From positions 81,672 through 145,671 of the forward strand of contig PXUB01000032.1 of assembly GCA_003009755.1 (NCBI GenBank): a stretch of 64,000 nucleotides of DNA. The letters run 5' to 3'. The position numbers and the translations under genes are program-made. The stretch comes from Thermoplasmatales archaeon SW_10_69_26. Lineage in GTDB: Archaea > Thermoplasmatota > SW-10-69-26. How positions within the stretch are numbered: position 1 is the first letter of the stretch; every line of letters starts with the position of its first letter. The notes beneath the pieces are model-generated. The model saw nothing but the letters and a program-made list of their open reading frames with translations. It searched no databases and was not told where the DNA came from. This document shows, one piece after another, positions 1 through 64,000 of the stretch.

Positions 1-374
1 CACGGTCTCGTCGGGGTCGAGCTCGGCGAAGGCCCGCTGGAGGGCCGCCTCGTCCCCGCCGCCGAGCGGGGCCGCCTCGACGCTGGCCGCGCCCGTGAGG
101 CAGGCGCCCTCGTCGGGGCTCACGCGAACGGCGACCCCGGCGCCGCCAAGCCGACCTGCTCGCTGGGGTCCTCGAGGAAGACGCGGATCCGGTCCAGGCC
201 TTCGAGGGCCTCGTCGGGGAGATGGAGGCCGGCCTCGACCGCCATCGTGAGCCCGTCCTCGTCCCATCCCGGGACGCGCAGCGCCTCGAACCCGCGGGCG
301 AGACCGGCTTGCCGGGCGCGCTTGCCCTCGATCCGGTGCACGGGCAGGTGGACACCGCCAGCGGTGATCGCCAC
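1..374 (-). pseudogene. HMG-CoA synthase-like protein, 5' part only, apparent frameshift
   Basis: Starts at a GTG (374-372) just after the thiolase stop and runs off the left edge of the window. The first ~75 residues (MAITAGGVHLPVHR..., WDEDGLTMAVEAGL) resemble the N-terminus of archaeal HMG-CoA synthase-like proteins, which are normally encoded beside this kind of thiolase. The reading frame stops at 120. A different frame of the same strand continues from about 150 to base 1 with strong third-position G/C bias (GAGVAVRVSPDEGACLTGAA...). This suggests one frameshift near 140-150, either a real mutation or a sequencing/assembly error. Family assignment is moderate because catalytic residues lie outside the window. 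Confidence 0.45.
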
Positions 375-375
375 C

Positions 376-1539
376 TCAGGTCCCCCCTCGCTCGAGCACG
401 TGCACCGCGCACGTCGCCCCCGAGCCGCCGACGTTGTGCGTCAGCCCGGTCTCGGCGTCCGCGATCTGGCGGTCGCCGGCGCGAGAGAGCAACTGGTCGT
501 GGATCTCGGCCACCTGGGCGACGCCGGTCGCGCCCAGCGGGTGGCCTTTGCCCTTGAGGCCGCCGCTGGGGTTGACCACGCAGGCCCCGCCGCGATCGGT
601 GCGGCCCTCCGCCGTCGCGGGTCCGCCCTCGCCCTTGCCGGCCAGGCCCAGATCCTCGATCGCCAGGATCTCGGCGATCGTGAAGCAATCGTGCACCTCG
701 GCCAGGTCGACCTCCTCGATCGAGCGCCCCGCCTCCCTCAGGGCCTCCTCGCCGGCGGTCCGCGTGGCGGAGAGCTCGGTCAGGCTCGGCCGTTCGTGCA
801 GCGCCAGGTGGTCGCTGGCGGCGCCCGCTCCGGTGATCGTGGTGGCTTCGGCATCGATCTGGTCGGCCCTCGCGGCCGAGGTGAGCACGAGCGCGGCGGC
901 TCCATCCGTGGTGCCGCAGCAGTCGAACAGGCGCAGGGGGTCGGCCACGGTCGGCGAATCCATCACCCGCTCGAGGCCGACCTCCTTGCTGAACTGGGCG
1001 TTGGGGTTGTCGGCGGCGAAGCGGTGGTTCTTCACCGCGACCTGGGCCAGCTGCTCGCGCGTGGTGCCGTGTTCGTGGGCGTGGCGGGAGGCCATCAGGC
1101 CGTAGACGCCGGGGAACGTGGTGCCGGCCATGCGCTCCCAGGGCGTCTCGCCGGAGACGCCCAGCCAGTACCCGCTGCGGTGGCTGGGCTGGTCGTTCAT
1201 GCGCTCGAACCCGACGACGAGCGCCACCTCGCATCGACCCGCCTCGATCGCTTGCAGCGCCGAGCGGACCGCATAGCCGCCGCTTGCGCAGGCGTTCTCG
1301 ACCCGGTGGGCGGCTACGCCCTGCAGGCCCTCGATCCCGTTGACCAGAGCGGCCGGGTTGCCCAACTGGCCGCCGCCGAACGCCAGCGAGGCCCACCAGG
1401 CCTCGTCGACGTCCTCGGCCGCCAACCCTGCATCTCGCAACGCATCGTCGACGACGGACTCGACGCGAGGGAACGCATCGCCGCTGTACGCACCGAAGTT
1501 CGACATCCCGCAGCCGACCACGGCCACCTCGGGGCTCAT
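376..1539 (-). CDS. Archaeal thiolase family protein (acetyl-CoA C-acetyltransferase-like)
   Basis: A 387-residue thiolase, close to the usual ~390. The nucleophile Cys84 lies in ENACASGG, His283 in EVHDCF, His333 in GKGHPLGATG, and a second Cys377 in the C-terminal NVGGSGATCAV stretch. Archaeal thiolases of this SCP2-like group pair with HMG-CoA synthase and often a DUF35 protein, channelling acetoacetyl-CoA into mevalonate and isoprenoid lipid synthesis. The next gene on the strand is HMG-CoA-synthase-like and begins at 374, 2 bp beyond the stop, so the two are probably one transcript. The start sits only ~29 bp from the end of a MITE-like element, so the promoter region is rebuilt by that insertion. 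An acyl-CoA thiolase of another pathway cannot be excluded. Confidence 0.85.
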   Translation of the reverse strand: MSPEVAVVGCGMSNFGAYSGDAFPRVESVVDDALRDAGLAAEDVDEAWWASLAFGGGQLGNPAALVNGIEGLQGVAAHRVENACASGGYAVRSALQAIEAGRCEVALVVGFERMNDQPSHRSGYWLGVSGETPWERMAGTTFPGVYGLMASRHAHEHGTTREQLAQVAVKNHRFAADNPNAQFSKEVGLERVMDSPTVADPLRLFDCCGTTDGAAALVLTSAARADQIDAEATTITGAGAASDHLALHERPSLTELSATRTAGEEALREAGRSIEEVDLAEVHDCFTIAEILAIEDLGLAGKGEGGPATAEGRTDRGGACVVNPSGGLKGKGHPLGATGVAQVAEIHDQLLSRAGDRQIADAETGLTHNVGGSGATCAVHVLERGGT

Positions 1540-1567
1540 CTCGGCCGACCATGCGGGACGGGGCCCT

Positions 1568-1996
1568 TAGACTGCCGGTCTTGTTTTGCTTACGCTCTCG
1601 CGCCGGCCTCCCGAGAGGACGAGCCCGGAAGCTCGTGCGAGGGAGCGTGGCAAAATCGCGGAGCCTGAGGAACGCAACCCTCGGGCGTGATCTCCGGGCA
1701 CGACAACGAGGGGGCCCGCCTTAGACCGGCGCACCAGAACATTTCCGGTCCCACGGTCTCCCCCTACAAGCGGTTGGCCAGGAGAAGTTCACCGGATCGA
1801 GGGGGAGCGGTCTCCGTGACCCCCCTCACGGCGAGGCCGCCCTCAGGCCGGTGACGACGCGAGGTCCCCACGTCCGCGGGTTGCAAGCGTTGTCGCCGTC
1901 GACCTCGAAAGGCCTGTGGGCCTTCCGTCGTCTCGGCTCCGCGCTTTCACCGCCTGAGGGCGGCGAGAGCCTAACCCAAGCATCGCCGGCAGTCTA
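1568..1996. mobile_element. MITE-like stem-loop element, copy A
   Basis: Bounded by TA dinucleotides (1568-1569 and 1995-1996). The ends are inverted: GACTGCCGG..., then a subterminal GCTCTCGC block, mirrored on the right as GCGAGAGC...CCGGCAGTC. No protein-coding frame is convincing. Copies B (24926-25300, opposite orientation) and C (49895-50080) share its blocks. Internal hairpins include 1619-1636 (ACGAGC/GCTCGT) and 1909-1924 (AAGGCC/GGCCTT), whose equivalents in the other copies use different but still complementary bases. The outermost bases match the ends of the IS630 element at 7874-9005, which suggests that transposase moved it. It fills the gap between the thiolase start and the secreted-protein gene. 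Confidence 0.75.
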
Positions 1997-2022
1997 GCTT
2001 GACGGCCCGGCGGAAGACGCGA

Positions 2023-2709
2023 TCAGCGTCGGCGCAAGGCGACGGCGCCGGCCACGAGGGCAAGCGGAGCGACCCAGGGACCGAACGGGATGCCGTTGCC
2101 GTCCCCGCCGCCGTCCTCGCCACCGTCGGTGGTGCCGTTGCCGCCGCTGCTGCCCCCGGTCGTCTCGTCGCCATCCGTGGCACCGCCGTCGGTGGTGCCG
2201 GCGTCGCTGGAGGCGACCGTGACGGGCAGGCTCGTCGTTCCCTCGGCGGAGGGGAACTCGCCGTTGCAGCTTCCCTCGGGCGGGCCGTAGTTGCCGCCGG
2301 GGAAGGTGCCCGTGACCGTGACCTCGCGGTCGCCGCCGGAAGCGGTGTTGGCGGCCTGCACGGTGACGGTGGTCTCCTGGGAGTTGTTGTAGCCGCCGGC
2401 CGCCGTCCCCGAGTTGTGGATCCCTTGCGTGTCCGAGAACACGAGCTCGGAGGGATCGGCCAGACCGGTGACGCCGTTCGGGTTGGAGACGCTCACGTTG
2501 ACCGGGAGCTCCTCGTTCTCGGCGCAACTGAAGTTGTCACCCGTCAACCGGACCAGCACCGTGACGTCCTTGGACTCGCCCGGCGACAGCTCGCCGGCTT
2601 CGTCTTGCGGTTCGAGCTCCACCGAGAAAGAGGGCTGCTGAGCAGCCGCCAGGCCAGCGATGGCAAGCAGCGCGGCGACCGTCAAAGCCCCGATCGTTCG
2701 TGAACCCAC
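2023..2709 (-). CDS. Secreted, C-terminally anchored protein of unknown function
   Basis: A GTG at 2709 is preferred because it puts the signal peptide (RTIGALTVAALLAIAGLAAA) at the N-terminus; the frame stays open to 2781. The mature part is a ~150-residue beta-rich, acidic domain with several N-x-S/T sequons (candidate AglB glycosylation sites) and Cys pairs. A low-complexity T/D/G/S linker follows (GTTDGGATDGDETT...), then a C-terminal hydrophobic helix ending in RRR. That architecture resembles archaeal surface proteins with PGF-CTERM-like anchors, though the tripartite motif is not exact (PFG instead of PGF). Probably an exported cell-surface protein. No enzymatic motif is seen. Confidence 0.7.
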   Translation of the reverse strand: MGSRTIGALTVAALLAIAGLAAAQQPSFSVELEPQDEAGELSPGESKDVTVLVRLTGDNFSCAENEELPVNVSVSNPNGVTGLADPSELVFSDTQGIHNSGTAAGGYNNSQETTVTVQAANTASGGDREVTVTGTFPGGNYGPPEGSCNGEFPSAEGTTSLPVTVASSDAGTTDGGATDGDETTGGSSGGNGTTDGGEDGGGDGNGIPFGPWVAPLALVAGAVALRRR

Positions 2710-2950
2710 GGAGTCACACCCACGCTGGTGGACGAGGTTCCGGCCCTTGACGATTGTGGATTCGGCCTCGAACACTCTCACCCACGGGTGTGGTCTGGGC
2801 CCCGGCCGACGTCCGGCCCCTCATCCCCCGCAAGGTCGCCAACCACGACCGTGACGTTGCTCTCTGCGATCGCTCGCGGCCTCGTCCGCCAGCGCCGGGT
2901 CAGGCAGCTGCTCGAGGCCCAGGACGATCCCGGCGACCTCGAACGCGGCT

Positions 2951-3319
2951 TCACGCCGGCTGGGACCGCTCGAGCTGGATCTGAGCAGCCCCCATCGTCC
3001 CGCTGATCGGTGGGTTGGGCTTGCGGACGCGGACGACGCACCGCCGCCAGTGCAGGCCCTCGAGCGCGTCGAGGATCTCCTCGGCCAGTCCCTCCAACAG
3101 CGGGTGCTCGTCCTCCGAGATGACGCGGTCGATGCGATCGTGGACCTCGCGGTAGTCGATCGTGCGATCCAACGAGTGAACCGAGCCCTCACCCATGGGG
3201 ATCTCCAAGTCCACGTCCACCTCGACGTGCGTGCCGACGGTGCGTTCCTCCTCGGTGTGGCCGATGCGGCCGAAGAAGCGCATCTCGTCGAGGCTCATCA
3301 GCGCGACGTCGTCGCTCAT
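2951..3319 (-). CDS. folB: Dihydroneopterin aldolase
   Basis: A 122-residue protein, the normal FolB size. Recognisable features are the N-terminal LDEMRFFGRIGHTEEER segment, the central T-IDYREVHDRI block and the C-terminal VVRVRKPNPPI strand typical of the FolB/DHNA fold. The enzyme cleaves 7,8-dihydroneopterin to 6-hydroxymethyl-dihydropterin and glycolaldehyde in folate synthesis. Its start overlaps the end of folP by 4 bp (ATGA), so it is the last gene of a folB-folP-folC-purN operon read leftwards. No folK is seen beside it. The 130 bp after its stop keep coding-like base bias in another frame but match nothing recognised. Confidence 0.9.
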   Translation of the reverse strand: MSDDVALMSLDEMRFFGRIGHTEEERTVGTHVEVDVDLEIPMGEGSVHSLDRTIDYREVHDRIDRVISEDEHPLLEGLAEEILDALEGLHWRRCVVRVRKPNPPISGTMGAAQIQLERSQPA

Positions 3320-4143
3320 CGTGGATCCAACGCCTCCGCCGTCCGCACCGCGTCCAGGGTCTCGGGTACATCGTGCACCCGAACGATGGCGGCCCCGTCG
3401 CGGGCCGCCAACGTCGCCACGGCCAGCGAGCCGGGCAACCGCTCGTCCACCTCGCGGTCCAGCAGGTCGGCGAACATCGACTTGCGGGACACGCCGACGA
3501 GGAGGGGGTAACCGAGACCGGCCAGCGAGGAGGTGGCGCGCAACAGCTCGAGGTTGTGCGCGAGCCGCTTGCCGAACCCGATCCCTGGATCGAGCGTGAT
3601 CGCATCCCGCTCGATGCCGGCCGCTCGCGCGGCCTCGGCTCGCTCCAGCAGGAACGCGGCGACCTCGGCGCGCACGTTCTCGTAGGAGGGATCGGCCTGC
3701 ATGACGTCGGGCGTGCCCTGCCGATGCATGAGCACGATGTCGGCCCCGTGGTCGGCGACCACGTCGAACATGCGCTCGTCGTCGCGCCCGGCGCTGACGT
3801 CGTTCACGATCGCCGCCCCGGCCTCCAGGGCGCGATCGGCCACCGCGGCCCGGCGGGTGTCGACGCTGATCGGCACGTCGACCACGTCGTCGATCGCCTC
3901 GACGGCGGGCACGACGCGCTCGAGCTCGTCCCTCTCGGGAACCGGATCGGCGCCCGGTCGGGTGCTTTCGCCGCCGACGTCGAGCACGTCGGCGCCCTGC
4001 TCGGCCATCCGGCGGGCCCGCCGGACGGCGTCCTCGGCCTCGGGGGCGCGGCTGTCGGCGTAGAAGCTGTCGGGGGTGACGTTCACGACGCCCATGACGA
4101 GCGGGCGCCCGGCCTGCGCGAACCGGTCGCGGATCGGGCCCAT
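3316..4143 (-). CDS. folP: Dihydropteroate synthase
   Basis: A 275-residue TIM-barrel pterin-binding enzyme. Signature segments are GVVNVTPDSF near the N-terminus, DVGGESTRPGA, the SVDTRR strand, IVNDVSAG, DPGIGFGK and the C-terminal LLVGVSRKSM with the conserved Ser-Arg-Lys. It joins hydroxymethyl-dihydropterin pyrophosphate to p-aminobenzoate or a related arylamine in folate/pterin synthesis. It overlaps folB by 4 bp and follows folC with a 1 bp gap, so translation is probably coupled. Length and motifs are standard. Confidence 0.95.
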   Translation of the reverse strand: MGPIRDRFAQAGRPLVMGVVNVTPDSFYADSRAPEAEDAVRRARRMAEQGADVLDVGGESTRPGADPVPERDELERVVPAVEAIDDVVDVPISVDTRRAAVADRALEAGAAIVNDVSAGRDDERMFDVVADHGADIVLMHRQGTPDVMQADPSYENVRAEVAAFLLERAEAARAAGIERDAITLDPGIGFGKRLAHNLELLRATSSLAGLGYPLLVGVSRKSMFADLLDREVDERLPGSLAVATLAARDGAAIVRVHDVPETLDAVRTAEALDPR

Positions 4144-4144
4144 C

Positions 4145-5434
4145 TCAGCCGACCAGGTCCGGCGCGATGTCGAGCACGCGGCCGGCGAGATAGAAGGAAC
4201 CGAACACGACCACGGCGTCCTCCGGGTTGGCGGTGCCGAGCATCGTCTTCAGCGCCGTGTGGATGTTGTGGACGGTGCGAACCCGCGAGCAGTGGCGCTC
4301 GGCCTCGCCGGCCAGCGCCTTCGCGTTCAGGCCGCGGTCGCCGCTTCCGGGCGGCTTGGTGACGAACACCTCGCGGCTCTCCGGCGCCATGATCTCCATC
4401 ATGGAGCCGTAGTCCTTGTCGCGAAGCGCGCCGAACATGATGAAGTAGCGCTCGAACTCCCTCTCCTGCAGGAAGGACCGCAGCGTCTTCACCGCGTCCG
4501 GGTTGTGGGCACCGTCGATGATGAACGCCGGCTCCTTCTGCGCGACGTCCATGCGGCCCGGCAGATCGGTGGCTTCGATCCCGGCGGGCACGCCGGCGTC
4601 CTCGGCCTCGAGATCCGTCTCCTCCCGCAGCAGCTGGAAGGTGTGCGCGGCGAGGGCGGCGTTCTCGGCCATGTGCTCGCCCGGCATCGAGGAATGCAGT
4701 TCCCCCCAGGGCGAGTCGGGGATGGTGAACCGGACGCCGTCGAGGTCGTTGGCCTGGATCTGCGGGGAGCCCAGCGAGCGAAGCACCTTCAGCGGCGCGC
4801 GTCGCTTCGCGGCCTCGCTCCACACGGACTTGAGTGCGAGCCCGTCGGCGCCGGTGACGACCGGCACACCTTTGCGCAGGATGCCGGCCTTCTCGCGGGC
4901 GATCTGCTCGTCGCTGGAGCCCAGGTGCTCGGCGTGCTCGATCCCGACGTTCGTGATGACGGTCGCCTCGGGGTCCCGGAGAACGTTCGTGGCGTCCTTC
5001 CTGCCGCCGAGCCCGACCTCGATCACGGCGTAGTCCACGTCGGCCTCGGCGAAGTGCACCAGCGCCATGGCCGTCAGGGTCTCGAAGAACGTCGGCTCGA
5101 GGCCGGCGTCCTCGGCCTGATCCATGACGCGCTGGGCGACGTCGGCGAACGTGTCCTCGTCGACGTTCTCCTCGTCGACGCGGATCCGTTCGGTGACGGT
5201 GTGGACGTGCGGGCTGGCGTACGTGCCGACGCGCTGCCCGGCCGAGACGAGCATGTTCGAGAGGAACGCGCACACCGACCCCTTGCCGTTGGTGCCGGCC
5301 ACGTGCACCGACTCGAACTGGTCCTGGGGGTTGCCCAGCGCGTCCAGCAGGTTCTCGATCGTGTCGAGCTCGAGGTTGATCTCTCGCTCGCGCAGGGCCT
5401 CCAGCCGTTCCATCGTGGACTCTGCCTCAGCCAT
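4145..5434 (-). CDS. folC: Folylpolyglutamate/dihydrofolate synthase (Mur ligase family)
   Basis: The ATG at 5434 (MAEAESTMERLEALRER) gives about 429 residues, typical of FolC. The open frame extends further into purN but loses homology there. The P-loop is VAGTNGKGSVCAFLSNML near residue 50, followed by SPHVHTVTERIRV, the EVGLGGRKDATN block and the C-terminal domain motif IIDGAHNPDAVKTL. The enzyme adds glutamate to dihydropteroate and to reduced folates in an ATP-dependent step. The start lies inside the end of purN (8 bp overlap) and the stop is 1 bp from folP, so it is mid-operon. Confidence 0.93.
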   Translation of the reverse strand: MAEAESTMERLEALREREINLELDTIENLLDALGNPQDQFESVHVAGTNGKGSVCAFLSNMLVSAGQRVGTYASPHVHTVTERIRVDEENVDEDTFADVAQRVMDQAEDAGLEPTFFETLTAMALVHFAEADVDYAVIEVGLGGRKDATNVLRDPEATVITNVGIEHAEHLGSSDEQIAREKAGILRKGVPVVTGADGLALKSVWSEAAKRRAPLKVLRSLGSPQIQANDLDGVRFTIPDSPWGELHSSMPGEHMAENAALAAHTFQLLREETDLEAEDAGVPAGIEATDLPGRMDVAQKEPAFIIDGAHNPDAVKTLRSFLQEREFERYFIMFGALRDKDYGSMMEIMAPESREVFVTKPPGSGDRGLNAKALAGEAERHCSRVRTVHNIHTALKTMLGTANPEDAVVVFGSFYLAGRVLDIAPDLVG

Positions 5435-6080
5435 CGTCAGCCACCTCCGGTACGATCCTCCCCTCGATGTCGACGTCTCCCTTGATGTGCACCCGTCCGT
5501 CCTCGATCGACAGCCGCCCCTCGGCGAACAGGCGGACGCTGGCGGGCAGGATCTCGTGCTCGGTCGCGAGGATCCGCTGGCTGAGCTGCTCCCGATCGTC
5601 GTCGGGGCGTACCGGGACCGCCGACTGGAGGATGATCGGGCCCGCGTCCACCTCTTCGGTGACGAAATGCGTCGTCGCACCAGCGACGCGGACGCCGGCG
5701 TCGAGGGCCTGGTGTTGGGCGTCCGTGCCGCGGAAGGAAGGCAAAAGCGCCGGGTGGATGTTGATCACGCGTTGCGGGAACGCAGAGAGGAACGTGGACG
5801 TGAGAATCCGCATGAAGCCGGCCAAGACCACGAGGTCGACATCGCGGTCCTCGAGCGCGTCGGCCAGCTCGGCGTCGTAGGCCTCGCGGTCCCTGCCGTC
5901 GGGGTCGAGGACCATCGTTTCCACGTCGAAGTGTCGCGCTCGCTCGAGCGCTCGAGCGTCGTCCTGATCGGAGACGACCACCTCGATGGACGCCGGCCCC
6001 AACCGGTCCCCCTGCTCGGCTTCGAGCAGGGCTCGGAGGTTGGTTCCGCGTCCGGAGGCGAGCACGGCGACGGAGAGCAT
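5427..6080 (-). CDS. purN: Phosphoribosylglycinamide formyltransferase
   Basis: A 217-residue PurN. The N-terminal LASGRGTNLRALL loop binds the ribotide. The catalytic triad is Asn107 and His109 in VINIHPALLPSFRGTD and Asp145 in THFVTEEVDAGPII. It transfers formyl from 10-formyl-tetrahydrofolate to GAR in purine synthesis, which explains its place at the head of a folate operon. It is the promoter-proximal gene. A TATA-like TTATAC lies at 6123-6128 in the ~200 bp spacer shared with the divergent helicase gene, but on which strand it acts is unclear. Confidence 0.95.
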   Translation of the reverse strand: MLSVAVLASGRGTNLRALLEAEQGDRLGPASIEVVVSDQDDARALERARHFDVETMVLDPDGRDREAYDAELADALEDRDVDLVVLAGFMRILTSTFLSAFPQRVINIHPALLPSFRGTDAQHQALDAGVRVAGATTHFVTEEVDAGPIILQSAVPVRPDDDREQLSQRILATEHEILPASVRLFAEGRLSIEDGRVHIKGDVDIEGRIVPEVADDG

Positions 6081-6256
6081 CGTGGATAGACCTTCCTCAG
6101 TACGTGCCTTAGGCTTGGCGGGTGGTTATACATTTCCCTCCGAGGGCGCGCAGGCGACCGCTATCCGTGGTAGGACGTGCCTAGGGACGTTCTCGGCGAC
6201 CGGGAGCCTGGCATGGGTCTCCGGGGCGAGCGCGTTCGCGGTTCCTGGTGCAAGGG

Positions 6257-6262
6257 TTATAC
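6257..6262 (+). promoter_or_regulatory. Putative TATA box of the helicase gene
   Basis: TTATAC, about 28 bp before the GTG at 6287, the spacing expected for an archaeal leaderless transcript. It is supported only by sequence and spacing. Confidence 0.4.
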
Positions 6263-6286
6263 GGAACCGTCGGGCTCCCAGGCCGC

Positions 6287-7876
6287 GTGGGTCACGACCA
6301 GGTCGACCTCGACACGTTCCTGGAGGAGGGCATCCCCGAGCCCGCGGACCCGGGCGCGACCGGTGAGCCTTCCTACGTCAGCCACCCGATGGTGGAGCCC
6401 GAGACGCTCGAGGAGCGCCCCTACCAGACCGAGCTGGCCGAGCAGGCCCACGGCCGTCGAACGCTGGTCGTGCTCCCGACCGGGCTCGGCAAGACGATGG
6501 TGGCGGCGTTGCTGGCCGCCGAGGTCCTGCAGAACCGCGAGGGCAAGGTCGTGTTCCTCGCCCCGACCCGGCCGCTGGTCCAACAGCACGAGGAGACCTT
6601 CGAGGAGCTGTTGCGCGCCCGGGACCAGGTCGCGCTCAGCGGCTCGGTCCCCGCCCAGCGTCGGGCCGAGCTCTTCGCGGAGAACCGGGTCATCTTCTCC
6701 ACGCCCCAGGGCCTGCGCAACGATCTCGAGGCTGGGCTCGTCGACATCGACGACGTCGGCCTGCTGGTCTTCGACGAGGCCCACCGCGCCGTCGGCGACT
6801 ACGCCTACGTCGACATCGGGCAACGCTACCGCTACGCCTGTCCCGAGGGCACCGTCCTCGGTCTCACCGCCTCCCCCGGCGGCGACGAGGAGCGCATCCA
6901 GGAGGTCGTCGACAACCTCGGCATCCACGAGATCCTCAGTCGCGACGCCGAGGACCCCAGCGTCAAGCCCTACGTCAAGGAGACGAAGGTCCGCTGGGTC
7001 AAGCTGCAGCTCACGCCTGTGATGGAGGCCGTGCAAGCCCGGCTGCAGAACGTCGTCGACGAGCGTGCCAAGCCCCTGAAAGAGGCCCGCTACCTCGAGC
7101 CCAAGCCCTACGTCTCCCGGACCGACGCGATCGAGGCCGGCAAGAAGATCCGGGCCGAGCTCGACGACGCCGAGAACAAGGGGCCGCTGTTCGGCATGTT
7201 GTTAAACCAGGGCGTCGTCATGCAGGCCCTGCACTGCCTCGAGCTCGTCGAGACGCAGGGTGTCGAGCCGTTGCAGACGTACCTCGCCCGCCTCATGCAG
7301 GACGAGGATCCCTCCCGCAGCGCGGAGGCCTTCGCCAAGGACCCCCAGGTCACGGACGTCTGGGCCCGCATCCAGGACTGGCCCCACCCCAGCCATCCCA
7401 AGATCGAGGCCTTGATCGAGACGTTGACCCGCGAGCTGGCCGACAACCCCGATGGCCTCGTCATCGTGTTCGCCCAGTACCGGGACACGATCAACTCGAT
7501 CCTCGAAGCCCTCGAGGACGAGGGCATCGACGCCGAGAAGTTCGTCGGCCAGTCCGACCGCGACGGCGACGAGGGCATGAGTCAGGACGAGCAAAAGGAG
7601 GTGCTCGACCGCATGCGCGCCGGCGAGTTCCGCGTGCTCGTCGCCTCCAGCGTCGCCGAGGAGGGGCTGGACATCCCCAGCGTGGACCTCGTCGTGTTCT
7701 ACGAGCCCGTGCCCAGCGAGATCCGGCTCATCCAGCGCCGCGGCCGCACCGGCCGCCAAAGCGTGGGCCGCATGGTCGTCCTCATCACCGAGGACACCCG
7801 CGACGAAGCCTTCATGCACGCCGCCATGAGCCGGGAGAAGAAGATGCGCCGCCTGGTCAAGGATCTGGGCGACTAG
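6287..7876 (+). CDS. Hef-type superfamily 2 helicase without nuclease domain
   Basis: The frame is open from 6248. The GTG at 6287 is preferred because a TATA-like TTATAC at 6257-6262 lies ~28 bp upstream, suggesting a leaderless start; the ATG at 6389 is an alternative. Helicase motifs are clear: RPYQTELAE (Q-like), LPTGLGKTM (Walker A), FLAPTRPLVQQH (Ia), LLVFDEAHRAV (II), LGLTASPGG (III), VIVFAQYRDT (IV), VASSVAEEGLDIPSVDLV (V) and LIQRRGRTGR (VI). This is the Hef/FANCM/Mph1 arrangement acting on stalled forks and branched DNA. Canonical archaeal Hef carries a C-terminal ERCC4 nuclease plus HhH, absent here: the protein ends at RRLVKDLGD. The stop codon TAG uses the TA target plus the first base of the IS630 element. 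The pre-insertion codon would have been TAA, so the IS did not truncate it. Confidence 0.87.
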   Translation: MGHDQVDLDTFLEEGIPEPADPGATGEPSYVSHPMVEPETLEERPYQTELAEQAHGRRTLVVLPTGLGKTMVAALLAAEVLQNREGKVVFLAPTRPLVQQHEETFEELLRARDQVALSGSVPAQRRAELFAENRVIFSTPQGLRNDLEAGLVDIDDVGLLVFDEAHRAVGDYAYVDIGQRYRYACPEGTVLGLTASPGGDEERIQEVVDNLGIHEILSRDAEDPSVKPYVKETKVRWVKLQLTPVMEAVQARLQNVVDERAKPLKEARYLEPKPYVSRTDAIEAGKKIRAELDDAENKGPLFGMLLNQGVVMQALHCLELVETQGVEPLQTYLARLMQDEDPSRSAEAFAKDPQVTDVWARIQDWPHPSHPKIEALIETLTRELADNPDGLVIVFAQYRDTINSILEALEDEGIDAEKFVGQSDRDGDEGMSQDEQKEVLDRMRAGEFRVLVASSVAEEGLDIPSVDLVVFYEPVPSEIRLIQRRGRTGRQSVGRMVVLITEDTRDEAFMHAAMSREKKMRRLVKDLGD

Positions 7877-9005
7877 ACTGCCGGACAGAATGTGCGTAAC
7901 TTATCGTGGCGTCCGATACTAACTCAAATAGGGGTGGGATGCCCTGTCAGCCTTGACGCTGACCCCGACCAAAAGGAACAACGACGCCTCGCCGCAGGCC
8001 AAGATCTACTGGACGGCAAACGCCAAGCCGACATCGCCGAAGGCTACGGCGCCACCCGCACCACCGCCCACCGCTGGGCGCACACCGTCGGAACCGAAGG
8101 CCTCGACGGCCTGAAAAGCACACGCACCAACGCCGGACGACCCCCGAAACTCGACGCCGAGAACAAACAACGCCTCGCCGAACTTCTCCAACGAGGCGCC
8201 CAAGCCCACGGCTGGGACACCGATCTGTGGACCCGCAAACGTGTGGCCCAGCTGATCGACCGGGCGTTCGACGTCGACTACTCTCCCCGACACTGCTCGC
8301 GGATTCTGCACGAGATCGGGTTCCGCCCGGTCAAACCCAAGCGCGTGGCCAACGAAAAGGACGAGGCCGAAAAACAGCGCTGGCTGGCCGAGGAGGCTGG
8401 AGAGCTGAAAAAAACCTAGCCGACGGTGCAACCGTCCTGTTCCCGGACGAGAGCACCTACCGCTTCACCCCCGTCCGCCAGCGCGGCTGGGCGCCCTACG
8501 GACAGCGACCGACCGTCGAGCACACCTACGGGGACTGGTGGACGGTGAGCGCGATCAGCGCCTTGGCGATCTGGATCGAGCCCGATGGCTCGTTAGGCAC
8601 GAAGGTCTTCTTCCGGTTGTACCCGAAGGAGAGCGTGAACAGTCGACACCTCCGGGATTTCCTGCACCAGGTTCGCTACCAGCGCGAGGGCGAGATCAGC
8701 GTGGTGTGGGATCGCGCCAGCCATCACCGCGCCCGGCGGGTGCAGCGGTTCTTCGCTTCCTACGAGCGGTTCAGCTCGGTGTTGTTGCCGGCATATTGTC
8801 CAGAGTTGAACTCGGACGAGGGGGTGTGGAATTGGTCGAAGACCAAGGATCTGGCCAACGCCTGTCCGAAGGATGTGGATGCCCTGGTGTCGGGGGTTCG
8901 AGGGCCCTTGCGTCGGCTCCAGCATCGACCGAGTGCGCAGTGGTGGTGTGTGCACGACTCCGAGTTCCCGATCGAAGAGTTACTCACATAATGACCGGCA
9001 GTCTA
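7874..9005 (+). mobile_element. IS630-family insertion sequence
   Basis: Flanked by TA (7874-7875 and 9004-9005), the IS630/Tc1-mariner target. The left end reads GACTGCCGGACAGAATGTGC and the right end, reverse-complemented, GACTGCCGGTCATTATGTGA, both continuing to GTAACT. It carries a transposase in two overlapping frames. It sits exactly between the convergent helicase and GVNGGG-repeat genes: removing it and one TA leaves GCGAC-TA-ACCGC, in which both genes would use the same TA in their stop codons. Its outer ends match the MITE-like elements of this window. Confidence 0.9.
7892..8991 (+). CDS. IS630 transposase made by -1 frameshifting
   Basis: The first frame (7892-8419) holds the helix-turn-helix part (RQADIAEGYGATRTTAHRW) and winged-helix linker (DTDLWTRKRVAQLID). 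It ends ...GELKKT-stop. The second frame, in -1, continues from the run of seven A at 8408-8414 into the DDE catalytic domain: Asp in LFPDEST, Asp in SVVWDRASHH and Glu in PELNSDEGVWNW. A -1 slip on A AAA AAA joins ...ELKK to NLADGATVLFPDEST in one product of about 366 residues. IS630 elements commonly use this arrangement. Both ends and the active-site residues are intact, so the element may be active. The exact start codon is uncertain. Confidence 0.85.
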
Positions 9006-10784
9006 ACCGCTTTCGGTGGCGACCGAGAGGTCGCGGTCGAGCATCGCCCCCCACACCCCCCGCGGTGTCCGGCTGCAATCCGTGCACGCGAGATCGGGAT
9101 CCTCGTACCGGTCACCGGTCCCGTCCCCGTCGACCAGCAACCCGTTCTCGCCGTTCCAGTCACCGTGCATGCAGGGGTCATCGCAGGCGAGGTCCTCCCC
9201 CACGGCGGCCCGGTAGGCGTCCACGCCCCCGAGGTCCACCAGCGAGGACCCCCAGCCGGCGGTCGCTCCACCGTTGGTCCCCCAAACGCCCGGGTAGGTC
9301 TCGCAGCGGGCTTGGCACAGCGCGTGGACGTCGACGCCGGCCTCGTAGACGTCATCGCCGCCGGCGTCCACCAGGCGTCCGACACCGAGGTGCCCTCCCC
9401 CGTTGGCCCCATGCCCTCCGGCGATGCTCAGGCATCGGCTGAGATGGGAGGCGTCGCCCAGACACTCGGTCGTGGCGTTCGTCCCGGCCTGGTACACGTC
9501 GTCGCCGTCCGAGGAGACGAGACTGCCCGAGCCGGAATAGCCGCCGCCGTTCACGCCTAGGCCTCCGGCCACCGCCGAGCACTTGGACCCCTCGCAGGTG
9601 ACCGATGCGTTGACGCCGGCGAGGAACGCGTCCTCGCCCCCGCCGTCGATCAGCGAACCAACGCCGACGTGGGCGCCGCCGTTGACGCCTGCGCTGCCGG
9701 CGCGGGCCACACAGAACTCCGCCTCGCACCGCTCCTCCGCCTCGTGCCCGGCGAGGTAGCGGTCGGTTCCCTCGCCTGCGTCGACGAGTAAGCCGATCCC
9801 GTTGTCCGCTCCGCCGTTGACGCCGCGTGCGTTCGCGTGGTAGGTGTCGTTGCCGGTGGCGTCCACGAGCACGCCCGTGCCCTCGAACCCGCCGCCGTTG
9901 ACGCCACAGCACCGCGGATCGCTTGGCTGGCCGTACGTGTCGTCGCCGCCGAGGTCCACGACCGCCGCGGCGGGGAACGTTGCGCCGGTGCCGCCGGCGT
10001 TGTTCTCGTACTCGTCGTCGCCTCCGAAGCTCACGATGAGCGCGCAGTCGTTCGCAAACGTGCGGCTCTCGTCACTGGTGTCGAGGGCGACGGCAGGGCA
10101 TGCGTCGACGGCCGGACGAGCCGCGGAGGTCGAAGATTCCGCTACCATGGCCAAGTTCTCCACCGCATTCAGGAAAGCGGACCGAGCGGCGAAGACGTCG
10201 GCGAGTTCGCCGCCCTCGACGTGGGGGAAGGGATCGAGGCCCCCGTCGAAACCAGGAACCGCCCCCGTCCCGGCAGCTGGTGAAAGGCGAGCAGGGGAGG
10301 CTTGGTCGTCGGTGAGCTTTTTGGCCACGCTGGTATCCGACACGGCCTCGAGCCGGAGGAACGTCGTGACGAGGTCGGCAAGCGCGTCCGCGAGACCCGG
10401 GGACCGTTGCTCGACGATCTGGGCGGCGAGGCGATCCCCGAGGTCGAGGATCGTCGCGTGGCGGTGGGTCAGGGATTCGAGGGCCGCGAACAAGGACGAC
10501 GCCGAGCCCGTTGTCGGAGGTTCGTCCGACGGGATGCCGAGATCCCCGCTCTGCTGACGAGCCACGGCCTCGGCCACGTCCAGCGATGCAACAGCTGGAA
10601 TCTCATCTTCGGTATCCGACGCGCCCTCGTCCGCGATCCCGGCTCCGTGGGCGTCGCTCACCCTTTCCGGAACGAGGGTACCGGCCGCACTCGCCGCGGG
10701 AGCGAGGATCATCACAACAGCGAGGGCGACCGAAACGCCCCTCAGCCGCCGAGCACGTTGGCCGAAAGAGAGGATATCCGTCAC
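9003..10784 (-). CDS. Secreted protein with repeated GVNGGG / GDDxY motifs
   Basis: A 593-residue protein with an N-terminal signal peptide (GVSVALAVVMILAPAASAAG). Residues ~60-230 are Ala-rich and probably helical. From ~240 to the end there are about seven imperfect units built on (G/A)(V/A)NGGGxxGxG(S/L)LVDxGGDDxYxAG with an acidic GDD(T/V/E)Y turn. This resembles calcium-binding, beta-solenoid-forming repeats. Cys pairs recur between units (CEAEFC, CEGSKC, CQARC, CDDPC, CTDC), suggesting disulfides outside the cell. The stop codon TAG overlaps the right end of the IS630 element. No family is recognised. It is the first of several large secreted repeat proteins on this strand. Confidence 0.75.
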   Translation of the reverse strand: MTDILSFGQRARRLRGVSVALAVVMILAPAASAAGTLVPERVSDAHGAGIADEGASDTEDEIPAVASLDVAEAVARQQSGDLGIPSDEPPTTGSASSLFAALESLTHRHATILDLGDRLAAQIVEQRSPGLADALADLVTTFLRLEAVSDTSVAKKLTDDQASPARLSPAAGTGAVPGFDGGLDPFPHVEGGELADVFAARSAFLNAVENLAMVAESSTSAARPAVDACPAVALDTSDESRTFANDCALIVSFGGDDEYENNAGGTGATFPAAAVVDLGGDDTYGQPSDPRCCGVNGGGFEGTGVLVDATGNDTYHANARGVNGGADNGIGLLVDAGEGTDRYLAGHEAEERCEAEFCVARAGSAGVNGGAHVGVGSLIDGGGEDAFLAGVNASVTCEGSKCSAVAGGLGVNGGGYSGSGSLVSSDGDDVYQAGTNATTECLGDASHLSRCLSIAGGHGANGGGHLGVGRLVDAGGDDVYEAGVDVHALCQARCETYPGVWGTNGGATAGWGSSLVDLGGVDAYRAAVGEDLACDDPCMHGDWNGENGLLVDGDGTGDRYEDPDLACTDCSRTPRGVWGAMLDRDLSVATESG

Positions 10785-11055
10785 GTCACCCAGCCTCGTT
10801 GCGGTGGTTGGGATGCAGCCCTTTCAAGGCTTCGTTGTCACAGCCCGAGGGGGAATCGCGTGCCGTCATCGAATGCGCTGGCGCACCCGCCATCCGGGCA
10901 GGGACGGTTCCGGGACGGCGTGTCCGCCGCCGACCAAGGCCGGGACAGCGGGGGCGATCATCAACAGGCCAACCAGGACGGCGCGGACCCTGACGAACAT
11001 CGAGCAAGAAGGCTTAGCCGGACCCTATCAGGGTTCTCCGAGTGCGCCTAAACCG
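10785..11055. other. Intergenic region without recognisable gene
   Basis: About 270 bp between the start of the GVNGGG protein and the end of the kelch protein. Short frames exist on both strands but none has homology-like content or a clear start. It probably contains the promoter of the GVNGGG gene. Confidence 0.4.
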
Positions 11056-12441
11056 TCACTCTTCTCGTCCCTCGCCGCCGGGCACGTCCTCGGGCCCGAT
11101 ACCCAACAACCGCGGCAATGGATCGAACAGCGCCCGCTCAACCGTCGCCTGATCCACGGCCGCCTCCGAGGAACTACGCGTCCCGTTGTCCCGATGATCG
11201 TTGACCCCGTAGACACGGTACTCGTCATCCCCCGTGAGCTCGAAGCTCGTCCGCCAGGACGTCACACTCGGGTCCAGGTGCGCCACGGGTTGCCACGGGC
11301 TCGGGGCCTCGAACGTCGCGTTGGACCGGCGTTCGACCACGTACCCCGTCAACACCGAATACGAGGTGGGTTTGGGCGGATCCCACGTGACCTCCGTGCT
11401 GAACGCATCGCCCTCGCGAACCGGTTCGACATCCAAATCTCGGGGCGCGTTCGGCTCCAACGAGTAATGCACGATCTCCGCCAAATCCCCCCGCTCGAAC
11501 GCCTGGGACCCGCCAAGCAGGATCGCTTGCCGGCCGGTCCACACGGCGGTCGCCTGGTCACGACCCGTGGGCAACCGGCTATCCATGAACCGGATCTCCT
11601 CCTCCCCCGGATCGACCCGCAGGATCGAGGCCTTGCTCACCCCGTCGTTGATCCCCCCAAGCACGAACGCGTGATGCCCATCCCACACGGCGCTCGGGGC
11701 CCGCAACGAAACGTTGAGCTTCACGTCCTGCAACTGAAGGGTGTCTGTATCGGGGTCGAAGCGCCAGATATCATCGCACTCGCCCGGGCAGCCAGTCCCC
11801 CCGAACAGGTAGGCCTCCTCGCCCGTCCACACCGACGCCATCCTTTCACGCGGACCGGGGAAGCTCTCCTCCAGCTTCGTTACCGTATCGTTCACCGGAT
11901 CATAGCGCAAAATCTGGTCCAGGGGAGTGAACGCGTCCCGGCCACCGAAGATGTAGGCGCGATCGCCGGTCCAGACCGTCGTCGCATCTATCGGATCGTT
12001 CGGTAGCGTGGCGTTCATTTCCTCGACCGTGTCCGTGGACGGGTCATACCGGGTCACGGTGTCCGTCCAGAACACGTACGCACAACCCTCGGGACAGCCT
12101 GCCTCCGGCCGCGAGCGATCATCCCACACCGCGGTCGCACTCGATCCCGTCCAGGGCAACCGGGCATCCATCACCGTCGCGTTGCCCGTATCCGGTTCGT
12201 AGCGAACGATCTCGTCACTGAAATCGCTGGACCCACCAGTCCGGTTCAAACCCCCGAACACGTACACCGCCTCTCCCGTCCACACGGACGACGGGTTCTT
12301 CAACCCCTGCGGCAACTCGGCTTCGACGCTGGCCGTGTCCGCGCTCGCCGACGGCGCGATGAGGGCGACCACGGCCACGGCAGCCAACAAACCGACGCCG
12401 CCAGCGATCCAGGCACCTCCCATCGGTTCTCCCTCGAACAT
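11056..12441 (-). CDS. Secreted kelch-repeat protein with fibronectin type III-like domain
   Basis: The start is placed at 12441 (MFEGEPMGGAWIAGG) or 12423, both directly before a signal/anchor helix (GVGLLAAVAVVALIAPSASA); the frame is open to 12570. Six kelch blades follow, each with an (A/V)(Y/F)(V/I/L)FGG strand and RYDP-like turn (AYIFGGRDAF, AYLFGGTG, AFVLGGINDG, AILLGGSQAF). Together they should make one beta-propeller outside the membrane. Residues ~340-440 look like a fibronectin type III domain (APRDLDVEPV...VTWDPPKPTSY...). Several N-x-T/S sequons are present. Likely a surface binding protein. Its ligand is unknown. Confidence 0.8.
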   Translation of the reverse strand: MFEGEPMGGAWIAGGVGLLAAVAVVALIAPSASADTASVEAELPQGLKNPSSVWTGEAVYVFGGLNRTGGSSDFSDEIVRYEPDTGNATVMDARLPWTGSSATAVWDDRSRPEAGCPEGCAYVFWTDTVTRYDPSTDTVEEMNATLPNDPIDATTVWTGDRAYIFGGRDAFTPLDQILRYDPVNDTVTKLEESFPGPRERMASVWTGEEAYLFGGTGCPGECDDIWRFDPDTDTLQLQDVKLNVSLRAPSAVWDGHHAFVLGGINDGVSKASILRVDPGEEEIRFMDSRLPTGRDQATAVWTGRQAILLGGSQAFERGDLAEIVHYSLEPNAPRDLDVEPVREGDAFSTEVTWDPPKPTSYSVLTGYVVERRSNATFEAPSPWQPVAHLDPSVTSWRTSFELTGDDEYRVYGVNDHRDNGTRSSSEAAVDQATVERALFDPLPRLLGIGPEDVPGGEGREE

Positions 12442-12585
12442 CGGCCAGGAGCCGCATAGACCCCCGCCTGTCACGTCCAATCGTAACACCGCCCTTGGCC
12501 AAAGGCATTCTCCAAGCGCGTGTGAACCGTCATCGAAGCCAAACCAAGCCCGAAGACAACTTATCACCAACTCAATTGGTCAATC

Positions 12586-13678
12586 GGGCTTGCACATAAA
12601 CTCAGTTCTGACCTGACCGAGCGTCCCATCAATCCAACAACCGAACGTTGTGCACGATCTCCCGCGCCAACACCGTGTTCCGCCGACTGGTCCGCAGCCG
12701 GCAGCGGAGACGATCGCCGAACAGCAGCTTGACCGTGGCAAACCGGGACTCCGCGGTCACCCGGCGACGGTACACGTCCTGAAACCGATTGGGGAAGTTG
12801 AGCGCGTATCGGGTCTTCTTCTCGAACGGATCGGAAGGGAACCGCCACCAGCGAGCGTTGCTCTTCGGCTTGAAGTAGGGCTGCAACCCGGCGTCTTTGA
12901 CGAGCTGGCAGTTGTCCCGGGTCCAATACGCCTTGTCGCCCAACACGGCGTGGACGGCTGCTTCGTCAGGCACCTCGTCGATCAGCTCGGGCAGCTCTTG
13001 GCTGTCGTGCCGGTGCCCGGGCGTCAACGAGACAGCCAACGTGGCCCGGGTCTTGACGCCGTTGAGCACGTGCGTTTTGGCGTACTGGCGAGGCTCAGCG
13101 TCGTGTTCTCGCGCATGCCAGGCACCTTGTCCGGTGAGCACGAGACCCGAGGCATCCACGCTGGCGTTCTCTTCGAGGCTCCAGAAGGGCTGAGCGGTCT
13201 CCGCCAGCACTCGCTGAAGCGTGTTCGTGATCCCCGTTCTTGGTTGTACTGGCACAGCGTGTTGAAATGGGGCACGTGCTCGATGTCCAGATGGGGCTTG
13301 AGCAGGTAAAGCAGGCCTTCGGTGCGGCGGAAGCTGAGATCGAAGTACGCCCGGACCAGCAAGCCCAAGATGACGGTGCGGCGCGGGATCCGGGGCCGGC
13401 CGGTGTTGTAGGACCAGTTGTGGATGCAGCTGGCATCCACGAGGTCTCGGAGACGGTGCACCACGCGCACCATCTCGCGGGCTTGCCACGTGTTGTATGT
13501 GCTCCAGTCGAAGCCGTTGTCGGTGGGTTCAAGCGTGTGCTGTTCTTCTGTTGTCACTCGGGCATCCATCCCAGCTCGATGGCTCTCGAGCGGGCTTCTC
13601 AGGGATGCCCCGTTTTGTCAACGGCAGTGGTTTGTATCGCGTCAGCTGGGCTCGTAGCCCACTTTATGTGCGAGCCCC
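12586..13678 (-). mobile_element. Decayed IS5-like insertion sequence
   Basis: The inverted ends are visible: GGGCTTGCACATAAACT at 12586 and, reverse-complemented, GGGGCTCGCACATAAAGT ending near 13678. They enclose a transposase in two frames. It lies between the kelch gene start and the nucleotidyltransferase gene end. A target duplication was not identified, so the boundaries are approximate. Confidence 0.7.
12629..13569 (-). pseudogene. IS5-like DDE transposase, frameshifted
   Basis: The N-terminal part reads from 13569 (FDWSTYNTWQAREMVRVVHR... through HFNTLCQYNQ). At about 13245 the frame must shift by -1 to continue TGITNTLQRVLAETAQPFWSLE and on to the end at 12629. The DDE residues all lie in the second part: Asp in ENASVDASGL, Asp in VLGDKAYW and Glu in TAESRFATVK. 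There is no slippery run at the junction, so this looks like inactivation rather than programmed frameshifting. The N-terminal IPRRTVILGLLVRAYFDLS helix is typical of IS5 transposases (DUF772-like). Confidence 0.75.
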
Positions 13679-13694
13679 GGCCGAAGGCTGAGTT

Positions 13695-14324
13695 TCAGGG
13701 ATCGAACCCGACGGTGTAGCCCTTCTGTTCCAAGATCTCCATCGCTTCGCTGGCGAGTTCTCGAGCCTCTTGCTCGTTTGGGACACCGTCGGCAAGCTGG
13801 GCATCCCATTCTTCTTGGACGCGCTCCCAGGAGATCAGGCCTTGGTCGAGAAGCGTCTGGAGATCCTCGATGTCGCGGTCGGGGGTATCCCGCCAGCGGC
13901 CGGTCACGCTCTTGAGCAAGAACACGGCGTTGGCTGGGGCTAGCTCGACGGTCAGGTTGCCCTCGGTGAACCACTCGTCTGTTGCCTCCGCCATGCGCTG
14001 GGAGAACTGCAGGCAACCGAAGATCCGTCCGGGCGGGAACAGATCCATGCTCATCACGTTCTCGCGCTCGCAGTAGATCCACATGTCGAAGGAATCGGTT
14101 AGCGGGATCTCCTCGGCCGGCTGGTAACCCACCCGACCTAGCTCTTCGATGAGGGTGTGGATGGCCCGGTCGTGGTCGACGACGGCGTCCACGTCCTTGG
14201 TGGTGTCCTTGATGCCGCGGGCACTCATGCAGCAGCCGCCGAAGAGGATGAACCGCGTCGGTGCCTGGATGACCTCGCCGATCCGTTCGAGCTCGGTGCG
14301 GATCGTGGCGCGGTCAACGGGCAA
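13695..14324 (-). CDS. AbiEii-like / DUF6036-type nucleotidyltransferase
   Basis: A 209-residue protein with a polymerase-beta-type nucleotidyltransferase active site: Gly29-Gly30 in ILFGGCCMSARG, Asp44 and Asp46 in TTKDVDAVVD, and a third acidic residue Asp95 in VMSMDLFPP. This G-G-x13-D-x-D pattern is seen in AbiEii and archaeal DUF6036 proteins, the toxin-like partners of toxin-antitoxin or abortive-infection pairs. Its start overlaps the upstream winged-helix gene by 11 bp, so the two are made together. The toxic role is inferred from family and arrangement. A tRNA or NMP substrate would be the expectation. Confidence 0.7.
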   Translation of the reverse strand: MPVDRATIRTELERIGEVIQAPTRFILFGGCCMSARGIKDTTKDVDAVVDHDRAIHTLIEELGRVGYQPAEEIPLTDSFDMWIYCERENVMSMDLFPPGRIFGCLQFSQRMAEATDEWFTEGNLTVELAPANAVFLLKSVTGRWRDTPDRDIEDLQTLLDQGLISWERVQEEWDAQLADGVPNEQEARELASEAMEILEQKGYTVGFDP

Positions 14325-15333
14325 GGCTGCCCTCCTCGACGCCGAAGTCCTCTCGGAACCGCTGGATCTCCTCCTCGAGGGGGTGCTCTCCGGTTTCGAC
14401 GAACACCTTGGCTTCGTCCAAGAGCCCGCCGAGCTGGTAGAAGAACGCGCGATCGAAGAAGCTCTCGTGTCGGAGCAAGCGGTGGTCCACTGCAGCCAGG
14501 AAGAACGCCTTGGCTCTCAGGGCAACATCGTCGGCGCTGGAACCGGATGGATCCCGGCGGGGGGTTGCCTGGGCACGACAGTAGAGGAACATGTGATCCC
14601 AGGGGTCGAGCTCTCGGGGGCCCAGGTAGCCGTAGGTTGCCTCGCTCGCAATCGGGGAGAAGAGATCCAGATCCGAGGATGGACCCACGAGTTGGATCGG
14701 TGGTTCGAGATCGGCGTTGTTGAAGCGCCAGGCCACCTCGAGGCCGCGCTGGTGGATGGGATGGTGAGCGAAGACTGCAGCTCGAACCGGGCCTTCCTGT
14801 TCTTCCAGCCCTCCCGGGTGGACCGCCTCGCTGGGCGGTCGGCGGTAGAGGTCGGCGTACTCCTCGATGAGCCATTGCAAACCGCTCAGGCGCGGGTTCG
14901 GTTCGAGGCCGCCCTCCGAGGAGAGCAGGAGGTTGCGGGAGCGCAGGTGGTCGATGGCGTCCTGCCAGGTCGACTTGTGGACGCCGACCAACTCGCGGGC
15001 GTCGGGATCACGGTGAGGATAGGGGAAGACGGTGAGCGCGGCCAAGTGGGTGGGTGCGGAGAGCTCATCCTCGAGGTTGGGTCGCTCGCTGAGGGCGTCC
15101 GCACATGCACTCGCCAGGTCGGCGTGGCGGGCGGTGAAGGTACGGTTGCGTTTGGCTCTCGATGCTTCCAGCAGGTTCAGCTCCTCGAGCTTGCGTACCC
15201 GCCGGTCGAGCGTCGACCGGGGGAGGAACTCGAGGTCCCGCAGCTGGAACCCGTCCGGGTCCGCTGCGGCGAGGATCCGGAGATCGCGGCCGTCGAGTGA
15301 GAAACGAACGGGGTTTCGCTTATCACTTGTCAC
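14314..15333 (-). CDS. Winged-helix protein paired with nucleotidyltransferase (AbiEi-like antitoxin candidate)
   Basis: A 339-residue protein. Residues ~15-60 form a winged helix (LRILAAADPDGFQLRDLEF, STLDRRVRKLEELNLL) and ~110-140 a second helix-turn-helix-like segment (ELVGVHKSTWQDAIDHLRS). The C-terminal ~180 residues are not recognised but include the acidic HEEEIQRFRED-like tail. With the overlapping nucleotidyltransferase it forms a two-gene unit like AbiEi-AbiEii, in which the winged-helix protein represses the operon and neutralises the toxin. GTG start at 15333, with a TATA-like CTTAAG ~30 bp upstream. Both functions are inference from architecture. Confidence 0.65.
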   Translation of the reverse strand: MTSDKRNPVRFSLDGRDLRILAAADPDGFQLRDLEFLPRSTLDRRVRKLEELNLLEASRAKRNRTFTARHADLASACADALSERPNLEDELSAPTHLAALTVFPYPHRDPDARELVGVHKSTWQDAIDHLRSRNLLLSSEGGLEPNPRLSGLQWLIEEYADLYRRPPSEAVHPGGLEEQEGPVRAAVFAHHPIHQRGLEVAWRFNNADLEPPIQLVGPSSDLDLFSPIASEATYGYLGPRELDPWDHMFLYCRAQATPRRDPSGSSADDVALRAKAFFLAAVDHRLLRHESFFDRAFFYQLGGLLDEAKVFVETGEHPLEEEIQRFREDFGVEEGSLAR

Positions 15334-15359
15334 CGGTTGTTTCCAATCTCGATCAAAGA

Positions 15360-15367
15360 CACTTAAG
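15360..15367 (-). promoter_or_regulatory. Putative TATA box of the AbiEi/AbiEii-like pair
   Basis: CTCTTAAGTG on the minus strand centred ~30 bp before the GTG at 15333, consistent with a leaderless transcript. No operator palindrome was recognised nearby. Confidence 0.4.
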
Positions 15368-15592
15368 AGTTCCTCTGATTGGGTGCTTCACAAACGGGTT
15401 CACAGACGGTACCGGGAGAGGCGAGGTTCGCCTTTGGCGACACGCATCGGCGTAGTTCTCTGGATCTGCTTGCAGACGAAGCGGAGACAAGGTGAGTCCC
15501 ACCTGCATCGTCGAGTAGCTCACGGCACGTAGCCGCACCCGGCCTGGCTGGGGAAGAACGACATCTGCGATCCTGGGGGGAATCTTGGAGTC

Positions 15593-18500
15593 TCACGGTT
15601 CTGCGGCGTCCGCGGGCTCGGTCAACCACGGCAGGATGTGGGCGCGACCGATGACGTCGTCGCAACCCGGGCTCGATGGACCCTGGGCACAACCCCACCA
15701 GTTCCGCCTCGCTTCGCCGCCCCCGACGAACCCGGCCTTCTCATTGCCAGCGATGTTGGAGTTCACTGCCTCCAGGTCGGAACCTCTTGCGTCGACGCCG
15801 ACCGTGTTGTTGGAGATCTGCATGTGCTGCAGCTCGGGCTCCAGGATGCTCTGGTCGTTCTCGACCCCGGTAGCGAAACCTTCCACCTTGGTCTCGGTTA
15901 CGGTGGTCAGCGTGGTTCCGGGGAGCGCGATCCCCGTTCGCCCGGTCCCGGAGACGACGGTCCCGTGGATCGAGGAGGAGTCCTGGAAGATGATCCCTGT
16001 GACGCCTTCGTAGACGATCCCCTGGCGAGCGTCGTCGATGTGGCTGTTCGAGACATCGATGTTGACCGTAGCCGCCGCTCGGAGGCCGACCTCTCCCTCT
16101 TTCACGGTGACGTTAGAGATCGACACGTGTTGGCCGCCGAGGACCTGGACGCCGACCCCGGTTTCCTCCAGCTCGATGTCCTCGACGATCGTGCGGTTGG
16201 TGTTCGCCAGGATGACCTGCCCTGGTGGGACTGGTTCGCCCTTGGACGTCGTCGGTGGCGGCACGAGGTTCCCGTCGCTGTCGCACCACACCTGTGGGAT
16301 CACGGCATCTTGGGCGTCTTGACAGAAGAGGACGGGACGGTCGTTGACGGTGTTGGCCCGCGTGATCGCCACGTCCGGGACATTCCAGCTGTCCGGCTCG
16401 AAGAAGATTCCCCCCTTCGTCATCGCGTTCGCGTCGATCCTCGCTTGCTCGACGTCCTGGATCGCGATCGCCTTGGGGAACCCGTCGATGCCGTTCACCG
16501 CGATGGTGACGTTGTGGCTCCGTTCTGCTTGGAGTCCTCCGTCCTCGACCACGGGATACAGGGGGCTGTCAGATTCGTCCGCTGTTCGGTGGATCTCGTT
16601 TCCGCGGACGAGGACGTCCTCGGTTCGCTCCAGGGACAGCCCTGTCCGTTGAGCCCGGAGGACGTTGTCCTCGACGTGGGCAGCGTCGACGTTCTCGAGG
16701 GCTACGGCGGTGCGGCCCTCGAGGTTGGTTCCCTCGAGGCGGACGTCCTGGCTGTCGACGATCTGGATGGGTACAGCTCCATCCTCGATCTGGAGCCCCC
16801 TCACGGTGACGTTCTCGGTACCTTCGAGCACGACCTGACCGTAACCGGGACGGACGGTTCGGTTGTCCTCGCCGGCCAGGTAGGCGACGGGGCGTCCGCG
16901 GACCGTGTTGGAGCGGTCGATATCGTGACCGTTCTCCGCATGCCCCCAGAGACCGTCCTCGATGCGGAACCCGGCGTCGGTAAGGCGGTTCCGTTGAAGT
17001 TGGAGCTGGTCCCCGTCGAGCATGATCCCGGTCTCGTTCGCCTCGACCGTGTTCTCTCGGACGGCGTACTGCTCGCCGCCGAGAAGCATCCCGACGTGGG
17101 AACCATCGACCAAGTTGTCGACGGCGCGACTCCGTTCGCCCGCGAGGAGCACGATCCCGTGAGTGCCTCCCTGGACGGAGGTGTTCGCGACCGTGACGTT
17201 GCGGCCAACGGCTAGGACGCCGCCCAGGGGATCCCCTTCCCCGGGCATGCGAACATCAGCACTGCGGATAGAGCCCCGCTGGTCCGGGGCGTCGCCAGCG
17301 ACGCCTACGGCTGGTTGAAGGACACCGCCGATACCGTGCAGGAGGCGGATCCCGAGATCCGAGACGTTGATCTCGACATTCACGAACTCCACGCCATCAC
17401 CGCCGATGGCGCTCAGGCCTCGCCAACCGCCGGTGACGCTGACGTTGCGGACGGTCACGTTGTCGGTTTTGAAGGTCTGCACGCCGACCGTGGTGGGGCC
17501 GAGCTCGCGGTTCTCGATGACGGTGTCCGAGACGTTGACGAGGATGATCTGGCCGGCTGGCCCCTCCGGGCTCGCCGAGCTTGTGTCGGTGACGTAGCGG
17601 ATGGGATCGCCGTTGACGGTGTTCGAGGGAGGGATCTCGTGGGACCCCGCCGAGCGGTACCCCTCGAGATGGACACCGGTTTCCTGGAACTCGTTCCGGT
17701 AGAGCGAGGCGTTGTCCGCCGAGGAGAGCCGAAGCCCGACGTCGGCGCCGCGGAGCCGGTTGTCCTTCAAGACGATCCCGTCGGACGAGGTGTGAATCCC
17801 GACCTCGGTCGCCTCGATCGTGTTGTTGTGGATTTTGGGGGTGTCCGTCCCCCGCAGCTGGATCCCGTGACGGGCCTCGAGGATTTTGTTCCGACTCAAG
17901 GACGTACCGGGAGAGGGCCAGACGAGGTCCACCCCCTGGTCGACGTTCTCGATGGTGTTCCCCTCGGCCTTCATTGTGGCGTCCCTCGCTCTCAACCCGA
18001 CCGACCAGTTGACCAGCTGGTTCGCCTCGAACACCGCGGTTGCACCAACGGCGACACTGAGGGCTGTCCCCGAGGGGAACCCACGGTCGGGGGGAGAACG
18101 GCCCAAGAGCGTGTTGTTCTTGGCCACGAGCGTGGCGGAGCCTCCAGCAGCGAGGCCGTCTTCCTTCCACCCCGGGCGGATCTCGGTGCCGGTCACGATC
18201 GCTTCGCTGGCTCCGATGGAGATGGGGCCGTCGACCCGGCTTCGAGTGACGTTGAGCGAGGAGTCCGTGGTGACGATAGCTCCTTCCGCCTTCACGGCTG
18301 TCAGGTTCACCGAGGCCTGTGTTGCGGTGATGCCCGCAGAGAACGAGCCGGCCACGCTGTCGAGGGAGGCGTTGGTGACGGAGACCGAGGTCCGCGTCCG
18401 CTCGTCGGTCCATCCGTCGAGGACGATGCTGCCGCCGCCGTGAACGCGCAGGCCCTCGTGGGCGTCGCCCACCTTGTTGTCGGTGAGCTCGGCGGAGGCG

Positions 18501-19546
18501 TCCGTTTCGAGAGCGGTACGGGCGGAGCGGATCTGGTTCTGAGTGAACGCTCGGATCTCCGAGTCGAGGATGCGGAATCCGTCGGGGCCGGGGCGGTGGG
18601 GAAGCGGCGTTCCGACAAGGTTGGCCTGGACGTCCAGTCCGTTGATGCGTTGGAGGTCCATGGCCACGGCTGGGTCCTCGCCGTAGCAACACAGGGTGGT
18701 CGGGTAGGACACCGTGTTCGCTTCGATTATCACGTTCGAAGCGTTCGTGACCGAGAGGGCCTGGAAGCTCCGCTCGAACCTGTTGTCGGCGACGTGGAGG
18801 TGATCGCTTCCTTCTGCCTCCAGGCTAGGCGGTGGTGGCGTATCACGAGCGGCGAAGTCGTCGACGGACCCTGGCAGGGGGGAAAACGCCATCTCGTCCT
18901 GGGGGAGGATACGGTTATCCTGGATCGTGATGTTCGTGGCGTTGGCGAGGAACACCGTCGTCGGTCGGGCCTTGCGGCCGGCATCCTCGGGTGAAGGTTC
19001 GCCGCCGATGCGATTGTCTTGGAGGACGACGTGGGCGTCCGTGTCCTCGACCCTGATGCTCGTCACGTTCCAGCCCGCGATCAGATAGGGATCCTCGGAG
19101 GTGCCCTCGCCGTCGACCACGCCCGAGCCAGGCCGGTAGGTGGATTCCCCGGTGAGCGGTTCGCGGAGCTCGAATCCCTGTCGAGGCTGGTCGCCATCGA
19201 TTGTGATGGGTGGATGATGGGGTCGCTGGGCGTGATCAACGGGCTTAGTTCCTGCTTCGTCCGCGCCGAGGCTGGAGGGACAGCGTGCGGGAGGCTCGCA
19301 TCGGTTGAAGGTGTGGGCCGAGGCGGGCTCCTCTCTGGGGAGAGCCTCGAAGTTGGGGGATGGTTGGGTGTCGATGCGGTCCTCCGTGTGGAGGATGCCA
19401 CGTTCTGCTTGATCGAGGGTGGGAAAGCCCGCTGCCGCGTTCTGTAGGAAGAGACCGAAGGCGAGGAGGGCCCCCATGCAGGCGAGCGAAGCGGGGATCG
19501 GTCGTGTACGCCTGGGGAAACACATGGCCACGGGCGGCTGGCTCAC
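15593..19546 (-). CDS. Very large secreted parallel beta-helix (NosD-like) protein
   Basis: A 1,317-residue protein with an N-terminal signal peptide (IPASLACMGALLAFGLFLQ). Nearly the whole length consists of PbH1/NosD-type turns such as NITIQDNRI, HVADNRFERS, NVIIEANTV, KIHNNTIEATEVGIH and NVTVRGLQIEDG. They contain the N-x-T/S ladder typical of right-handed parallel beta-helices. Inside are repeated 'NTVNGDPIRYV...GQIILVN'-like inserts, seen at three or four sites, as in NosD/carbohydrate-binding CASH domains. The C-terminus ends with the characteristic NWWG...GP segment. Likely a cell-surface or secreted polysaccharide-binding or degrading protein. The catalytic role, if any, is unknown. 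Its GTG start overlaps the stop of a small upstream frame by 4 bp. Confidence 0.85.
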   Translation of the reverse strand: MSQPPVAMCFPRRTRPIPASLACMGALLAFGLFLQNAAAGFPTLDQAERGILHTEDRIDTQPSPNFEALPREEPASAHTFNRCEPPARCPSSLGADEAGTKPVDHAQRPHHPPITIDGDQPRQGFELREPLTGESTYRPGSGVVDGEGTSEDPYLIAGWNVTSIRVEDTDAHVVLQDNRIGGEPSPEDAGRKARPTTVFLANATNITIQDNRILPQDEMAFSPLPGSVDDFAARDTPPPPSLEAEGSDHLHVADNRFERSFQALSVTNASNVIIEANTVSYPTTLCCYGEDPAVAMDLQRINGLDVQANLVGTPLPHRPGPDGFRILDSEIRAFTQNQIRSARTALETDASAELTDNKVGDAHEGLRVHGGGSIVLDGWTDERTRTSVSVTNASLDSVAGSFSAGITATQASVNLTAVKAEGAIVTTDSSLNVTRSRVDGPISIGASEAIVTGTEIRPGWKEDGLAAGGSATLVAKNNTLLGRSPPDRGFPSGTALSVAVGATAVFEANQLVNWSVGLRARDATMKAEGNTIENVDQGVDLVWPSPGTSLSRNKILEARHGIQLRGTDTPKIHNNTIEATEVGIHTSSDGIVLKDNRLRGADVGLRLSSADNASLYRNEFQETGVHLEGYRSAGSHEIPPSNTVNGDPIRYVTDTSSASPEGPAGQIILVNVSDTVIENRELGPTTVGVQTFKTDNVTVRNVSVTGGWRGLSAIGGDGVEFVNVEINVSDLGIRLLHGIGGVLQPAVGVAGDAPDQRGSIRSADVRMPGEGDPLGGVLAVGRNVTVANTSVQGGTHGIVLLAGERSRAVDNLVDGSHVGMLLGGEQYAVRENTVEANETGIMLDGDQLQLQRNRLTDAGFRIEDGLWGHAENGHDIDRSNTVRGRPVAYLAGEDNRTVRPGYGQVVLEGTENVTVRGLQIEDGAVPIQIVDSQDVRLEGTNLEGRTAVALENVDAAHVEDNVLRAQRTGLSLERTEDVLVRGNEIHRTADESDSPLYPVVEDGGLQAERSHNVTIAVNGIDGFPKAIAIQDVEQARIDANAMTKGGIFFEPDSWNVPDVAITRANTVNDRPVLFCQDAQDAVIPQVWCDSDGNLVPPPTTSKGEPVPPGQVILANTNRTIVEDIELEETGVGVQVLGGQHVSISNVTVKEGEVGLRAAATVNIDVSNSHIDDARQGIVYEGVTGIIFQDSSSIHGTVVSGTGRTGIALPGTTLTTVTETKVEGFATGVENDQSILEPELQHMQISNNTVGVDARGSDLEAVNSNIAGNEKAGFVGGGEARRNWWGCAQGPSSPGCDDVIGRAHILPWLTEPADAAEP

Positions 19547-19785
19547 GGTTCCGCCTCCGAGTCGGGCTCGGCCAACCCTGATTCGACCAAGACGTTCCCC
19601 TCGATACCGTCTCCGCTGGTCGAGAGACCGTTCACGGAGGCCAGCCCTGTGCTGGGAACCGGAATCAGGGTGATGGCAACGGTGAGCGTCAGGCTGCGCA
19701 GCTCCTCCTGCCTCGGACGTCCAATCGTGACAGCCGACTCAAAAGCGTGTGGATAGAACCGAAGGGGTAGAACCGGCTCGGACAC
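19543..19785 (-). CDS. Possible small protein coupled to the NosD-like gene
   Basis: An 80-residue frame whose TGA overlaps the GTG start of the NosD-like gene (GTGA). It has one mildly hydrophobic stretch (SLTLTVAITLIPVPSTGLA) and an acidic C-terminus. Nothing is recognised. The 4 bp overlap is the only positive argument, so this could be a leader peptide or a chance frame. Confidence 0.3.
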   Translation of the reverse strand: MSEPVLPLRFYPHAFESAVTIGRPRQEELRSLTLTVAITLIPVPSTGLASVNGLSTSGDGIEGNVLVESGLAEPDSEAEP

Positions 19786-19859
19786 CGTACGACGGTCGCC
19801 GACGGTATGCGAGAGGTCGGCTGCCCTCGCCCTCCTCCAGCGGGTGTTACACCAGCCTA

Positions 19860-21076
19860 GTGCTTCTCAGCTTGTGTCAGTAGTACCGGGCCACTCCGAA
19901 CTGAACTCACATCCCGGGGTTCTGTAGCTGTCTCAGCCAGACGGAGCCCATTTGGTCTTCAAGGCCTCTAGCGGCTATCTCCGGCCCCTTCATCGCTTCA
20001 GCCGTCACGATCGCTTCGAGCGACAAAAGTCCGTGGTGGAGGGCCTTGTTGTCGCTAGTTCCTCTCCCAACTGAGAGACGTTTAGAACCTCGCCCACACC
20101 CCTCCACCGCCCGTCTCCCTGGGCATGACCGATGAGTTGCCCAGCCTGACCGAATTCGTCAACACCCACCCCACCGAAGACGACTGCCGGCAATACTCCG
20201 CGAGAAACGCTGGGGCGAGGACGGCTTTGAATGCCTACACTGCGGAGAAGACGAACACTGGGGCTTCATCGAAACGCGCCACCTGTTCCAGTGCCACGAG
20301 TGCGGCAAGCAAACCAGTGTGACCGCGGGCACGATCCTGCAGGACACCAAGCTCGACCTGCAGACCTGGTTTTTGGCGATCTACCACGTCATCAAAACCA
20401 AGAAGGGCATCACGGAGCCCGAGCTCGCCCGCACGCTCGGCGTGCACGCGGAGACCGCGCACAACATCCGCCAGAAGATCTACCGCATCCTGAGACGCGC
20501 GCAACACCGGCCGTTAACCGGCGTGGTCGAGGCCGATGAAACCTACGTCGGCGGCAAGCGCCCCGACGATCCCAGCGGCCGGGGCACCACGAAACAGTGC
20601 GTGGTCGCCCTCGTCGAGAACAAAGACGAGGAAGCCGGCAACCTGCACCTGCAATGCGTGCCCGGCGCCGGCGGCGAGAACCTGGCCCCCACCGTGCGAG
20701 CCCGCGTGCAGGAAGGCTCGATGTTGTGGACGGACAACGGGGACGGCTACAACGGGCTTGCGGCCTACGAGCGCGAGGTTCGCCAACCCGACGACGATCA
20801 GGAGATGCACGACGTGCTGCCGTGGAGTCACCGGTGTTCAGCAACCTCAAACGCGTGCTGTACGGGGTGCACGCCTACGTGGAGAACTGGAACGTGCAGC
20901 CGTACTTGGACGCGTTCACGTTCCGCTTCAACCACCGCCCGTTCCTCGGCAAGGCCCTCGAGAAGGCCTTGCAAGGCATCGTTGAGACTCTTCCTCGACC
21001 GAACGATCGGCTCAAACGATCCGGGCAGCTGGGGGCAGCGGCGTAGAGGGGGTTACTGAGACACCCCGAGAAGCAC
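19860..21076 (+). mobile_element. Decayed IS1595-family insertion sequence
   Basis: The left end reads GTGCTTCTCAGCTTGTGTCA and the right end, reverse-complemented, GTGCTTCTCGGGGTGTCTCA, both followed by GTA. They enclose an IS1595-type transposase broken by two frameshifts. About 260 bp of non-coding sequence lie between the left end and the transposase start, where no gene is seen. Confidence 0.75.
20125..21046 (+). pseudogene. IS1595 transposase, two frameshifts
   Basis: Begins MTDELPSLTEFVNTHPTEDD at 20125. The frame must change near 20190 to read the zinc ribbon CLHCGEDEHWGFIETRHLF and CHECGKQ, then the main frame gives TGVVEADETYVGGK and WTDNGDGYNGL of the catalytic core. A second frame change near 20820 is needed for VFSNLKRVLYGVHAYVENW and FRFNHRPF. 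These pieces in order are the IS1595 layout (zinc ribbon, helix-turn-helix, DDE-type core). Two frame breaks indicate an inactive copy. Confidence 0.8.
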
Positions 21077-21152
21077 TTAGCCCGGAAGGCCGCTAGCGCC
21101 TCCCGGGGGCCGATCGCTGGGCGCGACACCGCGTCGCACCGGCCGGGCAACG

Positions 21153-21160
21153 CTTTTATC
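21153..21160 (+). promoter_or_regulatory. Putative TATA box of tRNA-His
   Basis: CTTTTATC about 50 bp upstream of the tRNA, an AT-rich island in GC-rich surroundings. It would give a short 5' leader. Supported by composition and position only. Confidence 0.4.
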
Positions 21161-21207
21161 CTGGACCAGGGTTGGAGACGTTGCCGCGATTCTGCGGCGC
21201 TCACCGT

Positions 21208-21280
21208 GGCCCGCGTAGGGTAGTGGTCATCCTCACGGCTTGTGGAGCCGTGGAGGCGGGTTCGACTCTCGCCGCGGGCC
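21208..21280 (+). tRNA. tRNA-His (anticodon GUG)
   Basis: The cloverleaf can be drawn by eye. Acceptor GCCCGCG (21209-21215) pairs with CGCGGGC (21273-21279). D arm GGGT...ATCC. Anticodon stem ACGGC/GCCGT encloses loop TTGTGGA with anticodon GTG. T arm GCGGG-TTCGACT-CTCGC. The extra G at position -1 (21208) faces C73 (21280), the hallmark identity pair of histidine tRNA, and here it is encoded. No intron and no encoded CCA are seen (the 3' flank is CTC). Confidence 0.93.
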
Positions 21281-21510
21281 CTCACTTCGACCCTCCGCAG
21301 GTTCTCCCATCGATCGAGCTCCGAACAGAGGGCCTCAGGGTCGTGCTCTGAGGGGAGGCGACCGGAACCTGAGCGCGTCTCGGCGAGCCGACCGGCTCGG
21401 CCGGCGGGCGCGTTGCTCGGCGTAGGGGTCCGCGTGGGCACGAAGGAACGGGTTGCCCAGCGATCGCTGGCGGTGGGCGCTCGACGCGTTCATCGTCGCT
21501 CCCCAGCTCC
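21281..21510. other. Intergenic region after tRNA-His
   Basis: About 230 bp with no convincing frame or motif on either strand. Confidence 0.35.
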
Positions 21511-21714
21511 TCACGTCCGCGCGAACACGACCGTCGTCTCCCCGTCCCGGTGGAGCGGGACGGGCGCGTAGTCGCTCGGGTCGAAGGCGTAGCCACCGCC
21601 CCTGCCGGCGTCGACGTGGTCGCAGATGCGCAGCCGCAACCAGGCCTTGCGGACGTGGTCGACGGCGGCCTCCGCGTCGACGGTGGGCTCGCGGTCGTCG
21701 CGGGTATCGATCAT
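21511..21714 (-). CDS. Small protein of unknown family (tandem copy 1)
   Basis: A 67-residue protein with ATG at 21714 and a purine-rich GAGGGGGATGGTGAG stretch before it. The central block DHVRKAWLRLRICDHV-GRGGGYAF and the C-terminal block DYAPVPLHRDGETTVVF recur in the next frame upstream (21763 onward), so the two are tandem paralogues. This conservation across two copies supports real coding. No known domain recognised. Probably a small cytosolic alpha/beta protein. Confidence 0.55.
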   Translation of the reverse strand: MIDTRDDREPTVDAEAAVDHVRKAWLRLRICDHVDAGRGGGYAFDPSDYAPVPLHRDGETTVVFART

Positions 21715-21762
21715 CGTCGGCTCACCATCCCCCTCGTGAACCTCGGAGACCTTGAAGCACCT

Positions 21763-22019
21763 CTAGCGATCCTCGAAGACGCTGGCCTTCCTCCCGCTGA
21801 TCTTCGCGAAGGCGAACCCGGTCTCGCCGTCCTCCTCGACGGGGATCGGCTGGTACTCGCAGATCCCAGCCACAACCCCCGCCGCGCTCCGTCTCGAGCA
21901 TCGACATCACCCGGTCACGCAGCCACGTGCGCCGGACGTGATCGCCCCCGTCGGGGCTGGGAGGCTCGGAGAGGGGGCCGCGGGGCTCGTCACCGGACGC
22001 CGGCGGGTCGGGCGCGCGC

Positions 22020-22023
<4 letters not shown>
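21763..22023 (-). pseudogene. Tandem paralogue of the small protein, frameshifted
   Basis: One frame encodes DHVRRTWLRDRVMSMLETERGGG, matching the first half of the 67-residue neighbour. After about 21875 the match continues only in another frame, AGICEYQPIPVEEDGETGFAFAKISG, ending at a stop at 21763. The two halves together give a protein ~20 residues longer than copy 1. The start is unclear; an ATG at 22023 is in yet another frame, so a second defect is possible. The frameshift may be biological or a sequence error. Confidence 0.5.
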
Positions 22024-24229
<2,206 letters not shown>

Positions 24230-24241
24230 GTTGCTCGGCTG

Positions 24242-24377
24242 ATCCGGAAGTCCGCTCGCTCCACCGCTTCGGGGGTCGCTTGCGTCCTTCCGGATGCCGG
24301 ACGAACGCTCGACGTTGCGGGTCTCGCGTTCGTCCTCTCCGCAGACCGGCCTCTCCAGCGGCATGCCGGTCTGCGGA
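24242..24377. repeat. Three consecutive perfect hairpins behind gyrB
   Basis: Hairpin 1 pairs 24242-24250 with 24287-24295 (ATCCGGAAG/CTTCCGGAT). Hairpin 2 pairs 24299-24308 with 24326-24335 (GGACGAACGC/GCGTTCGTCC). Hairpin 3 pairs 24338-24349 with 24366-24377 (TCCGCAGACCGG/CCGGTCTGCGGA). The third ends exactly where the duplicated gyrB end begins. They could form transcription terminators or recombination-site structure. No gene is seen here. Confidence 0.7.
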
Positions 24378-24480
24378 CCAAGCCGAGCAGCTGTTCGACG
24401 TGCTCATGGGTGACGAGGTGGAGCCTCGCCGCGAGTTCATCATGGAGCACGCGGATGAGGTCCAGGTGCTGGACGTTTGA
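24378..24480 (+). pseudogene. Duplicated, diverged 3' end of gyrB
   Basis: Encodes [20 protein letters not shown] and the rest of the GyrB terminus through VQVLDV-stop. The first 33 bases are identical to 24127-24159; the remaining 70 differ at 11 positions, nine of them synonymous (the other two change Lys to Glu and Leu to Met). Such a pattern means the copy came from a functional gyrB allele rather than from decay in place. It resembles the displaced gene end left by an element that integrates into a gene's 3' end. There is no start codon of its own. Confidence 0.8.
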
Positions 24481-24556
24481 CGACTGAACCTCATCCGATG
24501 CATCCGCGCAGGCTGGAGCCCGAAGCCTCAAGCCGGTCGGAGGGCCTCGCGAGTCC

Positions 24557-24928
24557 ATGGATCGTCGCCGGGGCCTCGTGGCCCTCGGCGTCGGCCTCGT
24601 CGTGTCGTTGGCCGTCGTCTGGGCCTTCTTCGCCACGCTGCTCCCGTTTGCGGGGCCCAGCACTGGTCATCCGTGGCGAGGCGGCGTCCCGTTCGTCGCC
24701 GTCGTCTTCGCCGGCTTCGGTCTCGCCCGGCGGATCGAGGGATCCGGGCGGCGGATCGGCGTCCTCGTGGGGCTCCCGGGCGCTGCGATCGGCGGCGTGC
24801 TGGGCGTGCTCGCCGCCCTGCGCAGGGCCCACCTGCTCGCTGTTGCAGGCCTCGTCGTCGTCTACCTGGCGTCGGCGAGCCTCGGGGGCTGGCTCGGGGG
24901 TCGGCGCGGGATGGTGGCCGGCCGCTAG
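24557..24928 (+). CDS. Small integral membrane protein, unknown family
   Basis: 123 residues with about four hydrophobic segments (ALGVGLVVSLAVVWAFFATL, GVPFVAVVFAGFGLA, GVLVGLPGAAIGGVLGVLAAL, LLAVAGLVVVYLASASLGG) and basic loops. It reads like many short archaeal DUF membrane proteins with glycine-rich helices. The stop TAG is formed by the TA target and first base of MITE copy B; in the pre-insertion sequence the stop would also be TAG. It is convergent with nadM. Function unknown. Confidence 0.65.
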   Translation: MDRRRGLVALGVGLVVSLAVVWAFFATLLPFAGPSTGHPWRGGVPFVAVVFAGFGLARRIEGSGRRIGVLVGLPGAAIGGVLGVLAALRRAHLLAVAGLVVVYLASASLGGWLGGRRGMVAGR

Positions 24929-25300
24929 ACTGCCGGCTGTGCTTGGGTTAAGCTCTCGCTCGGCCTCAGGCGGTGAAAGCGCGGAGCCGAGACGAAGGAG
25001 TAGCCGGAGGCTACTTCGATGTCGGAGACCGTGGGACCGGAAATGTTCTGGTGCGCCGGTCTGAGGCGGGCAATCTCGTTGTCGCCCCCTGAGATCTCGC
25101 CCGTCCGAGCGATCTCAGGCACGCCCGGATCTCTGATCCGGGCAGTGTCCGTCGAAAACCCACAGGGGGTTTCCTTCCTCGGGCTCCGCGACCTTGCCTC
25201 GCTCCCTCGCACGAGCCCTCCGGGCTCGTACTCTCGGCAGACCGTGCCCGGTCTCCCGAGACCGGCGCGAGAGCTTAAGCAAAACACGTCCGGCAGTTTA
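24926..25300. mobile_element. MITE-like stem-loop element, copy B
   Basis: Flanked by TA (24926-24927, 25299-25300). The left end is GACTGCCGGCTGTGCTTGGG and the right end, reverse-complemented, AACTGCCGGACGTGTTTTGC. Both are followed by TTAAGCTCTCGC, so the terminal inverted repeat is ~35 bp with internal mismatches. It is a complete copy in opposite orientation to copy A. Hairpins include 24999-25015 (AGTAGCC/GGCTACT) and 25211-25229 (ACGAGCCC/GGGCTCGT), plus two extra ones near 25090-25150 that copy C lacks. No protein frame. It separates two convergent genes whose stop codons shared CTAG before insertion. Confidence 0.8.
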
Positions 25301-25861
25301 GTCCTTCTTGTACGGCGGCTCGGTCATCGCTTCCTCGGTCCCGTTGGCAGCATCCGAGCTGGTGATCTCCTTCAGCCTGCGGATGCCGTCGACCTCGCCG
25401 ACGATGCGAGCCACGGGATCAGGTACCAGATCCTTCCAAGTCTGCCTGTCCTGATGCATGAGCTGGCGGATTTGGGTCGCCTCGTAGCGCTCGCGGTCGA
25501 CGAGATCGAACTCCCGGACCTCGTAGCCGGCCTCGTGGAACAACCGCTTCGGCAGCGGGTTGTTCATGTAGCAGACGTCGAAGGGCGGGCAGAACGTCTC
25601 GACGTGGCTCACCCACAGCGAGTTGCGGTGGATGTCCGGCACCGGGATGATCGTCGCGTGGATGTCTCGCTCGACGAGGCTCTCGTCCAGCATCCACACC
25701 CGCTCGCCGGCCGTGAACGGATTCTCCTTCGTGTGCGAGTACTGGCTGGAGCCGACCACGATCACCAGGCGGTCCACGTCGGCCACGATCTCCTCGATCA
25801 CGGAGAGGTGGCCAAGGTGGGGCGGCTGGAACCGACCCAGGAACATGCCACGCGTGGGCAT
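25298..25861 (-). CDS. nadM: Nicotinamide-nucleotide adenylyltransferase, archaeal type
   Basis: The ATG at 25861 (MPTRGMFLGRFQPPHLGH) is preferred because a TATA-like CTTTAAG lies at 25884-25890, ~26 bp upstream; a start at 25873 is also open. The nucleotidyltransferase signature is GRFQPPHLGHL (the HxGH motif), with GSSQYSHTKENPFTAGER binding substrate and the HQDRQTWKDLVP segment in place of the bacterial ISSTxxR. It makes NAD from NMN and ATP. Length ~187, slightly longer than typical (~170-180) because of a Lys/Glu-rich tail. The stop TAA uses the TA of the MITE insertion. Confidence 0.93.
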   Translation of the reverse strand: MPTRGMFLGRFQPPHLGHLSVIEEIVADVDRLVIVVGSSQYSHTKENPFTAGERVWMLDESLVERDIHATIIPVPDIHRNSLWVSHVETFCPPFDVCYMNNPLPKRLFHEAGYEVREFDLVDRERYEATQIRQLMHQDRQTWKDLVPDPVARIVGEVDGIRRLKEITSSDAANGTEEAMTEPPYKKD

Positions 25862-25883
25862 CAAGCCGGTCAACGCCCGGGGT

Positions 25884-25890
25884 CTTTAAG
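25884..25890 (-). promoter_or_regulatory. Putative TATA box of nadM
   Basis: CTTAAAG on the minus strand about 26 bp before the ATG at 25861. It decides between the two candidate starts. Confidence 0.45.
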
Positions 25891-25991
25891 ATGATGCGGT
25901 CGAGGGTGCCAGCGCCGGCCAACCGCCAGCCAGCGCTGGGGGAGAACGGATGCCGGCCCCCCTCGCGGAGGCCGGAGACCTCGGGACGGGA

Positions 25992-28034
25992 TCAGGCGCC
26001 GGCTGGGGTGCCTTGGCCGAGGCTCTCGCCGCTTTCGCCGGTGGACTTGGTGATCGCCTTCGCCAGCCGGGCGAGCAGCGAATCCTTCTCGTCGCCGACG
26101 AGGGCGTGCTCGAGCACCTCGTCGAGCGTCTCGACGGGCACGACCTCGATCTCGTCGGCGTACTTGTCCTCGAGCAGGACGTCGTCCTCGTTGGCCTTCG
26201 GGATGATCGCCTTGCGGATGCCCGCCTCGGCAGCGGACTCGATCTTGGGCGTGACACCGCCGACGGGCAGCACCTCGCCGCGCACCGACAGGGACCCGGT
26301 CATGGCGACCGACTGGTCGATCCCCAGCTCCTCGAGCGCGCTGATCACGGCGGCTGCGACGCTGATCGACGCCGAGTCGCCCTCCACGCCCTCGTAGGTG
26401 CCGATGAACTGGATGTGCACGTCGAGCGTGCTCATGTCCACGCCGGTGTACTTCTTCACGAGCGCGGACACGTTCTGCACGGCCTCCTCGGCGATCTCGC
26501 CGAGCTTCCCGGTCGCGATGACGCGACCCTCGGACTTGCTCTGCGCCGGCGTGACCTCGGCCACGATCGGCAACATCAGTCCGCTGGGTTCGCCGACGTC
26601 GTCGCCGCCCATGACGGCGAGGCCGTTCACGCGACCGATGGCCTCACCCTGCCGCTCGAAGGAGCGGTACTCCTGGCGGCGGTTGATCACGTTGTCGGCG
26701 ATCTGCTGCTCGAGCGAGCGAGCCACGCGCTTGGCGCGGACCACGTGCTCGGCGGTGACGATCGGGGCCTTCTCCTCGATCGCGACGTCGCCGGCGACGC
26801 GGACGAGGCCACCGAGCTCGCGCAGGCGCAGCGTCAGGCGTCCCCGACGGCCGGAGCGGCGTTGGCCCTCGCGGAGGACCTCGGCGATCGCCGACCGGTC
26901 GAAGTGCGGGATCTTGCCGTCCTTGGCGACCTCCTGCGCGATGAAGCGGACGATCTTGCGCCGGTTCTCGTCCGTGTCCGGCATGTCCTCGTTCATGTAC
27001 ACCTCGTACCCGTACCCGCGGATGCGGGAGCGGAGGGCCGGGTGCATGCCTTGGTCGAGCGGGTTGCCCTGTTGGCCCTTGATGGCGTCGAGGTTCCCGC
27101 TGGCCACGAGCACGAAGTCGCAGGGCACGGGCTCGGTCTTCACCATCGCGCCGCTGGAGCGCTCGCTTTGCCCCATGATGGGGTACTCCTTCTCCTGGAG
27201 GGCCGTCAGCAGCTGCTGCTGGCTCTCCTGACGCAGCGTGTTGATCTCGTCGATGAACAACACGCCCTTGTGCGCCTTGTGGATCGCGCCGGCCTCGACC
27301 CGCTCGTGGGCGGGCGTCTCGAGACCACCGGACTGGAACGGGTCGTGGCGCACGTCGCCCAGCAGCGCGCCGGCGTGGGCACCGGTCGCGTCCTCGAACG
27401 GCGGCTGAGTGCGCTCGTCGTTGGCGACGAGCAGCTTGGGCACCAGAGCGGTCTCGCGGTTGCCCATCTGCCGCATCACCATGAACAAGATCGCGGCCGC
27501 GATCACGCCGACGAGCAGCACGGTCACGTCACGCGTCTGCAGGAAGTACAGGAACGCGAACGCGCCGATGGCCAGCATGATGAACAGCTGCAGCGTGGCC
27601 TTGCGCTCTTGGCGCTTCTCGGCCTCGGCCTTCTGGGCGTTGACGATCTCGCGCCCCTTGCCGGAGGGGACGACCCGGATGCGGGGAGTGTGCTCGTCGT
27701 CCTGGTTGGGGTAGACGATGATGTCCTCGAGTTCCTCCGGGGGGAGGAGGTTGGACATCGCTTGCGCGAGCATCGACTTCCCCGTGCCGGGCGGGCCGAT
27801 CATCATCGCGTGGCGGCGCTGCTCGGCCGCCTTCTTGATGACCTCGACCGCCAGATCCTGGCCGATGACCTGGTCGACCAAGCGATCGGGGATATCCACG
27901 TCGTTCGTGGATTCGATCGGCTGACCCCGGACCCAGTCAGCGACGGGGATCTCGAGGATCGGTTCCTCCTCCTCGTCGTCCGCGTCGGGGGGAGGGGGCG
28001 ATTCGTCGTCGATCGGTGAAGTCGTCGGGGACAT
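25992..28034 (-). CDS. lonB: Membrane-anchored ATP-dependent protease LonB
   Basis: The ATG at 28034 (MSPTTSPIDDES) is chosen; the longer frame to 28121 adds no conserved residues. The N-terminus is acidic. Walker A is MIGPPGTGKSMLAQAM. Two adjacent transmembrane helices (LQLFIMLAIGAFAFLYFL, VTVLLVGVIAAAILFMVM) are inserted in the AAA+ domain, the archaeal LonB hallmark, and Walker B is GVLFIDEINTL. The protease domain has the Ser554 (EGDSAS) / Lys597 (GGVTPKIESA) dyad, 43 residues apart as in bacterial Lon. It degrades misfolded and membrane proteins from the cytoplasmic face. Single gene, divergent from prs. Confidence 0.96.
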   Translation of the reverse strand: MSPTTSPIDDESPPPPDADDEEEEPILEIPVADWVRGQPIESTNDVDIPDRLVDQVIGQDLAVEVIKKAAEQRRHAMMIGPPGTGKSMLAQAMSNLLPPEELEDIIVYPNQDDEHTPRIRVVPSGKGREIVNAQKAEAEKRQERKATLQLFIMLAIGAFAFLYFLQTRDVTVLLVGVIAAAILFMVMRQMGNRETALVPKLLVANDERTQPPFEDATGAHAGALLGDVRHDPFQSGGLETPAHERVEAGAIHKAHKGVLFIDEINTLRQESQQQLLTALQEKEYPIMGQSERSSGAMVKTEPVPCDFVLVASGNLDAIKGQQGNPLDQGMHPALRSRIRGYGYEVYMNEDMPDTDENRRKIVRFIAQEVAKDGKIPHFDRSAIAEVLREGQRRSGRRGRLTLRLRELGGLVRVAGDVAIEEKAPIVTAEHVVRAKRVARSLEQQIADNVINRRQEYRSFERQGEAIGRVNGLAVMGGDDVGEPSGLMLPIVAEVTPAQSKSEGRVIATGKLGEIAEEAVQNVSALVKKYTGVDMSTLDVHIQFIGTYEGVEGDSASISVAAAVISALEELGIDQSVAMTGSLSVRGEVLPVGGVTPKIESAAEAGIRKAIIPKANEDDVLLEDKYADEIEVVPVETLDEVLEHALVGDEKDSLLARLAKAITKSTGESGESLGQGTPAGA

Positions 28035-28218
28035 CGAGAGCCTCGATCGGGCAAGCACCCACCCGCCCGTTCGACCCAAGCTTGCGTTCCCTCGGGTATC
28101 AACGTTTGGGTGAGCGCGCACCAGCGCGTAGGGCGGAACCCCTTAAAAGCCTTCCACGAAGCCTCCCACGGGAGCCAGCTCCCGATAGCCCCTCCGGTGT
28201 GCGCGAGCGTCCCACCCC

Positions 28219-29121
28219 ATGGACGAGTTTAAGCCACCGACGTCCCTGGACGGGTTGATGATCGTCGCGACGGCCCCGCAGCGCAGCGCGATGGGCGAGA
28301 GCCTCGCCCGCGAGCTGGGCGTCCGCTACGTCGAACTCACCGCCGAGCGGTTCCCCGACGGCGAGTACCATGCTCGCGTGCCTGAACGGATCGACGGGAC
28401 CGCGGTCCTCGTCGGCGATCTCCGTCCCGACGAACGCATCCTCGAGACCGTGGTCGGCGCCGACGCCCTGCGGGAGGCCGGAGCCGACGAGATCGTCCTG
28501 GCCGCTCCCTACCTCGCCTACGGCCGCCAGGACCGAGCCTTCGAGCCCGGGGAGGGCGTCAGCGCTCGCGCGCTCTTGCGGGCTCTGTCGGCCAACGCCG
28601 ACGCTTTCGCGACGGTCGACCCCCACACCGACGGCGTGCTCGACCACTTCGACGGAGCCACGAGCGCGGCTACGGCCGCCCAAGAGATCGCCACGCACCT
28701 GGCCGACGAGGGCGTCGACCTCGTGCTCGCTCCCGACGCCGGGGCCCGCGACCGGGCCGAGCAGGTCGCCGACCACCTCGGCTGCCCGTTCGATCACCTC
28801 GAGAAGCACCGCAAGTCCGCGCACGAGGTCGAGATCGAACCCCACGATGCCGACGTGACGGGGCAGACCGTGCTCGTCGTCGACGACATCGTGGCCACGG
28901 GCGGGACCATGTCCACCGCGACCCGGCAACTGCTGGACGCCGGGGCCGGCCGCGTCCTGTTGGCGGCCACGCACGGCGTGTTCGCCGACGGCGCTCTCAA
29001 GCGGTTGGACGACGCCGGGGCCGAGACGATCCTCGCGACGGACGCGATCCCGTCGTCGGCGTCGGCGATCAGTCTAGCGCCCGCGCTCGCCCGAGCCGCG
29101 CGGCGAGCCCGATCAGGCTGA
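28219..29121 (+). CDS. prs: Ribose-phosphate pyrophosphokinase (archaeal type)
   Basis: A 300-residue PRPP synthase, somewhat shorter than bacterial ones. It contains FPDGEYHARV, the AAPYLAYGRQDRAF ATP loop, ATVDPHTDGVLDHF and the PRPP-binding LVVDDIVATGGTMSTA. It makes PRPP from ribose 5-phosphate and ATP for nucleotide, histidine and NAD synthesis. An AT-rich CTTAAAAG at 28142-28149 in the spacer shared with lonB could be a TATA box. Its last 53 bp overlap, tail to tail, the end of the following protease gene. Confidence 0.95.
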   Translation: MDEFKPPTSLDGLMIVATAPQRSAMGESLARELGVRYVELTAERFPDGEYHARVPERIDGTAVLVGDLRPDERILETVVGADALREAGADEIVLAAPYLAYGRQDRAFEPGEGVSARALLRALSANADAFATVDPHTDGVLDHFDGATSAATAAQEIATHLADEGVDLVLAPDAGARDRAEQVADHLGCPFDHLEKHRKSAHEVEIEPHDADVTGQTVLVVDDIVATGGTMSTATRQLLDAGAGRVLLAATHGVFADGALKRLDDAGAETILATDAIPSSASAISLAPALARAARRARSG

Positions 29122-31009
29122 TCACGGCGGCCAGCCCCGGCAGCGGAGCCTCGCTGGGCACAGGCTCGCTCACGGTGAACGTCTCCTGCCCCAGCTCGCC
29201 CTGGGGGCCGAGGACGCGGACCTCGTGCGGGCCGGCGGTCAACGGGCCCGTCGTGGCGGACACCGTGCGCACCTGGCCGGCGGCGATGTCGACGTCGCGT
29301 TCGACGATCGCTTGCCCGTCCAGCTCCACGGTCACCGGGGCACGGTAGGGGGCCTGGCCGGCGTTCGCGATGCGGGCACCCACGGTCACGTTGTCCTCGG
29401 TCACCGGGTCGGGCGGCCACAGCGTCACGTTCACGCTCGGATCCGCGGGCGAGAGGACCTCGATCGTGCGCGAGGCGCCCTGGATCGCCAGCTCGTAGCT
29501 GCCGCGGTCCAGCGCCTCCACCTGCGCCGACGCTCGGGCCGAGGCGCCGGCGTCCAGCGTCGCCGTCAGCCGGCCGCGCCGGGTGCCGTCGACCTCGACG
29601 GGCACCTCGATGCTCGTCTGCTGGGTGTCGAGGTTCGTGACCTGCACCTCGAGCTCGAAGGGCTCCCCGGCCACCGGCGGCGAGGGGTCCAACCCGAGGA
29701 TCCGGATCGCCACCTCGCCCGGGAACACCGATCCCAGCTGGGGCACGTCGGAGTCGTAGACGTAGTTGTGGAAGAACGGGGCGGCGTCGTGGCCGGTGAC
29801 CTCGGCGATGACGTCGACGACCTGGTTCGTCTGGATGCGGAACCCGTCGTCGGCCGCGCCGCGCCGGTTCAGCTCCCTGAGGATGTCGGACAACGTGTAC
29901 TGGTTGCCCGTATCCTGCCGGATCCGGTCGTCGAGCGCCGTGGTCACGACGGCGCCCTTCGTGTAGGCGGCCTGCTCGTTGCCGCTCCCGTACACGGCCG
30001 AGGTCAACGCAACCGCGTGCTCCTCCTCGGCGCGCTCCTGGCGCTGCTGGAGGAAGTCCCGCGCCTCCTGACGCGTCTTCACGTCGGCGGCGACCTCGAG
30101 CAAGACGCCGTGGGCGACCGCCGTGCCCTCGGCCACCCAGATCGTGGCCTCGCCGGGGTCGCGCGAGAACCGGAAGCCCTGGTAGGCGTGCACCATCTCG
30201 TGGGCGACGACGTTGGCGTCGGCGTCGTCGTGCAAGAACACGCCGGCCGGGCTACCGAGCCCGCCGCGGAACATCGGCGAGGGTGCGACGACGATGAACC
30301 GCTCGTGCGCGGTCTCGCCGTAGATGCCGCCGAGGAACGAGCGCGCCTCGAGCAGGATGCGCTCGGTCGTGTCGTCCTCCTGGGCCCCGGCGACGCGCAC
30401 GATGCGGTAGCCGTCCTCGCCGCTGCCCAGCGTGCCCTCCTCGAGCCCGGGCCCGCCGGCCAGGAACCCGCGCGGCAGCGGCCGGTCGAGCTGGAAGCTG
30501 GTGCCTGAGGTCGGCCAGGGGCCCTTGAACGTCCAGCTGTCGGGGCCCTCGACCGTGAGCTCGCTGTCGAAGGTGGGCGCATCGCCGCGGTAGCTGTACC
30601 GGATGCCGGGCACCATGTCGCCGGCCTTGACGACGGTGAACTCCTCGTCGAGGTACGTCGTGTGGCCTTCCCCCTCGAGCGTTTGCGCGCGGATGCGGGC
30701 GTCGCTCGTCCACGTGGCACTGGCCTGCGGCGTCTCCTCGAGGTCGGCGACGTACACCCCATCCTCCTTGCGCCACTCGCCGTCGAGCTGCGGGCTGCCC
30801 TCCAGCGTGGACAGCTCGCCCAGCCGGAGCTGAACCGTCGTCAACGGGCCCGGATCTTGGACCTCGAAGACCACGTCCACCGTCCCGTCGGCTGGAGCCA
30901 GCTGGAAGGTGAGATCCAGTTCCACCGCCGAGGACGTCTGCGCGGCGCTCGGCGCGGCCAGACCCACGGCCACGGCGAGCAGGACCACGATCAGCGTACG
31001 GGTCCGCAC
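29069..31009 (-). CDS. Secreted gluzincin-like metalloprotease with CARDB-like domains
   Basis: 646 residues with a signal peptide (LIVVLLAVAVGLAAPSAAQ). The zinc site is H270-E271-x2-H274 (VVAHEMVHAYQGF), with Glu294 (WVAEGTAV) as the likely third ligand, the gluzincin pattern also found in M61-type peptidases. Residues ~430-610 hold two beta-sandwich CARDB-like modules (FELEVQVTNLDTQQTSIEVP, NVTVGARIANAGQAPYRAPV). The C-terminus PLPGLAAVISLIGLAARL plus basic residues resembles a PGF-CTERM-like surface anchor. Exported, membrane-bound protease; substrate unknown. The tail overlaps prs by 53 bp in the opposite strand. Confidence 0.8.
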   Translation of the reverse strand: MRTRTLIVVLLAVAVGLAAPSAAQTSSAVELDLTFQLAPADGTVDVVFEVQDPGPLTTVQLRLGELSTLEGSPQLDGEWRKEDGVYVADLEETPQASATWTSDARIRAQTLEGEGHTTYLDEEFTVVKAGDMVPGIRYSYRGDAPTFDSELTVEGPDSWTFKGPWPTSGTSFQLDRPLPRGFLAGGPGLEEGTLGSGEDGYRIVRVAGAQEDDTTERILLEARSFLGGIYGETAHERFIVVAPSPMFRGGLGSPAGVFLHDDADANVVAHEMVHAYQGFRFSRDPGEATIWVAEGTAVAHGVLLEVAADVKTRQEARDFLQQRQERAEEEHAVALTSAVYGSGNEQAAYTKGAVVTTALDDRIRQDTGNQYTLSDILRELNRRGAADDGFRIQTNQVVDVIAEVTGHDAAPFFHNYVYDSDVPQLGSVFPGEVAIRILGLDPSPPVAGEPFELEVQVTNLDTQQTSIEVPVEVDGTRRGRLTATLDAGASARASAQVEALDRGSYELAIQGASRTIEVLSPADPSVNVTLWPPDPVTEDNVTVGARIANAGQAPYRAPVTVELDGQAIVERDVDIAAGQVRTVSATTGPLTAGPHEVRVLGPQGELGQETFTVSEPVPSEAPLPGLAAVISLIGLAARLGRARALD

Positions 31010-31183
31010 AACTCCAAGCAGACGGCCAGCTGTGAAAAGGCTTGTGAAGGCGCCATCCGTCCGGCTTGGCCCTCACGGCGCGGGCATGGGGCGGCTCGGC
31101 AAGCCCACAATGGCCTAATAGGAGGAGTATCATCGCCGGCCGCCCCCGATTCTCAGGAAGGGGTGCTTAGGTGACACTGCGAA
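31010..31183. other. Divergent promoter region of protease gene and aglB
   Basis: An A/T-richer stretch CCTAATAGGAGGAG at 31115-31128 stands out and could contain a TATA/BRE or a Shine-Dalgarno-like motif, but it is ~55-70 bp from the aglB start. No gene is seen. Confidence 0.3.
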
Positions 31184-34100
31184 ATGGACACGGCGCGGAA
31201 ACGGGTCCTCACGATCTCGCTCCTCGTCTTGACGGTGATGTCAGGGTTCGCCCTGCGCACGGTCATGAACGTGGATCAGGCTCAGACCGAGGACGGGGAG
31301 TTCCTCCTCTCAGGGAACGATCCGTACTATCACAAGCACGCCGTGGACCATATCGTGGAGAACGGGGAGACGCTGGAAAACGACGCGATGCTGAACTACC
31401 CCGCCGGGTCCGTCAACCCGAACCCGCCGTTATACGAGTGGAGCATCGCGGTCGGATCCGACCTGGCGGAACCGTTCACCGGGTCGACCGAAGAGGCCAC
31501 CTGGTGGTCGGCGCTCGTCTCGCCCGCGATCTGGGGCACCCTCACCATCGTTCCCGTCTTCCTGATCGCCCGCATGTTCGCCGGGAACTGGGGCGGCCTG
31601 CTGGCGGCGTTCCTCATGGCGACCGCCCCCGAGCACATGAGCCGCTCGAGCTTGGGCTTCGCCGACCACGACGCGATCGTGTTGTTCTTCGTCGTCACAG
31701 GGTTCTACTTCCTGCTCAAAGCGATCGAAGCGACGGGGAAACCGACGGACAGAGCGCAATTATCCGAGCTCGGCGGCGCCTACAAGGACTGGTGGATGAA
31801 CGAGCGGTACGCAGCCGGTAGCACGCTGGCTGCCGGAGCCTCGTTCGGCGCCATCGGTCTCTCGTGGAAGGGCTTCCCCTACGTCTTCGGCATCGTGCTC
31901 GCCTACGCCGGCCTCCAGTACCTGATCAACCATTACCAGGACCGCGACATCGCGCGTCCGTTCTTCATCACCGGCACCGCGTTGCTCGTGGCGGCGCTGA
32001 TGTCGATGCCGTACTACCTCTCCTTCGACCTGGTGCACTTCTGGCAGCCATCGATCTTCCTGGTGGCTGCGCTCGTGGCGTTGAGCTTGTACTTCATCGC
32101 CGTGCAGCGCTATCCGAGCGTGCTCGTGTTGCCAGGGTTGCTCGTCATCCTCGGCATCTTCGCCGCCGTCATGTTCATCGTGTTCCCGAGCCTCAGCCGC
32201 GCCCTCCTGGGTCGGCTGATCTACTTCCGCGGGAACGTGCTCTACGAGACGATCGCCGAGGCCCGCCCAGCGGGGCTGTCGAACCTCTCCTTCGCCGTCG
32301 GCCCGATCCCGTTCTTCATGTACGTGGGCGGGATCGTGGCGCTGATCTGGCAGACGTGGCAGGAGCAAAAGCCCGCGATCATGTTCTTCCTCACGTGGGC
32401 GGCCGTCGACCTCGTGTTGGGCATCTCCGCCATCCGCTTCCTGTCGCTGATCGTCCCCTCGATCGCGATCCTGGCCGCCGTGGCCACCATCTGGCTGCTC
32501 GACATGGTGGATCTGCCGAGCTTGACGCAAGCCTACGACCGCACGGGCGGGCGCATCTTCCGGTCGTTCAACCCGCTGTACGGCGTCGTCGGCGCGGTCA
32601 TCGCGATCATCTCCGTCGGGCTCGTCATCGCCGGCGGACTGGCCTTCTCCATCCTGGCCGGCGTGCTGGTGTACGGGTTCGTCCACTTCCTGATCAACGA
32701 CTCGCTCGGCCTCGAGGCGGGGCAGAACGCGATCTACATCGCGATCGTGCTCTTCCTCGGCCTCCTCGTGATCGGACCCAACGCCGCGCTCGGCATGGAC
32801 GCGGCCGTCCCGGCCGGCCTGGAGAACGAGCGCGTGCAGAACGCTCGCGCCCAAGCGCTGGAGGACGTCACCCAGGAGGCGCGCGAGCTCGACGCCTCCG
32901 AGGAGAACGTGCAAGAGTTCCAGTCCATCGTCAACGAGAGCCAGAGCAAGGACGACTTCCGCTCCCGGCTGCAGGATGCCCAGATTCGGTTGGGCCTCAG
33001 CGACGAGACCGTGGACCGCATCTACGAAGCCGGCGCCGACGAGATGGGCACCGTGTCCTTCTACCGCATGCGCATGGGCGCCTTCGGTCAAAGCTTCATG
33101 CCCAGCGGTTGGCACGATGCCCTGACCTGGCTCTCCGAGCAAGACCGAGACAAGCCGCCGGCCGAGCGGCCGGCCCAGATCGCCTGGTGGGACTACGGCC
33201 ACTGGACGATCTCCGAGGGCAAGCACCCGGCCGTGGCCGACAACTTCCAGAACGGGTACAAGGAGTCCGGTCGCTGGTTGGTCGCTCAAAACGAGACCCG
33301 TTCCATCCAGATGATGGGCGCCCGCCAGATCGGCTACTTCGCCAACGAGCTCTCGATCGACCGATACGAGGAGACGCTCACGGACATGGGCATCTCCGAG
33401 GACCGGGCCCAGAGCCTGAGGGAGGGCTTCCAGACCAAGGACTACCCATTCATCGAGTTCTCCACCGATCCGCAGGAGAACAAGCAGATGAGCATCGAGT
33501 GGGTCGACAACCTGGAGGAGATCTCGGGCAAGCAGATCCGCTACGGGGCCGTCGACAACCGGATGCTCCCGATCGACGATCCGAACACGCCGCGCATCGA
33601 GCGGCCGTCGATCTTCTACGCCCCGGTCACCCTCGCCGAGGAGGACCCCGACGACTTCGTGGAGACGCAGACCGTCGACATGGACTCGGGTGAGGAGCTG
33701 ACCGAGGAGGAGATCCGCCAGCTCCGCCAACAGAGTCAGGACCAGCAGCCGAACATCGGTCGCCAGCTCAAGTACAAGGAGCCGTTCTTCGAGTCTATGT
33801 ACTACCGGGCCTTCATGGGCCTGCCCGTCAAGGAGCCCCAGCAGTTCCGCGGGCAGTCGATCCCGCAGCCGTTCAGCCTGCAGGGCTTCGAGGAGTTCTA
33901 CCGCAAGGGCGAGCCGATGCTGATGGGCAGCGGACCCCTCACGGGTACCGCGCTCCTGCGGCAACCCGCTGCGCCCGGCTTCGGGCTCGACCATCACCGC
34001 CTGGTGCAGGCCAACGAGGAGGTCCGCATCCTCCGCTACTTCCCCGGCGCTCAGGTCGACGGCACCGTGACCGTCGCCGGCGAACCCGCCGAGGGGCTGC

Positions 34101-35050
34101 GCGTCACCGCGTTCGACGACGCTGGCGACCTCGTGCTGAACGCCAGCCGCGGCGACCGAAGCGAGGCCAACGCCAGCGACTTCGACGTCCCGCACGACAG
34201 CGCCGCCACCGGCGCCGACGGGAGCTACGATATCGTCGCCCCGTTCAGCACCACCGATCGCGGCGTCGAGATCCGGGTGACCCAGAACGAGGGCACCGGC
34301 GCGCCGGCCGGCCTGTTCGGCGGTGGCCAGCAGTCCACGTTCACGATCGCCAACGAGACGCTGGACATCTCCATCGAGGAGGCTGAAGAACGAGCCGAGT
34401 TCTCGGTCGACTTCGACATCCAGCCGGCGACCGTGTCGGGCATCGCCTACCACGACGCCAACGGCGACGGCGCTGTGAACGACACCGAGGAACGCATCAG
34501 CAACGCCACGATCACGATCTCGGGCGAGACGGCCGAGACCGATTCCGAGGGTCGCTACGAGGTCACGAACGTGACCCCCGGCACCCGCTCGGTCTCCGCC
34601 GAAGCCGAGGGCTACCAGGTCCGCGGCGCACCGCAGCTGGAGCTGCGCAGCGGCGACCAGGTCCCCCGCAACGTCAGCTTCCAGTACGAGCCCGTGCCGG
34701 TGAACGCGACCGTGCAGGACGAGCGCGGCTCCGGTGTCCCGAACGTGCGGACCCAGTTCACGGCCGTCGAGGACAGCCAGACCGCCGAGGACACCTCGGC
34801 GATCAGCCGGCGCAACGGCTCGCTGGCGGCTCAGGGTCCCCAGGGCCGACCGACGGACCTGACGCTGCAACCCGGCGAGTACGAGATCTCCGGCAACGGC
34901 ACGGACCCGCGCACCGAGGAGACCTACGAGATCACCGGGTTCGCGGTGACCGGCGGCTCCGGTGTCGAGAAGACCGAGGACGACACCCTCGTGATCGACC
35001 GCCAGGCCAGCGACGTCGAGCTGACGATCCGCGTCCAGGCTCAGGGGTAA
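31184..35050 (+). CDS. aglB: Oligosaccharyltransferase (STT3/AglB)
   Basis: A 1,288-residue membrane enzyme that transfers a lipid-linked glycan to Asn of N-x-S/T sequons outside the cell. The first external-loop acidic motif is Asp46 in SGNDPYYH and the second is D161-H-D163 in GFADHDAIVLF. About a dozen transmembrane segments follow, up to residue ~540. The soluble domain carries the WWDYG motif at 668-672. From ~930 onward it has two or three beta-sandwich carboxypeptidase-regulatory-like modules (VDGTVTVAGEPAEGLRVTAF, VSGIAYHDANGDGAVNDTEE, VTPGTRSVSAEAEGY). These make it longer than most AglB proteins (~800-1,000). The secreted proteins in this window are rich in sequons, fitting substrates. 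Monocistronic. Confidence 0.95.
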   Translation: MDTARKRVLTISLLVLTVMSGFALRTVMNVDQAQTEDGEFLLSGNDPYYHKHAVDHIVENGETLENDAMLNYPAGSVNPNPPLYEWSIAVGSDLAEPFTGSTEEATWWSALVSPAIWGTLTIVPVFLIARMFAGNWGGLLAAFLMATAPEHMSRSSLGFADHDAIVLFFVVTGFYFLLKAIEATGKPTDRAQLSELGGAYKDWWMNERYAAGSTLAAGASFGAIGLSWKGFPYVFGIVLAYAGLQYLINHYQDRDIARPFFITGTALLVAALMSMPYYLSFDLVHFWQPSIFLVAALVALSLYFIAVQRYPSVLVLPGLLVILGIFAAVMFIVFPSLSRALLGRLIYFRGNVLYETIAEARPAGLSNLSFAVGPIPFFMYVGGIVALIWQTWQEQKPAIMFFLTWAAVDLVLGISAIRFLSLIVPSIAILAAVATIWLLDMVDLPSLTQAYDRTGGRIFRSFNPLYGVVGAVIAIISVGLVIAGGLAFSILAGVLVYGFVHFLINDSLGLEAGQNAIYIAIVLFLGLLVIGPNAALGMDAAVPAGLENERVQNARAQALEDVTQEARELDASEENVQEFQSIVNESQSKDDFRSRLQDAQIRLGLSDETVDRIYEAGADEMGTVSFYRMRMGAFGQSFMPSGWHDALTWLSEQDRDKPPAERPAQIAWWDYGHWTISEGKHPAVADNFQNGYKESGRWLVAQNETRSIQMMGARQIGYFANELSIDRYEETLTDMGISEDRAQSLREGFQTKDYPFIEFSTDPQENKQMSIEWVDNLEEISGKQIRYGAVDNRMLPIDDPNTPRIERPSIFYAPVTLAEEDPDDFVETQTVDMDSGEELTEEEIRQLRQQSQDQQPNIGRQLKYKEPFFESMYYRAFMGLPVKEPQQFRGQSIPQPFSLQGFEEFYRKGEPMLMGSGPLTGTALLRQPAAPGFGLDHHRLVQANEEVRILRYFPGAQVDGTVTVAGEPAEGLRVTAFDDAGDLVLNASRGDRSEANASDFDVPHDSAATGADGSYDIVAPFSTTDRGVEIRVTQNEGTGAPAGLFGGGQQSTFTIANETLDISIEEAEERAEFSVDFDIQPATVSGIAYHDANGDGAVNDTEERISNATITISGETAETDSEGRYEVTNVTPGTRSVSAEAEGYQVRGAPQLELRSGDQVPRNVSFQYEPVPVNATVQDERGSGVPNVRTQFTAVEDSQTAEDTSAISRRNGSLAAQGPQGRPTDLTLQPGEYEISGNGTDPRTEETYEITGFAVTGGSGVEKTEDDTLVIDRQASDVELTIRVQAQG

Positions 35051-35191
35051 CCCGACACTCCCGGGCCTGGCGGGCCCGACGGCGATCGCGCGTCGATGCG
35101 GTCCCTCGGGCCTGCGGCTTGCTTTCGCGAGCCCGGTCCTTGCCTGCTCGGCCAGCGACCGGTCGGCCCCTGCTTGCCCGTTCGGGGTCCG

Positions 35192-36256
35192 CTACCGGCG
35201 TCGGTCGGCCAGCTCGCGGATCGTCGCCAACGCTTCGTCCACGTCCGCGTCGTCCACGTCGCGGTGCGTGACGGCGCGGACCCGGTGCTCGGCCATCATG
35301 CCGTCCAGGCCCAGGTCTGCTTCTGCCGCGTGCGCGGCGAAGGTCTCGGCGTCCACGCCGAGGCCCTGCACATCGAAGAACACGATGTTCGTGTCGACCC
35401 GGCCGAGGTCGACCTCGATCCCGTCGGTGTCGGCCAGCCCCTCCGCCAGCTCCCGGGCTCGCCGGTGGTCCTCGGCCAAGCGCCTGGGACCCTCCTTCAG
35501 GGCGAGCAGGCCGGCCGCCGCGAGGTGGCCGGATTGGCGCATGCCGCCGCCGAGCAACGCCTTGGCGCGGCGGGCTCGCTGGACGAACGCCTCGGGGCCG
35601 GCCAGCACGCTGCCCACGGGTGCTCCCAGGCCCTTCGTCAAGGCGAGCATGATGCTGTCTCCGTGGTCGGCGACCTCGGCCGGTTCCACGTCGAGAGCCG
35701 TCGCCGCGTTCAGTGCGCGGGCCCCGTCGATGTGCACTGGGACGTCGGCCGAGCGAGCGATCGCCGCGATCTCGGCCAGGTGGTCGAGCGGGACGGCGAC
35801 CCCGCCGGCGTGGTTGTGCGTTTGCTCGAGGCACACCAACGCCGTCCGCGGCTTGATCGTCGGACCCCCCTCGGGACGGAGCTGGGCTCGGACCGTCTGT
35901 GGATCCATGCGGCCCGCGTGGCCCTCGATCGGCCGAGCCTGGGCGTGGGCGACGCGAGCGATCGAGCTGGACTCGTACAGCAGGATGTGGGAGGTCGACT
36001 CGGCGATGACCTCCGCGCGTTCGACGTCCTGTGTCCAGGCGACGAGCGCCGCGAGGTTCGCCATCGTCCCGCTGGGCATGAAGACGGCGGCGTCCTTGCC
36101 GAAGGTCTGGGCGGCCTCGTCCTCGAGCTCGTCCACCGTGGGGTCCTCGCCGAGCGCGCTGTTGCCGACGTCGGCCTCGGCCATCGCTTGGCGCATCGCG
36201 TCCGTCGGGCGGGTCACCGTGTCCGAGCGGAGATCGATCGCCGGTTCTTGGGCCAT
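35192..36256 (-). CDS. ltaE: Low-specificity L-threonine aldolase
   Basis: A 354-residue PLP enzyme of fold type I. N-terminal DLRSDTVTRPTDAMRQAM is the family signature. LEQTHNHAGG and VHIDGARALNAA contact PLP, the Schiff-base lysine is in LALTKGLGAPVGS, and LGGGMRQSG follows. It splits L-threonine or allo-threonine into glycine and acetaldehyde. Stands alone on its strand, 41 bp after a lipoprotein gene. Beta-eliminating lyase relatives exist, but the N-terminal motif favours threonine aldolase. Confidence 0.92.
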   Translation of the reverse strand: MAQEPAIDLRSDTVTRPTDAMRQAMAEADVGNSALGEDPTVDELEDEAAQTFGKDAAVFMPSGTMANLAALVAWTQDVERAEVIAESTSHILLYESSSIARVAHAQARPIEGHAGRMDPQTVRAQLRPEGGPTIKPRTALVCLEQTHNHAGGVAVPLDHLAEIAAIARSADVPVHIDGARALNAATALDVEPAEVADHGDSIMLALTKGLGAPVGSVLAGPEAFVQRARRAKALLGGGMRQSGHLAAAGLLALKEGPRRLAEDHRRARELAEGLADTDGIEVDLGRVDTNIVFFDVQGLGVDAETFAAHAAEADLGLDGMMAEHRVRAVTHRDVDDADVDEALATIRELADRRR

Positions 36257-36297
36257 CGTGGCGAGCCAGGGGCCGGCTCGTCAAGAAGGTTCCCGCC

Positions 36298-37140
36298 TCA
36301 GCCCTCGGCCTGGATGGCGCGGGCGTCGGCGACGTCCTGCTCGCCGAACCGCCAGGGGACCTCGCCGCCCTCGCCGATCTCCCGGATGTCGGCGGCGCTG
36401 TCGAGCTGCCACCACATGACCGAGGATTCGTTCGACGAGTGCGAGCGGTTCTCCTGGGCCGGCGTGTCCGGCTCGGGGTCCTCGCTCATCTCGTGGTCTT
36501 GCACCATCGGCAGCGGGCTGTTCACGAGCCCGAGGAGGTGGCCGGCCTCGTGGATGCCGACGGCTCGGGTCACCTTCCACTCGCGTGTGGCCGGCGTCGC
36601 TTTCCGCTCGCAGACGACCTCGTCGTCCGGGCAGGGCAGCTGGCACACGGGGGCGTCGTTCTCGCACGTCGAGTCCCGGATCTCCCCCTTGAACAACGCG
36701 AAGGCTCGCGTGTCGAAGGAGAGGCCGAGGGTGCCCTCTTGCGCGAACCGCCCGTCGAGGAAGAGGACGTGCATGACCTCGGTGTCGTTGGCGACCTCGG
36801 TGTCCTGCCGCTCGGCGTGCAGGTCCCGCAGCTCGCCGAGAGCGTAGGCGTAGTCCTCGCCTTGCTCGGGCAGTTCCTCGTCCACGCGGATCTCGATCTC
36901 GGCGGCGGTGACGCGCTCGAGCTCGTCGACGAACTGCTCCTCGGCCGGCGTGTCCTCGTCCCAAAGGGCGCCGGGCGCGTGGTCGATCTCGACGACGACC
37001 GTCTCGGCCTCGGCCAGGTAGCTGTCGTAGGCCGCGCCGGGGCCCCGTGCCTGCACGTTGGGGCCCAAGGCGTCGAGGAAGGTGCACCCGGAGCTGGCCA
37101 CGAGGACGAGAAGGGTTATGCCTAGAGCCTTGCGCGCCAT
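36298..37140 (-). CDS. Lipoprotein metzincin-like zinc protease
   Basis: The ATG at 37140 gives a lipoprotein signal (ALGITLLVLVASSGC, lipobox Cys19); a start at 37152 is also open. The zinc motif is H197-E198-x2-H201 within GIHEAGHLLGLVNSP, an HExxHxxGxxN pattern where Asn replaces the usual third His/Asp of metzincins. A Met-turn-like SVMWW lies ~45 residues later. A Cys-rich loop (STCENDAPVCQLPC...VC) suggests disulfides. Likely a membrane-tethered extracellular peptidase. Activity is uncertain because of the Asn. Confidence 0.72.
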   Translation of the reverse strand: MARKALGITLLVLVASSGCTFLDALGPNVQARGPGAAYDSYLAEAETVVVEIDHAPGALWDEDTPAEEQFVDELERVTAAEIEIRVDEELPEQGEDYAYALGELRDLHAERQDTEVANDTEVMHVLFLDGRFAQEGTLGLSFDTRAFALFKGEIRDSTCENDAPVCQLPCPDDEVVCERKATPATREWKVTRAVGIHEAGHLLGLVNSPLPMVQDHEMSEDPEPDTPAQENRSHSSNESSVMWWQLDSAADIREIGEGGEVPWRFGEQDVADARAIQAEG

Positions 37141-37192
37141 CTGGGACCCCATGGCCGCTTGGGGCCTTCTAAGGTTTCCGTTCGTGGACCGG

Positions 37193-38473
37193 TCAGGCCC
37201 GTTCGAGCGCGAGCTGGGCGACGTGTTCCCCGAACGGCAGCGAGCAGGTCAACCCCGGCGAGACGGCGTTCAGCACGTGCACCGTGTTGCCCTGCTCGCG
37301 AACGACCAGGTCCATCACGAGCTCGCCCTCGCGGGAGACCATCTGGGCCCGGTTGCCGGCGTAGCTGTCCACGAGGTCGACGGCCTCGATCTCTGGGACG
37401 AGGCGTCGGGCCTCGGCGGCCATCGCTTTCAGCGACAAGCTCTTGTGCACCTCGTCGCCGATCAGGGAGCGGATCTTGGCGTCGCCCAGCAGACGGTAGA
37501 AGCCCGGCCACGACAGCGTGTCCAACAGATCGCGGCCGTCGGCCCCCCAGAACGAGTAGGCCTCGCGTCCGAAGGCCAGCATCGCGCCCGGTCCGACGAT
37601 CAACCGGCCGTCGGCGCGCTTGGATAAGTGCACCCCGAGGAACGGCAGCTCCGGGTCCGGGGCCGGGTAGACGTGGCCCTCGACCATGTCCCGCTTGTCC
37701 GCGACGACCTCGGCGTAGTAGCCGCGGAAGGGCACGATCCGCATGTCCGGGCACACGTCCTGGCCCAACCGGTCGGCCTGCAGCCCGGCCGCGTTGACGG
37801 CCCCGCCCGCCTCGAGGGTGCCCTTGCTGGTGTGCACGCGCACGCCGCGGCCCGTGTCCTCGATCGCCTCGACCGTCGTGTCGTAGAGGAACTCGGCCCC
37901 GGCCGTCATCGCCTCGCCGGTCAGCGAGTGCACGTAGGCCCGGGCGTCGAAGCTGGCGTAGGCGGGCACGCGGAGCCCGGCCCGGCCGCGGGCCGCCGGC
38001 TCGACCTGCTGGATCTCCTCGGGCTCGAGCATCCGGGCTTCGATGCCGTTGGTCTGCGAGCGTCGGTGGGCTTCCTCGAGGTAACCGATCTCGGTCTCGT
38101 TTTGCGCGACGACGAGCAGCCCGTTCTGGCGCAGCGGGATGTCCCGCTCCCGGCAGTAGGCGATCAGCCGGCGGGCGCCCTCTCTCGCGAACCTCGCCTT
38201 CGTCGAGCCCGGCTCGTACTGGTAGCCGGCGTGCACGACACCGCTGTTGCGGCCGCTTTGATGCAGCGCGGGCCCGGTCTCCTTGTCGAGCACGACGACC
38301 TCGTGCCCGTCCTTGGCCAGCCACCGCGCCACCGAGGAACCGATCGCGCCTGCGCCGACGACGGCGACGTCCGCGTCCACGGGGGCCGAACGCGGGAGGG
38401 GGCTTTCAGCGTTGGCGAAGACGGTGGCACGAGCGCTGGAGGGAAACGCAGAGGAGCGGAGGAGAGCGGACAC
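37193..38473 (-). CDS. lhgO: FAD-dependent oxidoreductase, L-2-hydroxyglutarate oxidase type
   Basis: About 395-426 residues. The dinucleotide-binding start is DVAVVGAGAIGSSVARWLA after a ~30-residue leader of doubtful translation; a GTG at 38380 begins directly before it. DKETGPALHQSGRNSGVVHAG is the LhgO signature around the flavin, VPFRGYYAEV and GVHLSKRADGRLIVGPGA are also conserved, and GNRAQMVSREGE closes the active site. The enzyme oxidises L-2-hydroxyglutarate, a by-product of 2-oxoglutarate dehydrogenase activity, to 2-oxoglutarate. No obvious operon partner. Confidence 0.88.
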   Translation of the reverse strand: MSALLRSSAFPSSARATVFANAESPLPRSAPVDADVAVVGAGAIGSSVARWLAKDGHEVVVLDKETGPALHQSGRNSGVVHAGYQYEPGSTKARFAREGARRLIAYCRERDIPLRQNGLLVVAQNETEIGYLEEAHRRSQTNGIEARMLEPEEIQQVEPAARGRAGLRVPAYASFDARAYVHSLTGEAMTAGAEFLYDTTVEAIEDTGRGVRVHTSKGTLEAGGAVNAAGLQADRLGQDVCPDMRIVPFRGYYAEVVADKRDMVEGHVYPAPDPELPFLGVHLSKRADGRLIVGPGAMLAFGREAYSFWGADGRDLLDTLSWPGFYRLLGDAKIRSLIGDEVHKSLSLKAMAAEARRLVPEIEAVDLVDSYAGNRAQMVSREGELVMDLVVREQGNTVHVLNAVSPGLTCSLPFGEHVAQLALERA

Positions 38474-38650
38474 GGGAAGCAGGACGCGGCTTGCGGCGGC
38501 GGGAAAGCCCCAGACACGAAGCCCCGAAGCCAGGGACCAGCCGTGTCCGGCGGCCGGCGGGACCGCGGCGGGCGGAGGGATCGCTGGCGAGCGGTGTTGC
38601 GGCTGTACTTCCGCTGACCGGCCCCAGCGGGCCTGCCGCCGCGCTGGCCC

Positions 38651-39151
38651 TCACCAGCCCGACGACGAGCGCGATGGAGACGATGGGTGCACCCATCGTC
38701 GATGCAGGGCGAGGTAGCCTGGAGAGATCACCCTGTCGGGCCGCTCGATCGGCGACCCGAGGGACGAGGAACGCGAGGCCTTGGCCTTCTCTTTCATCTT
38801 CTTCGAGCGTTCCTTGGCCGTGTAGCCGGTGGCGCCCTGGAGGAAGTCGTTCCACGCCTCGCGGGTCTCCTCGACGGTGTCCATCTCCTCCTCGAAGTCG
38901 ATGTCCTTGGGGTCCTTCTGGTCGTTGATGACCCACAGGGTGCTCTTCTTGTAGTAGCGGGCCTCGACGTTGTTGATGTGGCCGAAGGAGGCCTGGTACC
39001 ACTCGTCGGGGTCGTGCTTGGCTTCGCGGTCGGGGATCTCGTTGGCCTCCTCGAAGGCCTCTTCCATGACCTCGCCGAGATCCGTCTCGGCCTTGTGACC
39101 GCGCTTCACGGGGTAGGCTTGGGCTTCCTCGGGCGGCTCCTCGACGACCAT
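38651..39151 (-). CDS. DUF5611 family protein
   Basis: The ATG at 39151 (MVVEEPPEEAQAYPVKRG) is preferred over the longer open frame. The pattern YPVKRG near the start, a central strand NVEARYYKKSTLWVIN and the C-terminal WNDFLQGATGYTAKERSKKM matches the small archaeal DUF5611 proteins (ending DFLLEATGRDAKARR in haloarchaea). Function unknown. The last ~40 residues after KEKAKASRSS have no counterpart in the family and run through a palindrome, so the original stop may have been lost or the end altered by a frameshift. Confidence 0.75.
   Translation of the reverse strand: MVVEEPPEEAQAYPVKRGHKAETDLGEVMEEAFEEANEIPDREAKHDPDEWYQASFGHINNVEARYYKKSTLWVINDQKDPKDIDFEEEMDTVEETREAWNDFLQGATGYTAKERSKKMKEKAKASRSSSLGSPIERPDRVISPGYLALHRRWVHPSSPSRSSSGW
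38679..38700. repeat. 22-bp perfect palindrome
   Basis: Two 11-base arms, GACGATGGGTG and CACCCATCGTC, meet without a spacer. It lies in the tail of the DUF5611 frame, ~210 bp upstream of lhgO. It could be an operator, a hairpin terminator, or a site used by a mobile element. Confidence 0.6.
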
Positions 39152-39183
39152 CGCTGTTCGTCGACCACAACGCGTGGCCCCTC

Positions 39184-39678
39184 TTGGCTCTGTCGAAGCC
39201 GCCGGGCGTGAGGGTGGCCGCCGAGAGGCATCGCGAGAACCGAGGCGGCGGGCGAGACGTCGGGCTGCTCGCAATCGCCGCCCTCGGCCTGCTCGTGTCC
39301 ACGTACTTCACGGCCGTGACCTACCAGTGGGTGCGGCCGGACGCCTCGTGGATCCCGCAGGTCTGCCGGATGGACGAGAAGACGTGCGCCCGCATCGTGG
39401 ACACGGGCTACGGGCAGGCCTTCGGTGCGCCGAACTCCGTGTTCGGCATCGCCTGGTACCTCGCCGTCGCCGGCGTCACGCTGTACCGCTGGACCGGCGA
39501 CCCGTTGCTGCCCTGCTCGGTGTTGATTCTGCTCGCGGCGGGCGTCGTCGCTTTCAGCGTGTACCTCGCCTGGGCGCTCGTCCAGCGCTTGGGCGTGCAC
39601 TGCCCGCTTTGCTACCTCTCCCACACCCTCAACGTCGGCGTGCTCGTCGGCTTCGTCGGCCTGTGCGCGATCGGTTGA
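39184..39678 (+). CDS. Vitamin K epoxide reductase family protein
   Basis: 164 residues from a TTG at 39184 (a GTG at 39208 is equally possible) with four transmembrane helices. Cys61 and Cys68 (VCRMDEKTC) are the loop cysteines, GYGQAFGAPNSVFGIAWY is the VKOR core, and C140-P-L-C143 is the active CxxC. VKOR homologues reoxidise thiol oxidases using quinones, driving disulfide formation in exported proteins. That suits an organism whose secreted proteins here are full of Cys pairs. Divergent from the DUF5611 gene. Confidence 0.9.
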   Translation: MALSKPPGVRVAAERHRENRGGGRDVGLLAIAALGLLVSTYFTAVTYQWVRPDASWIPQVCRMDEKTCARIVDTGYGQAFGAPNSVFGIAWYLAVAGVTLYRWTGDPLLPCSVLILLAAGVVAFSVYLAWALVQRLGVHCPLCYLSHTLNVGVLVGFVGLCAIG

Positions 39679-39709
39679 CTGGACGAACATCCTTTTCGGC
39701 ACGCCATCC

Positions 39710-41452
39710 ATGGTGACCCGTCCCATGCCCTCGTCCAGCGTGATCGATCCTCGACCCGGGGACGACGAGAACTGGTACCGCGAGGACCCGCCCTTGCAGC
39801 AGCTGCTGGCTCTACACGTTGACGAGGCCACGCTGGGAGCCGCCGAGCACCGGCTCGACGACCTCGGCGAGCTGGCGCCGGCCGACCTGGACCGGTGGGC
39901 GCGCGAGGCCGACCGCCACGAACCGACGCTCGAGCGCCGATCCCCGACGGGCGAACGCGTGGACCGCGTCGACTTCCATCCCGCCTACGAGAACCTGCGG
40001 CTGGCCGCGCGCATCAACGGCGTGTTCACCGCCAGCTGGCACGAGATGGGCGAGGCCGAGCGCGCCCCGCGAGCGCTCACGTTCGCGCTGGGCTACCTCT
40101 ACGCGCAGGCCGAAGCCGGCTACTACTGCCCGGCCTGCATGACCGACGGGGCCGCCTTCGTGCTCGACCGCCACGCCCCCGAGCCGCTGGCCGAGCGCTT
40201 CGTCCCCCGCCTGGTCAGCCGGGACCCCGACGAGGGGATCGAGGGCGCCATGTACCTGACGGAGAAGGAGGGGGGTTCCGACGTGGGCGCCAGCACGCGC
40301 ACCCGAGCCCGGCAGGCCGAGGACGGCACCTGGCGCCTGACCGGCGAGAAGTGGTTCGCCTCCAACTGCACCGCCGAGGTCGCCATGGCCCTGGCGCGCA
40401 TGCCCGACGGCGAGGAGGGCACCGAAGGGCTGGGCCTGTTCCTCGTTCCGCGGCACCTGTCCAACGGCTCCCCCAACCCCGGCCTCCACCTCGAGCGGCT
40501 CAAGGACAAGCTCGGCGTCCAGAGCATGCCCACCGGCGAGATCGTGCTCGACGAGGCCCACGCCCACCTCGTCCAGGGCGCCGGCTCCGGGTTCAAGGCG
40601 ATGGCCGAGATGGTGAACCTCTCCCGCCTGTACAACGCCGTCGCCAGCGTCGCGGTGGCCCGCCGGGCCCTGCGCGAGGGCCAACGCGCCGGCCGCCAAC
40701 GCGAGACCTTCGGCCAGCCCCTGCACGAGCACGCGCTGTTCCTGCGCGACCTCGTCGAGCTCACCGTCGACGTCGAGGGCGGCCTCGCCTTCACGCTCGA
40801 CCAGGCCGAGGTCTTCGACCGCTGGGCCGAGGGCGAGGAAGACGCCCGCGCCCCGCTGCGGATCCTGACCCCGTGCGCGAAGGCGATGACCGCCAAGCTC
40901 GGCGTCGCGGCCGCCAGCGAGGGCTGCGAGCTGCTGGGCGGGCAAGGCTACATCGAGGAGTACGTGACCCCGCGCCTTTTGCGCGACGCCCAGGTCTTGC
41001 CGATCTGGGAGGGCACGACGAACATCCAGGCGCTGGATCTGCTGCGCGCCGTCGCCCGGGACCGGGCGCTGCCCGGCTTCCTCGCCCACAGCTCGGCCCG
41101 GTTGGCCGAGGCCGAGGCCGAGGGCCACGAGGGGCTCGAACCCGCGATCGCTCGCGTCCGCGAGGGGTACGAGCGGATCGAGCAGGCCGGCGAGCGGCTG
41201 GCCTCCGTCGACCGCGATACAGCGGAGGCGATGGCCATCGATCTCACGCGGGACGCCTACCACGTCCACGCCGCCGCGCTGCTGGCCCGCCGAGCCGCCC
41301 ACCACCCGGACGACGATCGAGCGCGCGAGGTGGCCCACCTGTATGCGGCCCGCCACGTCGCCGAGGACCGCAGCCTCGGCCGACGCGCGGTCCGGCAGGC
41401 GCTGGCCGACCACGGGACCGAGATCGCATACCCAGCCACGTCACACAGCTAG
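39710..41452 (+). CDS. Acyl-CoA dehydrogenase, AidB-like
   Basis: 580 residues, longer than standard acyl-CoA dehydrogenases (~380-400) and similar to AidB/FadE-like enzymes. Features: GAMYLTEKEGGSDVGASTRT and GEKWFASNCTAEVAM (FAD-binding beta domain), RLKDKLGVQSMPTGEI, RQRETFGQPLHEH, and the C-terminal GCELLGGQGYIEEY...VLPIWEGTTNIQALDLL with the conserved Glu-Gly-Thr flavin contact. An extra C-terminal helical region of ~100 residues follows. Likely FAD-dependent oxidation of an acyl-CoA, with uncertain substrate. Starts 32 bp after the VKOR gene, possibly co-transcribed. Confidence 0.9.
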   Translation: MVTRPMPSSSVIDPRPGDDENWYREDPPLQQLLALHVDEATLGAAEHRLDDLGELAPADLDRWAREADRHEPTLERRSPTGERVDRVDFHPAYENLRLAARINGVFTASWHEMGEAERAPRALTFALGYLYAQAEAGYYCPACMTDGAAFVLDRHAPEPLAERFVPRLVSRDPDEGIEGAMYLTEKEGGSDVGASTRTRARQAEDGTWRLTGEKWFASNCTAEVAMALARMPDGEEGTEGLGLFLVPRHLSNGSPNPGLHLERLKDKLGVQSMPTGEIVLDEAHAHLVQGAGSGFKAMAEMVNLSRLYNAVASVAVARRALREGQRAGRQRETFGQPLHEHALFLRDLVELTVDVEGGLAFTLDQAEVFDRWAEGEEDARAPLRILTPCAKAMTAKLGVAAASEGCELLGGQGYIEEYVTPRLLRDAQVLPIWEGTTNIQALDLLRAVARDRALPGFLAHSSARLAEAEAEGHEGLEPAIARVREGYERIEQAGERLASVDRDTAEAMAIDLTRDAYHVHAAALLARRAAHHPDDDRAREVAHLYAARHVAEDRSLGRRAVRQALADHGTEIAYPATSHS

Positions 41453-41571
41453 GCGGACAGGGAGCCTCAGCCCGGCCACGAGGGCCAACCCAGCGACCGG
41501 GGCGCGCAGAGGCAGCGCTGCCTCGCATCGGTCCCCTGCGTCCTCGTGAGGGCCTGACCGTTGCCGTTCGG

Positions 41572-42267
41572 TCAGGTGACGACCGGGTCGGCGTCGCCGG
41601 GGGCGGTCTCGCCCGCGGTGCGTGTGGCCCGCTCGTAGTAGGCCGCCCAGGAGGTGGCGATCCACGCGATCGCCGGGATCGCGCCCACGATCAGCAAGAT
41701 CAAGCCGCCGACGAGGATCAACAAGGACACCATCAGCAGGCCGAACAGCGACCACGCGTACCCGCCGGTGGCCGCCCAGCTGGCCCGCAACGCGTCGAGA
41801 GGATCCAGCTCGCGGTCGACGATGATGTAGGGCGTGAACGACAGGCGCACCATCGCGACCAGGCCGGGCACGACGAAGAGGACGAGACCGACCGTGACCG
41901 CCAACCCGTAGAGGAGCATCCCGCCCGCGGCCGCGACGTAGCGGCGGAAGCCGGCCAGCAGGTCGTCCAGCTCGGGCTCGAAGCCGCGCACCGCGCGCAG
42001 CGACAGGTAGGCGAGGCCGACGACGAGCGGTCCGGTGACCAGGATCGACCCCAGGGGGCTGATCACGGACACCACCTGCTGGGGGCCGCCGGGGCCGGGA
42101 GGGACGGAGAAGACGTTCGAGAGGGACTCGACGGCCACGTAGATCAAGACGGCCACGATCAGCGTCCAGACGTGGGCCGTCAGCGTGTGCCAACCCTCCT
42201 CCAGCGCGGATCGCACGCTGGGCCGTGCGCGTTCGACCCTGTCGTCGGAGGGCGGCATCGCCGGCAT
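41572..42267 (-). CDS. Multi-pass membrane protein (DUF4013/YciC-like)
   Basis: 231 residues with about five or six transmembrane segments, including LIVAVLIYVAVESLSN, ILVTGPLVVGLAYLSL, GMLLYGLAVTVGLVLFVVPG and LLMVSLLILVGGLILLIVGA. A glycine/proline-rich VVPGLVAMVRLSFTPYIIVD motif between helices, followed by DALRASWAATGGY, is typical of DUF4013/DUF975/YciC-like proteins. Function unknown. Ends 22 bp before... the PCD gene lies just upstream on the same strand, so the two may share a transcript. Confidence 0.65.
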   Translation of the reverse strand: MPAMPPSDDRVERARPSVRSALEEGWHTLTAHVWTLIVAVLIYVAVESLSNVFSVPPGPGGPQQVVSVISPLGSILVTGPLVVGLAYLSLRAVRGFEPELDDLLAGFRRYVAAAGGMLLYGLAVTVGLVLFVVPGLVAMVRLSFTPYIIVDRELDPLDALRASWAATGGYAWSLFGLLMVSLLILVGGLILLIVGAIPAIAWIATSWAAYYERATRTAGETAPGDADPVVT

Positions 42268-42288
42268 GGCGCGGCCTCTTGGACGAGC

Positions 42289-42585
42289 CTAAACGAGATC
42301 GCGCTTGCGCAGGACGTCGGTGATGGAGCTGGCCAGCTCCTCGTCGCGATCGCTGAGGCCGCCGATGTCGTGGCTCCAGGAGGTGATGCGGACCTGGTTG
42401 TACTCCTCGATGTGGAAGTCCGGGTGGTGCATCTGGTCCTCGGCGATCTCGGCCAGCTCGTTGAACAGATCGACGGCCTCGATGAAGTCCTCCGTCTCGA
42501 TCTCGATCTCGATCATCTTGCCGTCGTCGGTGACCGTCCAACCCTCGGGGACCTCGATGTCGACGTCGTGTTCGTGGTGGGCCAT
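42289..42585 (-). CDS. Pterin-4a-carbinolamine dehydratase
   Basis: A 98-residue protein of standard size. The active-site motif is EDQMHHPDFHIEEYNQVRITSW..., with the two neighbouring His and the later HDIGGLSDRDEELA segment. It dehydrates 4a-hydroxytetrahydropterins. In archaea this fits the pterin/folate chemistry encoded at 2951-5434. Followed 22 bp later by a membrane-protein gene on the same strand. Confidence 0.92.
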   Translation of the reverse strand: MAHHEHDVDIEVPEGWTVTDDGKMIEIEIETEDFIEAVDLFNELAEIAEDQMHHPDFHIEEYNQVRITSWSHDIGGLSDRDEELASSITDVLRKRDLV

Positions 42586-42689
42586 CGTTCACCAGCTCGA
42601 CGACCGAAGGGAGCCTGGCGGGATGAAAGTGACGCAGGCCACGATGCGGCCCCGAGGGTCCCCAAGCGGTCTCGAGGACGAACAGCTTG

Positions 42690-42912
42690 CCGCGTCGACG
42701 CGCCCGAGAAGGCCAAGGCCGACAGCCGAACGTTCGCCGCGCGGCTGACGCGCGAGGTGGGCGTCACCGGTGTCGCCGGTGGCAGCTTCCACCACGAGGA
42801 GGGCACGGGCGAGGACCTGAGCCGGTTCCCCTTCGCCGCCAGCGACGACCGCGTGGACGAGGCCGAGGCCAACCTGCGCGAGGGTTTGACCGCCGACAGG
42901 GGACAAGGTTGA
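42690..42912 (+). pseudogene. C-terminal remnant of a class I aminotransferase-like gene
   Basis: A frame ending at 42912 reads FAARLTREVGVTGVAGGSFH, then an acidic turn, LSRFPFAASDDRVDEAEANL and a stop. That order (valine-rich strand, GGSFH in place of PGSSF, R-F-FA, then a helix of D/E/A/N/L) is how fold-type-I aminotransferases such as KAT/AspC end. The corresponding upstream enzyme sequence is missing: bases 42600-42690 in the same frame look random. Probably a decayed or truncated gene. It occupies most of the 372 bp between the PCD start and nhaP1. Confidence 0.5.
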
Positions 42913-42957
42913 AACGACAGATGGGCCTGCGCCCCTGACTCCACGCAGGTGAGATAA

Positions 42958-44769
42958 GTGGCAGGATCGGCGCTCTTCCAGGTTGCCGTCATCAGCGTCC
43001 TCGGCATCGGGGCCTCGTGGATCGCCTCGCGCCTAGGGCTACCCTCGATCCTGCTCCTGCTCTTCGCCGGGTTCCTCGCCGGTCCGATCACCGGCTGGGT
43101 GAAACCCGGTGTCCTCTTCGGCGACCTCCTGTCACCGTTCGTGGGGCTGAGCGTCGCCATCATCCTCTTCGAGGGCGGGTTGTCCTTGCGCGCCGTCGAG
43201 CTCGACGACATCGGGACCCCCGTGCGGAACCTGGTCACGCTCGGCGTCCTGGTGACGTGGGCGATCCTCGCCGCCGCGGCCTACCTCTTCGTCCAGCTTC
43301 CGCTCAACGTCGCGCTCCTGCTGGGCGCGATCCTCACGGTGACCGGACCGACGGTCATCATCCCCCTGTTGCGCCAGATCCGCCCCAAGCAACCCGTCGG
43401 CAACCTCCTCAAGTGGGAGGGGATCTTGATCGACCCGATCGGGGTCATCCTGGCCGTCCTCGTGTTCGAGGCGATCCTCGCTGGCGGGTTCCAGGAGGCT
43501 ACGCAGGTCGTCGCGATCACGATCGGCCAATCGCTGATCGCCGGCTTCGTGATCGGCGGGATCGGCGCTTTCGCCACCTACCTCCTCCTGAAACGTCACT
43601 GGGTCGACGACCACCTCGAGAGCCCCGTCACGCTCGGCATGGTGGTCGCCGTGTTCACGGCCTGCGAGCTCATCCAGGTCGAAAGCGGGCTCGTCGGCGC
43701 CACCGTCATGGGCGCCGTGCTCGCGAACCAGGGCGACGTCGCCAAGCGCCACATCGTCGAGTTCAAGGAGAACCTCCGCGTCCTCCTGATCTCGTTCCTC
43801 TTCATCGTGCTCGCGGCTCGACTGGAGCCGAGCGCGCTCGAGATCGTCGGGCCCGGAAGCCTGGCGTTCCTCGTCGTGCTGTTCGTCGTCGCTCGCCCGG
43901 TCGCGGTCCTGTTGTCGACGATCGGCACCGATCTCGACTGGTCGCAGCGGGCGTTCCTCTCCTCGATGGCCCCCCGCGGCATCGTGGCGGCCTCGATCGC
44001 CAGCGTGTTCGCCCTCGAGCTCGAGGAGGCTGGCGTCCCCGGCGGCGACGAGCTCGTGTCGCTGGCCTTCCTCGCCATCGTCGCCACCGTCGGCGTCTAC
44101 GGTCTCGCCGCCGGCCCGCTGTCCCGCTGGCTGGACATCGGCGACCCCGACCCGCAAGGGATCTTGATCGTCGGCGCCCACGAATGGAGCCGGGACCTCG
44201 CCCTCGAGCTCCGCAAGACCGGCATCCCGGTGCTCCTGATGGACTCCAACGAACGGCGACTGCGGGTCGCCCGCGAGATGGGGCTCGACACCGTGTACGG
44301 CCAAAGCGTCACCGAGCACGTCCTCGAGGAGACCGACTTCTCCGGCATCGGGCACTTCCTCGCGATGACACCCAACGACGAGACCAACCAGCTCACCGTG
44401 CTGAACTTCCGGGAGGTCTTCGACCGCTCGCGCACCTTCCAGCTGGCCCCCGAGACCGACCCGGGCGACCTCGCGACCGATCTGACGGGTCGCATCCTGT
44501 TCGCGGACGACCTCACCTACACGGAGTTCGAGCGCCTCCTCGACGAGGGTTGGGAGATCCAGACGACCCAGGTCCCCCCTGACGCCGGTCAGGGGATGCT
44601 GGAGGCGATCCGCGACAACGGTCATCGCCCACTGATCGTGGTCGACAACGAGGGGCGAACGCATCCGCTCACCCCCGAGGAGCCCTTCAGCCCGGAACCC
44701 GGTGATTGGATCGTGCACATCGCTCCCGGTGGGGCGGAGATCGTGAACCCCTCTGCGGGCCAAACCTGA
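42958..44769 (+). CDS. NhaP-type Na+(K+)/H+ antiporter with TrkA-N domain (first copy)
   Basis: 603 residues, GTG start. The first ~400 form 12 or so transmembrane helices of the CPA1 family. Key segments are GLPSILLLLFAGFLAGPITG, LFEGGLSLR, TVTGPTVIIPLL, GILIDPIGVILAVLVFE (ion-site Asp) and SSMAPRGIVAASIASVFA. A Rossmann TrkA-N domain follows (ILIVGAHEWSRDLALEL...SGIGHFLAMTPNDETN); its nucleotide loop GxHxWS departs from GxGxxG. Exchanges Na+ or K+ for H+ across the membrane, probably with nucleotide gating. Followed 39 bp later by a close paralogue. Confidence 0.9.
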   Translation: MAGSALFQVAVISVLGIGASWIASRLGLPSILLLLFAGFLAGPITGWVKPGVLFGDLLSPFVGLSVAIILFEGGLSLRAVELDDIGTPVRNLVTLGVLVTWAILAAAAYLFVQLPLNVALLLGAILTVTGPTVIIPLLRQIRPKQPVGNLLKWEGILIDPIGVILAVLVFEAILAGGFQEATQVVAITIGQSLIAGFVIGGIGAFATYLLLKRHWVDDHLESPVTLGMVVAVFTACELIQVESGLVGATVMGAVLANQGDVAKRHIVEFKENLRVLLISFLFIVLAARLEPSALEIVGPGSLAFLVVLFVVARPVAVLLSTIGTDLDWSQRAFLSSMAPRGIVAASIASVFALELEEAGVPGGDELVSLAFLAIVATVGVYGLAAGPLSRWLDIGDPDPQGILIVGAHEWSRDLALELRKTGIPVLLMDSNERRLRVAREMGLDTVYGQSVTEHVLEETDFSGIGHFLAMTPNDETNQLTVLNFREVFDRSRTFQLAPETDPGDLATDLTGRILFADDLTYTEFERLLDEGWEIQTTQVPPDAGQGMLEAIRDNGHRPLIVVDNEGRTHPLTPEEPFSPEPGDWIVHIAPGGAEIVNPSAGQT

Positions 44770-44808
44770 AACGACGAGGCTGCCTGACGCCGCTGGTCGG
44801 CACCACCG

Positions 44809-46590
44809 ATGGCCGGCGATCTGCTCGTCTCCCTGGTTTTGATCCTCGTCGCCGGCGTCGGAGCCTCGTGGCTGGCCTGGCGGCTCGAGCTCCCCTCGAT
44901 CCTGCTGCTCCTCGTCACGGGGTTCCTGATCGGCCCCGTCGCGGGCTGGCTGCACCCCGACCAACTGTTCGGGGATCTGTTGTTGCCGGTCGTCTCGTTC
45001 TCGGTCGCCGTCATCCTCTTCGAAGGCGGGCTCACCCTCCAGACGATCGAGCTCGAGGAGGTCGGCAGCGTCGTCCGCAACCTCGTCACCGTCGGCGTCC
45101 TCGTCACCTGGGCCGTGACCACGGCGGGCGCCTACCTGTTGCTCGACCTCGGGTTGAACCTCTCCCTGCTCCTGGGAGCGATCCTCGTCGTGACGGGACC
45201 CACCGTCATCATCCCGCTTTTGCGCCATCTGCGCCCGAAGGCCAACGTCTCGACCACGCTCAAGTGGGAGGGGATCTTGATCGACCCGATCGGGGTCATC
45301 CTGAGCGTCGGGGTGTTCCGGGCGATCCTCGCCGGCGGCCTCACGGCGTCCGGCTTCGCCCTCGTCTACACGATCGCGAAAGCGCTCGCCATCGGGGTGG
45401 TTTTCGGCATCGGGGGAGCCATCCTGACCTACGTGGCCCTCAAGCGGAACTGGGTTCCCGACGTCCTGCACAGCCCGATGACGCTGGCCGTCGTCGGCGT
45501 GGTGTTCGTGAGCGCCGAGACCCTCCAACCCGAGGCGGGCCTGGTGGCCGCGACCGTCATGGGGGCCGTGCTCGCCAATCGCGAGGACTTCGCCAAGCGT
45601 CACATCATGGAGTTCAAGGAGACGCTGCGCACCCTGCTCATCGGGTTCCTGTTCATCGTGCTCGCGGCCCGACTGGACCTGTCCGACCTCAGCGTCGTCG
45701 GGCCCTCATCGCTTGTGTTCCTCGCCGTCCTGTTCTTCCTCGCCCGGCCGCTGGCCGTCTGGGTGTCCACGATCGGATCCGATCTCGACTGGCGCGAGCG
45801 GACGTTCCTGACCACGATGGCGCCCCGCGGCATCGTGGCCGCCGCCATCGCGTCGGTGTTCGCTCTCCAGCTCGTGGAACGGGGCTATCCTGGGGCCGAC
45901 CGGTTGGTCGCGATCACGTTCCTCGTCATCGTGGCGACCGTCGGCGTTTACGGGTTCGTCGCCGGCCCGATCGGACGCCGGCTGGGCGTGGCGGAGCCGA
46001 ACCCGCAGGGCGTGTTGATCGTCGGTGCCCAGCGGTGGGCCCGCGAGATGGCCACCACGCTGCAGGGCCTCGGGTTGCGCATCCTCTTGGTGGACACGAA
46101 CCGGCACAACTTGCGGGCCGCCCGCAGCAAAGGGCTGGACACGCACGCCGGCAACAGCCTCGACCGCGGCATGCTGGACGACGTCGACTTCGCGGGCCTC
46201 GGGCACTTGCTCGCGGTCACGCCCAACGACGAGGTGAACTCCTTGACGGTCCTCCACTTCCAGGAGATCTTCGAGCGGTCGAACACCTACCAGCTGACCG
46301 CCAGCGAGGCCGAGGAACGCGATGCCCACGTTCCGCTGAAGCTCCGTGGCCGTGTCCTCTTCGACGAGACGGTCACCGGCGAGGGTCTGCGCGACCTCGT
46401 GCGCGAGGGCTGGACGTTCCACGCCCGGGAGGTCGAGGAGAGCGAGGAGCTGGAGGGCTTCGGGACCGGACCCTATCCGCTGTTCGTCTACACCGCCGAC
46501 GGGCGCCTTCGCCCGATCACGTCCGACAACACCCCCACGCCCGAAGCCGGCGACCGCGTGATCGAGCTCCGGTCCCCCGACGATCAGTAG
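44809..46590 (+). CDS. NhaP-type Na+(K+)/H+ antiporter with TrkA-N domain (second copy)
   Basis: 593 residues, homologous over its whole length to the preceding gene (shared GILIDPIGVIL, TVTGPTVIIPLLR-like and MAPRGIVAA segments and a C-terminal TrkA-N domain with GLGHLLAVTPNDEVNSL). The two arose by tandem duplication and have since diverged. The nucleotide-binding loop here is VGAQRWARE. A division of labour (different ions or pH ranges, or a heterodimer) is inference. The end overlaps the convergent permease gene by 7 bp. Confidence 0.9.
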   Translation: MAGDLLVSLVLILVAGVGASWLAWRLELPSILLLLVTGFLIGPVAGWLHPDQLFGDLLLPVVSFSVAVILFEGGLTLQTIELEEVGSVVRNLVTVGVLVTWAVTTAGAYLLLDLGLNLSLLLGAILVVTGPTVIIPLLRHLRPKANVSTTLKWEGILIDPIGVILSVGVFRAILAGGLTASGFALVYTIAKALAIGVVFGIGGAILTYVALKRNWVPDVLHSPMTLAVVGVVFVSAETLQPEAGLVAATVMGAVLANREDFAKRHIMEFKETLRTLLIGFLFIVLAARLDLSDLSVVGPSSLVFLAVLFFLARPLAVWVSTIGSDLDWRERTFLTTMAPRGIVAAAIASVFALQLVERGYPGADRLVAITFLVIVATVGVYGFVAGPIGRRLGVAEPNPQGVLIVGAQRWAREMATTLQGLGLRILLVDTNRHNLRAARSKGLDTHAGNSLDRGMLDDVDFAGLGHLLAVTPNDEVNSLTVLHFQEIFERSNTYQLTASEAEERDAHVPLKLRGRVLFDETVTGEGLRDLVREGWTFHAREVEESEELEGFGTGPYPLFVYTADGRLRPITSDNTPTPEAGDRVIELRSPDDQ

Positions 46591-48788
46591 GCCAACCGCT
46601 CGAAGATCCGCCGGACGAACCCGGCCTCGCGGTCGCCCGAGTCGACGATCAACAGCGGCGCATCGATCTGGCGGATCTGATCGCTCGAGAGGTTCTCGAT
46701 CCCGGCGCTGAACCCCGACGTGCGGCGTGAGCCGATGACGAGCGAGGCCTCCTTGATCGCGTCCGGGAGCTCGGTCCAGTCCTCGTCCACGCGCACGATC
46801 CGCGTGTCGGTCGAGACCTCGCAGAGGTCGGCCAGCTCGTCACCGTAGGCGTACAGCGAGGCCTCGCGCTGCTCGGCGAGCTCGTCCTCGGCGACGAGCA
46901 GGAACCGGATCGAGGCGCCGGTGGACTTCGCGATCGCGTTCGCCATCTGCACCTTCGTCGGATCGAGCGGTCCTCGGCCGGTGACCACCTCGACCAGCTC
47001 GAGGTCCGGCCAGCTGTCGCCGGGCCCGTGGCGGAGGAGGATCGTGTTCACCGAGCGAGCCTCGCCGTCGTACGTCCAGCTCACGATCGGGTTCCGGCCG
47101 CGGTCGTCGGCCTCGGCCACCACGAGCCCGATGTTGTGACTCTCGACGTAGTTCCGTAGCGCCCGACGCCGGTCGTGGCTGACGACCTCGCCGATGGTGA
47201 CGTCGATCTCCCTCCCCTCGGCGATGCGCCCCACCCGCTCCTCGAAGGCGATGTCCTCCGGCGTCTGGTCGCGCGCGGCCAGATCCAGCGACAGCTGATC
47301 GGGCACCTCTTCGAACGCGAGGATCCGGATGTCCGTCTCGGCACCGTCTCGCACGTCGTGGGCCAGCTGGAGGAGATCTTTTAACCGCTGGTCGGGGATC
47401 GTCTCCTCCACCGCGATCAGGACCTCGGCCGGCCGCTGGGCCGATATCTCCGTCTCGGCCTCCTCCAGGTGGATCGAGCGTGCCCCCCGGCGGATGGCGT
47501 CCCGACCCACGCCCTCGCGCTTGGTGCGATCGCGAGCGTAGAACTGGTAGTAGGCGGTCCCGGCGAGGATCAGGCCGACGGCGCCGACGAACGGGACGAC
47601 GCCCATCTGGGTCAGCAGGACGATCCCGCCGACGATCCCGACGAGCTGGACCCACGGGTACAACGGGGAGCGGAAGCTGGGTTCGTACCACTCGGCCTCG
47701 CCTTCCCGCATCGCGATCAGCGCGACGTTGATGAACACGAAGACGAGGATCTTGAACGCGCTCGCGAGCTTCGCGAGCTCGACGACGGGGATCGTGGCGA
47801 TCAACAACAACAGGAGGGTGCCGGTCACCGAGATCGCTGCCACGGGCGTCCGGAACTTGTCGCTGATCTTCTGGAGACCGTCGGGAGCCAGTTTGTCGCG
47901 GCTCATCGCCAGCGGGTAGCGCGAGGAGGACAGCAGGCCGGCGTTGGCCATCCCGGTCAACGCCAGCACCGCCGTCACCGCGATGACGACGACCCCGGTC
48001 CGCCCGAGGAACGCCCCGGCGGCGTCCGCCATCGGGGTCAGGGACTTGCTGATCGAGCCCGGCTCGACGACGCCCACGATGACCGTCACGATGAGCGCGT
48101 AGACCACCATCATGATCGCGATCGAGCCCAGGATCCCGAGCGGGATGTTCCGACCGGGGTCCTCCACCTCCTCGGCGACGCTGGCGATCTTGGTCACGCC
48201 AGCGTAGGATACGAACACGAACCCGGTCGCCCCCAGCAGGCCGCCCAGCCCCTTCTTGAAGATGGGGTCGAAGCTGCCGACCGTGATCGACATGCTGCCG
48301 GTGGCGATGAACCACATCAGGACGGCCAGGACGCCGGACACGATGGCCGCCTGCAAGGTGCCGGTCTGCTTGACACCGAAGATGTTCAACGCGATCAGGC
48401 CCGCACCCAGCGCGAGCGCGACGAGTTTCGTCGGCAGCGCCGCGAAGAGCACGAGGTAGGCGCCGAGCCCGACGAGCGCGAACGCGGACTTGAACGTCAA
48501 CGAGAACCAGACCCCGATGCCGGACAAGGTGCCCATGAAGGGCCCCATCGCCCGGTCGATGTAGAGGTAGGTCCCGCCGGCTTCCGGCAGCGCGGTCGCC
48601 ATCTCGGCTTTCGAGAGGGCAGCGGGCAGCGCGATCAGGCCCGCCAAGACGTAGGCGATCATGACCGCCGGGCCGGCCATCTTCGTGGCCAGCCCCGGCA
48701 GGACGAAGATCCCGCTTCCGAGCATGGCCCCGATGCTGATCGTCAGCGTCGCGTAGAGGCCGAGATCGCGTTCGAGTTCCTTGCCCAT
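46584..48788 (-). CDS. APC amino-acid permease with C-terminal UspA domains (first copy)
   Basis: The ATG at 48788 (MGKELERDLGLYATLT) is the natural APC start; the frame is open to 48860. Twelve transmembrane segments, with the APC signature ISIGAMLGSGIFVLPG in helix 1 and AEEVEDPGRNIPLGI in helix 6. After ~residue 440 come two UspA-like alpha/beta domains (VLIAVEETIPDQRLKDLLQL..., FLLVAEDELAEQ...LVIGSRRTSGFSAGIENL). Fused APC-Usp transporters are common in haloarchaea and relatives. Substrate unknown; the UspA part may sense ATP or AMP. Adjacent to the antiporters. Confidence 0.9.
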   Translation of the reverse strand: MGKELERDLGLYATLTISIGAMLGSGIFVLPGLATKMAGPAVMIAYVLAGLIALPAALSKAEMATALPEAGGTYLYIDRAMGPFMGTLSGIGVWFSLTFKSAFALVGLGAYLVLFAALPTKLVALALGAGLIALNIFGVKQTGTLQAAIVSGVLAVLMWFIATGSMSITVGSFDPIFKKGLGGLLGATGFVFVSYAGVTKIASVAEEVEDPGRNIPLGILGSIAIMMVVYALIVTVIVGVVEPGSISKSLTPMADAAGAFLGRTGVVVIAVTAVLALTGMANAGLLSSSRYPLAMSRDKLAPDGLQKISDKFRTPVAAISVTGTLLLLLIATIPVVELAKLASAFKILVFVFINVALIAMREGEAEWYEPSFRSPLYPWVQLVGIVGGIVLLTQMGVVPFVGAVGLILAGTAYYQFYARDRTKREGVGRDAIRRGARSIHLEEAETEISAQRPAEVLIAVEETIPDQRLKDLLQLAHDVRDGAETDIRILAFEEVPDQLSLDLAARDQTPEDIAFEERVGRIAEGREIDVTIGEVVSHDRRRALRNYVESHNIGLVVAEADDRGRNPIVSWTYDGEARSVNTILLRHGPGDSWPDLELVEVVTGRGPLDPTKVQMANAIAKSTGASIRFLLVAEDELAEQREASLYAYGDELADLCEVSTDTRIVRVDEDWTELPDAIKEASLVIGSRRTSGFSAGIENLSSDQIRQIDAPLLIVDSGDREAGFVRRIFERLAY

Positions 48789-48935
48789 GGCGGACGAGCC
48801 CGTGCTCCTCCGACCCCGCAGCGGCGCGCCCTGCATAAGCCGTGGAGGTTCGTCCAGCATTTGTGCTAGACCGCGAACCCGCGCCTGGCGCCCATCCGAG
48901 GTTGTTTCCGGGTCGACCGGCTAGGCGGCCCAAGC

Positions 48936-49205
48936 ATGGCCGAGATGCCCCTCTACGAGGCCATCGTCCGCACCGCGGTCGCCCTGCTGAGCATCTTCCT
49001 GTTCGGCGTCGTCTACGTCGCCTGGCGCCGGCGCCCGACCGCGAGGATGCGCTGGGTGCTGGCGGCGTTCGCGATCTTCCTGGCCGAGGGCCTGGTCCTG
49101 CTCTACGAGGTCTTCGTCCAGGACACGAGCCTCACGGAGAGCATCTTCTACCTCTTCCAGTTCGCCGAGCTCGTGGTTCTCTCGATCGCGGTCCTCCGCC
49201 GGTGA
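48936..49205 (+). CDS. Small three-helix membrane protein paired with a winged-helix regulator
   Basis: 89 residues: three transmembrane helices (TAVALLSIFLFGVVYVAW, WVLAAFAIFLAEGLVLLYEV, IFYLFQFAELVVLSIAVL) with a basic loop RRRPTARMR between 1 and 2. Haloarchaea often encode such a small protein directly before a winged-helix regulator. Here the gap is only 4 bp. A membrane sensor or anchor for the regulator is an inference. Confidence 0.7.
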   Translation: MAEMPLYEAIVRTAVALLSIFLFGVVYVAWRRRPTARMRWVLAAFAIFLAEGLVLLYEVFVQDTSLTESIFYLFQFAELVVLSIAVLRR

Positions 49206-49209
49206 CACC

Positions 49210-49764
49210 GTGAGCCAGCCCCCTCTCGACCTGGACGTCCGCCGACGCATCTACGGGCGCATCCGAGAGGACCCCGGCCTGCACCTGCGCGAGCTGAGCC
49301 GCGCGCTCGACGTCCCCCTGTCGACGCTCCGCCACCACCTCGACGTCTTGGAGGAGGCCGACGTCGTCACGGTCGAAAGCGAGGGCACGTTCAAGCGCTA
49401 CTTTCCGGCCGAGGACCTCTCGGAGGGGGACAAAAGCCTCCTGTCCGTCCTCCGCCGGGAGAAACCACGCGCGATCCTGTTGGACCTTCTCGCGCACGGG
49501 GGCGAGGCTCGCTACGGAGAGCTCGAGGACAGCCTCGGGTACCCCGCGAGCACGCTGGGCATGTACCTCAAGGAGCTCCGCGAGCGCGGCCTGGTCGACC
49601 GCCAGCCCGTGGGACGGACGAGCGTCTACCGCGTCGTGGACGAACGCCGCCTGCACCGGCTGCTCGTCACCTACGAGGAGAGCTTCTACGACGCCTGGGT
49701 CGACCGCGTCCTCGAGATCGTCGAGGAGATCAACTCCAAGGAGGAGGAGCCGGACGACGAGTGA
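49210..49764 (+). CDS. Transcriptional regulator with two winged-helix domains
   Basis: 184 residues, GTG start. The first winged helix (residues ~8-70) contains GLHLRELSRALDVPLSTLRHHLDVLE. The second (~85-150) contains RYGELEDSLGYPASTLGMYLKELRERGLV. A short acidic helical tail ends in KEEEPDDE. The ArsR/MarR-like double layout is common in archaea. Likely DNA-binding; its target could be the permease or antiporter genes on either side. Co-transcribed with the small membrane protein. Confidence 0.85.
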   Translation: MSQPPLDLDVRRRIYGRIREDPGLHLRELSRALDVPLSTLRHHLDVLEEADVVTVESEGTFKRYFPAEDLSEGDKSLLSVLRREKPRAILLDLLAHGGEARYGELEDSLGYPASTLGMYLKELRERGLVDRQPVGRTSVYRVVDERRLHRLLVTYEESFYDAWVDRVLEIVEEINSKEEEPDDE

Positions 49765-49894
49765 GAGACGACGGGCGGGCCTGCCGGCCTGGGGAAGCTC
49801 GGGCCGGCCCCCCTGAGGGTCTCCGCCAGCGTACGTGTCAGAGGGCCCAGATCCCTGGCCCGATAGACGACGGGGCGATGTCCGCCAACCGGAA

Positions 49895-50080
49895 TAGACT
49901 GCCGGACGTGTTTTGCTTAAGCTCTCGCGCCGGTCTCGGCAGACCGGGCACGGTCTTCCGAGAGTACGGGCGCCAAGCCCGTGCGAATGAGCGAGGCAAG
50001 GTCGCGGAGCCCGAGGAAGGAAACCCCCTGTGGGTTTTCGACGGAGGGCGACAACGAGATTGCCCGCCTCAGACCGGCGC
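49895..50080 (+). mobile_element. MITE-like stem-loop element, copy C (truncated)
   Basis: The left end TA-GACTGCCGGACGTGTTTTGC and subterminal TTAAGCTCTCGCGCCGG match copy B. The match continues through AGACCGGGCACGGTCT, a hairpin at 49966-49982 (ACGGGC/GCCCGT), the GAAACCCCCTGTGGGTTTTC hairpin and CGACAACGAGATTGCCCGCCT. It stops at about 50080 in CAGACCGGCGC; no right end is present. The remaining ~105 bp to the permease stop at 50188 have nothing recognisable. Confidence 0.75.
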
Positions 50081-50187
50081 CTTCTGGGCATCTTCGAGGG
50101 GCTCGGGTTCTGAACCCCGCTCGACCGACGGCCTGCCGCCGACAGCGTCTTCGCCCTCCGGGAACCGGCCGTCCCATCTGGGTCCCG

Positions 50188-52440
50188 TCAGCGATCGCCC
50201 GTGAACCGGTCCACGATCGCCTCCCACCAGTAGCCCTCCGGCTCCTCGCCCTTGACGACGAGCACGGACGCGCGGGTCTCCTCGGCGACCCGCTGGACCA
50301 GGGGGCCGACCATCCGTTGCCGGATCGGGGACGGCCGCTTGGCGCCCATGACGAGCAGGTCGGCCTCGTCGCTGGCGTCGACGAGGGCCCTCTCCACGTC
50401 ATCCGCGCGCCGGAGCTCGATCTGGGCGACCGAGGTCACCATCCCCCCCATCTCTTGCAGGTACCGCCGGGCGTTTTGCACCCGTTCCTCGGAGGCATCC
50501 GACGGCAGGACCTTGACGAACGTCAACCGGGCGTCGTGGGCGGCCGCGATCGCGTCGCCGGCGTCGACCTCGGCCTGATCGTAGGGGCTGCCGCGGCTGG
50601 CGACGACCACGTGCGAGGGCGCTTCCAGGCCGCGGTCCCTCGCAATCGCGACCGGGACCTGGGAGGCCCGCAGCACGGCGTCGACGTGCGTGTCCCGGAA
50701 CGCGCTCGGCTGCAAGTGTTCCTCCCAGCCCAGCAGCGCGAACACGGTGCCCTCGCGGATGCGGCCCGTCAGAGCCCGGTCGCGGTCGTGGGTGAGCACG
50801 TGGTCGAGCTCGGCCTCGGCGTCGAGGCTCGCCAGGCGTTCCTCCACCTCGGCTCGCCAGTCGAGGTCGATGTCGGGCACGAACCCGTACAACGGCACCT
50901 GGTCGGGGACCTCGGAGACGACGGCGGCCTCGATGCGGGCCTCGTGGCGGTCGGCCAGCGAGGCCGCGATCCGCAGCAACGGACCGACCGGCTGGCCGTC
51001 GACGACCTCGACGAGCACCGTCCCCGCCGGCTCGCGGTCGGCCTCCGTCGACGGGGGGCCCATCGGCTCGGGGAGCCGCTCGCGCTTGGTCTGGATCGAG
51101 CGGACCTGGCGGACGCGCTGCAGCTGGTCGACCAGGCCGTAGTCGGGCAGCACCGCCGGGGTCCGCTGGCGCTGCCAGTAGTACCAGCCGGCCCCCAGGA
51201 CCACGAACACGGCCGCGCTCACCTGGGACAGCCAGCCCATCTGGGGAATCAACGCCAGCGCGGCGACCGTGCCCACGATCTGCATCCAGGGGAAAAGCGG
51301 CGATTCGTAGGCCGGCTCGTACCACGGCGGCTGGGCCCGCCGCAGCAGCAGGACGGCAACGTTTAACAGCGCGAACACCAGGATCCCGAACGTGCCGCCG
51401 AGCTTGGCCAACGCCTCCACGTCGAAGAGGAGGACCAGGACCAGCATGACCAGCCCCGTGAACCAAAGCGACCAGGAGGGCGTGTCGAACCTGGGCGAGA
51501 TCTCGTTCATCTTCGGGTGCATCAGGCCGTCCCGAGCCATCGCGAACGGGAACCGAGCCGAGGCGAGGATCGCGGCGTTCCCCGTCGACGTGGTGGCCAG
51601 GATGCCCGAGATGCCGACCAGGAGCCCCCCCAGCCCGCCGAGGAACAGCTGGGCCGAGTCCGCCAGCGGCGCCTCGCGGGCGCCGATGCCCTCGATCGGG
51701 AGCGTGCCCGTCACGATCAGCATCACGAGCACGTACAGGACGGTGACGAGGCCCACCGCCGTCAGCATGCCGAGCGGGATGTTGCGGCCGGGGTTCTCGA
51801 CCTCCTCGGCGATCGCGGTGGCCTTCACGATGCCGAGGTAGGAGATGAACACGATCCCGGTGGTCAGCGTGACGCTGGTCCACTCGAAGTGGACGAACGG
51901 CGTCAACAGGTTCCGGTCGACGGCGAACAAGCCCCGCGCGATGAAGACGCCCAAGATCGCCAGCAACACCACGACGACGACGTTCTGCAGCGTGCCGCTG
52001 AGGCCCGCCCCCAGCCAGTTGACGAGGATCAACGCCACCCCGCCGACCAGCGCCGTCGCGATCACGGGGATCGCCGAGAAGTGCAGCAGGTACTGGCCGA
52101 GGCCGACGAGCGCGAAGCTGCCCTTCAACACGAGCGACAGCCAGGCGCCCAACCCGACCACGGTGCCGACGAGCGGGCCCATCGCGCGGCTCACGAAGAA
52201 GTAGGAGCCGCCGGCCTTCGGCATCGCCGTCGACAGCTCGGCCGCCGAGAACGTCGCCATGCCGGCGATCACGCCGGCGATCAGGAACGACAAGCTCGCC
52301 GCTGGCCCGGCGTTGGCTGCCGCGACGCCCGGCAACACGAAGATGCCGGCCCCGATCATGGTGCCCATCGCCGTCGTCAGCACGGCCGGGAAGCCAAGCT
52401 CGCGGCTCAGCGCCACGTCGTCGCCGGTTCCCGTCGTCAC
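50188..52440 (-). CDS. APC amino-acid permease with C-terminal UspA domains (second copy)
   Basis: 750 residues, built like the permease at 46584-48788: twelve transmembrane helices, MGTMIGAGIFVLPGVAA in helix 1, IAEEVENPGRNIPLGM in helix 6, then two UspA modules. The second UspA keeps the ATP-binding pattern G-x2-(K)...G (LLVMGAKRPSPIRQRMVG) and SVLVVKGEE, so nucleotide binding is plausible. Overall divergence shows an old duplication. Likely amino-acid or polyamine uptake tied to energy or osmotic state. Single gene. Confidence 0.9.
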   Translation of the reverse strand: MTTGTGDDVALSRELGFPAVLTTAMGTMIGAGIFVLPGVAAANAGPAASLSFLIAGVIAGMATFSAAELSTAMPKAGGSYFFVSRAMGPLVGTVVGLGAWLSLVLKGSFALVGLGQYLLHFSAIPVIATALVGGVALILVNWLGAGLSGTLQNVVVVVLLAILGVFIARGLFAVDRNLLTPFVHFEWTSVTLTTGIVFISYLGIVKATAIAEEVENPGRNIPLGMLTAVGLVTVLYVLVMLIVTGTLPIEGIGAREAPLADSAQLFLGGLGGLLVGISGILATTSTGNAAILASARFPFAMARDGLMHPKMNEISPRFDTPSWSLWFTGLVMLVLVLLFDVEALAKLGGTFGILVFALLNVAVLLLRRAQPPWYEPAYESPLFPWMQIVGTVAALALIPQMGWLSQVSAAVFVVLGAGWYYWQRQRTPAVLPDYGLVDQLQRVRQVRSIQTKRERLPEPMGPPSTEADREPAGTVLVEVVDGQPVGPLLRIAASLADRHEARIEAAVVSEVPDQVPLYGFVPDIDLDWRAEVEERLASLDAEAELDHVLTHDRDRALTGRIREGTVFALLGWEEHLQPSAFRDTHVDAVLRASQVPVAIARDRGLEAPSHVVVASRGSPYDQAEVDAGDAIAAAHDARLTFVKVLPSDASEERVQNARRYLQEMGGMVTSVAQIELRRADDVERALVDASDEADLLVMGAKRPSPIRQRMVGPLVQRVAEETRASVLVVKGEEPEGYWWEAIVDRFTGDR

Positions 52441-52842
52441 CCTCCCCCACCCCCGGCAACGGGTTCCGCAGCGACGACGGCGCCCTCGAGCACGGTCCAG
52501 GCAGGCCGGCGCGAGCTACAAAGGGGGTTCCCCAGGCTCAAAATCCTGCCCGGGCGCAGCCGGTGGCTGGCTTCGCCGGACCGCTTGGCCAGCCTCGCCG
52601 TCGCGACCACCTCCACGATCGTCGGGCTCGCCTGGGGCCGGGCCAGCCGGGCGCCGAGCGAGTCGCCGGCCGAGCAAGGAGGGGCTAAGGTGCCGGGGTC
52701 GGGGACGAACAGCGGGGCCAGATCCCGGCCGAGAGCCTGATCGACGAGGCCGCTGCGGCCAAGACCGTGTTCGGGCGGCTCCTCACGCCGATCCCGTCGG
52801 TGACGGGATCGTTCCTCGTGTTCGGGGCGATCCGGTGAGGTC
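52441..52842. other. Intergenic region with a possible gene remnant
   Basis: A 400 bp gap. On the plus strand one frame ending at 52839 reads QIPAESLIDEAAAAKTVFGR and then IPSVTGSFLVFGAIR-stop, with strong coding bias over ~45 codons and no start. A different frame just upstream (DRLASLAVATTSTIVGLAWG) also looks coded. Both could be pieces of one decayed membrane or transferase gene. Otherwise nothing is seen. Confidence 0.3.
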
Positions 52843-54012
52843 CTAAACCCCGTCGAGCACCTTCTCGACGAGCTGCAGGCCCTGACGGATGTCGTTGGGG
52901 TCGGTGGCGAAGCTCAACCGGAGGTGGTCCTCGCCGTTGGAGCCGAACGCGCTGCCCGGCACGACGACGACGCCGGCCTCGAGCAGCTTGACGGACAGAT
53001 CCATGCTGGAGATGGCCGCATCGAAGCGCGGGAAGGCGTAGATCGCGCCGTCCGGCTCCACGAGCTCGAGCCCGTCGATGCGGTCGCACTCCTCGACGAC
53101 GACGTCGCGGCGCTCCTGCAGCTCCTCGCGCATCATCTGGGTGTGATCGTCGGGCCCCTCGAGCGCGGCCAGGGCGGCGTGCTGGGCCGGCGTGGGCGGG
53201 GCCGCGTACATGTGGTAGCCGACGACGCGGATCTTCTCGGCGAGCGGTTCGGGTGCGACGGCGAAGCCAAGCCGCCAGCCGGTCATCGCGTACCGCTTGC
53301 TGAACGTGTTGAAGTAGGCCAGCTTCTCGTAGCCCTGGTCCAGGAAGCTCACGTGCTCGTGTTCGTAGGTGAACACGTCGTAGGCCTCGTCGGCCAGCAC
53401 CCACAGATCGTTGTCCTCGGCGACCTCGAGCACGCCGTCGACCGTCTCCCGGTCGAGCGCGACGCCGGTCGGGTTGCTGGGCGAGCAGAGCACGATGGCC
53501 TTCGTGTCCGGGCTGACCCGCTCGGCCAGCGCCTCCGGGTCGACCTGGAAGCCCTCCTCGTCGCGCAGGGGGTAGGTGACCGGCGTGCCCTCCGCCAGCT
53601 CGGTGTGCGGCGGGTACAGCACGAACCCTGGGTCGGGCACCAGCACCTCGTCGCCCTCCTCTACGAGCGCCTGCAACGCGGCGTACAGGGCCGCCGTGCT
53701 GCCGGCCGTCATGGCCACGTTCTCGGCATCGAGACCGGGTCGCCGGTGCTCGTAGGCCTCGGCGATGCCACGGCGGAGCTCGGGAAGCCCCGCCGTGGGG
53801 GAGTACTTGTTCTCTCCGCGCTCCACGGCCTCGATGTAGGCCTGCTTCACGTGTTCCGGGGGTTGACGGTGAGGCTCGCCGATCCCCAGGTGGATGGCAT
53901 CCTCGTCCGCCGCCTCGAACAGTTTGCGGATCCCGGAAACGTCTAGGTCCTCGACCCGGGAGGCGAACACATCTGTCCAGAAGGGCGGCTTCACGCTAAA
54001 TCCTTCCCCCAT
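52843..54012 (-). CDS. PLP-dependent aminotransferase, class I/II (aspartate aminotransferase-like)
   Basis: About 389 residues from the ATG at 54012 (a TTG at 54027 is also open). N-terminal IHLGIGEPHRQPPEHV, the PTAGLPELRRGIA segment, VLCSPSNPTG, VLADEAYDVFTYE, the Schiff-base lysine in YFNTFSKRYAMTGWRLGF, and LRLSFATD with the C-terminal arginine. This is the archaeal AspC-type branch that includes broad-specificity aspartate and aromatic aminotransferases. Single gene, divergent from pyrC. Confidence 0.92.
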   Translation of the reverse strand: MGEGFSVKPPFWTDVFASRVEDLDVSGIRKLFEAADEDAIHLGIGEPHRQPPEHVKQAYIEAVERGENKYSPTAGLPELRRGIAEAYEHRRPGLDAENVAMTAGSTAALYAALQALVEEGDEVLVPDPGFVLYPPHTELAEGTPVTYPLRDEEGFQVDPEALAERVSPDTKAIVLCSPSNPTGVALDRETVDGVLEVAEDNDLWVLADEAYDVFTYEHEHVSFLDQGYEKLAYFNTFSKRYAMTGWRLGFAVAPEPLAEKIRVVGYHMYAAPPTPAQHAALAALEGPDDHTQMMREELQERRDVVVEECDRIDGLELVEPDGAIYAFPRFDAAISSMDLSVKLLEAGVVVVPGSAFGSNGEDHLRLSFATDPNDIRQGLQLVEKVLDGV

Positions 54013-54105
54013 CTCCCCCACACGCAACCTCGTGACAATCTCCCGCTATCTGCGGCTCTCGGCCGAGGCTGATGGTGGGATCCAGCCGCCCCGTCCGCCC
54101 CGCCG

Positions 54106-54112
54106 TTTATCA
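54106..54112 (+). promoter_or_regulatory. Putative TATA box of pyrC
   Basis: TTTATCA, ~28 bp before the pyrC ATG at 54137. It matches leaderless archaeal promoter spacing and fixes the start well downstream of the longest open frame. Confidence 0.5.
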
Positions 54113-54136
54113 ACGACGGGCATCCTGCCATCGTCG

Positions 54137-55420
54137 ATGAGCGACCTCGTCGTCCAGGGGACGACGCTCACGGCCGAGGGACCCGAACCGATCGAGATCG
54201 GCATCCAGGACGGCCGCTTCGTCGAGCCAGACGGGTCCGTCGACCGGCGCTTCGAGGACGGCTACCTCCTGCCGGCCGCGATCGACGCCCACGTGCACTT
54301 CCGCGAGCCCGGCGACACCCACAAGGAGGACATCCAGACCGGCACCGCCAGCGCCGCCTACGGCGGCGTCGGGTTCGCCTGCCAGATGCCCAACACCGAC
54401 CCGGCCATCGCCGACGCCGAGGCCTACCGAAGGGTCGCCAACCGCGTGGAAGCCAGCGCCCACGTCGACGTCGGCACCTGGGCCGGCGTCGGACCCGAGA
54501 TGGAGTGCTTCGAGCTCGGGGACCGCGCCACCGGCTACAAGCTCTACAGCGGCCCGACGACGGGCGACCTGTTGCTCGACGATCCCGAGGACTGGATCGA
54601 AGCCGTCGAACGCGCGGCCGAGACCGACCGGCCGCTGGCCGTCCACGCCGAGGACCCCCGCATCCTCACCGAGGCCCGCCGCGGCGAGGAGGACCCCCAG
54701 GCGCCGGCCGCCCACGCCCGCATGCGACCCCCCGAGGCCGAGGTCCGCGTCCTCGAGCGCCTGGCGCCCCGCGCCGCATCGACCGGCGCCCGCCTCCACG
54801 CCGCCCACGTCTCCGACCCCCGCACGGTCGAGGTCATGAACGAGCACGGGCTCACCTGCGAGGTCACCCCCCACCACGTCTTCCTCGACAGCAAGGACGT
54901 CGAACGCATGGGCACCCGCGCCAAGGTGAACCCGCCGATCCGCTCGCCGCACACCCGCCCCAAGCTGTGGGATGCCTTCCGGCGCGGGGATATCCCCGTC
55001 TTCGCCAGCGACCACGCCCCCCACACGCTCGACGAGAAGGACCAGCCCTTCCACGAGGCGCCCAGCGGCCTTCCCGGCGTGGAGACGATCTACCCGTTGG
55101 CCCTGGCCCGAGCCCTCGCTGGCAACATCCACATCGAACGCGTGCTCGATGCCTGCTGCCGCGCGCCGGCCGAGCTGCTCGACGTCCCCCTCGGCCGCAT
55201 CGAACCCGGCCACTGGGCGAACCTCGTCCACGTCCCCGAGGAACCGACCCGCATCGGCAAGCGCACGATGCACACCCGCTGCGGCTGGACGCCCTACGAG
55301 GACCACCAGGGCCTGTTCCCCGAGGACCTCATGGTGCGCGGCGACTGGGTGCTCGAGGACGGCGACCTCGTCGCCAAGCCCGGCCAAGGGCAGTTCGTGG
55401 GAGGCCCGGCGTGGGACTGA
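54137..55420 (+). CDS. pyrC: Dihydroorotase
   Basis: 427 residues from the ATG at 54137. Metal-binding H52-V-H54 in DAHVHFREPG; Lys135 in TGYKLYSGPT is the position of the carbamylated metal-bridging lysine; further metal ligands are in AVHAEDPR and LHAAHVSDPR; ASDHAPHT carries the catalytic Asp; VNPPIRSPHTR binds the substrate. It closes carbamoyl-aspartate to dihydroorotate in pyrimidine synthesis. Its end overlaps the DedA-like gene start by 10 bp. Confidence 0.95.
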   Translation: MSDLVVQGTTLTAEGPEPIEIGIQDGRFVEPDGSVDRRFEDGYLLPAAIDAHVHFREPGDTHKEDIQTGTASAAYGGVGFACQMPNTDPAIADAEAYRRVANRVEASAHVDVGTWAGVGPEMECFELGDRATGYKLYSGPTTGDLLLDDPEDWIEAVERAAETDRPLAVHAEDPRILTEARRGEEDPQAPAAHARMRPPEAEVRVLERLAPRAASTGARLHAAHVSDPRTVEVMNEHGLTCEVTPHHVFLDSKDVERMGTRAKVNPPIRSPHTRPKLWDAFRRGDIPVFASDHAPHTLDEKDQPFHEAPSGLPGVETIYPLALARALAGNIHIERVLDACCRAPAELLDVPLGRIEPGHWANLVHVPEEPTRIGKRTMHTRCGWTPYEDHQGLFPEDLMVRGDWVLEDGDLVAKPGQGQFVGGPAWD

Positions 55421-56028
55421 CCGAGACCACGGTCGACTGGGTCCAATCCGTCTTCGCCGGCTACGAGGTCATCGGGCTCGTCCTCGTCTCCTTCACCGAA
55501 GCCATCCTGTCCCCGATCCCGCCCGACCCCCTGCTCGCGGTGCTCGCCGAGCCCGCCTCGCTCCCCTGGGCCGTGTGGCTGGGTCTGGTCACGACGATCG
55601 CCAGCGTCGCCGGCGGCGCCATCGGGTACCTCGTCGGCGACCGCTTCTCCGAGTGGGCCCACGAGCGCTTCGCCGGCCCCAAGATGGACCGCGTCGAGGG
55701 CTGGTACCAGGAGCACGGCGAGTGGGTCGTCGGCGTCGCCGCGCTCTCACCGATCCCGTTCAAGATCTTCACCGTGACCAGCGGCCTGCTCAACCTGCGC
55801 TTTTGGCCGTTCGCGGCCGCCGCGACGGTCGGACGTGGGGTCCGGTTCCTCGCCGTCGCCATCCTCGCGACGTTCTACGGCGACCGGGTCATCGCCTGGG
55901 TCGACGCCTACGAGATCCCGCTCGCCATCGCGGCCGTCTTGGCGCTGATCGCCGTGTACTGGTTCACCCGCGAGGACACCACCGCCGGCCCGGGGGGAGC
56001 TTCCCGAGACCTCGAGGAACCCGGCTGA
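55411..56028 (+). CDS. DedA/YqaA-type membrane protein (VTT/SNARE-associated domain)
   Basis: The GTG at 55411 (VGLTETTVDWVQSVF) overlaps the pyrC end, giving 205 residues. Hydrophobic segments GYEVIGLVLVSFTEAILSPI, WLGLVTTIASVAGGAIGYLV, FAAAATVGRGVRFLAVAILA and IAAVLALIAVYWF. The motifs SFTEAILSPIPPD and LSPIPFKIFTVTSGLLNL are those of the YqaA subgroup of DedA proteins (lipid flippase/scramblase-like). The role here is unknown; coupling to pyrC is by overlap only. Confidence 0.85.
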   Translation: MGLTETTVDWVQSVFAGYEVIGLVLVSFTEAILSPIPPDPLLAVLAEPASLPWAVWLGLVTTIASVAGGAIGYLVGDRFSEWAHERFAGPKMDRVEGWYQEHGEWVVGVAALSPIPFKIFTVTSGLLNLRFWPFAAAATVGRGVRFLAVAILATFYGDRVIAWVDAYEIPLAIAAVLALIAVYWFTREDTTAGPGGASRDLEEPG

Positions 56029-57066
56029 CTACTGCGGCCCGACGTGGGCGGCGCCGTTCGTCGAGGAAGCGGTCACCGTCACCTGGACCGGGCGCTGGTC
56101 GAAGCCGTCGGTCCGGAACGCGACGCGATCGCCGCCGTCCGAAGACTCCGTGTCGCCATCCTCGAGCGCGATCGAGGCGTCCCCGTTCGTCGTGGACGCC
56201 TCCGCGAGGTAGCCGTGGTCGCCCGTCTCCGGCACGGCCAGGTCGACGTCGCCGTTCGTGTTGTCGACGTCGATCGAGCCCTCCTCCGCCGGCGTGACGG
56301 CGGCCGTGATGTCGCCGGTCGTCGAGCCGATAGCGACCTCTCGGGTGCCCTCGAGCTCGGCGTCGATGGCGCCGTTGGTCGTGTCGATCTGGACCTCAGG
56401 CGCGCGCACGCTCTCCACGCCCACCTCGCCGTTCGTGGATCCGAGCACGAGCGTCGAGGCTCGCAGATCCTCGGCCTGCACGTCGCCGTTCGTCGACGCG
56501 GCCGCCAGGTTCACCTCGACCGAGGCCGGCACGATCAGCGTGAGATCGGCCTCCTTGCGGTCGCCATCGCGCGTCACGAGGCCGGCCTCGCCCTCGCCGT
56601 GGTCGACCTGGGCGACGAGCTGGCGGTCGCCGGGGCTGCCGGCGTCCCACGCGAGGCTCATCTCGTCGCGGTTCTGGCGGGCATCCTCCGGAGTCGCCCC
56701 GTAACCGGTGAGGTTGGCCTCGAGCCGGTAGTCGCTGCCGGCCTCGGCATCGATCTCGACGTCGCCGTTGACGTTGCTCAGGTCGACGAGCAGCTCGGCC
56801 AGCGTGAGCCGGCCCTCGATCGCGATGACGCGCGAGGCGAAGAACGGTGGCGCGGTCGGCTCCACGCCCTCGTGGGTCTCCTCGCTGTCCTCGACCGTCA
56901 TCTGGCCCTCCTCATCCTCTTCGGTCCCCGTCGTGGTCGAAGCCTGCGAGGAGGGGCTCAGCTCGTCCCCGACCTGGTCGCCGAACGGGGCGGCCATCGC
57001 GATCCCGCCGCCCAACAGCAGGGCGGTCGTCGCGATCGCGACCAGCGCCGGCGTCGCATCGGTCAT
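56029..57066 (-). CDS. Exported DUF4097 beta-strand repeat protein
   Basis: 345 residues with an N-terminal hydrophobic segment ([18 protein letters not shown]), an acidic Thr/Glu linker, then a long series of short beta strands with (S/T)TNG(D/E)(V/I) turns ([58 protein letters not shown]). This is the DUF4097/putative adhesin solenoid. Likely surface-located. The spacer to thiC (57067-57171) carries opposed promoters: CTTAAG at 57091-57096 is ~27 bp from this start. Confidence 0.85.
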
Positions 57067-57090
57067 CGAACCGACAAACGAGCGAGATGG

Positions 57091-57096
57091 CTTAAG
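57091..57096 (-). promoter_or_regulatory. Putative TATA box of the DUF4097 gene
   Basis: CTTAAG ~27 bp before the ATG at 57066, leaderless spacing. Confidence 0.4.
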
Positions 57097-57137
57097 AGTG
57101 GTTCGGCCAGCGCGTTGAACAGCCCGTCATTCACCAC

Positions 57138-57147
57138 CTATATTATT
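57138..57147 (+). promoter_or_regulatory. Putative TATA box of thiC
   Basis: CTATATTATT, the most A/T-rich run in this spacer, ~28 bp before the ATG at 57172. No TPP riboswitch-like sequence fits in the few bases between, so control would have to be by a DNA-binding protein. Confidence 0.55.
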
Positions 57148-57171
57148 GGCGAATGGAATGGGTGTGGCGCC

Positions 57172-58632
57172 ATGGCGTCGCCGCAGACCTCCAACCCGGA
57201 GCCGCGAGCCGAGACGACCAGCGAGGGCACCCAGCTCCAGCGTGCCCGAGCCGACGAGATCACGCCGGAGATGCGGGCCGTCGCCGAGCGCGAGAACCTC
57301 GATCCCGACCTCGTCCGCTACGAGGTCGCCGAGGGCACGCTCGTCATCCCCGCCAACCGCCGCCATCTCGGGGAGGGTCTGGAGCCGATGGCGATCGGCG
57401 AGGTCTCCAGCGTCAAGGTCAACGCCAACATCGGCGCCAGCAAGGACACCAGCAGCCTCGAGGGCGAGAGGGACAAGCTCCGCCACGCGCTGCAGTGGGG
57501 CGCCGACACCGTCATGGACCTGTCCACCGGGCGCTCGAACCTGGCCGAGATCCGCCGCGCGCTCATCCCCGAGAGCCCGGTCCCGGTCGGCACGGTCCCG
57601 ATCTACGAGATGGTGGACCGCGTCGACGGTCAGGTCGCCGAGATCACGCCCGAGCTCGCGCTCGATGTCATCGAGGACCACGCCGAGCAGGGCGTCGACT
57701 ACATGACGATCCACGCCGGCGTGCTCCAAGCCCACCTGCCCTACACCGAGGGCCGCACGACCGGCATCGTCAGCCGCGGCGGCTCGATCATGGCTCAATG
57801 GATGACCGAGAACGAGGCCGAGAACTTCCTCAACACGCACTTCGAGGAGATCTGCGAGATCTTCCGCCGCCACGACGTCACCTTCAGCCTCGGCGACGGC
57901 CTCCGTCCGGGCTCGATCGCGGACAGCAGCGACGAGGCCCAGTTCGCAGAGCTGCGCGAGCTGGGCGAGCTCACGAACCGAGCCTGGGACAACGGCTGCC
58001 AGGTCATGGTCGAGGGCCCCGGCCACATCCCGCTCGACGAGATCGAGATGCAGGTCGACAAGCAGAAGGAGATCTGCGACGGCGCGCCCTTCTACACGCT
58101 GGGCCCGCTCGTCACCGACGTCGCCCCCGGCTACGACCACATGACGAGCATGATCGGCGCCGCCGTCATCGGCTGGCACGGCGCCGACATGCTGTGCTAC
58201 GTCACGCCCAAGGAACACCTCGGCCTGCCCGAACCCGAGGACGTCAAGCAGGGCCTGATCGCCTACAACATCGCCGCTCATGCCGCCGACGTCGCCCGCG
58301 ATCGACCCGACGCCAGATCCTGGGACGAGGCGCTCAGCCAGGCCCGCTTCGCCTTCGACTGGCCCCGCCAGTTCGCGCTCGCGCTCGACCCCGAGGCCGC
58401 CAGGAACCACCACCAGGCCGCCAACAGCGAGGAGAACCACGACCCCGAGGACGTGCACTTCTGCTCGATGTGCGGGCCCGAGTTCTGCAGCATGCGGATC
58501 ACGCAAGACCAGCGCGACGCCGCGGGCTCGGACAAGCTCAGCTTCGACGGCGACTACGACGAGCGCCCCGCCGACGAGGTCAAGACCGAGCAAGGCGCCC
58601 GCTACCCCGGCGTGTTCGACAACAGGACGTAG
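57172..58632 (+). CDS. thiC: Phosphomethylpyrimidine synthase
   Basis: 486 residues from the ATG at 57172. Conserved blocks: [87 protein letters not shown]. The C-terminal CSMCGPEFC is the CxxCxxxxC cluster-binding motif of this unusual radical-SAM enzyme. It rearranges aminoimidazole ribotide into the HMP pyrimidine of thiamine. Shorter N-terminal domain than in bacteria, as usual for archaea. Single gene with its own promoter. Confidence 0.97.
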
Positions 58633-58872
58633 CGGTCAACGAGAGCCGCAGGCGGTCCGCGGGAGCCCGCCACGGCCGCGGGCCCTCGAGCCGTCCGTAC
58701 CTCGGCGGTGAAGAACGCTGGCGGTGAGCGGTTGACCAGAGGCGGCCAAGAGCGGCTCGTCTGTCCTTCCCCTCGATATCCCCCCGCCGAGGCGAACCCT
58801 GCTGGTGGCGAGCCTCTGTGCTCGCTGCAACCCAACCCTTATCGCAGGCCCGCCGGCCTACCCTGCTCACCG
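58633..58872. other. Intergenic region before ccdA
   Basis: About 240 bp. A TATA-like CCTTATCG at 58836-58843 lies ~33 bp before the ccdA start. No gene is seen; frames here lack any recognisable content. Confidence 0.35.
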
Positions 58873-59586
58873 GTGCCCCTCGACCTCGGCCTGCTCGCCT
58901 TCGCCTTCTCGCTCGGCATGGCGACGTTCTTCAGCCCCTGCGCGGTCGCGCTCGTGCCCGCCTACGTCGCCTGCTACACCGGCTCCGCCGACGACGAGCG
59001 ACCCGGCTCGGACGCCTGGCAAGCGGCCGCGGTGCGCGGGGCGCGCTTCGGCGGCGCCGCAGCGGTCGGCGTGCTGGGCCTGTTCGGCGTCGGATCTGTC
59101 GCCATCTATCTGCTCCGCTCGCGGCTGGGCGTCGTCGACTCGGCCAGCCTGCTGGCCACCTTCGAGACCGCCGGCATCCTCGTGGGCCTGCTGCTCGTCG
59201 TGCTCGGTGGGCTCGTGCTCGCCTCGCGAGCGCCGACGATCACGCTGCCCGTCAAGGCGCCCGAGAAGCGCACGCTGCCCAGCATGGCCGCCTTCGGCGT
59301 TCTGTTCGCGCTCGCCAGCATGGGTTGCACGCTGCCGCTGTTCTTCGGGCTGATCGGCACCGCCGTCGGCCAGCCCGCCCTCGATGCCCTCGGCATGGTC
59401 GCCGCGTTCGGCACCGCGATCGCCGGCCTGCTGGGGGCCGTTTCGATCGGGCTGTCCATCTCCGAGGAGACGATGGCCCGCCGCGTGCGTCAGATCACCC
59501 GCTACATCAAACCGGCCAGCGGGCTCCTGCTCGTCGCCGCCGGCCTCTACACGATCAACTTCTACCTCGAGATCGTGCCCGTCTAA
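58873..59586 (+). CDS. ccdA: CcdA/DsbD-like transmembrane thiol-disulfide carrier
   Basis: The GTG at 58873 (VPLDLGLLAFAFSLG) gives 237 residues and six transmembrane segments. The two reactive cysteines are in TFFSPCAVALVPAYVA (helix 1) and SMGCTLPLFFGL (helix 4), with the usual SPC and GC(T/S) contexts. CcdA passes electrons from cytosolic thioredoxin to extracytoplasmic thiols. A TlpA-like lipoprotein, a likely acceptor, is encoded 95 bp downstream. The stop codon TAA opens the sequence TAAACTGCCGG, matching the MITE end. Confidence 0.9.
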   Translation: MPLDLGLLAFAFSLGMATFFSPCAVALVPAYVACYTGSADDERPGSDAWQAAAVRGARFGGAAAVGVLGLFGVGSVAIYLLRSRLGVVDSASLLATFETAGILVGLLLVVLGGLVLASRAPTITLPVKAPEKRTLPSMAAFGVLFALASMGCTLPLFFGLIGTAVGQPALDALGMVAAFGTAIAGLLGAVSIGLSISEETMARRVRQITRYIKPASGLLLVAAGLYTINFYLEIVPV

Positions 59587-59680
59587 ACTGCCGGTCGCCC
59601 TCGGCCGCCCAGCGACTGATCGGCGACCGACGGGGCGTCCAAGGCAACCTTCATCAGGCGCCGGCGGGCCTTCCGACGTG

Positions 59681-60181
59681 ATGCGTGCCTGGCTGCTCGC
59701 CCTCGCGCTGCTCGCCGTCCCGCTGGCCGGCTGCGCCTCCCAGCCCGCCTCCGACCCCGCCCAAGACAGCGATCTGGCCCCACAGTGGTCGTTCACCGAC
59801 ACCGAAGGCACCGAGCACTCCACCGACAGCGCCTCCGGCTCGCCGACCGTGATCTTCTACATGGCCACCTGGTGCTCCTCCTGCAAGGACATGACAACGG
59901 AGATGGCCCAGGTCCACGAGGAACACGCCTCCCAGGGCGTCGACGTCTTCTCCGTCACCGTCGACCCCGGCGAAGGCAACGAGGATCTGGAGAACTGGAA
60001 GGCCGAGTACGACCAACCGTGGCCCCACGGCGTCGACGAGGATAGCCAGATGCAGCGCGCCTACAACGTCGACAGCCAGTCGAGCGTCGTCGTGCTGGAC
60101 GCGGAAGGAAGCCTCGTGGAAGGATGGGGATACGGGGAGGCCACGGCGGAGGACGTGAGCCACGCGATCGAGGCGGCCTGA
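59681..60181 (+). CDS. TlpA-like thioredoxin-fold lipoprotein
   Basis: 166 residues with a lipoprotein signal (LLALALLAVPLAGC, lipobox Cys18), an acidic linker, and a thioredoxin/peroxiredoxin-like fold. The active WCSSC is in YMATWCSSCKDM, and QSSVVVLDAEGSLVEGWGY is the cis-Pro region. Probably an extracytoplasmic disulfide reductase recharged by CcdA, acting on cytochrome c apoproteins or other exported thiols. Same strand as ccdA. Confidence 0.9.
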   Translation: MRAWLLALALLAVPLAGCASQPASDPAQDSDLAPQWSFTDTEGTEHSTDSASGSPTVIFYMATWCSSCKDMTTEMAQVHEEHASQGVDVFSVTVDPGEGNEDLENWKAEYDQPWPHGVDEDSQMQRAYNVDSQSSVVVLDAEGSLVEGWGYGEATAEDVSHAIEAA

Positions 60182-60215
60182 GCGCGGTTAGGCTCCCCGT
60201 CTGGGCCCCCGAGAG

Positions 60216-63185
60216 TCAATCCTGCAGCTCCTCGTACACCGTATCGAGCCAATACTTCGCGATCGCCCGCTGCACGTCGGGATCGTCGAGGTAGGCCTTG
60301 AACAGCTCCTCGTTTTGATCCATCCGGTCGAAGAAGATCTCCTCGGCCCGATCCTCGAGGACGTGCGAGAACTGCTCCTTCGTGTTGACCTTGGCCGCTT
60401 TCTGCAGCTGTTCGTCGTCCTTGGCGGCCTCGCCGACCTGTTCGATCAGGAGGCGGTCGGCCTTGGTGAAGTCCCGCGCGCCGAGCGCCTCGTTGATCCG
60501 CTCGATGATCTCCGATAGCGGGGACTCGTCGTCCTCGGCCGAGCCGGTGCCGGTCTGGCTCGGTGGCTGGACGCGCCCTTCTCGGTCTTCCTCTGGTTCA
60601 AGCGATCCCTCGTGGACTTTCTCCATACGGTAGTATTCGAGGGCTACCTCATCATCAAATTCGATCTGGGGCCCCTGTGAAGGTGTTGGAAGCTGTGGGT
60701 ACAGGAAGCGGCCGAACGTGTAGAGCTTCTCCAGCTCTGTGTCCTCGTAGTCGACCACCTGGCTCTGGAACTTGTAGAGGTTGAGGAACGCTCGCAGCTT
60801 GCCTCGGAACCCCTCCTGGATCTCCTCCTCGGCGCCTTGGAAGCGGTCCAATCCCGGTTCGGTCCACCGGTAGAGCTTCGGGTGGGCCGTCTCAGCGGTC
60901 GAGATCTCGGGATCGAAGAAGACCTTGCAGAACTCCTCGACCTCCTGGTCGGTGAACAGCTGGAAGGCCTTGAGCTCCTGCTCGAGCTGGTAGACGTGCT
61001 GGGGGTCGCTTCGGCCCTCGGTCGTGGTGTACTCGTAGAAGTCCTGGAAGGCGTCCAGGATGTCCTCCTCGTCGTTGACGAAGTCGAGGACGAAGGTATC
61101 CTGCTTGCCCGGATGGGTTCGGTTGAGCCGTGAGAGGGTCTGGACGGCCTGGACCCCGCTGAGAGCCTTGTCCACGTACATGGTGTGGAGCAGCGGCTCG
61201 TCGAACCCGGTCTGGTACTTCTCGGCGACGATCAGCAGGCGGTACTCGCGCTTGGCGTGGAACTTGTCCGGCAGCTCGGACTCCTTGATGCCCTCGTTCA
61301 TCCGGGGCTCGGTGTACTCGGCTCCCTCGTCCTCCACGGTGCCGGAGAAGGCGACGAGGGCTTGCATGTCGTCGTAGCCGTGCTCGTCGAGGTAGGCGTC
61401 GACCTTCAGCTTGTACCGGACAGCCGCCTTGCGGGAATCGGTGACGACCATCGCGCGGGCGCGGCCGCCGATCTTGTCCATGACGTTGTCGCGGAAGTGC
61501 TCGACGATGACCTCGACCTTCTGCGCGATGTTGTACTCGTGCAGCTTGAGGTACGTCTTGAGCGCCTTGCTGGCCTTCTTCGTCGGCAGCTCGGGGTCGT
61601 CCTCGGCCGATTTCGCCAGCTGGACGTAGGTGTCGTAGGTCGTGTAGTTCTGCAGGACGTCGAGGATGAAGCCCTCCTCGATCGCCTGCCGCATCGAGTA
61701 CACGTGGAAGGGGACCGGCGTGTCGCCATCCTCCGGCGTCCTACCGAACACCTCCAACGTTTTCCCTTTCGGCGTCGCGGTGAAGGCGAAGAAGCTCAGA
61801 TTGTCCTGCCGACCGCGAGCCTGGGCGCTTTTCGCGAGCAGGGTCTCCCAGTCGTCCTCCCCCTCGAGGTCGATCCCGGAGAGGATCTGCTTCATCTCTT
61901 TCGCCATCTCACCGGTCTGGCTGCTGTGGGCCTCGTCGACGACGACGGCGTAGTCTCGCTCGGGCAGTCCGGCGATGTGCTCGATGACGTGGGGGAACGT
62001 CTGCAGCGTGACGACGACGATCGGCTTGCCCTGCTCGAGCTTCTCGGCCAGCTCCTCGCTCTTCGAGCGACCGTCGCCCTCGATGCCGTGCACGATGCCG
62101 CTCTTCTGCTCGATCTGGTAGATGGTGTCCTGCAGTTGGTTGTCGAGCACGGTTCGGTCGGTGACGACGACCACGCTGTCGAACACCGTCTCGTCGGACT
62201 CGTCGTGCAAGGAGACGAGCCGGTGGGCCAGCCAGCCGATCGATTTGGACTTGCCGCTACCCGTGCTGTGCTGGACGAGGTAGTTGTGACCGGGCCCCTC
62301 GGCTTGAGTGGTGTCGAGGAGTTGGCGCACGCACTCGAGCTGGTGGTAGCGCGGCCAGATCATCGTGCGCTTCTCGTCGACGACGCGACCGCCCTCGCGG
62401 ATCTTCTCGGTCTCGACGTGCAGGAACCGTTGGACGATGTCCATCAGCGAGTCCTTGGCCCAGACCTCCTCCCAGAGGTAGGCGGTCCGATGACCGCTGG
62501 GGTGCTCGGGGTTGCCGGCCCCGTTGCCGCGGCCCTTGTTGAACGGGAGGAAGCTGGTCTCCGAGCCCTCCAGCCTCGTCGTGTAGTAGGCCTGGTGGGG
62601 ATCGAGGGCGAAGTGCGCCATCGCGCCACGCAGGAAGGCCACGGCCGGGGCCTCCGGATCTCGGTCCTCCTTGTACTGCTGGGTGGCGTGGTCGACGGTC
62701 TGGTCCGTCATCGGGTTCTTCAGCTCGGCCGTCACGACCGGCAGCCCGTTCAAGGCCAGGCAGAGGTCGATCGTCTCGCCCGAGTCCGGATTGTAGGGGA
62801 ACTGGCGAGTCACGGTCAACCGGTTGGCCTCGTACCTCTCCCGGATCTGGGGGTTCAACCCGCTCACCGGCTCGAAGAACGCCAACCGCACCGTCTGGCC
62901 CGCGATGCGGAACCCGTGCCGGAGCAGATGCAACGGGCTCTGCCGATCGAGGGCCCCCTCGAGCTCGCGCAGGAACCGCCGGCGAGCCTCGTCCTGGTAG
63001 GCGGCCTCGATCGCCTCCCACGTCTCCGGCTGGGTCTCCTGCACGAAATCCACAACAACGTTCGGGAAGAAGCCGCGCTCGGCGTCGAACTCGCTACGGT
63101 CCAAGCGCTCGTAGCCGCCGTGCTCGACGAGGTGTGCCTCGATCGCGTCCTCGAAGCCCTGCTCCTCGTAGATGCGCGAGGTCAC
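60216..63185 (-). CDS. hsdR: Type I restriction enzyme, R (translocase/nuclease) subunit
   Basis: 989 residues. The N-terminal PD-(D/E)xK nuclease site is in TIDLCLALNGLPVVTAELKN (Asp, then Glu-x-Lys near residue 155). The motor has Walker A HSTGSGKSKS (~residue 310), VVVTDRTVLDNQL, VVVDEAHSSQTG (DEAH), FFAFTATPKGKTLEVFG, LLIVAEKYQTGFDEP and VQTLSRLNRTHPGK. The C-terminal ~250 residues are helical and bind the methylase core. It cuts unmodified DNA after ATP-driven translocation. It overlaps hsdS by 4 bp. Confidence 0.95.
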   Translation of the reverse strand: MTSRIYEEQGFEDAIEAHLVEHGGYERLDRSEFDAERGFFPNVVVDFVQETQPETWEAIEAAYQDEARRRFLRELEGALDRQSPLHLLRHGFRIAGQTVRLAFFEPVSGLNPQIRERYEANRLTVTRQFPYNPDSGETIDLCLALNGLPVVTAELKNPMTDQTVDHATQQYKEDRDPEAPAVAFLRGAMAHFALDPHQAYYTTRLEGSETSFLPFNKGRGNGAGNPEHPSGHRTAYLWEEVWAKDSLMDIVQRFLHVETEKIREGGRVVDEKRTMIWPRYHQLECVRQLLDTTQAEGPGHNYLVQHSTGSGKSKSIGWLAHRLVSLHDESDETVFDSVVVVTDRTVLDNQLQDTIYQIEQKSGIVHGIEGDGRSKSEELAEKLEQGKPIVVVTLQTFPHVIEHIAGLPERDYAVVVDEAHSSQTGEMAKEMKQILSGIDLEGEDDWETLLAKSAQARGRQDNLSFFAFTATPKGKTLEVFGRTPEDGDTPVPFHVYSMRQAIEEGFILDVLQNYTTYDTYVQLAKSAEDDPELPTKKASKALKTYLKLHEYNIAQKVEVIVEHFRDNVMDKIGGRARAMVVTDSRKAAVRYKLKVDAYLDEHGYDDMQALVAFSGTVEDEGAEYTEPRMNEGIKESELPDKFHAKREYRLLIVAEKYQTGFDEPLLHTMYVDKALSGVQAVQTLSRLNRTHPGKQDTFVLDFVNDEEDILDAFQDFYEYTTTEGRSDPQHVYQLEQELKAFQLFTDQEVEEFCKVFFDPEISTAETAHPKLYRWTEPGLDRFQGAEEEIQEGFRGKLRAFLNLYKFQSQVVDYEDTELEKLYTFGRFLYPQLPTPSQGPQIEFDDEVALEYYRMEKVHEGSLEPEEDREGRVQPPSQTGTGSAEDDESPLSEIIERINEALGARDFTKADRLLIEQVGEAAKDDEQLQKAAKVNTKEQFSHVLEDRAEEIFFDRMDQNEELFKAYLDDPDVQRAIAKYWLDTVYEELQD

Positions 63186-63877
63186 GGTTCGACCGCCTTT
63201 GGGGGTTCGGCTTCGGGTTCAGGAGCGGGCTCGTCGTCTTCGGGGGGTTCCCAGTCGGTGACGTCGATCTGGCCGGTGACGGCGGCGGTGATGAGAGCCT
63301 GGCGTTTCTCTTGGAGGAGGTCAATGCCGGACTCGATACGGTTCTGAAGGATAGTAATGTACTCGTCCTGTTTCTCCAAGTAGTCGGCAATCACCTCCTG
63401 TTCTTCTATCTCGGGTAGAGGTACAGGAATCTCCTTCACGTCACGCACGTTTAGATGACGAACAATAGATCCTCTCGAATGGATGTCGATAAACTCGTCC
63501 AGATGCGTGTTCTGTAGGACGAACGAAAGGAATCGGGTCTTCACGGTTCCCTGCTCTGGTCGGATTAGGACTGTTCTTTGACCTAACAGAACTGAATCGT
63601 CGACAGGAACATAGCCCACTTCTCCTGCTGGAGCCTCTCTGGTGAAGACAAGGTCCCCCTCAGAGGGCCTACCCCGGGTGGTCCATTCCTCATAGGTTTC
63701 CTGGTCCGTACGCTGGGCTTGTTCGAGCAGGAGTTCCCCGTCCCTGACATCTGAGGTCCGGATGATGTGGTAGGCACCACCGGGAGCTGTAGGCGCGGTT
63801 TTGTGTTCGGAGTCAATAATATCCCTGGTCACGAACTTGAGCTTCGTTAGCTCCCAGCTGGAGTTTATCTTCCCCAA
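63182..63877 (-). CDS. hsdS: Type I specificity subunit, single target-recognition domain
   Basis: A TTG at 63877 (LGKINSSWELTKLKFV) starts directly at the conserved beginning of a recognition domain; the frame is open to 63961. About 231 residues: one TRD (YHIIRTSDVRDGELLL...GDLVFTREAPAGEVGYVP...LSFVLQNTHLDEF...GSIVRHLNVRDVKEIPVPLP) followed by the conserved coiled coil EIEEQEVIADYLEKQDEYI...LLQEKRQALITAAVTGQID. Normal HsdS has two such halves (~400 residues), so this is a half-size subunit that may dimerise. A Pro/Glu-rich tail overlaps hsdR. Confidence 0.85.
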   Translation of the reverse strand: MGKINSSWELTKLKFVTRDIIDSEHKTAPTAPGGAYHIIRTSDVRDGELLLEQAQRTDQETYEEWTTRGRPSEGDLVFTREAPAGEVGYVPVDDSVLLGQRTVLIRPEQGTVKTRFLSFVLQNTHLDEFIDIHSRGSIVRHLNVRDVKEIPVPLPEIEEQEVIADYLEKQDEYITILQNRIESGIDLLQEKRQALITAAVTGQIDVTDWEPPEDDEPAPEPEAEPPKAVEP

Positions 63878-63917
63878 ACAAGAGTCTGTCTCTTCCAGCT
63901 TTGGCCCTCGCCCAGAA

Positions 63918-64000
63918 CTAGCTGGCGACGAGGAACCGGCGTAGCTCCAACATGCGAACATCGTCCGCCAGCACCTTCGTCCGAACCTCGTTGCGTCGTC
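63918..64000 (-). CDS. C-terminal end of an upstream gene (possibly hsdM)
   Basis: A frame entering from the right edge reads RRNEVRTKVLADDVRMLELR then RFLVAS-stop, ending 40 bp before the hsdS start. Type I operons usually place hsdM here, but too little is visible to identify it. Confidence 0.35.
   Translation of the reverse strand, partial: RRNEVRTKVLADDVRMLELRRFLVAS

Follow-up and report, generated by a model that had tools for sequence, protein, structure and literature searches.

Three short repeats within a 64,000-nucleotide stretch of an archaeal genome (hereafter the window) raise the question of what they are, where they insert, and why their hairpins should stay paired while the paired bases change. 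A preliminary description had aligned the three as a MITE-like family with compensatory differences between corresponding hairpins, and had proposed that they carry an undescribed noncoding RNA. On reading the respective stretches of the window, we found every quoted hairpin of the three copies in place, including the additional ones of copy B that copy C lacks and that correspond to two middle modules (Table 1). The three copies belong to one family as supposed, A and B being complete and C truncated: the latter matched the family query only at query positions 3-155 and 216-250 (blastn).

Table 1. Positions in the window of the three MITE copies, their hairpins and the IS630-family insertion sequence
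Feature	Position	Strand	Remarks
MITE copy A	1568..1996	+	429 bp, complete, TIR to TIR, TA at either end; TIR TAGACTGCCGG at both ends; covariance-model match to right arm
Hairpin H2 of copy A	1619..1636	+	ACGAGC...GCTCGT; slot compared across 19 copies
Right-arm tip hairpin of copy A	1909..1924	-	AAGGCC CACA GGCCTT, right end inward
IS630-family insertion sequence	7874..9005	+	same TIR (TAGACTGCCGG...CCGGCAGTCTA), inner end TGCGTAAC; probable mobiliser
IS630 transposase ORF 1, helix-turn-helix part	7892..8419	+	HTH_33 1.5e-20, HTH_32 1e-12; stops just past slippery run CTGAAAAAAACC
IS630 transposase ORF 2, DDE catalytic part	8413..8991	+	DDE_3 9.1e-23; -1 frame relative to ORF 1
MITE copy B	24926..25300	-	375 bp, complete, orientation opposite to A and C
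Right-arm tip hairpin of copy B	24999..25015	+	AGTAGCC GGA GGCTACT
Two middle hairpin modules of copy B	25090..25150 (about)	-	S5 GAGATCGC...GCGAGATCTC; S4 CCCGGATCAGAGATCCGGG
Hairpin H2 of copy B	25211..25229	-	ACGAGCCC GGA GGGCTCGT
MITE copy C, left arm only	49895..50088 (right limit approximate)	+	without right arm and right TIR
Hairpin H2 of copy C	49966..49982	+	ACGGGC...GCCCGT

The nature of these elements can be read from their ends. The terminal inverted repeat (TIR) of the family is GACTGCCGG, and TAGACTGCCGG is common to the MITEs and the insertion sequence (IS) at 7874-9005, which carries the helix-turn-helix and DDE_3 domains expected of the IS630 family (profile search). Copies A and B terminate in TAGACTGCCGG...CCGGCAGTCTA, save for one end of B that reads TAAACTGCCGG instead. 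The inner ends of the IS, TGCGTAAC and, inward from the right, TGAGTAAC, are similar to those of a second MITE subfamily (TGCGTAAC). Insertion is at TA, with duplication of these two bases: nearly every complete element is bordered by TA on either side, and the preceding base is C in 83 of 102 ends, which defines CTAG as the target. The MITEs themselves (83-672 bp) contain no transposase gene. With shared TIRs, a TA/CTAG target and a resident IS630, the designation as MITE-like was borne out and could be sharpened: A, B and C are members of a non-autonomous IS630/Tc1-mariner-type MITE family of an archaeon. The transposase locus is present as a single copy in this genome and, judging from the shared ends, presumably mobilises the MITEs in trans. 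It is split into two overlapping ORFs, which a programmed -1 frameshift, a trait of some IS630 members, could plausibly join at the run CTGAAAAAAACC within their overlap. Only relatives with 33-36% identity to the transposase turned up in 194 genomes of the phylum, and none was confirmed in a broad genome-contig collection.

With copy B as the blastn query, 87 pieces were retrieved from its own genome (2.8 Mb, 49 contigs) and a covariance model built on right arms gave 99 matches; as many contigs start or stop inside a copy, the family count is a lower bound. The TIR pattern matched 59 and 60 times on the two strands, compared to 29 and 29 times for a control pattern. In all, 102 TIR ends with adjoining arm sequence and 28 TIR-to-TIR elements could be collected, the IS being included in both sets. 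The architecture is modular: in the minimal form, of 101 bp, two arm ends are joined, and hairpin modules are added in longer forms, while the 672-bp copy contains a foreign insert. Relative to their flanks, elements are enriched in hairpins 3.6-fold (stems of 6 or more) to 18-fold (stems of 10 or more). Among all genomes searched, the family was found in this one only. No members were found in 40 relatives; covariance-model searches of 292 genomes of the phylum and of 41 genomes returned, outside the own genome, merely borderline scores of 18-25 bits, about chance level; and TIR pattern scans of broad genome-contig and viral-contig collections (own genome excluded), as well as a plasmid search with window positions 1500-3500, gave no match. 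Besides, foreign sequences apparently interrupt MITE copies inside hairpins, either the tips or H1 (G000 C22:180, C25:172164, C11:33152, C15:56851, C35:27257, C36:10814, C4:61546 and C14:16713-17384), the insert in C14 apparently being flanked by an 8-bp target duplication (CTCGGGAG). It looks as if the hairpins of MITE copies attracted insertions of other mobile elements.

When coding frames at the element ends were scored by codon usage trained on long ORFs of the window, the TIR's own TAG or TAA was the stop codon of the abutting gene at 44 of the 101 usable ends. At another 25 ends, a stop codon lay no more than 240 bases away; 13 pointed toward the start side of a gene, 17 were next to no clear gene, and a gene read on into the element at only two. 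Altogether, of the 84 ends to which a gene could be assigned, 69 face its 3' end. Stops were supplied by 5 of 68 native CTAG sites and by 1 of 420 sampled TA sites, so that the excess at element ends is pronounced against either comparison (Fisher 1.2e-7 and 2e-34, respectively). The two TIRs of copy B, for example, are the stop codons of convergent genes at 24557-24928 (+) and 25298-25873 (-, archaeal NadM), and both convergent neighbours of the IS likewise end in its TIRs, as judged from ORF coordinates. Since the genes abutting an element so often end in TIR stops, we conclude that the element inserts mainly on stop codons and hands the stop back, which is a new finding on this family. This placement may reflect both target choice and the loss of harmful insertions, two contributions that the data do not separate. 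As to the genes themselves, NCBIfam matches of host genes comprised archaeal NadM, archaeal STT3 and Hef, which identifies the host as an archaeon. The ORF at 6248-7876 encodes a Hef-like helicase that lacks the nuclease portion and takes its stop codon from an IS630 TIR, and a convergent ORF at 9003-10784 terminates at the other one. CTAG is strongly depleted throughout the window (1-64000), with 23 sites versus 188 expected from base composition.

The preliminary description had further set AAGGCC/GGCCTT of copy A against AGTAGCC/GGCTACT of copy B. This difference is real, and it belongs to a hairpin, at the tip of the right arm, that covaries strongly over many copies. Across 22 distinct arms, 93.4% of cells were paired, with both-side changes at five of the seven pairs; the covariation score was 0.53, dropping to 0.21 on shuffling and to no more than 0.12 on sliding, and a set with diverged copies gave similar values. 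On a tree derived from the flanks only, pairing amounted to 92.6% (slightly lowered by a mis-centred diverged copy, C31:29840), compared to 55.8% (sd 8.4) under independent stem substitutions (p<0.001). There were 47 double-changed cells versus 14 under this null, and some 25 double changes were spread over about 12 branches, compared to about 12 single losses, numbers that assume no hairpin exchange and, as copies do recombine, are too high if hairpins were swapped whole. A pairwise covariation scan of 26 right arms (first set) was weak, its best true pair reaching E=0.065 and non-pairs scoring equally, because the changes are linked in blocks. Repeated change of the stem with pairing retained suggests that the pairing of the right-arm tip, and not its sequence, has been kept in evolution. 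A trivial alternative would be that the pairing mirrors the symmetry of long terminal inverted repeats, whose likeness the transposase requires; the left arm does seem homologous to the right arm in reverse, and in some elements the inner TIR variants agree. This alternative is very unlikely, however, since the covarying units are local hairpins with loops of 3-5 bases inside one arm.

Recombination could offer another account, in which ready-paired hairpins are swapped between copies and little compensatory evolution takes place within the family. Mosaic subfamilies do exist (left arm type 2 is joined to right arm type 1 in C20:13289-13642), the changes are block-like, and the mismatched tip in C19:5710 is chimeric. 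Yet the stem types of the tip form a network of mostly single base-pair steps, with one two-pair step and including wobble intermediates, which would be unexpected from unrelated cassettes. We therefore regard such an exchange as a rather unlikely cause of the pattern.

The remaining hairpins behave differently from one another. For the left-arm hairpins (H1, H2 and the L tip), three double-changed pairs were counted versus 2.9 expected under a tree-based null. The change from ACGAGC/GCTCGT to ACGGGC/GCCCGT, highlighted earlier as directly compensatory, is a true A-T to G-C pair but part of no excess over that null. Among the middle modules, S6 occurs in three forms, all of them paired, and S7 in a series of A-T, G-U and G-C; judged by inspection, both likely fit compensation. 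Mismatches occur in S4 and S5 of many copies. We therefore consider covariation to be demonstrated at a single hairpin position, probable at two more and absent elsewhere. Accordingly, the earlier notion that the hairpins keep pairing beyond chance and relatedness stands for the right-arm tip (93% versus 56%) and, by inspection, for S6/S7, but not for the left arm and several decayed middle hairpins.

The strength of folding bears on whether the elements encode an RNA of their own. Relative to dinucleotide shuffles, folding was pronounced for copy B (z -8.4/-7.6 as RNA on the two strands, -9.0 as DNA) and copy A (-6.0/-5.9), with z -3.4 for copy C. An Rfam search of the window gave no match except tRNA, which leaves the MITE copies without an Rfam family. 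(An ARAGORN tRNA call at 40789-40884, with an odd anticodon and no Rfam call, is probably false.) Strong folding, covariation in one hairpin and the lack of an Rfam match would all agree with a dedicated structured noncoding RNA that rides on a mobile element and has its own promoter. In whole elements, however, the two strands do not differ in folding (25 elements, p=0.13), length and modules are highly variable, the copies are positioned at gene ends, and we noted no conserved unpaired core outside TIR and arms, all of which makes a dedicated RNA highly improbable. The selected noncoding RNA of the preliminary description thus remains unsupported as a gene in its own right, given the equal strands, the position at gene 3' ends and the fact that template switching gives a like pattern. 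Individual arms do fold better inward from the TIR than outward, on the right (23 of 25) as well as on the left (25 of 30), although the advantage shrinks to a mean z of only -1.2 and -0.7 after composition correction. Inward is the direction in which an mRNA extending from the abutting gene into the element would be read, and we take this bias as no more than a hint of an mRNA 3'-end role of the arms. A reading of the hairpins as intrinsic terminators was set aside, as no long T run lies beside them in the copies read by eye.

What, then, maintains the tip hairpin? It could be held by selection on the fold, or by template-switch repair during replication. In the latter case, stable mini-hairpins would prime intrastrand template switching, one stem half would be copied from the other, and compensatory pairs would accrue without selection. 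Template switching can indeed give rise to hairpins and preserve them, with compensatory changes, the loop being kept and not inverted (PMC8794818). Two loop-closing pairs of the tip are near-constant (CC...GG) and the loops are of few types (mostly GGA, GCA, GTA, ACA and AGA) while the stem varies, and whole elements lack a strand preference, as would be anticipated from such neutral maintenance. Against it speaks that, within the same elements, neither the hairpins of the left arm nor S4/S5 have been repaired, and that inverted loops (e.g. TCC) were absent from about 34 right-arm tips, although an intrastrand mechanism would not invert them. The near-constant closing pairs and mostly GGA-type loops suit selection just as well. 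Overall, neutral maintenance is a serious contender, with somewhat less than an even chance of being correct. In diverged copies whose TIRs can no longer be recognised, the tip hairpin persists with other bases (e.g. ACGTACCC GGA GGGTACGT and GAGGTAGCC CGA GGCTACCTC), albeit in a sample recovered with models containing the hairpin and hence biased toward copies retaining it. Because tips stay paired in these copies, we slightly favour selection on the fold.

Taken together, we probably face an archaeal IS630-type MITE that inserts mainly at stop codons, preserves the pairing of its tip hairpin through fold selection or template switching, and may lend its arms to host mRNAs as 3' ends. The resident transposase would move the elements in trans, mainly onto stop codons, where the TAG or TAA of the TIR takes over as the stop of the gene. 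With a stop codon and an inward-reading hairpin array at each end, either arm would furnish the mRNA of the gene next to it with a folded 3' untranslated part. An insertion would then be harmless or mildly useful, because each arm would serve as a folded mRNA 3' end. A more far-reaching version, namely a mobile element with a portable gene 3' end at either end, whose tip hairpin is selected as RNA in host messages and whose takeover at stop codons is harmless, is conceivable but can be put forward only tentatively. Either way, the family amounts to a natural experiment within one genome, comprising tens of hairpin copies whose sequence, but not pairing, has changed, and these copies allow one to ask directly whether selection or template switching during replication causes compensatory change.

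In the open-access literature, we found no description of an archaeal IS630-type MITE of such kind, nor of stop-codon supply combined with compensatory hairpin change, while RUP, BOX and Correia/NEMIS elements share separate features with it. According to PMC3049150 and PMC2229807, RUP has IS630-like TIRs and a TA target, is folded, numbers about 100 copies and is thought to be trans-mobilised by IS630-Spn1, yet it is a simple, AT-rich unit of 107 bp said to prefer IS elements or their vicinity. The archaeal family differs from it in being 83-672 bp long, GC-rich, modular and placed on stop codons. BOX elements, as portrayed in PMC3049150, are likewise modular (67-637 bp), with paired, folded ends and a suggested role in co-transcribed untranslated regions; they bear lower similarity to IS TIRs and are made up of boxA/B/C, whereas the archaeal family consists of other modules with exchanged sequences. 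Correia/NEMIS and ERIC are also MITEs with transcribed hairpins proposed to act on neighbouring mRNAs, and the portions of PMC2229807 consulted contained no claim of TIR-supplied stops or compensatory hairpin change for either. Both differ from the archaeal family in their TIRs and hosts. REP sequences are 20-40 bp in size and represent a different mobile type. With its 83-672 bp and IS630-type TIRs, the archaeal family does not conform to the palindromic unit of 20-40 bp that characterises REP/BIME, which it resembles in that these, too, are palindromic repeats, with proposed functions in mRNA stabilisation and transcription termination (PMC3733652). Finally, IS630 is known for a site preference, with TA duplicated within 5'-CTAG-3' (Tenzen and Ohtsubo 1991, as cited in PMC2170065). 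In contrast to this known CTAG preference as such, the sites occupied by the archaeal family are chiefly stop codons, and the stop is restored by the TIR. Using a rare CTAG target at stops and returning the stop would be a way for a mobile element to live in a gene-dense genome.
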